From a virus, in IMG/VR virus record IMGVR_UViG_3300049215_000809, positions 1-26,396 of that record: a stretch of 26,396 bases of DNA. One strand, 5' to 3'. A model generated the notes under the pieces. It worked only from the letters and a program-made list of their open reading frames with translations. It made no database searches and had not been told where the DNA came from. This document shows, piece after piece, positions 1-26,396 of the stretch; positions within the stretch are counted from its first letter, which is position 1; every line of letters begins with the position of its first letter. The position numbers and the translations under genes were made by a program.

Positions 1-534
1 ATGCGCATCCTACCAGCGGTCGAGGAAGAAATCCGCCGCGTTGTACGCGACGCGCGCGCCAGAGACCCGCTCATCAGCGTGGCTGGCTTGGAGGCCGCTC
101 TCGAAAAGCATTTCAACCGCGGCTTCTCCCATCAGTACGTCTCAAAGATCGCCGACAAGGTTGCACGCGAGGGCCTCGTCGAACTCGACCGCACCAAGAT
201 TGAACACCGGATGCAGTTCACCCGCGAAAACTACCGCATGATGCGCGAGGAGCTGTTCAAGATTGTTTATTGGAAAGACGGCGATGGTGGCTCGCGCCCG
301 CGCGCGCAAGATCGCGTCGAAGCTGCATCGCGCACCGTCATGCTCGACCTCGCACTCCTCAAAGCCGAAATTGAAACCGGCATGTACAAGAAACCTATCG
401 AGCTGCTCGCCCGCAACATCCGCTACGAGCCACTGCCGCCTGAAATCCGCGCCGTAGTGCTGCGGAGCTGGGCGAACTTTGGGATGCTGCCGGCGGCCAC
501 CATTGAGAAAATGGTGCCTGAAAAAGCTGTATGA
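1..534 (+). CDS. Small terminase-like DNA-binding protein
   Basis: A 177-residue protein lies directly upstream of the large terminase, the usual place of the small terminase subunit, which recognises the packaging site on phage DNA and hands it to the large subunit. The N-terminal half (about residues 5-60) is charged and looks like a helix-turn-helix or winged-helix domain, with the segment FSHQYVSKIADKVAREG as the candidate recognition region. The rest is helical and could form the oligomer core. The window begins at the ATG, so an upstream start cannot be excluded. Its TGA stop overlaps the next ATG (ATGA at 531-534), indicating translational coupling. The role is inferred mainly from position; I see no diagnostic small-terminase motif, and a transcriptional regulator is the main alternative. 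Confidence 0.55.
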   Translation: MRILPAVEEEIRRVVRDARARDPLISVAGLEAALEKHFNRGFSHQYVSKIADKVAREGLVELDRTKIEHRMQFTRENYRMMREELFKIVYWKDGDGGSRPRAQDRVEAASRTVMLDLALLKAEIETGMYKKPIELLARNIRYEPLPPEIRAVVLRSWANFGMLPAATIEKMVPEKAV

Positions 535-740
535 GCGCAAACAACAAGTACACTCGCCGAGAGCTATTCTTGATATGCGAAACGATGGTCCGCGCAGCCA
601 AGGGCATTCGTGGTTTAAGTATGCAAGCGGCAGCAATGTTTTTGAGCCGCCAAATGCCACACTCGGCCGGTTCAATTTATACGACCTACATGAAGGTCAA
701 ACAAGAGGAGTATGCAAACACTAGAGGCTCTACAACTTGA
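531..740 (+). CDS. Small hypothetical protein between terminase genes
   Basis: A 69-residue basic, helical protein starts inside the stop of the preceding gene (ATGA overlap) and runs 29 bases into the large terminase gene in another frame. The double overlap suggests a tightly coupled three-gene packaging operon. The core (residues 7-60) is predicted helical with a block reading SMQAAAMFLSRQMPHSAG, which could be a small helix-turn-helix, but I do not recognise the family. If the upstream gene is not the small terminase, this could be a DNA-recognition component instead. The start is supported by the overlap rather than by a ribosome binding site. Confidence 0.6.
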   Translation: MSANNKYTRRELFLICETMVRAAKGIRGLSMQAAAMFLSRQMPHSAGSIYTTYMKVKQEEYANTRGSTT

Positions 741-2175
741 GAGCCTTGCCGACGACGTAGAGCTACGCCGCGCTGCTGCCAAGACGCTCAAAGGCTTTTG
801 CGCTACCTACCTTGCGCACCATTTCCCGCAGACGCCGTCCGACTTCTTCGACGAGATGGCGTGCTCGCTTCAAGACCACAACACCAAGCGCCTTGAGATC
901 ATCGGCTTTCGCGGCTGCGCCAAATCAACGATGGCGTCGCTCGCGCTCATCCTGTGGGCGGCACTTGAGCATCCCAACAAGTATCCCTTCATCATCATGC
1001 TCGCCGATACGCGCGGGCAAGCGAGCATCAATGCCGCCAGCGTGCAGCATGAGCTGCGCAATAACGAACTGATCCTCAAGGACTACGGCCACCTCAAATA
1101 CAAAAGCATCAACGATCCGCGGCCAGAGCCGACGCTAGAGAGCGACGAAGACTGGCAAGCGATGAACTGTGTACTCGACAACGGCGTGCGCATTCTCTCG
1201 CGCTCCCGCGGTCAGAAGATACGCGGCATCAAGCACCGGCAGCACCGCCCGTCCCTCATCGTCGCGGACGACGTGGAGGACTTGGATTGGGTCCGCACGC
1301 AGGAGAACCGCGACAAGTCAGATCGGTGGTTTCGCGGCAACGTGTTGCCTTCGATCGACGAGCAGCACGGCCGCGCCGTCCTTATCGGCAACTGGCTGCA
1401 CACCGACGGCCTGATGGCACGTTTGAAGAACACCGGCATCTTCACGGTGCTGGAATTTCCACTTTTACGCGAAGATGTGGGAAAAAATGAAACAGAAATA
1501 GAACGCTGCACGTGGAAGGCCAAGTACCCCACCCAAGAAGCGATCGACCTCAAGCGCCAAGAGCTCGGCGACATCGGCTTCCGCCGCGAGATGCTGCTCC
1601 AAGTCGTGCCCGAGGAAGGGCAAGACGTACTTCCCGAGGACATCCACTACTACGACGAGCCACCATTCGACGACGGCAACCACCTGGCGCACGGCGTGGA
1701 CTTGGCGATCAGCACCAAGGAAAGCGCCGACTACACGGCGATCGTGAGCGGGGAAGTCGCGTGGGAGGGCGGCAAGACGCAGCTCTACATTCAGCCCAAT
1801 CCGATCATCAGGCACATGACGTTCGCGCAGACGATGGACGCGCTCGATAACGTGCGTCGATCAACGAGCATGAGCTGCGAGTTCTTCGTTGAGGCAGTCG
1901 CGTATCAGCAGGCGGCCATTGAGGAGATGGAGCGCCGGGCATTCAGCGTTCAGGCGATGCATCCGATCAAGGACAAGCGCGCGCGCCTTCGCGTGGCAGC
2001 GCGATACATCAAACTTGGCGTGGTGAAGTTTCCGCGGACGGGATGTGAGCAACTTATGACGCAGCTACTCGGCTTTGGCGCGGAAAAGCACGACGACGCG
2101 GTGGACGCGCTGGTCTACCTCATCCTTGGTGTCATTGGCGATGGGATTGAGGAGCAGAAGGTACATTATGTCTAA
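712..2175 (+). CDS. terL: Phage terminase large subunit (packaging ATPase-nuclease)
   Basis: This 487-residue protein is the motor that translocates phage DNA into the prohead and cuts the concatemer. The N-terminal ATPase shows a Walker A-like P-loop at residues 65-73 (GFRGCAKST) and a Walker B with acidic cluster at 182-190 (LIVADDVED), followed by a GNWLH coupling-type motif near 226-230. The C-terminal RNase H-like nuclease has the expected metal-binding acids: Asp330 (HGVDLA), Glu394 (FVEAVA) and Asp461/462/465 (HDDAVDAL). Length is normal for the family. AGGAG lies only one base before ATG, too close for an ordinary Shine-Dalgarno. The gene ends six bases before a convergent minus-strand gene, so the portal is not immediately adjacent. 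Confidence 0.95.
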   Translation: MQTLEALQLESLADDVELRRAAAKTLKGFCATYLAHHFPQTPSDFFDEMACSLQDHNTKRLEIIGFRGCAKSTMASLALILWAALEHPNKYPFIIMLADTRGQASINAASVQHELRNNELILKDYGHLKYKSINDPRPEPTLESDEDWQAMNCVLDNGVRILSRSRGQKIRGIKHRQHRPSLIVADDVEDLDWVRTQENRDKSDRWFRGNVLPSIDEQHGRAVLIGNWLHTDGLMARLKNTGIFTVLEFPLLREDVGKNETEIERCTWKAKYPTQEAIDLKRQELGDIGFRREMLLQVVPEEGQDVLPEDIHYYDEPPFDDGNHLAHGVDLAISTKESADYTAIVSGEVAWEGGKTQLYIQPNPIIRHMTFAQTMDALDNVRRSTSMSCEFFVEAVAYQQAAIEEMERRAFSVQAMHPIKDKRARLRVAARYIKLGVVKFPRTGCEQLMTQLLGFGAEKHDDAVDALVYLILGVIGDGIEEQKVHYV

Positions 2176-2181
2176 ATCAGT

Positions 2182-2484
2182 TCAATCGTCGTCCCTCAAT
2201 TCCCATGTTCTTTTCACCCATTTGAACATGTCGCGCCTTTCTGTCGCTGGACCGTAGCCGGACCAATCCTTGTCGTCCGCTTCAATAACCATGCAGTTGA
2301 CGCCGGGGACTAGCTCTCCGATACGATCGCGAAGGTAACTTGTTGTTGTGTCGGCACCAGTAGTAACAAGCCAAAAGTTAGGTATCCAATTCCACCAAGA
2401 CCCGTGTTCCTTAAAGACATTCCGCAGCGCCTGCTTTTGCTCTGCTGTTACGTCATCAATCCCAATCACAAATCTCCTAGCCAT
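2182..2484 (-). CDS. Small ferredoxin-fold-like protein (SinR/Cas2-like appearance)
   Basis: A 100-residue protein on the strand opposite to all surrounding structural genes. The pattern is beta (RRFVIGIDD), helix (13-27), Trp-rich beta (WWNWIPNFWLVTTG), helix, then beta (VNCMVIEA), which fits a beta-alpha-beta ferredoxin-like fold. It resembles small SinR-like proteins that share this fold with Cas2 and VapD nucleases; this is shape recognition, not a motif match, and nuclease activity is not shown. It is translated with the membrane protein upstream of it: the stop of that gene and this ATG share one base (TAATG at 2486-2482). Start and strand are supported by that coupling and by coherent protein composition; the plus-strand frames here look like shadows. 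It is a probable moron gene. Confidence 0.75.
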   Translation of the reverse strand: MARRFVIGIDDVTAEQKQALRNVFKEHGSWWNWIPNFWLVTTGADTTTSYLRDRIGELVPGVNCMVIEADDKDWSGYGPATERRDMFKWVKRTWELRDDD

Positions 2485-2930
2485 TATTCGTCATCCGCTT
2501 TCCGGGTTTCCCGGCGCGCATGCGCTACGAGCCTTTGCTCATTTGGAGGAGGTAACTCCGATAAGGTACTCTTGGACTCGGCCGTTCCTTCGCCGATCAA
2601 TTTCGGCTCGTTCGCTGGAAACAGGCCAGAATGAGCATCGCCCACGTATCCTCTTTCAATTGCCATTTTTTGAAGATAAAACTTTTCAGACCGTAGCGCG
2701 TCAGGTGCAGTACGCGCAAAATATGCGTATGCACAGAGAAAAGCTATAAAGTCTAACCCTAGCAAGGTCGCAAAGAAAATCGGTACCCAGTCAGGCGCTC
2801 TTCCATACAAAGAGCCAACCATCGCGGATGCTAAAAGTCCGCCCATAATAACGAGCGTAGTAACGACAGAGGAGCGAGAGCCTCGCTCCAGCACATTTGC
2901 AGTCAAATGCTGCCAAAATTCAAAGGCCAT
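2484..2930 (-). CDS. Two-TM membrane protein, partner of ferredoxin-fold protein
   Basis: A 148-residue protein with two predicted transmembrane helices, about residues 21-43 and 48-72, followed by a charged cytoplasmic tail rich in Ser, Glu and Lys/Arg. It is the first gene of a two-gene minus-strand cassette and is coupled to the 100-residue protein downstream by a TAATG overlap. Unlike most plus-strand genes here, it has a Shine-Dalgarno-like GAGAGG four bases before ATG and a TATAAT -10 box about 50 bases upstream (2988-2983). Sampled G+C is lower than in much of the flanking phage DNA. A small cytosolic protein plus a membrane protein embedded in a late operon is typical of lysogeny, exclusion or toxin-type accessory genes, but no function can be assigned. 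Confidence 0.75.
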   Translation of the reverse strand: MAFEFWQHLTANVLERGSRSSVVTTLVIMGGLLASAMVGSLYGRAPDWVPIFFATLLGLDFIAFLCAYAYFARTAPDALRSEKFYLQKMAIERGYVGDAHSGLFPANEPKLIGEGTAESKSTLSELPPPNEQRLVAHARRETRKADDE

Positions 2931-2982
2931 CAGGCCTCTCTGTTCTGACCGATTGGTCCACGAATATCCCCAGCGATCAAAG

Positions 2983-2988
2983 ATTATA
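2983..2988 (-). promoter_or_regulatory. TATAAT -10 box for the minus-strand cassette
   Basis: Read on the minus strand, these bases are exactly TATAAT, about 50 bases upstream of the ATG at 2930. No good -35 is seen at 17 bases; a TTGCGT lies 20 bases upstream and overlaps the inverted repeat at 3000-3020. A dedicated promoter would let the two minus-strand genes be expressed independently of the late operon. Confidence 0.45.
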
Positions 2989-2999
2989 TTGCTTACGTG

Positions 3000-3020
3000 A
3001 TACGCTTAACGCAAGCGTAT
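3000..3020. repeat. Inverted repeat abutting the portal start codon
   Basis: ATACGCTT and AAGCGTAT form a perfect 8-bp inverted repeat around a 5-base loop (AACGC). The right arm includes the first two bases of the portal ATG at 3019. It also lies in the expected -35 region of the minus-strand promoter. It could be a repressor operator controlling the divergent pair or an mRNA hairpin masking the portal start. Confidence 0.5.
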
Positions 3021-5298
3021 GCCCAAATATTTTCGTCGGCTTGTAGACTACGCCTCCCAAAAAGACACCACACCTGTCAACCGCTTTGAGGGCTTTACAT
3101 CAAGCGGCGCAGTGGTGCTACGCGACCGTCGCGGTACACGCCGAGCCGAAATTCCTACTGCGGATGAAAAGTCGTTTGAAGGCAGCGATGCGCTCGCGAT
3201 CTACAAACCATCCGGCGCCAAGCATGTCGATCCCGCCAAGGCGATGGGCAATTTCACCGGCTGGACGTTTGCGGCAGTCAACGCAATCGCGCGCGAAGCG
3301 TCAAACATTCAATTTCGCCTGTATCAGGTCAACGGCGACGACCACGTCGAACAGGACGACCACTCGCTTCTGACGCTCCTCGATGGCGTCAACGAGCACA
3401 TGACAGGGCCGGAGCTAAAGTACACGACGCTCGCGCACCTTGAGCTCACCGGCAATTCGTACTGGCTACTTGATGCCGTCAAAAGCGATACGGATCAGCC
3501 GCGCGCGATCTATCCGCTCAATCCCGGCCGCGTGCGCGTGAAGCTCGATAAGAGTAGCTTCCCTTACAAACTCAGCCACTACGAATTCACGATCGACGCG
3601 AAGGTATATCGCTTCGAGCCGTATCAAATCCTGCACATGAAATATCCCGATCCGAACGATCCGTTCGTAGGAGTCGGCTTCGTGCAATCAATTCCGACGT
3701 GGATTGATACGGACAACTACGCCTGGGAGCACAATCGAAAATACTTTCTCAACGGTGCGGCGTTCGGCATGTACATCGCGACGCAGAGCAACATCGAAGG
3801 ACAGATTGACCGCATTAAGCAGGGCTTCAAAGATGCATACAGCGGTGTCGAGAACGCGCACAAAATCCCTGCTCTGCCCAAAGGCGTCGATATCAAAAAC
3901 TCGGGCATGTCGCAGCGCGACATGGACTTCAAAAACCTCGCCGATGCCACGCGCGACCGTATCCTTGCGGCGGCCGGTGTGTCGAAGACCATCCTAGGAA
4001 CGGCCGAAAGCGATACGAATCGCGCGACCGCCGAGACGGCGGACTACGTGTTCAGCAAGCGCACGATCAAGCCGAAGATGCTGCTCGTTATCTCCTACCT
4101 CAACGAGTTCTTGGTCCCTCGCTACGGAGACAACCTGTACCTGACCTTCATCGATCCGACGCCGGAGGATAAGGAATTCCGCACGCAGGAAATGCAAGCG
4201 GCGGTCGGCAACATGCCGGTGATGACGCAGAACGAGGCCCGCAAGACGTATATGGGCCTTGGACCCGTCGAGGGTGGCGACAAGCTCATGACCCCTGCGG
4301 CCATGACCCCTGCTGGCGTCACTGATAAGCCGGAAGGTGAGGAAATCGCGCCGCAGCTCGCCAAGACGGCAGATGGCTGGCGCGCCAAGCACATCCGCAT
4401 TCGCACCGGAGGGAAAACCGCTAACAGCGGCGCGGCCAAGATGCGCAGCGCGCTTACTGAGGCTTTCGAGAAGCAGATCGACAAAGCGCCCGGCTTTCAG
4501 GTCAAAAGCATCAAGGACCTAACCCATTCCGAATATATGGAGCATTGGAAGCGCTTCGCAGACCGCAGCGAGGGCGCCGAGAAGGAGCTGCAAAAGATAT
4601 TCCGCAGCATCAACGCCAAGCAGCGGGCGGAAGTTATCGAAAATTTGCCCAGCGCGACCGGCGTAACGAAAGATTTGGGCGAACTGTTCGACCCTAGCGA
4701 ATGGATGGGCATCACCATCGACCTCGTGACACCGATCCTCACTTCGCTCGCTAAGGACGAGGCGACCGCGGCGCTGGCCATGATCGGAGCTCAGCATCAG
4801 GACATCCTCGCGGACGAAAGTATACAAAACGCCCTCGACCGCGGCATCGCCAAGATGGCACGCAGCTACAACGAGACGACACTCAGCCAGCTCAAGGATG
4901 TTATCGGAGAGAAGCTCACCCAATCGGGCGGCACCAATCTCACTGAGCTCACCAATGCTGTCGACGGCGTCTACAGCTTTGCCGATCAGCGGCGCGCCGG
5001 ACTCATTGCCAAGACCGAAGCCTTTCGCTCAGCGAATTGGGCCAACAAGGAAGCGTGGCTTCAGAGCGGCGTAGTCAAAACGGTGAAGTGGTACACCGCA
5101 GAGGACGACCATGTATGCGAATTCTGCAAAATGCAGGACGGCAAAGAGATCGAGATCAACGAGAACTTCTACAATGCCGGCGACACCATCAAAGGCGCGG
5201 AAGGCGGCTTTATGACCGCCAACTACGGCGACATCGAAGCGCCGCCACTTCATCCTGATTGTCGCTGTTATATCCGCCCCGAACACATAAGCATATGA
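3019..5298 (+). CDS. Portal protein fused to MuF-like minor head domain
   Basis: This 759-residue protein combines the dodecameric portal, through which DNA enters and leaves the capsid, with a minor head protein domain. Residues about 60-420 match the HK97-type portal pattern, including SYWLL near 147-151, a stretch around 199-210 reading FEPYQILHMKY, and the wing-to-clip block ending LGTAESDTNRATAETADYVF. Residues about 640-757 match the Mu gpF/SPP1 gp7 domain: the helix AGLIAKTEAFRSANWANK, then CEFC (Cys700, Cys703) and the terminal HPDCRCYI (His745, Cys748, Cys750). A helical linker of about 200 residues without recognised motif lies between. In most phages these are separate genes. The start sits at the end of an inverted repeat, with no Shine-Dalgarno. 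Confidence 0.9.
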   Translation: MPKYFRRLVDYASQKDTTPVNRFEGFTSSGAVVLRDRRGTRRAEIPTADEKSFEGSDALAIYKPSGAKHVDPAKAMGNFTGWTFAAVNAIAREASNIQFRLYQVNGDDHVEQDDHSLLTLLDGVNEHMTGPELKYTTLAHLELTGNSYWLLDAVKSDTDQPRAIYPLNPGRVRVKLDKSSFPYKLSHYEFTIDAKVYRFEPYQILHMKYPDPNDPFVGVGFVQSIPTWIDTDNYAWEHNRKYFLNGAAFGMYIATQSNIEGQIDRIKQGFKDAYSGVENAHKIPALPKGVDIKNSGMSQRDMDFKNLADATRDRILAAAGVSKTILGTAESDTNRATAETADYVFSKRTIKPKMLLVISYLNEFLVPRYGDNLYLTFIDPTPEDKEFRTQEMQAAVGNMPVMTQNEARKTYMGLGPVEGGDKLMTPAAMTPAGVTDKPEGEEIAPQLAKTADGWRAKHIRIRTGGKTANSGAAKMRSALTEAFEKQIDKAPGFQVKSIKDLTHSEYMEHWKRFADRSEGAEKELQKIFRSINAKQRAEVIENLPSATGVTKDLGELFDPSEWMGITIDLVTPILTSLAKDEATAALAMIGAQHQDILADESIQNALDRGIAKMARSYNETTLSQLKDVIGEKLTQSGGTNLTELTNAVDGVYSFADQRRAGLIAKTEAFRSANWANKEAWLQSGVVKTVKWYTAEDDHVCEFCKMQDGKEIEINENFYNAGDTIKGAEGGFMTANYGDIEAPPLHPDCRCYIRPEHISI

Positions 5299-5408
5299 AA
5301 CGCGTCCATTGGCTTTGCCGTCTGATCGGCCACAAGCGAGCCAGCTTCACAGGGCGCCCCGACTTCTTGCTCAATTGGTGTGAGCGATGTGTTTGGTACA
5401 TTTATTGA
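5295..5408 (+). CDS. 37-residue Cys/His mini-protein, DUF1660-like
   Basis: A short ORF begins in the stop of the portal gene (ATGA at 5295-5298) and ends with TGA at 5406-5408, four bases before the next gene. It encodes 37 residues starting MKRVHWLCRLIGHKRAS and ending WCERCVWYIY. Cys8, His13, Cys29 and Cys32 suggest a small zinc-binding knuckle; the C-R-x-x-G-H-K opening and CxxC ending resemble short prophage proteins of the DUF1660 type, from memory. The coupled position between two real genes and CATATG start context support it. Function is unknown. Confidence 0.6.
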   Translation: MKRVHWLCRLIGHKRASFTGRPDFLLNWCERCVWYIY

Positions 5409-5411
5409 TGT

Positions 5412-5951
5412 ATGGCACTCGATAGCGTCAAAAACTTCGTCCAGGTCCAAGCGTCCACCGGCTATTCGTCGTCCGCAACGGCTATCGCTCTGCAATCGGG
5501 CCAAGGATCAAAGCTCCCGAGCGCACCGTTCAATCTCATATGGTGGAATAGCACCGACTATCCCAACCCAGCGAACGATCCGAATATCGAAATCGTGCGC
5601 GTCACAAATGTAAGCGGTGACACGATCGCCATCACGCGCGCACAGGAGAGCACGACCGCAAGCAGCAAGAACACGGCTGGCAAGACGTACAGTCTGGTGC
5701 TCGGCATTACGGCCAAGATGATTAGCGACATACAGGCGTTGCTACTCGGCACTCCTGCCATCGACGAAGCGGTTTCAGGCTCAGGTACGAGCTGGACACT
5801 CGCACATACGCCAGTCAGTGGGACCTTGCGCCTCTACGGTGCAGGCCAGCGGCTTGTCGGCGGCGGCTTCGATTACACACTTTCAGGAACGGGCATCACC
5901 ACTGTCAACAGCTACAACGCGGGGCAGATACGGGCGGACTATAATTACTGA
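5412..5951 (+). CDS. Virion-associated protein with fibre-type C-terminal domain
   Basis: A 179-residue, Ser/Thr/Gly-rich beta protein. The N-terminal part contains NIEIVRVTNVSGDTIAITRAQE, a pattern I associate with small phage structural proteins that precede fibres. The C-terminal 60 residues have the GTLRLYGAGQRLVGGGFDYT arrangement seen in phage fibre or decoration domains. It carries no signal peptide, unlike the two following genes. It sits between the portal and the protease, so it may be a head fibre, decoration protein or chaperone for the next proteins. An out-of-frame ATG lies four bases upstream (ATGTATG). The structural role is inferred from composition and position; I do not recognise a named family. 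Confidence 0.7.
   Translation: MALDSVKNFVQVQASTGYSSSATAIALQSGQGSKLPSAPFNLIWWNSTDYPNPANDPNIEIVRVTNVSGDTIAITRAQESTTASSKNTAGKTYSLVLGITAKMISDIQALLLGTPAIDEAVSGSGTSWTLAHTPVSGTLRLYGAGQRLVGGGFDYTLSGTGITTVNSYNAGQIRADYNY
5940..5945 (+). promoter_or_regulatory. TATAAT -10-like hexamer before the secreted fibre-like gene
   Basis: A perfect TATAAT lies ten bases before the ATG at 5956, inside the last codons of the preceding gene (Tyr-Asn). Because those codons alone can generate it, coincidence is possible, but its placement matches the -10-like elements of other genes in the window. Confidence 0.3.
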
Positions 5952-5955
5952 ACAT

Positions 5956-7644
5956 ATGCGTCCAGCATCGCCGAACTTTCTCCTCGTTGTCGCTGTCACC
6001 TTATTCACTGCGGTCTTTATTGCCGCCTGCCTCATCATCGCGGCGCAGCCTGCACACGCCGGCACGATCACACCGATCTTCGGCGGCGGTACTGGAACAT
6101 CGACAGCCCCGGCGTACGGAAAGGTGCCGGTAGGCGATAGCAATGGCAACTGGGAATACTTCTCCACGTCTTCGCTCAATATCACGGGCGGCGGAGGCTC
6201 TTCGGCATCCACGACGCTTCTTGGCGACAACAACACATTCTCGGGCACGGACACTTTCGGCAGTACGATCCATGGATCAGTCAACGGTAACGCCAACACC
6301 GCCACGTCGCTCGCCGCCAACGGCACAAATTGCTCGGCAGGATTTTTCGCTCTTGGCGTTGATGCCTCGGGAAACTCAGAAGGCTGTACCTACGCCGCCG
6401 CCACGTCGTCGCCGTGGACACTCAATCAGTTTGTCTACATCAACAGCAGCGGCCAACTTGTCTCCGTTGCATCGTCGTCGCTTGATTTGCCAACCTCTGC
6501 ACTCGCCTCACAGAATATCTCCCAGTTCACGAACAACAGCGGATACATCACCGGCAATCAAAGCATCACGTTGAGTGGAGTGGTCACGGGATCAGGCGCA
6601 ACGGCGATCACCACCGCCTTCGGTTCACAGTCGGCCGGTGTGCTCGGCAATCCCGCCACGGGAAACACTGCCGTGCAGGCAACCTCCACGCTCTATGGAG
6701 CTGTCCAGAGCGGCAAAATACTGGCGGGGCTCGCAGGTGTGCTCGCCTACGTGTCTACTACGACGGCAGGCACAGGTCTCACGTACAATGGTGGTGCGTC
6801 TCCCAGTTTCAGCGTCAACACCTCACAGAACATCTCGACGCTCTCAAATCTCACAAGCAATGGCCTAATTAAAACGTCGAGTGGCACGGGTGCGCTTTCG
6901 ATCGCGACAAACGGGACCGATTATACGCTTCTCACGGCCGTAACTTGCAGCAATCAACTATTGTCCGCAGAAACAGCCGCAGGCGTTGGCACGTGCTCTT
7001 CTATCAACAATGCGGATTGGAGTGGTACGCAGTTAAGTGAGGCAAATGGAGGAACGGGCGCAACTTCAATCGGCGCAAGCATGCTTGTCGCGAACAATGG
7101 CAGCAGCGTTCTAGTCTCGACTTCGACGCCGTCTGCCGATCACTATCTTGCAACGTCGACCACACAGGCCTCGGTGTTTCCCGAAGCATCCACCACGCAG
7201 GTATCAAGCGGTTCCAATACATTTTACGTCGATCCCAACGGCAACGTAACTGCGAAGGAGGTGTCAACCGGATTTACGGGTCTCGTCACCCCGCGTCGCG
7301 TCCTGTACTTGCCCTTCGCTACTTCCACTGGAACATGGACAGCAACATCTTCACCAGGCGTTGATTCTGCCCCAACTTTGCCGCTGCCGTTCAACGGCAC
7401 CATTAAAGACGTGCGGTGCGACATCAATACCTTCCTTGGCATCAACATCAAAATAAGCGGAACGAACGTCACGCCTCCTTATTTCATCGCGTCCTCGACT
7501 ATCGGGACCACCACTCTCACCGGCAACAACACGTTTACTAACGTCAGCTACCTCAACATCTATGCAGGAACTACGACAACAGCGACAGCATCCGCTGGCG
7601 TCGTTCAAGGGGGGTGTTATCTCGACATTATTCAAACGTCATGA
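5956..7644 (+). CDS. Secreted Thr/Ser/Gly-rich fibre-like protein
   Basis: A 562-residue protein starting MRPASPNFLLVV, with a hydrophobic segment at residues 8-30 and an AHA-G signal peptidase-like site at 33-36. The mature part is low-complexity beta repeat sequence, with GGGTGTSTAPAYGKVPVGDS, several TATSLAANG, SQNIS and EANGGTGATS blocks, and a distinct beta-rich C-terminal domain from about residue 440. Such sequences resemble the phage fibre-like or adhesin proteins I recall from Patescibacteria. A Sec signal on a gene inside a head operon is odd, since virion proteins assemble in the cytoplasm; it may decorate the host surface or the N-terminus may be a membrane anchor. The start is chosen at the ATG that begins the signal peptide; upstream in-frame codons overlap the previous gene. 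Its stop overlaps the next start (ATGA). Confidence 0.75.
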   Translation: MRPASPNFLLVVAVTLFTAVFIAACLIIAAQPAHAGTITPIFGGGTGTSTAPAYGKVPVGDSNGNWEYFSTSSLNITGGGGSSASTTLLGDNNTFSGTDTFGSTIHGSVNGNANTATSLAANGTNCSAGFFALGVDASGNSEGCTYAAATSSPWTLNQFVYINSSGQLVSVASSSLDLPTSALASQNISQFTNNSGYITGNQSITLSGVVTGSGATAITTAFGSQSAGVLGNPATGNTAVQATSTLYGAVQSGKILAGLAGVLAYVSTTTAGTGLTYNGGASPSFSVNTSQNISTLSNLTSNGLIKTSSGTGALSIATNGTDYTLLTAVTCSNQLLSAETAAGVGTCSSINNADWSGTQLSEANGGTGATSIGASMLVANNGSSVLVSTSTPSADHYLATSTTQASVFPEASTTQVSSGSNTFYVDPNGNVTAKEVSTGFTGLVTPRRVLYLPFATSTGTWTATSSPGVDSAPTLPLPFNGTIKDVRCDINTFLGINIKISGTNVTPPYFIASSTIGTTTLTGNNTFTNVSYLNIYAGTTTTATASAGVVQGGCYLDIIQTS

Positions 7645-8366
7645 GGTACATTCTGGCTTCGCTGCTCGCTCTCTTCGTTTTTCCAAGCGTTTCGTTCGCC
7701 GCCGTAGCTTACGACAACAGCGTCTTCAATCTGGCGCTCGTTAGCGCATCTCCATACACCTTCACCCTCACACAAGCAGGGGCAAATCTTGAGACCTTCG
7801 TTTGCCTTAACACGGCAACCGACGCCACGACGGCCGTTACCGACGCCGGAGTGTCTTTGACTAAGATTCAAGACCTCAATGAGGATGGTAGTTTTACGCA
7901 ACTCTGGTACGGGCCCGGGGTGGCAGCTGGCTCCAACACAATCAGCGTTAGCTTTACGGCAGGAGATGAGATCGTTTACGGAGGCGCCGAAAGTTTTAGC
8001 GGCGCGTCGCAAGCAGCAACCCCCGACAACTCCAACACCAGTATCGCTCCAAGCGGGAACCCAAAGAACAATGTTATTACGTCCGTCGCAGATCAATCGT
8101 GGCATTCATCCTGCTTTATAAAAGATGGCAACACACTGACCGCCAACACGGGCACTACTCAGCGCGGCACGGCGGGCTCAGGAAATGGCTTCTACGACGG
8201 CGGCGCCGCTATAACCCCGCCATCGAGCAATACCGTCGGCGTCAACAACAGCAGCGGTACTACCCTCACGTGGTCAGTCGGCTTTACGGTGGCACCCTCC
8301 GGCACTGCGCCAATCACAGCGCCCACCATTCTTCCGTCCATTCTTAGCCCGCTGTGGCTATGGTGA
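7641..8366 (+). CDS. Secreted beta-rich protein
   Basis: A 241-residue protein translationally coupled to the preceding gene (ATGA at 7641-7644). It has a textbook signal peptide, MRYILASLLALFVFPSVSFA, with cleavage expected after Ala20. The mature sequence is a beta-sandwich type with AVAYDNSVFN at its start, a central LWYGPGVAAGSNTISVSFT, and a GGAESFSGASQAATPDNS segment. This layout (strand, exposed loop, WY-x-P-x-x-G-x-N-x-I, SFSG) is one I associate with secreted or fibre surface domains. The C-terminus (about residue 225 onward) is Pro/Ile/Leu-rich and ends in LWLW, which may be a sorting or membrane-interacting tail. With its upstream neighbour it forms a secreted pair; the target is unknown. 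Confidence 0.75.
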   Translation: MRYILASLLALFVFPSVSFAAVAYDNSVFNLALVSASPYTFTLTQAGANLETFVCLNTATDATTAVTDAGVSLTKIQDLNEDGSFTQLWYGPGVAAGSNTISVSFTAGDEIVYGGAESFSGASQAATPDNSNTSIAPSGNPKNNVITSVADQSWHSSCFIKDGNTLTANTGTTQRGTAGSGNGFYDGGAAITPPSSNTVGVNNSSGTTLTWSVGFTVAPSGTAPITAPTILPSILSPLWLW

Positions 8367-8460
8367 GATCGTAGGCCAGCTCAGCAACCCACCAACAGGC
8401 GCAAAAAAATATAACCAAGATCACTGCGGGAATAGCCAAAATAAAGAGGATGAGTCTCAT
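8344..8460 (-). CDS. Candidate 38-residue single-TM peptide
   Basis: A short minus-strand ORF in the 173-base gap before the protease gene, overlapping the preceding gene's end by 23 bases antisense. It begins MRLILFILAIPAVILVIFF and has a Cys/Trp pair (CACWW) before a polar tail, so almost the whole protein is one membrane helix. On the minus strand TAGTAT lies six bases before the ATG, the same geometry as several plus-strand starts here. A hydrophobic composition alone can arise by chance in A/T-rich DNA, so this remains a candidate. It could be a small lysis or exclusion peptide. Confidence 0.35.
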   Translation of the reverse strand: MRLILFILAIPAVILVIFFCACWWVAELAYDLTIATAG

Positions 8461-8519
8461 GGCAGAATACTAACACGCATCCGCTATCCACAGCTCACCG
8501 GGTTGGCAAAAGAAGGAGC

Positions 8520-8525
8520 TACAAT
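8520..8525 (+). promoter_or_regulatory. TACAAT -10-like element before the protease gene
   Basis: TACAAT ends 14 bases before the ATG at 8540, in the intergenic gap. The hexamer is identical to those before the genes at 16454, 17018, 23216 and 24352, but the distance is longer, so a leader of about seven bases would be expected. An AGGAG just upstream is 21 bases from the ATG, too far to act as a Shine-Dalgarno. Confidence 0.45.
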
Positions 8526-8539
8526 AAAAACAAAAATAT

Positions 8540-10231
8540 ATGTCCAACGACACTTTGAAAATCACGGCCGAAGTAGCAGAAGCAATCCGCGCCCGCGTCA
8601 AGTCGCTCGACTTTGGCGCAATTGAGAAGATCAAGAAAGCCGACACGAAAAATGGCACGTTCGATGTCATCGTATCGACCGAGGATACCGATCGCTCGGG
8701 CGAGATCGTCCGGCAAAACGGATGGGAGCTTTCCAACTACAAGAACAACCCGATCGTTCTGTGGGGCCATGACTACTACTCGCTCCCCGTCGGCGTTTGC
8801 ACTGAGACATACCTGACCGAAAAGAACGGCGTCCCCGCCCTTGGCGCGCGCGGCGTTTTCCTTTCCGCCGACATCAACCCATTCGCGCAGCAGGTACGCA
8901 AGCTCTATGAGTTCGGGCTCGGCAAAGGCGAAGGCGTTGGCTGCACCACGTCAGTCGGTTTCATCCCCAAAGAATTTGACGAACAGGCCCGCAATGTCAT
9001 CACCAAAGCGGAGCTGCTTGAATTCTCATTCGTGCCGATCCCTGCCAATCAGGGCGTTGGACCGGCAGCCGGTCGCGCGCTCACCTTTGATGAGGCTAAG
9101 GAACTTCAGCTCGATGTGACCGCCCTGAAAACCAAAGGTCTCGAATTTACCGAGGTGCAGGAGAAAGAATGCAAAGGCGTTGGCGTCTGTGAAGACGGTG
9201 AATGTGATCACGGGCAGAAGGGCAAGAAGGAGGCGCAGGCTGGTGATGCATGTACCACCGATGACGGCAGCCCTGGCGTCCTCACCACAGATCCCAAGGA
9301 CCCTGACGGCGCGCTCGTATGCCTCCCGCAAGACGAGGATAAGGGCTTCAAGGCCGAAGAGAACCGGGCCTCACAAAAGACGCTCATCAAAGCCCTCCAC
9401 GAAGAGCACGAACGCCACACCAGCGAGGTTGAGGACGCTTTCGACGACTTCCGCGACAAGGCTGCCGGCGACGGAAAAGCCATGGGCGAGGCACTCAAAG
9501 ACCTCCGCGCATCCCTCGCCGACGAACACACGATGCATCGCGCCAAAGCTATCGCACTTTTCCGCAGCTTCAATCCAGCCGAAGACAAGGCTTTTAATAA
9601 GAAGGAGCACCTCAAAGCCCTACGCGGCGAACACGAGGGCTACGACGAGAAGTGCATGAAAGGCCTCGACGACTTCGAGGAGCGCTGCATGAAAAGCGTG
9701 CAGGGCGAGCCTGGCTCAGTCGACGAACATACCGACTGGATCACCGGCCGCATGGATGAGAACCAGAAGGCGCACAAAAAGTCCGTCACGAAGATTGCCA
9801 AGGCCATGTGCAAGGACGCCTTCGGTGAAGAGGACCAGGCGGATGAGAAGGTTCTCGCGATATTGAACGAGCATCTCAAGGCCTACGTGCCCGAGGCGCT
9901 CCAGAGAGCCGTGTTCCAGAAGGTGGGCGCCCGCATTTCCGCAGCCACGAGAGAAAAGATCGCGGAGATGCATCAACACATGAAAGCTGCAACCGCCATT
10001 GCGGAAGACCTCCACGGAGGACTCCGGAATGACGATGGGGAGGAAAGCCGCAGCGACGGTGACGGTAAATTGGCACCGGCGACGGCTCCCAAAAAACAAA
10101 GGTCGAGGCCTGCGAAGGATATCCAGAGCGACGAGCTCAATGCTCACTTGCTCTCGAAGGATATTCTGCGCGGGGTTGTTACCGCAGCACAGCGGGGCCT
10201 CGAACAACTGAACAAGAAGCCTCAGCAGTAA
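8540..10231 (+). CDS. HK97-type prohead protease with fused scaffold region
   Basis: A 563-residue protein. Residues about 35-185 form the herpesvirus-assemblin-like S78 protease: His77 in IVLWGHDYY, nucleophile Ser138 in GCTTSVGF, and the following LLEFSFVPIPANQ strand at 159-171. The enzyme cleaves scaffold and the capsid N-arm during maturation. The remaining about 380 residues are long for a protease alone; they are charged and helical (270-500) and probably act as internal scaffold. Residues 234-262 hold a small Cys-containing module, AGDACTTDDGSPG...DGALVCL, also present in the 72-residue protein encoded after the capsid gene. The C-terminus is basic. The start follows a TACAAT element and TATATG. 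Confidence 0.88.
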   Translation: MSNDTLKITAEVAEAIRARVKSLDFGAIEKIKKADTKNGTFDVIVSTEDTDRSGEIVRQNGWELSNYKNNPIVLWGHDYYSLPVGVCTETYLTEKNGVPALGARGVFLSADINPFAQQVRKLYEFGLGKGEGVGCTTSVGFIPKEFDEQARNVITKAELLEFSFVPIPANQGVGPAAGRALTFDEAKELQLDVTALKTKGLEFTEVQEKECKGVGVCEDGECDHGQKGKKEAQAGDACTTDDGSPGVLTTDPKDPDGALVCLPQDEDKGFKAEENRASQKTLIKALHEEHERHTSEVEDAFDDFRDKAAGDGKAMGEALKDLRASLADEHTMHRAKAIALFRSFNPAEDKAFNKKEHLKALRGEHEGYDEKCMKGLDDFEERCMKSVQGEPGSVDEHTDWITGRMDENQKAHKKSVTKIAKAMCKDAFGEEDQADEKVLAILNEHLKAYVPEALQRAVFQKVGARISAATREKIAEMHQHMKAATAIAEDLHGGLRNDDGEESRSDGDGKLAPATAPKKQRSRPAKDIQSDELNAHLLSKDILRGVVTAAQRGLEQLNKKPQQ

Positions 10232-10239
10232 CACTGCGG

Positions 10240-10261
10240 TAGATAGTTTTCACACTATCTA
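10240..10261. repeat. Inverted repeat abutting the capsid gene start
   Basis: TAGATAGT and ACTATCTA make a perfect 8-bp inverted repeat with a six-base loop (TTTCAC). Its last base is the A of the capsid ATG at 10261. The geometry resembles the repeat at the portal start although the sequence differs. It may be an mRNA hairpin tuning translation of the most abundant virion protein or an operator. Confidence 0.5.
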
Positions 10262-11511
10262 TGACACAAGAAGAAATTAAAGCGATGCACGTCACCGCGT
10301 TCGACGAGGTGATGAAAGAGAAGCTTGTTCCGATCATCGACCAGCATTCGATTGCTGCGGCACAGAAGATCGTTAGTGAGCTTCGCATTGAGCGCGCAAC
10401 CTACGGCAAAGACCGAACGGGTCTCTCTGAGAAGACCAAGAAGGACTTTGTCGCCGCCGCACAAGCTGCGGCCAAGGGCATGTTCAACATCGACACCAAG
10501 GCAAATGAGGCCCTGATCGAAGAGCAGGACAATCGCGGAGGCTACCTTGTCTCCCGCGAGATCGCGGACGCCATCGTCCGTATCGCCGCGTCGGTCGGTA
10601 CCATCATGAGCCAAGCGGCCAAGTGGGAGATGACCAGCGATGAGCTCGGTATCCCCAACTACACCGGATCGTTCCTTAAAGGAGCGTACCTCGGCGTTGA
10701 CGCACCGGGCACTGTCACTGGCATTGCCTTCGGACAGGCCCAGCTCATCGCCAAGAAGTGGCAGCTCGCGTTCGTGGTCGGCAACGACCTCCTCGCGGAT
10801 GCCTCGGTCAATGTCGCGGACTGGCTCCTTGCCCTCGGTGGCGAGGCGCTCGCGAACATGATCGACTACCAAGGCTTCGTTGGCGGGTCCAATTCGGGCG
10901 ATCCGTTCTTGGGCATCCTCAACATGCCCTCGACGGCGACTGTCGACGAGACCGGCACGAAGGTTACGTCCTACGTGCTGGGATCAGGTCAGACGACGTT
11001 CGCGAGCTACAAGCTCATGGACGACAGCTCAGCCATGATCGGCGACCTCGAAGAGAGCATCCTCGATGGCGCGGCGTTCTACATGAACCGCACCGTCTGG
11101 GCGAAGCTCCGGGTCGAGAAGGACGGCAACGGGAATTACATCCTGCCGTTCGCAGGCCTCGCGCGTCCGGAGCCCGCGGTCGAGAACCATGCGGGCGGCG
11201 GCCCTATCAAGCCTGCGGGCGAGATATTGGGCTACCCGGTGTACACCAACCGCTGGCTTCCGGCAGTCGGTGCATCGAACGTCAACGGCTTCTCGGACAC
11301 GACGAACACCAACTTCCTTGTCTTCGGCAATATGCGAGCTTTCGCATTCGGTGACAAAGGAGAGATGCGCGTCGGCCAGTTCGAGTCGGGCAGCTTTGGC
11401 GGCAAGGAGATCGCGTTGGCGGACCAGCGCGGCATTGTCTACAAGCATCGCCACGCTCTGACGCTCACGCTTCCACGCGCAATGGTGGTCGCCAAGACCG
11501 CTGGGTCGTAG
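10261..11511 (+). CDS. HK97-fold major capsid protein
   Basis: A 416-residue major capsid protein. Residues 1 to about 85 are charged and helical and correspond to the delta/scaffold arm removed by the upstream protease. The mature HK97 fold begins near EEQDNRGGYLVSREIADAIV (87-106), continues through the spine helix and the P-domain (VVGNDLLADASVNVADWL, YQGFVGGSNSGDPFLGILN), and ends with the A-domain strand segments YPVYTNRWLP and the RHALTLTLPRA terminus. Length and order of these blocks fit the family. It directly follows the protease and its start lies at an inverted repeat. No Shine-Dalgarno is visible. This should be the most strongly expressed gene of the window. Confidence 0.93.
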   Translation: MTQEEIKAMHVTAFDEVMKEKLVPIIDQHSIAAAQKIVSELRIERATYGKDRTGLSEKTKKDFVAAAQAAAKGMFNIDTKANEALIEEQDNRGGYLVSREIADAIVRIAASVGTIMSQAAKWEMTSDELGIPNYTGSFLKGAYLGVDAPGTVTGIAFGQAQLIAKKWQLAFVVGNDLLADASVNVADWLLALGGEALANMIDYQGFVGGSNSGDPFLGILNMPSTATVDETGTKVTSYVLGSGQTTFASYKLMDDSSAMIGDLEESILDGAAFYMNRTVWAKLRVEKDGNGNYILPFAGLARPEPAVENHAGGGPIKPAGEILGYPVYTNRWLPAVGASNVNGFSDTTNTNFLVFGNMRAFAFGDKGEMRVGQFESGSFGGKEIALADQRGIVYKHRHALTLTLPRAMVVAKTAGS

Positions 11512-11535
11512 TTCTCCACATCCTAAGCGTTTTCT

Positions 11536-11561
11536 TGTGGACTCCATTCCTCATGTCCACA
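11536..11561 (+). terminator. Possible hairpin after the capsid gene
   Basis: TGTGGAC and GTCCACA form a perfect 7-bp inverted repeat with a 12-base loop in the 89-base gap downstream of the capsid gene. There is no run of T after it, so it is not a canonical intrinsic terminator; it might limit read-through or protect the capsid mRNA 3' end. Confidence 0.3.
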
Positions 11562-11600
11562 GGGTTTAGGAGTTCGATTACTCGATAACATCTTTACGCC

Positions 11601-11819
11601 ATGGACAACGAATCAAACGTTGACGCTGGCAGCAACAACTCCGGCGAAAGCGTCGTTGACACTACCAACACCGAGAAATCGGATACCGTAGCCGACACGA
11701 CCAACGCGGGAGATGCTGTCGAGCAAAAGGCCGGAGATGCGTGCACCTGCCCTGACGGGAGACCGGGCACGCTCCACGACCAGGACGGCACCCTCGTGTG
11801 CCTCGCAAATCAGGGCTAG
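11601..11819 (+). CDS. Small acidic head protein with AGDACT module
   Basis: A 72-residue protein right after the capsid gene. The first 43 residues are disordered and acidic, rich in Asn, Thr, Ser and Asp. The C-terminal 29 residues (44-72) form a compact module, AGDACTCPDGRPG...DGTLVCLANQG, with Cys48, Cys50 and Cys67. Nearly the same module lies inside the protease/scaffold protein, about 1.5 kb upstream. A role as capsid decoration or cement protein is inferred from position and size. TAACAT nine bases before the ATG is a weak -10 candidate. Confidence 0.7.
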   Translation: MDNESNVDAGSNNSGESVVDTTNTEKSDTVADTTNAGDAVEQKAGDACTCPDGRPGTLHDQDGTLVCLANQG

Positions 11820-11870
11820 TTATCACGCCACGCGGTCGCCCGCCGCAGCCACCGGATCGACGGTGGCAAC

Positions 11871-12416
11871 GTGGCAAATCCAACCACTCATATGCGTTTA
11901 AATCCATATGATGACGTGATGGTACAGCCGTCAACCGTCAGCTCCGTAGCGATCCAATCGCTCACCGGCAGCTCGGCGGTCAACGGCGATGGCGTTGATA
12001 CCGCGCAGGGAGCCCTTATGGGCGGCGCTGAATCAATCATGGTTCACGTCCGCGCGGAGATTGCCTCGGGTTCACCGAGCGCTGCTACCGTCGCTTGGGC
12101 TCTTCAGGAGTCCAATGACAACGGCAGTACCGATTCGTACGCGGCAGCGAACGACAACACCGGCACTGCGATCGGCGGGACGCTCAACGTCCACACGACC
12201 GCGCAGGACGCGTACGCTCGTATTGAAGGTATCAACCTTCAAAACACGGGCTTGTCGGCGGCGCCCAAAGGCGGCCGCAAGCGCTGGCTGCGCATCGTGC
12301 TCACGCCCGCGTTCACCAGCGGCACCTCGCCTGCCATTCTCACCGTCGCCGAGTTCATCGGCGCGCCCGGCAACGGTGTTCAGCTCCCTGTGCGCACGGC
12401 AGTCTCGAATACCTAG
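11871..12416 (+). CDS. Probable head decoration or accessory virion protein
   Basis: A beta-rich protein of 181 residues if started at GTG 11871, or 174 from the ATG at 11892 (CATATG context, which I find equally plausible). The N-terminus is short and flexible, followed by a domain with AESIMVHVRAEIASGSPSAA, ALQESNDNGST and a KRWLRIVLTPAFTSG strand; the pattern resembles small jelly-roll-like capsid auxiliary proteins. It lies between the capsid gene and the connector, where decoration proteins are usual. The family is not recognised by name. No Shine-Dalgarno precedes either start. Confidence 0.7.
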   Translation: MANPTTHMRLNPYDDVMVQPSTVSSVAIQSLTGSSAVNGDGVDTAQGALMGGAESIMVHVRAEIASGSPSAATVAWALQESNDNGSTDSYAAANDNTGTAIGGTLNVHTTAQDAYARIEGINLQNTGLSAAPKGGRKRWLRIVLTPAFTSGTSPAILTVAEFIGAPGNGVQLPVRTAVSNT

Positions 12417-12472
12417 TATTCTCGCTTTGCTCATGCCACGCGTGAGCGGCGACGAGGACGCTACCTCGATGT

Positions 12473-13348
12473 ATGGAGCAAGTTTCACCGTTTGCATTGA
12501 CGACGCTTCAGCGGGTTAAAGACCTGCTTTTTGACCCTAACCTTACGATTACTGTCACAGGCACAACCGCCAACGCCTCTCCGACTGTTACGAGTGCGAG
12601 CTTCCAAGCCGGGAAGACAGTGCGCGTGGGCCAGGTCATAAGCGGTACGGGCATTCCGAGCGGTACCACGGTCTTGGCCTTCACGAGCAACTCACTGACG
12701 CTCTCTCAAAATGCAACTGCGGACGGTACAGGCGTGTCACTCGCCATCATCGATCAGCCCGTCGCGTTCGACGCGGTGCTCACGCGGATGATAAATTCGG
12801 TCTCAAACTACATCGGCAATGAGTGTGGGCGTCCCACCGGCTTCGTTCAGCAAACATACGTCAATGATACCTATTCGATAGACACGCCACGCCAAAGTTT
12901 CCTCGTTCTCCGAAACACGCCCGTTTTCTCGCTCACAAGCCTTCAGTGGCGTGCGGGTACACCCACCAACCCGAGCTGGACCGATTTCATCGCCGACCAG
13001 TACGAGCTGGTGAACCCCCGCACCGATCCGATCACCGGACAGGTCTGGTATCCCTCCGGCATGGTGCGCATTTACGGCGTTCTGCCGCGCATCTACAGCA
13101 ATATGATCCGGGCTACCTATGTCGCGGGCTATCCGGTCAACTGGGCCAACGCAGGCGACCACAACACGCATCTTCTTCCTGACGATCTAACCGCGATGGC
13201 TGAAAATCTGACGGTGCGGCGCTTCAAAAAACGCCAACTCGGCGGCAAGAGCGCGGAGGGTCTGTCAGGCGCGACCGAGACCTGGCGCAATGAAATCGAC
13301 GCCGAAGACATCGACGTTATCAACCAGTACAAAGACGTGCACTTTTAA
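12473..13348 (+). CDS. Head-tail connector (HK97 gp6-like) with inserted beta module
   Basis: A 291-residue adaptor expected to form the ring under the portal. The gp6-like helical start is visible as TTLQRVKDLLF (10-20) and resumes at AFDAVLTRMINSVSNYIGNECGR (98-120), followed by beta strands and a C-terminal helix. Between the two helices, where family members normally have a short loop, there is an insert of about 70 residues (25-93) with GQVISGTGIPSGTTV and LTLSQNATADGTG. The same type of module is inserted in the tail tube protein. An out-of-frame ATG sits four bases upstream (ATGTATG). The connector assignment follows from these helices and gene order. Confidence 0.82.
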   Translation: MEQVSPFALTTLQRVKDLLFDPNLTITVTGTTANASPTVTSASFQAGKTVRVGQVISGTGIPSGTTVLAFTSNSLTLSQNATADGTGVSLAIIDQPVAFDAVLTRMINSVSNYIGNECGRPTGFVQQTYVNDTYSIDTPRQSFLVLRNTPVFSLTSLQWRAGTPTNPSWTDFIADQYELVNPRTDPITGQVWYPSGMVRIYGVLPRIYSNMIRATYVAGYPVNWANAGDHNTHLLPDDLTAMAENLTVRRFKKRQLGGKSAEGLSGATETWRNEIDAEDIDVINQYKDVHF

Positions 13349-13353
13349 ATGAC

Positions 13354-13803
13354 GTGAATTTCAACGTACAAATCGTCGGCCTGAGTGCTCTTATCGAAAA
13401 GCTTCAACAAGCGCCCTCTATCGCTGCGCCAATTTTGCAGCGCGCGCTTTCCGCATCTCAGGCAATTCTCGCAAAGTACACTACGAAGGATACGGTGCCA
13501 TGGCGCACCGGCTTCCTAGCCCAGACATTCCGCGCCCAGCTCACGACCGGTGTGCTCCGCTGGTTTCCCACCGCGAGCTACGCGCCCTACGTGGAGTTTG
13601 GCACCAAGCCGCACACAATCCTGCCCCGCGACGCAAAGGCGCTCTACTGGCCGGGCGCTGAGCATCCCGTGAAGCGCGTCAATCATCCAGGCACGCGCGC
13701 TAACCAATTCATGGAGCGCATCATTGCAGCTTCACAAGATGACATCGATGAGGCTTTCGGAACGGCCTTGTCGCAGATTGTCGCTCAACTCGCCGCGCAA
13801 TAA
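13354..13803 (+). CDS. HK97 gp10-like head-tail joining protein
   Basis: A 149-residue protein with the family signature SYAPYVEFGTKPH (about 74-86) followed by a Pro-rich loop and a C-terminal helix. HK97 gp10-like proteins act in head-tail joining or tail completion. The only suitable start is GTG at 13354, five bases after the previous stop; the ATG at 13349 is followed immediately by ACG TGA and is out of frame. It lies between the connector and the tail terminator, exactly where this family is found. Confidence 0.88.
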   Translation: MNFNVQIVGLSALIEKLQQAPSIAAPILQRALSASQAILAKYTTKDTVPWRTGFLAQTFRAQLTTGVLRWFPTASYAPYVEFGTKPHTILPRDAKALYWPGAEHPVKRVNHPGTRANQFMERIIAASQDDIDEAFGTALSQIVAQLAAQ

Positions 13804-13809
13804 GGAGAT

Positions 13810-14271
13810 ATGCCCACTGACCTCGCAAAACCACTGAAGGAACAGATACTCGTAAATCTACAGGCGCTCGCCGCGGCTGGCAGCATTAACTCGTACTACT
13901 CCCTCGATGCCAACCCAAACCCGCTTAGTGTCGAGCCCACTGGCGGCTACCCGTTCGCTATCGTCGGCATGCCGCGCGTCGCAAGCGACTACGAAGATCA
14001 AGCGACAAACAAGCGCACATATCGCTTCGATCTTCTCTTCGTCCTCGATCCAACGGCACTCCAAAATCCTGACACTGATGTGGAGCACTTGGTCGACGCA
14101 ATTCTGAACCAATTCGACAACAATTTCACGCTTGCGGGAAATGCGACGGCTACGGTTCTGCCGGCCGAGATTGAAAGCGTGCCCGTATCCACAGGAGACA
14201 AGGCACTTCTTTGTGTGGTGGTAACATTGAAATGTCAGACACTTTACGAGTGGTCAAATTCTAATCCATGA
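13810..14271 (+). CDS. Probable tail terminator protein
   Basis: A 153-residue protein after the gp10-like gene and before the tail tube, the position of the tail terminator that caps the growing tube and docks to the head. The sequence shows a helix (PLKEQILVNLQALAAAG), a beta segment with FAIVGMPRVASDYEDQ, then RTYRFDLLFVLDP and a helix beginning DVEHLVDAILNQFDNNF, the alpha-beta pattern of gpU-like terminators. AAGGAG lies only two bases before the ATG, too close for standard use. The stop overlaps the next start (ATGA at 14268-14271). Confidence 0.72.
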   Translation: MPTDLAKPLKEQILVNLQALAAAGSINSYYSLDANPNPLSVEPTGGYPFAIVGMPRVASDYEDQATNKRTYRFDLLFVLDPTALQNPDTDVEHLVDAILNQFDNNFTLAGNATATVLPAEIESVPVSTGDKALLCVVVTLKCQTLYEWSNSNP

Positions 14272-14498
14272 GCCTCGATCAGCCAGACAAAAACAAAATG
14301 ATGACCGCTCCTCCCGCCAAGAAGGAGTTTCATTTCGCGGGAACGCTCGAACATTTTGCGGAGGTCGTTTACGCCGCAACTATCGAGGAGGCGGAAGCTA
14401 TCTATCACCGCATTAAGCGTCCCACCGGCACAATCATCGGCACAGCTCCCCGCTCCGAGCAATCCACAGCTGCCGTTGACGAGGAGATTAAGCAGTAA
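14268..14498 (+). CDS. Small hypothetical tail-region protein
   Basis: A 76-residue hydrophilic protein coupled to the tail terminator by an ATGA overlap. After a disordered 18-residue start it contains KEFHFAGTLEHFAEVVYAAT followed by a helix IEEAEAIYHRIKRP, a small beta-beta-helix arrangement, and ends with a polar tail. It is just before the tail tube gene. I recognise no family; a chaperone or minor tail component is possible but unproven. Confidence 0.65.
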   Translation: MSLDQPDKNKMMTAPPAKKEFHFAGTLEHFAEVVYAATIEEAEAIYHRIKRPTGTIIGTAPRSEQSTAAVDEEIKQ

Positions 14499-14501
14499 AC
14501 T
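14496..14501 (+). promoter_or_regulatory. TAAACT -10-like element, 8 bases before tail tube ATG
   Basis: TAAACT ends eight bases before the ATG at 14510 and overlaps the stop of the preceding gene. The same hexamer precedes the gene at 20331 by six bases. A TTGACG lies 14 bases upstream, a short spacing for a -35. A leaderless or near-leaderless tail tube mRNA is suggested. Confidence 0.4.
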
Positions 14502-14509
14502 ACATCTAT

Positions 14510-15679
14510 ATGTCTGCGCAAAAAGGTATCGGGCGTCTCATCCAGATCGGCCTCGCAAAAGAGAGCGCCCGCGGCGTCGCACAGTCCTCAGCCTCATATT
14601 GGAATCCTTGGTCCGATCTCACACTCGACGAGAAGAAGGAGTTTGTCGCCGACGAGCAGAGTTACGGCATCATTGAGGACAACGTCGGCCTGACGCAGAC
14701 GAAGAAATGGGCGCAAGGATCTCTGGCTGGCAACGTTGCTGACCAAACCATCGGTCTTATCCTCTATTCGCTTTTTGGCGGCTACACAGTTACCGGCTCC
14801 GGCCCGTACACCCACACCTTCAGCATCGCTGAAAGCGCCCAGCATCAGAGCCTCACACTCTTCAAGCACGACCCGCTTGCGGCGGTCGACTACTCGTATG
14901 CTAACGGCATCGTTGAGAAGCTTGAGCTTTCGATGGAGCTCAAGAAGTTCATTGCCTTCACCGCATCGCTCATGGCGCAGAGTGGAGTCTCGCAATCGAA
15001 CTTCTCGCCGTCCACCACCTCGGAAAACCGCTTCGTTCCCCAGTATCTCGCGGCCAAATTCGCTCTCAACTATGCCGGCCTCCAAGGGACGCTGACGGCG
15101 ACCGGCACCGCCTCCAGCACCGTCCACGTCACGTCGTGCAGCATCAATCCGCAGACGAACCTTAAAGTTGGAATGACCGTCACGGGCACGAATATCCCGG
15201 CCAATACGACGGTCGCGAAGATTGTGTCATCGTCCGCATACGACCTCTCGCAGGCTACCACCGGTGCCATTGGCACGCAGACCTTCGGTCCTGTCGCTAT
15301 CGCCCTCAAAAGCGCAAAGGTGACCATCAATCAAAACGTTGAGGCACAAGACGTGCTCGGCAGCTTGTCGCCCGCGGACTTTCTGAATAAGGAGTTTTCT
15401 GTCGAGGGGACATTCGAGGCGATCTTGCAGAACGAAAGCGACTTCAAGACCCAGTTCATGGGGCCGACGCCGCTATCGGTGCGCCTCGACTTGCTTAACA
15501 GCGATGTCAGCAATTCAGAACTCTACCTCGACATGCCGAAAGTAACCCTGCAAGAGTACGGCACACCGTACAAAGTCAAAGACCTCGTTTATCAGAACGT
15601 GAAATTCAAGGCCTCATATTCCATCAGCGATACTCTGCTCGCGAAGATGGTGCTCACCAACTCCGTCACCACCTACTAA
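14510..15679 (+). CDS. Major tail tube protein
   Basis: A 389-residue protein placed between the tail terminator and the tail chaperone/tape measure genes. The N-terminus (GIGRLIQIGLAKESARGVAQ) and segment KEFVADEQSYGIIEDN fit the start of siphophage tube proteins, and the C-terminal part with FSVEGTFEAILQNE and NVKFKASYSISD fits tube beta strands. Residues about 194-263 are an inserted module with VGMTVTGTNIPANTTV, which resembles the insert of the connector protein; here it falls between two strands (ALNYAGLQG and ALKSAKVTINQ) and would project from the tube surface. The length, above the common 200-250 residues, reflects this insert and other loops. Confidence 0.82.
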   Translation: MSAQKGIGRLIQIGLAKESARGVAQSSASYWNPWSDLTLDEKKEFVADEQSYGIIEDNVGLTQTKKWAQGSLAGNVADQTIGLILYSLFGGYTVTGSGPYTHTFSIAESAQHQSLTLFKHDPLAAVDYSYANGIVEKLELSMELKKFIAFTASLMAQSGVSQSNFSPSTTSENRFVPQYLAAKFALNYAGLQGTLTATGTASSTVHVTSCSINPQTNLKVGMTVTGTNIPANTTVAKIVSSSAYDLSQATTGAIGTQTFGPVAIALKSAKVTINQNVEAQDVLGSLSPADFLNKEFSVEGTFEAILQNESDFKTQFMGPTPLSVRLDLLNSDVSNSELYLDMPKVTLQEYGTPYKVKDLVYQNVKFKASYSISDTLLAKMVLTNSVTTY

Positions 15680-15680
15680 T

Positions 15681-15710
15681 TTGACAACCTGTCTGTGGTT
15701 GTCGTCTAAT
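15681..15710 (+). promoter_or_regulatory. Promoter TTGACA-N18-TCTAAT with operator-like inverted repeat
   Basis: TTGACA (15681-15686) and TCTAAT (15705-15710) are separated by 18 bases, the best two-box promoter I see on the plus strand. A perfect 7-bp inverted repeat, GACAACC and GGTTGTC with a 7-base spacer (15683-15703), overlaps the -35 and spacer, as an operator would. As RNA it could also form a weak terminator hairpin after the tail tube gene, though no T-run follows. It precedes a ribbon-helix-helix-like gene, so autoregulation is plausible. Confidence 0.55.
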
Positions 15711-15789
15711 TCGTTGTCTACTTGTGCGCGTATACGCCACCGTGTACGATGTTGGCAGGTCGATTTATTTGTTCATTTCTCACTACCAT

Positions 15790-15927
15790 ATGGCTTTAGT
15801 TCGTCTCCTCTCCTGGGTCACCAAGGCCCAAAAGGCGAAAGTTCGCAAACTCGCTAAGGACGCTAAAAAAGCCGATCCCAAAGCGACGGATAGTTCAATT
15901 ATCAGACGTGCGATAGACAATTTATAA
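15790..15927 (+). CDS. Ribbon-helix-helix-like DNA-binding protein
   Basis: A 45-residue basic protein. A short strand (LVRLLSWVT) is followed by a long helix with KAQKAKVRKLAKDAKK and a second helix DSSIIRRAIDNL, the size and layout of CopG/Arc-type ribbon-helix-helix regulators, which bind inverted repeats as dimers. The ATG at 15790 has the CATATG context common here. An in-frame GTG at 15724 would add 22 residues of non-family-like sequence and start 13 bases after the -10 box, so the longer form cannot be ruled out. The nearby inverted repeat at 15683-15703 is a candidate binding site. A regulator inside a tail operon is unusual. Confidence 0.65.
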   Translation: MALVRLLSWVTKAQKAKVRKLAKDAKKADPKATDSSIIRRAIDNL

Positions 15928-15929
15928 GT

Positions 15930-16349
15930 ATGAAAACGTTTGCGTTCGCTCTTGTGCTTACGCTCGTCTTCCCAATCTCAGCGCTCGCCGCGCCAGTAGG
16001 CTGGAAGGACGCATCGTCGTGCGTCATTCCTCCGGATCACGGGGTCTGGTCGGCCGACGGCTCAACGTTGGTTGGCTGCATCACTGATGAAGCATGGCAG
16101 GCCGCCGCCCAGGCAGCCGCGGCGCGCAGTGATGCAAATCTGCCCATCGCGGCGGCCGGTTCGATCATCACCGACGAAATGGGTATCGAGTATCAGTGCC
16201 CGTATTTCTACATCCTCGGGTGCTATGACCTCACCCGCACGAGCACATACCGCTCCTCAATGGAGCAAGCGGCCGAGCAGCTCATCGCGCAGGGTTATAC
16301 CCCTCAGACGCTGCCGCGCATGGCAGGATGGATGCGCTTGGTTCAGTAG
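15930..16349 (+). CDS. Secreted Cys-containing small protein
   Basis: A 139-residue protein with a clear signal peptide, MKTFAFALVLTLVFPISALA, cleaved after Ala20. The mature 119 residues contain four cysteines (31, 50, 90, 98), enough for two disulfides outside the cytoplasm, an Ala-rich helix (DEAWQAAAQAAAARSD) and a C-terminal helix with EQAAEQLIAQGYTP. It begins two bases after the regulator stop and ends before a 104-base gap, so it likely shares the promoter at 15681. I recognise no family. Expression apart from the tail genes and export suggest a host-surface or exclusion function, which is inference only. Confidence 0.72.
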   Translation: MKTFAFALVLTLVFPISALAAPVGWKDASSCVIPPDHGVWSADGSTLVGCITDEAWQAAAQAAAARSDANLPIAAAGSIITDEMGIEYQCPYFYILGCYDLTRTSTYRSSMEQAAEQLIAQGYTPQTLPRMAGWMRLVQ

Positions 16350-16366
16350 CGTCAAGCATCAACTCT

Positions 16367-16383
16367 GCGCCCTATCGGGGCGC
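16367..16383 (+). repeat. Short G+C-rich hairpin after the secreted protein gene
   Basis: GCGCCC and GGGCGC form a perfect 6-bp inverted repeat with a 5-base loop, starting 18 bases after the stop at 16349. There is no T-run, so it is at most a weak terminator. It would separate the regulator/secreted-protein pair from the next promoter at 16442. Confidence 0.35.
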
Positions 16384-16441
16384 GGGGATTGGCTCTCGAT
16401 GCTATTCACACCGCCGTCGCCTTCAGGCTGTCGCGCCGCGG

Positions 16442-16447
16442 TACAAT
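16442..16447 (+). promoter_or_regulatory. TACAAT -10 element, 6 bases before ATG
   Basis: TACAAT is followed by exactly six bases (GAGCTC) and the ATG at 16454, the geometry of a leaderless promoter with transcription starting at the A of ATG. No convincing -35 is seen upstream. Confidence 0.55.
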
Positions 16448-16453
16448 GAGCTC

Positions 16454-16792
16454 ATGAATAGAGAAACAAAGGAGTTCACCACGCCGGGCGGACGCAAAGT
16501 CGTTTTACACGCATATCTCACCGGCCGCGAAGCCGCTGACATCAAGAGCACAATGCTTTCATCCCTCAGGATGAGCATGACCGATCTTGAGAACAAGAAG
16601 GTAGACATGGGCGGCATATCCGGCGCCGTGCTCGTTGAGCAAGAAAAGAAAACGCTCGGCTATTTGCTGGTTTCAGTTGACGGAGATTCCAGCACGCCTG
16701 TCGACAGGCTGCTCGATCTTCCATCAACCGAGTACGACGCGGTACTCACCGAAGTCGAAAAAATCAAAAACCCTACGAAGCCGGGGAATTAA
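16454..16792 (+). CDS. Tail assembly chaperone (gpG-like)
   Basis: A 112-residue protein just upstream of the tape measure. It starts MNRETKEFTTPGGRKVVLHAYLTGREA and continues with a helical region to EKIKNPTKPGN, the pattern of siphophage tail assembly chaperones, which coat the tape measure before tube assembly. An in-frame upstream extension exists but lies beyond a gap and lacks sense; the ATG at 16454 sits six bases after TACAAT. A second ORF in the -1 frame (16786-16980) carries the typical chaperone extension, so a longer fusion of about 175 residues is expected from ribosomal frameshifting. Confidence 0.8.
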   Translation: MNRETKEFTTPGGRKVVLHAYLTGREAADIKSTMLSSLRMSMTDLENKKVDMGGISGAVLVEQEKKTLGYLLVSVDGDSSTPVDRLLDLPSTEYDAVLTEVEKIKNPTKPGN

Positions 16793-16980
16793 AGGCGGCC
16801 TGGAGCCGCCACTTCCGAACCGGCGTCATAGAATTCGAGGATCAATTAGCCGCCATTTTGTGCCGCGAGATGAAATGGCGATACGAGGATTATTTGAATC
16901 AGCCCACATGGTTTATTTCCATGCTCTTGGAGCTGCTTCGTGCGGAAGGGAACGAACTCAGCCGCCGCAATTCACATTGA
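16786..16980 (+). CDS. Frameshift extension of tail assembly chaperone (gpGT-like)
   Basis: In the -1 frame relative to the chaperone, an open stretch of 64 codons runs from the chaperone's end to TGA at 16978-16980. It reads ELKAAWSRHF and later CREMKWRYEDYLNQPTWF, which matches the usual T-domain style (aromatic, YEDYL-x-x-PxW). It has no credible start of its own near the beginning. Candidate slip sites are the A-rich tract at 16758-16770 (GAA AAA ATC AAA AAC) and GGG AAT just before the zero-frame TAA. Neither is a perfect X XXY YYZ heptamer, so the exact site is uncertain. Confidence 0.7.
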   Translation, partial: ELKAAWSRHFRTGVIEFEDQLAAILCREMKWRYEDYLNQPTWFISMLLELLRAEGNELSRRNSH

Positions 16981-17003
16981 GAAAGGGCGGAGGACCGGTC
17001 GGG

Positions 17004-17009
17004 TACAAT
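17004..17009 (+). promoter_or_regulatory. TACAAT -10 element, 8 bases before tape measure ATG
   Basis: TACAAT lies eight bases before the ATG at 17018, in the 37-base gap after the frameshift ORF. A TTGAGA occurs 21 bases upstream; the same 21-base spacing to TTGCCA is seen at the 24340 element, though 21 is long for a -35/-10 pair. Confidence 0.5.
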
Positions 17010-17017
17010 AGCCGTAT

Positions 17018-18679
17018 ATGTCCGACACGCAATTGCAGATCGTCCTTTCTCTCATTGATAACGCCTCCGCTCAGCTCCAGGAGGCGCAAGGCGCATTTGC
17101 GAACCTCGGACAAGCAGGCAGCGACGCCGCAGCACAAATAACCGACGCTCTCACGCCCGCCGAAGAAGCAGTGGTCGCGCAAGCGCAGGCGGTATTCGAC
17201 GCGTGGGCAGGGACCAACGACAACATAGTGGAGAGCGCCGATTCAGCTGTTAGCGAGGTGGAGGATGCCTGGGCGGCCCTCCCGACCGCCGTGCAAGCCC
17301 CCATGGATGCTCTCGCACAGCAGATGCAGACGGAAATGCAGCAAATAGCAGTTGAAGCGCAGGCTGCCGGCGAAGAGTGGGCGCAAGGCTTGGTACCCGC
17401 CGCGACAAAAGCCGGTGAGGAGGCCGGAACGGCCGCAGCTGAAGGCTTTGGCGGCTACTTCAAGAAAATGATAATTGGGTACGGGCTGGAACAAGTCGGT
17501 TCGTTTCTCTCCGGCGGCATAGACTCGGCAGTAGCGGCCGCTGCGCAGAGCCAGGATAAGATATCTACCCTCACTGCGCAGATACAACAGCAGCAAGCAT
17601 CCATCGCAGAAAATGAGGCCGCTTTGCAGCGGTGGAGCGGCACCACCACGCAGGTCAACGCCGCACACCAAAAGGCTGCCGCGAACATCGACGCTGAAAA
17701 GGCAAAGATAACGGAGCTCACCCAACAGCTTGCGCCACTCACGCAAGCCCAACAAGGATTGCCGGGACAGATTCAAAGTATAGAAAATGCGATTTTGGGC
17801 TGGGTAGGCGCCCACAAGCAGCTTGAGACTTCGCTTCAAACATTCATGACGACGCTCGGGCCGATGCTTACGTTTATAGGCGCGGCCTTAATTGTTATCA
17901 CCCTACTCAGTGTTGCTCTCTCCGTTCTCGATGGTCCGCTGCTTATTTTGCTCGGCGTGGCTGCGGCCATAGCCGTTCTCACAGGCATATGGGAGACCTT
18001 CCACACTCAGATCACCAATTTTTTAGACGACCTGAACGCCAAGACCGGGATCGTCGATCTTTTCAGAGTAGCATGGCAGAGCATCTCAGATAATTTCAAC
18101 GACAACCTCAAGCCGGCACTTGAACAACTCTGGAAGGCTTTGCAGCCGCTTACACCATATTTGGAAGCCATGGCCGAAGTTGTCGGCGCAACGCTGCTGG
18201 GCGCCATTGTATTGCTCACCGACGCGCTCACCATAGCGATCAACGTCTTTACCGGCATACTCACGATCGCCACCAAGGTGGCCACCTTTTTCACCGACGT
18301 ACTGGTTGTGGCTATCAATGCCGTAAAGACCGCCATTGAAGCTGTCATCACTGCGGTTAGCAAAGTTGGCAGTGTAGGCGGGGCGATAGGCGGTGCGATC
18401 AGCAGCACACTTGCACATATTCCAGGCTTCGCCACCGGCGGCATCGTCACCGGTCCAACGCTCGCCATGGTCGGCGAAGCCGGACCTGAAGCCATTATTC
18501 CGCTGTCGGCTTTTGCGGGAGGCAGTTCGCTTGCGGGAGCGGGCGGCATTGGCGGTGGAGCGGGCATTCAGGTTTTCATTCAGGGCGGCACGTACCTCGA
18601 TCAGAATGGCGCAACAACAATCGCCAACGCACTTGCGCGTCAAATCCAGATGCAGATCAAGTTACGCAATTTCGCTTAA
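17018..18679 (+). CDS. Tail tape measure protein
   Basis: A 553-residue protein that sets tail length and is ejected at infection. It begins with Ala/Gln-rich helices (residues 15-140), has a coiled-coil region with repeated Gln/Glu (180-245), a long hydrophobic stretch (about 278-325) able to insert into membrane, a second helical hydrophobic region (385-445), and the common tape-measure C-terminal signature GFATGGIVTGPTLAMVGEAG followed by PEAIIPL (470-496). At roughly 1.5 angstrom per residue the tail would be about 80 nm, a modest siphovirus length. It follows the chaperone/frameshift genes as expected. Confidence 0.9.
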   Translation: MSDTQLQIVLSLIDNASAQLQEAQGAFANLGQAGSDAAAQITDALTPAEEAVVAQAQAVFDAWAGTNDNIVESADSAVSEVEDAWAALPTAVQAPMDALAQQMQTEMQQIAVEAQAAGEEWAQGLVPAATKAGEEAGTAAAEGFGGYFKKMIIGYGLEQVGSFLSGGIDSAVAAAAQSQDKISTLTAQIQQQQASIAENEAALQRWSGTTTQVNAAHQKAAANIDAEKAKITELTQQLAPLTQAQQGLPGQIQSIENAILGWVGAHKQLETSLQTFMTTLGPMLTFIGAALIVITLLSVALSVLDGPLLILLGVAAAIAVLTGIWETFHTQITNFLDDLNAKTGIVDLFRVAWQSISDNFNDNLKPALEQLWKALQPLTPYLEAMAEVVGATLLGAIVLLTDALTIAINVFTGILTIATKVATFFTDVLVVAINAVKTAIEAVITAVSKVGSVGGAIGGAISSTLAHIPGFATGGIVTGPTLAMVGEAGPEAIIPLSAFAGGSSLAGAGGIGGGAGIQVFIQGGTYLDQNGATTIANALARQIQMQIKLRNFA

Positions 18680-18682
18680 TGT

Positions 18683-20314
18683 ATGCCTGCATCTTCTATT
18701 ACCGTCCTCGATGGCGAAAATGACATAACGTCGCTCATCGAGTTTGACAGCACCTTCAATATTCAGAGCGTGCTGACGAAAGAGAAAGGTCAGTTCACGT
18801 TCAATATAAAAGCTCCGCAGGCACCTACGCTGCCCGCGCATATGCCTCAGATCACGGACACGATCAGCGTCTACTATACGATCAACGACAACACGCAGCT
18901 CATTTTCGGCGGGACCGTCGTCACCATCGAGCCGATCGTCTCCGGTGGGGTATTGCTGCTCTACCAAATCACCGTCGCGGATTGGGGCTTTCTCTTCGAC
19001 TCAAAGGTGGTGAAAGCAAACTACGCGGGCATGGACCCGCAAGATATCGTCAAGGACCTCGTATCGAATTTCTGCCCCGGCTTCACCACAAACCATGTCC
19101 AGAAAGGCAACTTTCTCGTTTCAACGGTTCAATTCAACTATCAGTTTCCGACCAAGTGTCTTGAGGCGCTTGCCAAGCAAATCGGTTGGGACTGGTACAT
19201 CGGCCCCGACAAAGACGTGCACTTCTATTTTGCGGAGGGTAATCCGGCAGGCAGCTCGGAAATCTCACTTGCGCCCTTCGACATCGACGATACGAGCGGA
19301 AACATCGAATGGCGGACGCTCGATGTGCAGGTCGACATCAGCAACATGAAAAATAGCGTGTACGTCGTCGGCGGGACGTACGCGAAGAATTTCGTACTTG
19401 ACCCTGACTCTATGGCGACACCGCCGCAGTATGCGCCGGTTGACGTGTACACGTCCGTCGCCGGCACGTTCGTCTATCCGCTCGCCTATCCCTATGACGC
19501 GAGCACGCTGACGATAACGCTCGGCGGCGTTGGGCAGGCCATCGGAACCGACCAGCAGACCGATCCCACGACAGTTCAGGTGCTCTACAACGAAACGGGC
19601 CGCTTCATCCGCTTTACGACCGATCCAGGTGACGGCAACCAGATCATCGTCCAAGGCCAGGCCAAAATCCCTATCCTCGCCCACGTCTCGGACGCCAGCT
19701 CCATCAACGCCTACGGCGAACTTCAGGACGCTATTCTGGATTCCAATATTTTGAGCATTCAGGAGGCGCAGGAGCGCGCCCAGGCCGACATAGATATGTT
19801 CGGCGATCCGGTCTACTTGGTGAAATTCACCACCATTTCTCCCCTGTCCAATCTGCTTTTCATCGGCCAGCAGATCACGCTCAACTCCGCTAAATTCGGG
19901 GTTTCGGACAAGACGCTGGTCGTTAAGCAGATCAATTGCGTGGCGCGCACGCCCACTCAACTTGAATACCAAGTGCAATGCCTTGGCTCGGATAACGTGA
20001 CCTTCAACGACATTATGCTCACGCTGCTTCAGCAGAACCTCGGTGTAACATCGACGCCCGACTCTGCGGTGTTGCAAGTACTGCTATCACTCGATGAAGC
20101 GCTTGAGCTTACCGACACCGTTTCGATTAGCGCCGCGTCAGGTCCTTACGCATGGGGACCGTTGTCTGCCGCTGTAGAGAATGTCGAGGGCGCCGAGATG
20201 TATGGGTCCTTTGGATTCGGGTCCGTGGCGATAGGAGGCGGGCTGCCCTATGCAGATGATGCCGCCGCGACTACCCAGCCCACGGGACGCTGGGGATTCT
20301 TTACTTGGCACTAG
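18683..20314 (+). CDS. Tail hub / baseplate protein
   Basis: A 543-residue protein directly after the tape measure. The N-terminal domain (ITSLIEFDSTFNIQSVLTKEKGQ split by loops, then a VADWGFLFDSKVV segment) and the alpha-beta middle with DPQDIVKDLVSNFCPGF and KCLEALAKQIGWDWYIGPDK match the tail hub fold of Mu gp44/T4 gp27-like proteins, which form the ring at the tail tip and bind fibres. The C-terminal about 80 residues (after LQQNLGVTST) are low-complexity and Gly-rich and may anchor fibres. No separate distal tail protein is seen between this gene and the tape measure. The start uses an ATGTATG context. Confidence 0.78.
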   Translation: MPASSITVLDGENDITSLIEFDSTFNIQSVLTKEKGQFTFNIKAPQAPTLPAHMPQITDTISVYYTINDNTQLIFGGTVVTIEPIVSGGVLLLYQITVADWGFLFDSKVVKANYAGMDPQDIVKDLVSNFCPGFTTNHVQKGNFLVSTVQFNYQFPTKCLEALAKQIGWDWYIGPDKDVHFYFAEGNPAGSSEISLAPFDIDDTSGNIEWRTLDVQVDISNMKNSVYVVGGTYAKNFVLDPDSMATPPQYAPVDVYTSVAGTFVYPLAYPYDASTLTITLGGVGQAIGTDQQTDPTTVQVLYNETGRFIRFTTDPGDGNQIIVQGQAKIPILAHVSDASSINAYGELQDAILDSNILSIQEAQERAQADIDMFGDPVYLVKFTTISPLSNLLFIGQQITLNSAKFGVSDKTLVVKQINCVARTPTQLEYQVQCLGSDNVTFNDIMLTLLQQNLGVTSTPDSAVLQVLLSLDEALELTDTVSISAASGPYAWGPLSAAVENVEGAEMYGSFGFGSVAIGGGLPYADDAAATTQPTGRWGFFTWH

Positions 20315-20318
20315 GTGC

Positions 20319-20324
20319 TAAACT
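20319..20324 (+). promoter_or_regulatory. TAAACT -10-like element, 6 bases before ATG
   Basis: TAAACT is followed by six bases (TTCGGT) and the ATG at 20331. The hexamer equals that before the tail tube gene. It lies in the 16-base gap after the hub gene, so a leaderless transcript is geometrically possible. Confidence 0.42.
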
Positions 20325-20330
20325 TTCGGT

Positions 20331-20957
20331 ATGAACTCTACGGCGCGGGACGGAATTTCGATCTCGGGCACAATCAAAATCAACACATACCGCGCCGGCA
20401 TGGTGCAGGCTGCTGCGCCTTATCTCAAGTTGATTTCACACCTCAAAGAGCGTCTCGCCAGCGGCGGGCCTCGTGCTAGCTCAGAGCTCTGGATACGCCG
20501 GTATATCGGATCTGTTGAGGCGATAAAACGACTGCACTTCATTAAAACCGCCGTTGTCTGTCCAAACCTCGTCATGGACAGTCCGAACTACGGCATCGAC
20601 CTTGTCATTCAGCGCCTCGTCGGCGTGAACACTTACAGCCTCAATATCCTCTACGGCGAGATCGGGACCGGCGCGACAGCACCGACACTTGCCGATACCG
20701 CTCTAACGACTCCCACAAATCGAGCCAGCGTTGGCTTTCAACAGAACTACGGCTCTACCGACGCGATCTTTCAATTCTTCTTTTCCGACTCTCAGCTTGC
20801 CAACCAAACCTACAGCGAATTTGGCACCTTCGTTGACGGAAACACAACGATCGGAAGCGGCCAACTCTTCAATCATTCCTTGCTCTCGCCAACCTACCAA
20901 AAAGTGTCGGGTCAAGACACAACGGTCGAAGTCGACTTCGCCATCGCCAACTCCTAG
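20331..20957 (+). CDS. Minor tail / fibre-attachment protein
   Basis: A 208-residue protein between the hub and the adhesin. The first part has SGTIKINTYRAGMVQ and a basic helix with HLKERLASGG; the second half (about 100-208) is a beta domain opening LYGEIGTGATAPTLADTALTT and containing EFGTFVDGNTTIGSGQLFNH. That beta domain is one I associate with phage fibre and baseplate accessory proteins. Its location suggests it links the fibre to the tail tip. It has no signal peptide. The start follows TAAACT by six bases. Confidence 0.72.
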   Translation: MNSTARDGISISGTIKINTYRAGMVQAAAPYLKLISHLKERLASGGPRASSELWIRRYIGSVEAIKRLHFIKTAVVCPNLVMDSPNYGIDLVIQRLVGVNTYSLNILYGEIGTGATAPTLADTALTTPTNRASVGFQQNYGSTDAIFQFFFSDSQLANQTYSEFGTFVDGNTTIGSGQLFNHSLLSPTYQKVSGQDTTVEVDFAIANS

Positions 20958-20984
20958 ATATCAACAGCGAGCAGTACACGACGA

Positions 20985-20990
20985 TATAAT
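20985..20990 (+). promoter_or_regulatory. TATAAT -10 element, 8 bases before adhesin ATG
   Basis: A perfect TATAAT is followed by eight bases and the ATG at 20999, in the 41-base gap after the minor tail gene. It also lies within a short A/T-rich inverted repeat (ATATA and TATAT, 20984-21000). TCAACA 18 bases upstream is a weak -35. Confidence 0.55.
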
Positions 20991-20998
20991 GGCGCTAT

Positions 20999-22879
20999 AT
21001 GCGCAGTTACTCAGTCGTGGCGGGCGAAAATGCCCTTGCTCAGCAATTTATTAATCTCAGGCACGATGCGCGCGGCGGCAGTTTCCTTCTCCCGCACCAG
21101 CAGCTTGGAGCCTTGGCGCTCGGCACTGAACCCGCCGATGGCGACACAATCACCTTCGCCATCAATGGCAATAATGTTGTCCTTACCGCTAAGACCACCC
21201 TCGGCACTACGCCAGGCCAAGTTCTGATCGGTGGAAGCGCCGCAGCTTTTGCTGCCAACGTCCTCTCTCTTCTAAACCAGCCGCAGACAACCAGCTCAAC
21301 TGGCGTCGCCCTTTCGACAGCGAATCAACAGCTTGTTTCTTATCTCAATTGGGCGCTGTCAGGGACGACGATCACGTCGGGCAGCAATAACACGTCGCTG
21401 TACGCACCCCTTTCGAGCTTTAGCGCTTCAACGACTACCTCGGGCAATTCATGGACGGGACAAACCATGGAGCTCTACGTCGAGCCCGGTGTCGTTTATG
21501 TCAATGGCACGCGCGTGATCTTTAGCGGCGGCAGTTCGCCAACGATCACCGCTCCAACCTCGCATCCGCGTATCGATCTTCTCACAATTGACAACACCGG
21601 CACGCTGGCGGTCACTGCCGGCACAGAGAACGCATCGCCGTCAGCGCCGACTTATCCTGCCGACAAAGTTGTCTTGTGTGAGATTTACAATGTCGTGGGC
21701 GAGACAGCGATTTATGACAATGAAAATCAGCAAAGCGGTGAAGGCTATGTCTATCACGATGTGCGGCCGTTCCTCGGTCTGCAATTCAACCCAGCGGCGA
21801 TAACCGACACGCTTCTGCCCGCATCTGCCGGTGCATATGACATCGGCAGTGTGAGCGTCCCTTGGGGTAATATCTATACCGACAACCTTTTCGTAAACGG
21901 CGCGTCACCCGGCCTCGCGCGATTTGGCGGCGACGGCAGCGACGGCGCACTTTCGATTACCTCGGGCACCACCACGATCAACTGCGGCGGTGCCAATCTT
22001 GTTGTCAAAAACTACTCAAGCATCAGCATCACAGGAACCGGGAAACTCGCCTTCTCGAATACCGCATCCAATGGCACCTTCGTCATCCTTCGCTCACAAG
22101 GCGGAGTGACGCTTACTTCCTCTACCGCGCCGATGATTGACTGCTCGGCACTCGGTGCAGCGGCCGGCTCGGCAGGAACGGCGGGCACTAACGGATTTGC
22201 ATTCTTCGGCACTCCAGCTTCGGGAGCGGCCGGAAGCACCGCCACGGGAGGCAACGGCGGTACTGGACCCGGCTCCGTTCTGCTTCAAACACTCATGCTC
22301 TATACGCGGTTCTTCCGCGTATTTACGGGCGCCGGTGGAGCGGGCGGCGCTGCGGGACATAACGGCAGCAACGACGGTGCTGGTGGTGCCGGTGGAGCGG
22401 GAGGCGGCTCGCTCATTATCGAATGCGGCGGCTCGCTCAATTTCACCACCTCAGGCGGCATCTCAGTCGCTGGTCAAAACGGTTCGACCGGCGGCACAGG
22501 TACCTCGTCGGGCGGAGGAGGCGGTGGTGGAGGCGGTGGCGCGGGTGGCTCTTGCTTCATCCTCTACAACTCACTCACGGCCGCTTCGGGCTCGATTACG
22601 GTCTCGGGCGGCACAGGAGGACAAGGTGGCACTGCTGCGGGAGGTTCTGGCGCTGCTGGAGGTTCGGGCGGCAGCGGCCAATCAGGCAGTGGCTCGGGCG
22701 GCAATGGCGGAACGACCGGCGGAGGTGGTGCCGGTGGTGGCGGTGGCGGTGGTGGCGGCTCCGATGCCGGCATGACAAACGGCAGCAGCGGATCGAACGC
22801 ACTCGGCACACCGGGCAGCGGCGGAGGCGGCGGCGCTTCCGGCTATCAAGCGATCATAAAAAACACGTTCTTCTCATGA
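20999..22879 (+). CDS. Tail fibre / poly-glycine adhesin
   Basis: A 626-residue receptor-binding candidate. Residues 1-120 include a DGDTITFAINGNNVVLTAK module common in phage virion proteins; 150-300 is a beta fibre region with DIGSVSVPWGNIYTDNLFVNG, a typical fibre connector. From about 385 the protein is dominated by glycine-rich blocks (385-425, 443-470, 486-518, 536-616) separated by short hydrophobic strands such as SLIIECGGSL and SCFILYNSL. This recalls the poly-glycine-II sandwich of the phage S16 gp38 adhesin, whose loops set host specificity. The last residues (YQAIIKNTFFS) cap the domain. The stop overlaps the next start (ATGA). Confidence 0.8.
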   Translation: MRSYSVVAGENALAQQFINLRHDARGGSFLLPHQQLGALALGTEPADGDTITFAINGNNVVLTAKTTLGTTPGQVLIGGSAAAFAANVLSLLNQPQTTSSTGVALSTANQQLVSYLNWALSGTTITSGSNNTSLYAPLSSFSASTTTSGNSWTGQTMELYVEPGVVYVNGTRVIFSGGSSPTITAPTSHPRIDLLTIDNTGTLAVTAGTENASPSAPTYPADKVVLCEIYNVVGETAIYDNENQQSGEGYVYHDVRPFLGLQFNPAAITDTLLPASAGAYDIGSVSVPWGNIYTDNLFVNGASPGLARFGGDGSDGALSITSGTTTINCGGANLVVKNYSSISITGTGKLAFSNTASNGTFVILRSQGGVTLTSSTAPMIDCSALGAAAGSAGTAGTNGFAFFGTPASGAAGSTATGGNGGTGPGSVLLQTLMLYTRFFRVFTGAGGAGGAAGHNGSNDGAGGAGGAGGGSLIIECGGSLNFTTSGGISVAGQNGSTGGTGTSSGGGGGGGGGGAGGSCFILYNSLTAASGSITVSGGTGGQGGTAAGGSGAAGGSGGSGQSGSGSGGNGGTTGGGGAGGGGGGGGGSDAGMTNGSSGSNALGTPGSGGGGGASGYQAIIKNTFFS

Positions 22880-23163
22880 CGCCCGACGAAATTCAAAAAT
22901 GCATACACGACGGCATAGCGCGAGGCCTCGCTGACCAGTTACCCGCAGCAGTCTCCGCTGCCGTCAACACGGCGGTTAATGGCAAGATCACAAAGCTCGC
23001 TAACGACGTTGCGCCTCTCGTGAACGTCTACAACAGTTATTTATCCTGGAAGAAAGGCGCTCTCATTTGGATTGGCGTTCTACTTGCCCTTGGCGGATTC
23101 ATCCAAGCGATGCAGGCCATCTACGGCATCATCTCAAACTACTTCACCATCAATCTCCGCTGA
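22876..23163 (+). CDS. Single-TM membrane protein, holin-like candidate
   Basis: A 95-residue protein starting at the ATG that overlaps the adhesin stop (22876-22879). The first 60 residues are helical and polar (EIQKCIHDGIARGLADQLPA), followed by KK and one transmembrane helix at about 61-90 (GALIWIGVLLALGGFIQAMQ onward). The layout resembles XhlA-type or phage tail-end membrane proteins that assist lysis. It precedes the cell-wall enzyme genes. A longer in-frame reading upstream is an Arg-rich shadow of the Gly-rich gene and is not used. Confidence 0.68.
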   Translation: MTPDEIQKCIHDGIARGLADQLPAAVSAAVNTAVNGKITKLANDVAPLVNVYNSYLSWKKGALIWIGVLLALGGFIQAMQAIYGIISNYFTINLR

Positions 23164-23203
23164 ACGCGGGTGGATAACCGGATGAGCTCGCCGATTCGGG
23201 CCG

Positions 23204-23209
23204 TACAAT
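23204..23209 (+). promoter_or_regulatory. TACAAT -10 element, 6 bases before ATG
   Basis: TACAAT, six bases (GAAAGC), then ATG at 23216, in the 52-base intergenic gap. This is the same arrangement as at 16442 and 24340 and fits a leaderless start. No clear -35 is visible. Confidence 0.55.
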
Positions 23210-23215
23210 GAAAGC

Positions 23216-24301
23216 ATGCCCAAGCAACTAGGCGTGCTACCGGATACCCGTACGCCCGAGCAAAAAGAATTCGATATCCTCCGCAACGAAGTCGCATCTG
23301 GCGAGTCGGCCACTGCCACGTATGTGAGCCCAGACGCGGCGAAAAGCTACGTCCGGAAATTTCCGATCGACGATCAATTTCAAACCAGTTCATGTGTCGC
23401 GCACGGCAAAGTGCTGGCGGCCAGTATTTTTATGTACATGAGCGATATCACGCCGAGCTTCGTGCAGCTCTCTTCCATGTTTCTCTACCGCAATCGAAGC
23501 AACTATCCCGAAGCCGGCATGATACCCGCGAGCGCCGATACGCAGTTTGAGCAAGCCGGCGCACCGCCCTATGCCGACATCCCGACGCCGCAGACCGAGG
23601 AAGAAGCCAACGCCCTGCCAACTCCTGATGCCGCGACCACGCAAGCCGCTAAGCTCTTTGCCGGGTTGCGCTGGGTAACGCTTGTCGATCCGACCGACTT
23701 TGAGACTATCGCTTACGTCTCCAACAACGAAAGCACTCCACTAAATATTCTGATCTACGCGACTGAGCAGGAATGGTCGCAACCGACTGTGGAAATACTC
23801 AGCCAGGGCTTGCAGCAGAGTGATCCGAGTGCCGTGATCCGCCACTGTGTCACGGTCTTGCCGAACTCCGCCTACGTTCTCAACGGGAAGGGATACGTAG
23901 TCATCCAAGACTCGGTCGGTTACGGAGACACCTACTTCCGCGCCGTGAGCGAGGACTTTATCAAAGCGCGCTGCTACGAGTGCGCTTATCCGATCTCATT
24001 CGACAACACGCCCGTCCTCACTCGACCGACATACACCTTTAATACCGATCTCACCGTCGGATCGACCGGGCCGGACGTAGTCGCACTCCAGCAAATTCTT
24101 CAGTACTTAGGATATTTACCGAACGTCCTCAACGACACGCCGTTCGCGCCAACGGGCACCTATGCCGGACTCACCAAAGCCGCCGTCCTGCAACTCCAAA
24201 ACGAATACGCGGCCGAGATACTGACGCCGGCAGGGCTCACCGTTGGGACCGGGTATTGCGGCGCCTCGACGCGCGCGTTCCTTAATAAGCTCTTCGGTTA
24301 G
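23216..24301 (+). CDS. Papain-like cysteine protease with peptidoglycan-binding domain
   Basis: A 361-residue protein in the lysis region. Residues about 48-262 look like a papain-family (C1) domain: Gln54 and Cys60 in DDQFQTSSCVAHG have the Q-x5-C spacing of the oxyanion Gln and nucleophile, His210 lies in AVIRHCVTVL, and IQDSVG (230-235) matches the usual I-x-N-S-W-G with Asp232 replacing Asn. Residues 275-361 are a PG_binding_1-type domain (LTVGSTGPDVVALQQILQYL through GYCGASTRAFLNKLFG). No signal peptide is seen, so export would need the holin. It could cut cross-links or surface proteins as an unusual endolysin, or be a virion-associated enzyme. The Asn-to-Asp change leaves activity uncertain. 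Confidence 0.78.
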   Translation: MPKQLGVLPDTRTPEQKEFDILRNEVASGESATATYVSPDAAKSYVRKFPIDDQFQTSSCVAHGKVLAASIFMYMSDITPSFVQLSSMFLYRNRSNYPEAGMIPASADTQFEQAGAPPYADIPTPQTEEEANALPTPDAATTQAAKLFAGLRWVTLVDPTDFETIAYVSNNESTPLNILIYATEQEWSQPTVEILSQGLQQSDPSAVIRHCVTVLPNSAYVLNGKGYVVIQDSVGYGDTYFRAVSEDFIKARCYECAYPISFDNTPVLTRPTYTFNTDLTVGSTGPDVVALQQILQYLGYLPNVLNDTPFAPTGTYAGLTKAAVLQLQNEYAAEILTPAGLTVGTGYCGASTRAFLNKLFG

Positions 24302-24339
24302 TTATCCCCACGTTGCCAACACCCCTGCGCGAGCATGGG

Positions 24340-24345
24340 TACAAT
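24340..24345 (+). promoter_or_regulatory. TACAAT -10 element, 6 bases before ATG
   Basis: TACAAT, six bases (TGAGTC), then ATG at 24352, in the 50-base gap after the protease gene. TTGCCA occurs 21 bases upstream. Geometry fits a leaderless transcript. Confidence 0.55.
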
Positions 24346-24351
24346 TGAGTC

Positions 24352-24582
24352 ATGAACCAGATGTTGCTAGGAGCATTGCGTGCAATCGGTGCGCTCGTTT
24401 TCTTTACGGTAGCAACGGCGTTCGTCGGCATAATTCCCGACGTTCTTACCCAGCTACCGTTGGTTGGCTCGTTCGTCACCCCCGCGATATCGGCAGGTCT
24501 TACCGCTCTAGCGCTCGGCTACGAGCACAAGCTGGCGGTCTCGTGGGGTTACAATCTCCCCGCTGGTTCTACTCAGGAATAG
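24352..24582 (+). CDS. Two-TM holin candidate
   Basis: A 76-residue protein with two predicted transmembrane helices, about residues 6-28 and 36-57, joined by a short Pro-containing turn (IIPDVLTQLPLVG), and a polar C-terminal tail. Size and topology fit a class II-type holin, which opens the membrane for the cell-wall enzymes. It lies between the papain-like/peptidoglycan-binding gene and the transglycosylase-like gene, a typical lysis cassette position. No family motif is recognised, so another small membrane role remains possible. Confidence 0.65.
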   Translation: MNQMLLGALRAIGALVFFTVATAFVGIIPDVLTQLPLVGSFVTPAISAGLTALALGYEHKLAVSWGYNLPAGSTQE

Positions 24583-24628
24583 CATCGGTGTAGCGCGCGC
24601 GTGCGCGTCGAACCGTGAGACACTCTGA

Positions 24629-24706
24629 ATTCCCGTTCGTTCTCGGCTTATCACCAATCTCTTTTTAGTCGTTCTTGCCCTCGGCTTCGGGCAGCCAACG
24701 CCAGCA
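24629..24706 (+). other. In-frame signal peptide coding segment lacking a standard start
   Basis: Between an in-frame TGA (24626-24628) and the ATG at 24707, 26 codons translate to a near-perfect signal peptide: an RSR n-region, the hydrophobic core LITNLFLVVLALGFG, and QPTPAMA with an AMA-D cleavage site that spans the ATG. No ATG, GTG or TTG is available; the first codon is ATT (24629-24631), a rare initiator. Either translation begins at ATT, or an upstream start was lost by mutation or sequencing error. Confidence 0.55.
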
Positions 24707-25051
24707 ATGGCGGATACAATCGCGCCGCTTCAATATTCAACCAGCACGGCGCCGCTTATAATTGAGGCTTATGCAGCTCACTACGGAATTGCAGCTCAGC
24801 CTCTTATTGATACTCTGCGTTGCGAGTCTGGCTTTGATAGCAACGCTGTCGGCGATCACGGTACTAGTTTTGGCGTTGCCCAAATTCATTTGCCTGCGCA
24901 TCCTGATGTTACTGAGGCAGAAGCATTAGACCCATTCTTCTCCATTGATTTCGCCGCAAGTGAATTTGCAGCCGGCCACCCCGACGAATGGACCTGCTTC
25001 AGGCGCTTAGATAAACCGAACCGAGTGAGCGACCTCCTTATTCGGAGATGA
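24707..25051 (+). CDS. Lytic transglycosylase-like (SLT/lysozyme-fold) protein
   Basis: From the ATG this is 114 residues; with the upstream signal peptide segment it would be about 140. The catalytic region is recognisable: Glu40 in LRCESGFDSNAVGD followed by GTSFGVAQIHL, the E-S-x-F-x-P/N-x-A and G-x-x-Q motif order of soluble lytic transglycosylases, then a helix with SIDFAASEFAAGHPDEW. Such enzymes cleave the glycan strands of peptidoglycan. Cys39 and the later Cys in EWTCFRR could form a disulfide, consistent with export. It completes the lysis module. The last 14 bases overlap the convergent minus-strand gene. Confidence 0.75.
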   Translation: MADTIAPLQYSTSTAPLIIEAYAAHYGIAAQPLIDTLRCESGFDSNAVGDHGTSFGVAQIHLPAHPDVTEAEALDPFFSIDFAASEFAAGHPDEWTCFRRLDKPNRVSDLLIRR

Positions 25052-26396
25052 GCGCGTAAATCCAAAGGCATGAACCGAGCGCTGCATCGATCGGGCGATT
25101 GCTCCAAGTCGCGTTCCTTACGTCGCCGCCGCCGGTCGTGAGTCCAAATTTATACGAAGCCGTGAAGTTTTCGCGTCTTACCGAAAACTTACCGATGCCT
25201 GTGTGCGGATTGCTGGAAAAGTGAACTAGCCGATGATTTTCGTAATCGAACAGGCCAATGCTGTACTGGCCCGGAAACATGGCTAATGCCCCGGATTTCA
25301 GGCCGTCAATCGCTTGCTCCGAAAGCAGAAGAGCCGTTGTTCCGGCGACGATTGGAGCGCTGTCAATCAGGTGCGTATCTCCCGATGCGGCGCTGAGCGG
25401 AAGAACCCAAAGCAAAAACTGCTCAGGAAGCAGTTTTGCCTCTTCATCGCAGGCGTTCATGGATAGTGTAACGGTACGGATGAGCATTTCTGTCGCTACA
25501 CGTTTTTTGTCCACCTCCGCTCGCTTTTCGGCGTCAGCCGCGGCGGATGCGTCCAGCTCGGCCTGTCGCTGCCGCGCTTCTTCCTCTGCTGCGGCTCGCC
25601 GCTGGGCATCTTCCGTTGCCTTTTCCTCTGCTTGACGCCGCGCTGCTTCGGCTTTCGCTCTCTTTGCCGCCGCTTCGGCCCGGCGCCTTTCCTGGGCCTG
25701 ATATTCAAACACAATGTCTCTCGTGATCGGATGCAACTGTTCACCGGTTACCGGATGAAAGCCCGGCGCATCGAATAGTTCGATCTCTTTGTTGGGCGCT
25801 CGATAATACCAAGCGAGTGCAAAACCATTTCCGCTAAAGAAGCGGAAGTCAGGGTTATAGGTGACGTGCTTGGGTTCGCTGCTTTGATGTTGTAACGCAT
25901 ACTGGCGGCAAATCTCCGGCGAAGCCTTTTTCTTTTCATTTCCCGCTCTGTCAAAACCGCCGTTATCGAACAGTAAGATCCTTCCTTCGGCGGTTTCAAC
26001 GAACCATTTGTCTGTCGTGCCGTCCTGCCGCATGCACACATCCGAGGCGAGAATTGCACGCGCAAGAGGCATTGGGATGTAATATATACAGAGACCCAAA
26101 AAAGTGGCGATCGCCCACCTCACATCCGCTTTCCGGACGAATAAACGCAAGGAGAAGTCGGGAATAAGTACGCAGACAACGACCCATAAAGCCCATAGTA
26201 CGGTCGCAAGTACTGCCGACCAATTCTTGGGTAGATTCACTTCATTCTGGAAAAACTCTTGAAGCGGCTGGTACCCGTAAAAGAGTTCATGCAGGGCAAC
26301 GCCACGCCAAGCGACTAAAAATGCAGAGAAGCCGATACCTGCAAGAACTACGACCACCAACACAAACTTGCCCAAGCCACCCCCAGAATCACGCAT
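25038..26396 (-). CDS. Three-TM membrane protein with TolA-like coiled coil
   Basis: A 452-residue protein whose ATG is the last triplet of the window, so the start may lie further upstream. The N-terminus has three predicted transmembrane helices (about 9-30, 60-82, 92-113). Next is a region with LLFDNGGFDRAGNEKKK and LFDAPGFHPVTGEQLHPIT (a small repeated Phe-Asp/Gly pattern), a charged Ala/Glu/Arg coiled coil at about 228-305, and a beta-rich C-terminal domain of about 140 residues (YSIGLFDYENHRLVHF). It is on the opposite strand from the lysis genes and overlaps the transglycosylase-like gene by 14 bases. I do not recognise the family; it may be another moron or the start of a host or early region. 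Confidence 0.75.
   Translation of the reverse strand: MRDSGGGLGKFVLVVVVLAGIGFSAFLVAWRGVALHELFYGYQPLQEFFQNEVNLPKNWSAVLATVLWALWVVVCVLIPDFSLRLFVRKADVRWAIATFLGLCIYYIPMPLARAILASDVCMRQDGTTDKWFVETAEGRILLFDNGGFDRAGNEKKKASPEICRQYALQHQSSEPKHVTYNPDFRFFSGNGFALAWYYRAPNKEIELFDAPGFHPVTGEQLHPITRDIVFEYQAQERRRAEAAAKRAKAEAARRQAEEKATEDAQRRAAAEEEARQRQAELDASAAADAEKRAEVDKKRVATEMLIRTVTLSMNACDEEAKLLPEQFLLWVLPLSAASGDTHLIDSAPIVAGTTALLLSEQAIDGLKSGALAMFPGQYSIGLFDYENHRLVHFSSNPHTGIGKFSVRRENFTASYKFGLTTGGGDVRNATWSNRPIDAALGSCLWIYALISE

Follow-up and report, generated by a model that had tools for sequence, protein, structure and literature searches.

The question raised by this locus is whether the late genes of a phage are expressed from leaderless transcripts, i.e., mRNAs whose 5′ end coincides with the start codon or lies no more than two bases from it. 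The window, the whole 26.4-kb stretch of DNA analyzed here (positions 1 to 26,396 of IMG/VR virus record IMGVR_UViG_3300049215_000809), is a tailed phage, as judged from its structural gene content. A first-pass annotation had listed TANNNT hexamers that end a few bases, mostly 6 or 8, before an ATG and had read them as −10 boxes of separately started, leaderless late mRNAs. All of the listed boxes were present in the window with their spacings. The boxes and the genes, which were assigned via PHROGs and Pfam, are collected in Table 1, where the gap is the number of bases between box and start codon.

Megablast of the window against phage records gave zero matches, the phage collection being without similar DNA, and for the terminase and portal the best matches listed were other phages at 22 to 27% identity. 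Relatives were instead collected by scans of viral contigs. The terminase yielded 48 contigs (L001 to L013 at 69 to 88% identity and the remainder at 46 to 54%), the tail tube yielded 13 contigs, and the N terminus of the tape measure yielded three loci; scans with the tape-measure protein and with the 23216 protein gave zero matches. L001 to L013 and the tail-tube loci are referred to as the close clade, and G004 to G013 are the long relatives. The clade statistics are based on 331 ATG starts called by a simple script. For 17 late genes, starts were additionally placed by homology, and a box was counted within gaps 5 to 15. Within the window, positions 5956 to 8366 encode two repeat-rich proteins amid conserved head genes; a convincing relative was absent from the compared loci, and these proteins are possibly decoration or cargo.

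Table 1. Genes, boxes, and the capsid-start repeat in the window
Feature	Position	Strand	Remarks
Terminase small subunit-like gene	1–534	+	Named by position, without family match; starts late block; upstream region beyond window edge
Terminase large subunit (TerL)	712–2175	+	PHROG 38, E = 3e-61; own box absent
Predicted −10 box TACGCT, gap 12	3001–3006	+	Portal; within inverted repeat; TGCTANNNTT-type box in 12/13 orthologous starts, mostly gap 12
Portal with Mu-F-like domain	3019–5298	+	PHROGs/Pfam
Predicted −10 box TACAAT, gap 14	8520–8525	+	Protease-like gene; 6/10 orthologues, others farther off; distance varies
Protease-like gene	8540–10231	+	PHROGs/Pfam
Inverted repeat AGATAGT-TTTCAC-ACTATCT	10241–10260	+	Ends at capsid start codon
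HK97-type capsid	10261–11511	+	PHROGs/Pfam
Predicted −10 box TAACAT, gap 9	11586–11591	+	Gene 11601–11819; inside conserved TTACTCGGTAACATCT; 7/8 orthologous starts
Small gene	11601–11819	+	
Head-tail adaptor	Start 12473		PHROGs/Pfam
Neck	Start 13354		PHROGs/Pfam
Predicted −10 box TAAACT, gap 8	14496–14501	+	Tail tube; 15/16 orthologous starts, 11 at gap 8
Tail tube	14510–15679	+	PHROGs/Pfam
TACAAT, gap 6	16442–16447	+	Gene 16454–16792; weak conservation, 2/16 orthologous starts
Gene downstream of TACAAT 16442	16454–16792	+	
Predicted −10 box TACAAT, gap 8	17004–17009	+	Tape measure; at least 7/10 orthologous starts, gap 6 or 8
Tape measure	17018–18679	+	PHROGs/Pfam
Hub	Start 18683		PHROGs/Pfam
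Predicted extended −10 box TGC-TAAACT, gap 6	20319–20324	+	Tail fiber-like gene 20331; 4/7 orthologous starts
Tail fiber-like gene	20331–20957	+	PHROGs/Pfam
TATAAT, gap 8	20985–20990	+	Before 20999–22879; 2/8 orthologous starts
Gene downstream of TATAAT 20985	20999–22879	+	
TACAAT, gap 6	23204–23209	+	Before 23216–24301; basis, window sequence
Endolysin/PG-binding match, weak	23216–24301	+	Family searches
TACAAT, gap 6	24340–24345	+	Before ORF 24352–24582; basis, window sequence
Small ORF	24352–24582	+	

Position and sequence of the boxes

Seven of the 21 curated ATG starts in the window have a TANNNT exactly 6 or 8 bases upstream, compared to 1 of the 210 ATGs located inside these coding sequences (Fisher's test, p = 1.4e-7). 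Among the 331 starts of the close clade, TANNNT was found at gap 6 in 6.6%, at gap 7 in 1.2%, and at gap 8 in 8.8%, with smaller peaks at gap 9 (4.5%) and at gaps 11 and 12 (4.2% each) over an internal ATG background of 0.2 to 0.5% per gap. Positional enrichment across relatives was thus confirmed, with gaps 6 and 8 as the peaks in the close clade. A motif-free scan of all gapped three-letter patterns at all distances ranked TA...T third at distance 8 and near the top at distance 6 as well; the two patterns in first and second place only reflect the sequence TATATG at starts. Raw counts of TANNNT-N6/8-ATG in the window showed a modest excess, with 10 sites on the plus strand and 8 on the minus strand against a mean of 3.9 in plus-strand shuffles. 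Because these counts are only modestly raised, the minus-strand TAGTAT-N6-ATG at 8472, which had been offered as a further example of the same geometry, carries no weight by itself; it is indistinguishable from background, and the 38-aa ORF behind it is without a relative.

The bases around the boxes resemble those of a promoter. A G is found two bases 5′ of the box in 68% of 75 boxed starts, as in an extended −10 element, and TGn precedes the box in 23 of the 75, against an expectation of 4.5% (about 3); the motif matches the sigma-70 extended −10. No −35 element above chance was detected at any spacing at the boxed starts, and a clear −35 was not seen at the starts upstream of the terminase. 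RNA polymerase favors a purine at +1 that is preceded by a pyrimidine. The predicted +1 is the seventh base past the box, and in 26 of the 27 starts that have the fuller motif it is A. This is automatic at gap 6 (8/8), where it is the A of the ATG, but not at gap 8 (18/19). Among the 25 gap-8 starts, position −2 is occupied by A in 23, −1 by T in 24, and −3 by a pyrimidine in 24. At gap 7, +1 would mostly be T or C, against the preference for transcription starts, which accounts for the scarcity of this spacing. The position of the boxes, the +1 purine, the extended −10 G, and conservation in orthologues support the reading that these −10 boxes place the predicted 5′ end no more than 2 bases from the ATG.

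Conservation and predicted transcription units

The terminase small subunit-like gene carries a box in 11/11 relatives' starts, at gap 6 in 8 and at gap 7 in 3. The first half of the tail tube box is the TAA stop of the preceding ORF; the box is nonetheless kept in nearly all orthologues (Table 1). Boxes before the tape measure are kept though most of the proteins share only 24 to 31% identity. The TACAAT at 8520 exists as annotated, but it would give a short-leadered rather than a leaderless start; for the portal and protease boxes alike, the predicted leaders are about 5 bases or more.

Most late genes are without a box. The proposal of many separate late mRNAs was borne out in part. Conserved boxes at the terminase small subunit-like, portal, protease-like, 11601, tail tube, tape measure, and 20331 genes speak for it, but at least eight late starts are without a conserved box, i.e., TerL (box in 1/14 orthologous starts), the capsid (only 3/12, overlapping the inverted repeat), 12473, 13354, and 13810 (0), 14268 (3/15), 16454 (2/16), and the hub at 18683 (1/12). 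A conserved box is also missing at 20999 (2/8). The box-less late genes are probably cotranscribed in short operons. Since some genes are boxed and others are not, the late block probably consists of several short transcription units, neither one operon nor one mRNA per gene.

From the position, sequence, and conservation of the boxes and the absence of Shine-Dalgarno (SD) motifs, all of which were observed directly, we infer that the boxes act as promoters and set the 5′ ends, that translation is leaderless, and that the polymerase is the host's, and we give the following model a probability of about 80%. A sigma-70-type RNA polymerase would read the late (virion) genes from several promoters, each consisting of an extended −10 alone (GnTANNNT, often TGnTANNNT) without a recognizable −35. 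RNA would begin with the start codon's own A at gap 6 and with the first A of AT-ATG at gap 8, and the late mRNAs would have a leader of 0 to 2 bases without SD and be translated by the leaderless route. A short SD-less leader, at least a few bases long, would precede the portal, protease-like, and 11601 genes. Short polycistronic mRNAs would carry the genes between boxed starts, most of whose ATGs adjoin the preceding stop codon, with a preference for U at −1.

Some starts carry additional sequence features. The inverted repeat around the portal box (2996 to 3018; relatives' version, GGTGCTANNNTTAAAGCACC) may serve as an operator or form a 5′ hairpin. The TTACTCGGTAACATCT element before 11601 (sixteen bases; window 11575 to 11594) is conserved beyond the needs of a −10 box. 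In several relatives a repeat similar to that at the capsid start is kept, with substitutions in its paired bases; one relative has an unlike repeat (GGGGCATTACTGCCCC), and in others a repeat is absent. Sequences similar to the CGAGG..CCTCG repeat before 12473 (12440 to 12472) and to CCACCG-GATCGA-CGGTGG before the GTG at 11871 (11830 to 11870) occur in some relatives. The hairpin signal before starts in general is merely about 2-fold over internal ATGs.

Shine-Dalgarno use and alternative explanations

SD use was compared in six near-full relatives, where starts in the 26 kb that follow the terminase small subunit-like gene were taken as late. SD5 was found at 2 of 109 (2%) late starts versus 10 of 29 (34%) starts upstream of the terminase (Fisher's test, p = 2e-6), the latter being a small sample of noisy calls that is early by position, not by timing. 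T at −1 was found at 73% of late starts versus 24% upstream of the terminase, and at 76% of box-less stop-abutting starts, 80% of boxed starts, and 15% of internal ATGs. A U before AUG can reportedly lengthen the pairing with initiator tRNA, a finding attributed to Esposito in 2003. The pooled late ortholog groups held one SD. An SD accompanies 1.3% of the boxed starts, and TANNNT 10 to 12 bases upstream of the start exceeds expectation, in agreement with the definition of TA-led genes as SD-less starts with such a motif (Zheng 2011). The contrast in SD use suggests that the start mode changes as infection moves from its early to its late phase. A switch of translation mode by the phage itself, from SD-led early genes to nearly SD-free late genes with leaderless or U-AUG starts, where altered host initiation (e.g., the IF2/IF3 ratio or anti-SD) could favor late mRNAs as a class, is in our judgment unlikely. 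The early/late contrast inside one genome offers a direct way to test whether phages alter the mode of translation initiation of their host.

One alternative is that the host makes general use of leaderless mRNAs and that the boxes are its ordinary promoters, with nothing specific to the phage. Leaderless mRNAs are known from alphaproteobacteria; in Caulobacter, 9.6% of coding sequences are leaderless and 75% are without SD (PMC4117421). Each of the three Acidobacteria analyzed was predicted to have TA-led genes (mean, 13.3%; PMC3160421); in the Acidobacterium metagenome-assembled genome G001, TANNNT stands at gap 6 in 3.3 to 5.6% of starts. However, G001, which is not the window's host, uses SD (34 to 43% versus 14%), and the late phage genes do not. 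A Methylobacterium proxy, likewise not the window's host, showed SD at 44% versus 18% and TANNNT at gap 6 in 0 of 118, and within the same phages, starts upstream of the terminase use SD more than late genes do. We regard this explanation as somewhat unlikely.

It is very unlikely that one or a few promoters read through the late block and that the TA-rich boxes are AT-rich start signals for SD-less translation. SD-less genes commonly have AT-rich, G-poor starts, and the more distant clade (L016 to L050) is SD-less, with A-rich, G-poor start regions and no dominant −10 box, but AT-richness alone predicts neither the −10 letters, the extended −10 G, and the fixed distance to a purine +1 nor the scarcity of gap 7. 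Recognition of the late promoters by a phage-encoded or alternative sigma factor would fit the lack of a detectable −35, and −10-only late promoters recall those of T4. The late motif nevertheless matches the sigma-70 extended −10, and a Pfam scan of ten non-late proteins of relatives, covering a minority of the early genes, found no sigma factor, which leaves this explanation distinctly improbable.

The extended −10-only, leaderless reading has counterparts elsewhere. Late promoters of the Thermus phage phiYS40 are said, in work of Sevostyanova from 2007, to have a single −10-like element. The majority of its middle and late transcripts are leaderless (PMC3594737). The present clade shares leaderless late genes with phiYS40, predicted here from sequence alone and known there from experiments; the differences are the unrelated thermophilic host and reported IF2/IF3 changes of phiYS40 and, in the present clade, gap-8 (AT-ATG) starts as common as those at gap 6. 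Middle and late promoters of another Thermus phage, P23-45, belong to an extended −10 class that is less affected by gp39, a protein that displaces sigma region 4 (PMC7403470). The predicted late promoters of the present clade are likewise extended −10 elements without −35, and a polymerase-remodeling factor was not found among the ten proteins scanned against Pfam. In phages of this type, early genes would differ in having −10/−35 promoters; in the present clade the early/late difference observed is one of SD use, a clear −35 being absent upstream of the terminase. We infer that the clade resembles phiYS40 and P23-45 late expression in promoter geometry. In TA-led leaderless bacterial genes (Zheng 2011, PMC3160421; Deinococcus −10 motif, PMC12340547), a TANNNT likewise precedes the start codon by about 12 bases and SD is absent. 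Those genes are chromosomal, whereas in the present clade the starts are those of phage late genes, the extended −10 G is strong, and gap 8 makes up a second class. Caulobacter, of the probable host class here, has leaderless and SD-less starts as well; these are chromosomal and experimentally mapped, whereas the present ones were read from sequence (PMC4117421). As far as the literature we found goes, phage-wide leaderless late expression is documented for Thermus phages, and finding the same promoter geometry in uncultured soil phages whose host is probably an alphaproteobacterium would suggest that the strategy arose or persists outside thermophiles. Annotation that expects SD could misread start codons and operons of such phages.

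Host of the clade

At the end of the long relative G013, an EF-Tu gene, tRNA-Gly, and tRNA-Tyr adjoin phage genes, one of which is common to other close relatives (junction L085 1–790). The EF-Tu fragment matches Methylobacterium at 92.7% identity, several further copies in the plasmid collection (from Paenibacillus, Sphingomonas, and others) at 85 to 88%, and three Acidobacteriota at 73 to 80%. On this one junction, the host of G013 is probably alphaproteobacterial. Acidobacteria were rejected as the host of the close clade, since the EF-Tu fragment is nearer to Methylobacterium than to the three Acidobacteriota, the Acidobacterium prophage is distant (50% terminase identity), and an equally close relative occurs in only 1 of 396 Acidobacteriota genomes. 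The contig that carries this prophage is 232 kb long; the contig's own genes use SD, and 3 to 6% of them show TANNNT at gap 6. The repeat-rich protein at 5956 to 7644 suggested Patescibacteria as a host candidate. In the relative G005, a gene for a DUF87/TrwB-like ATPase has its ATG directly behind the 3′ end of a tRNA-Gln gene (L071 6647–6719).
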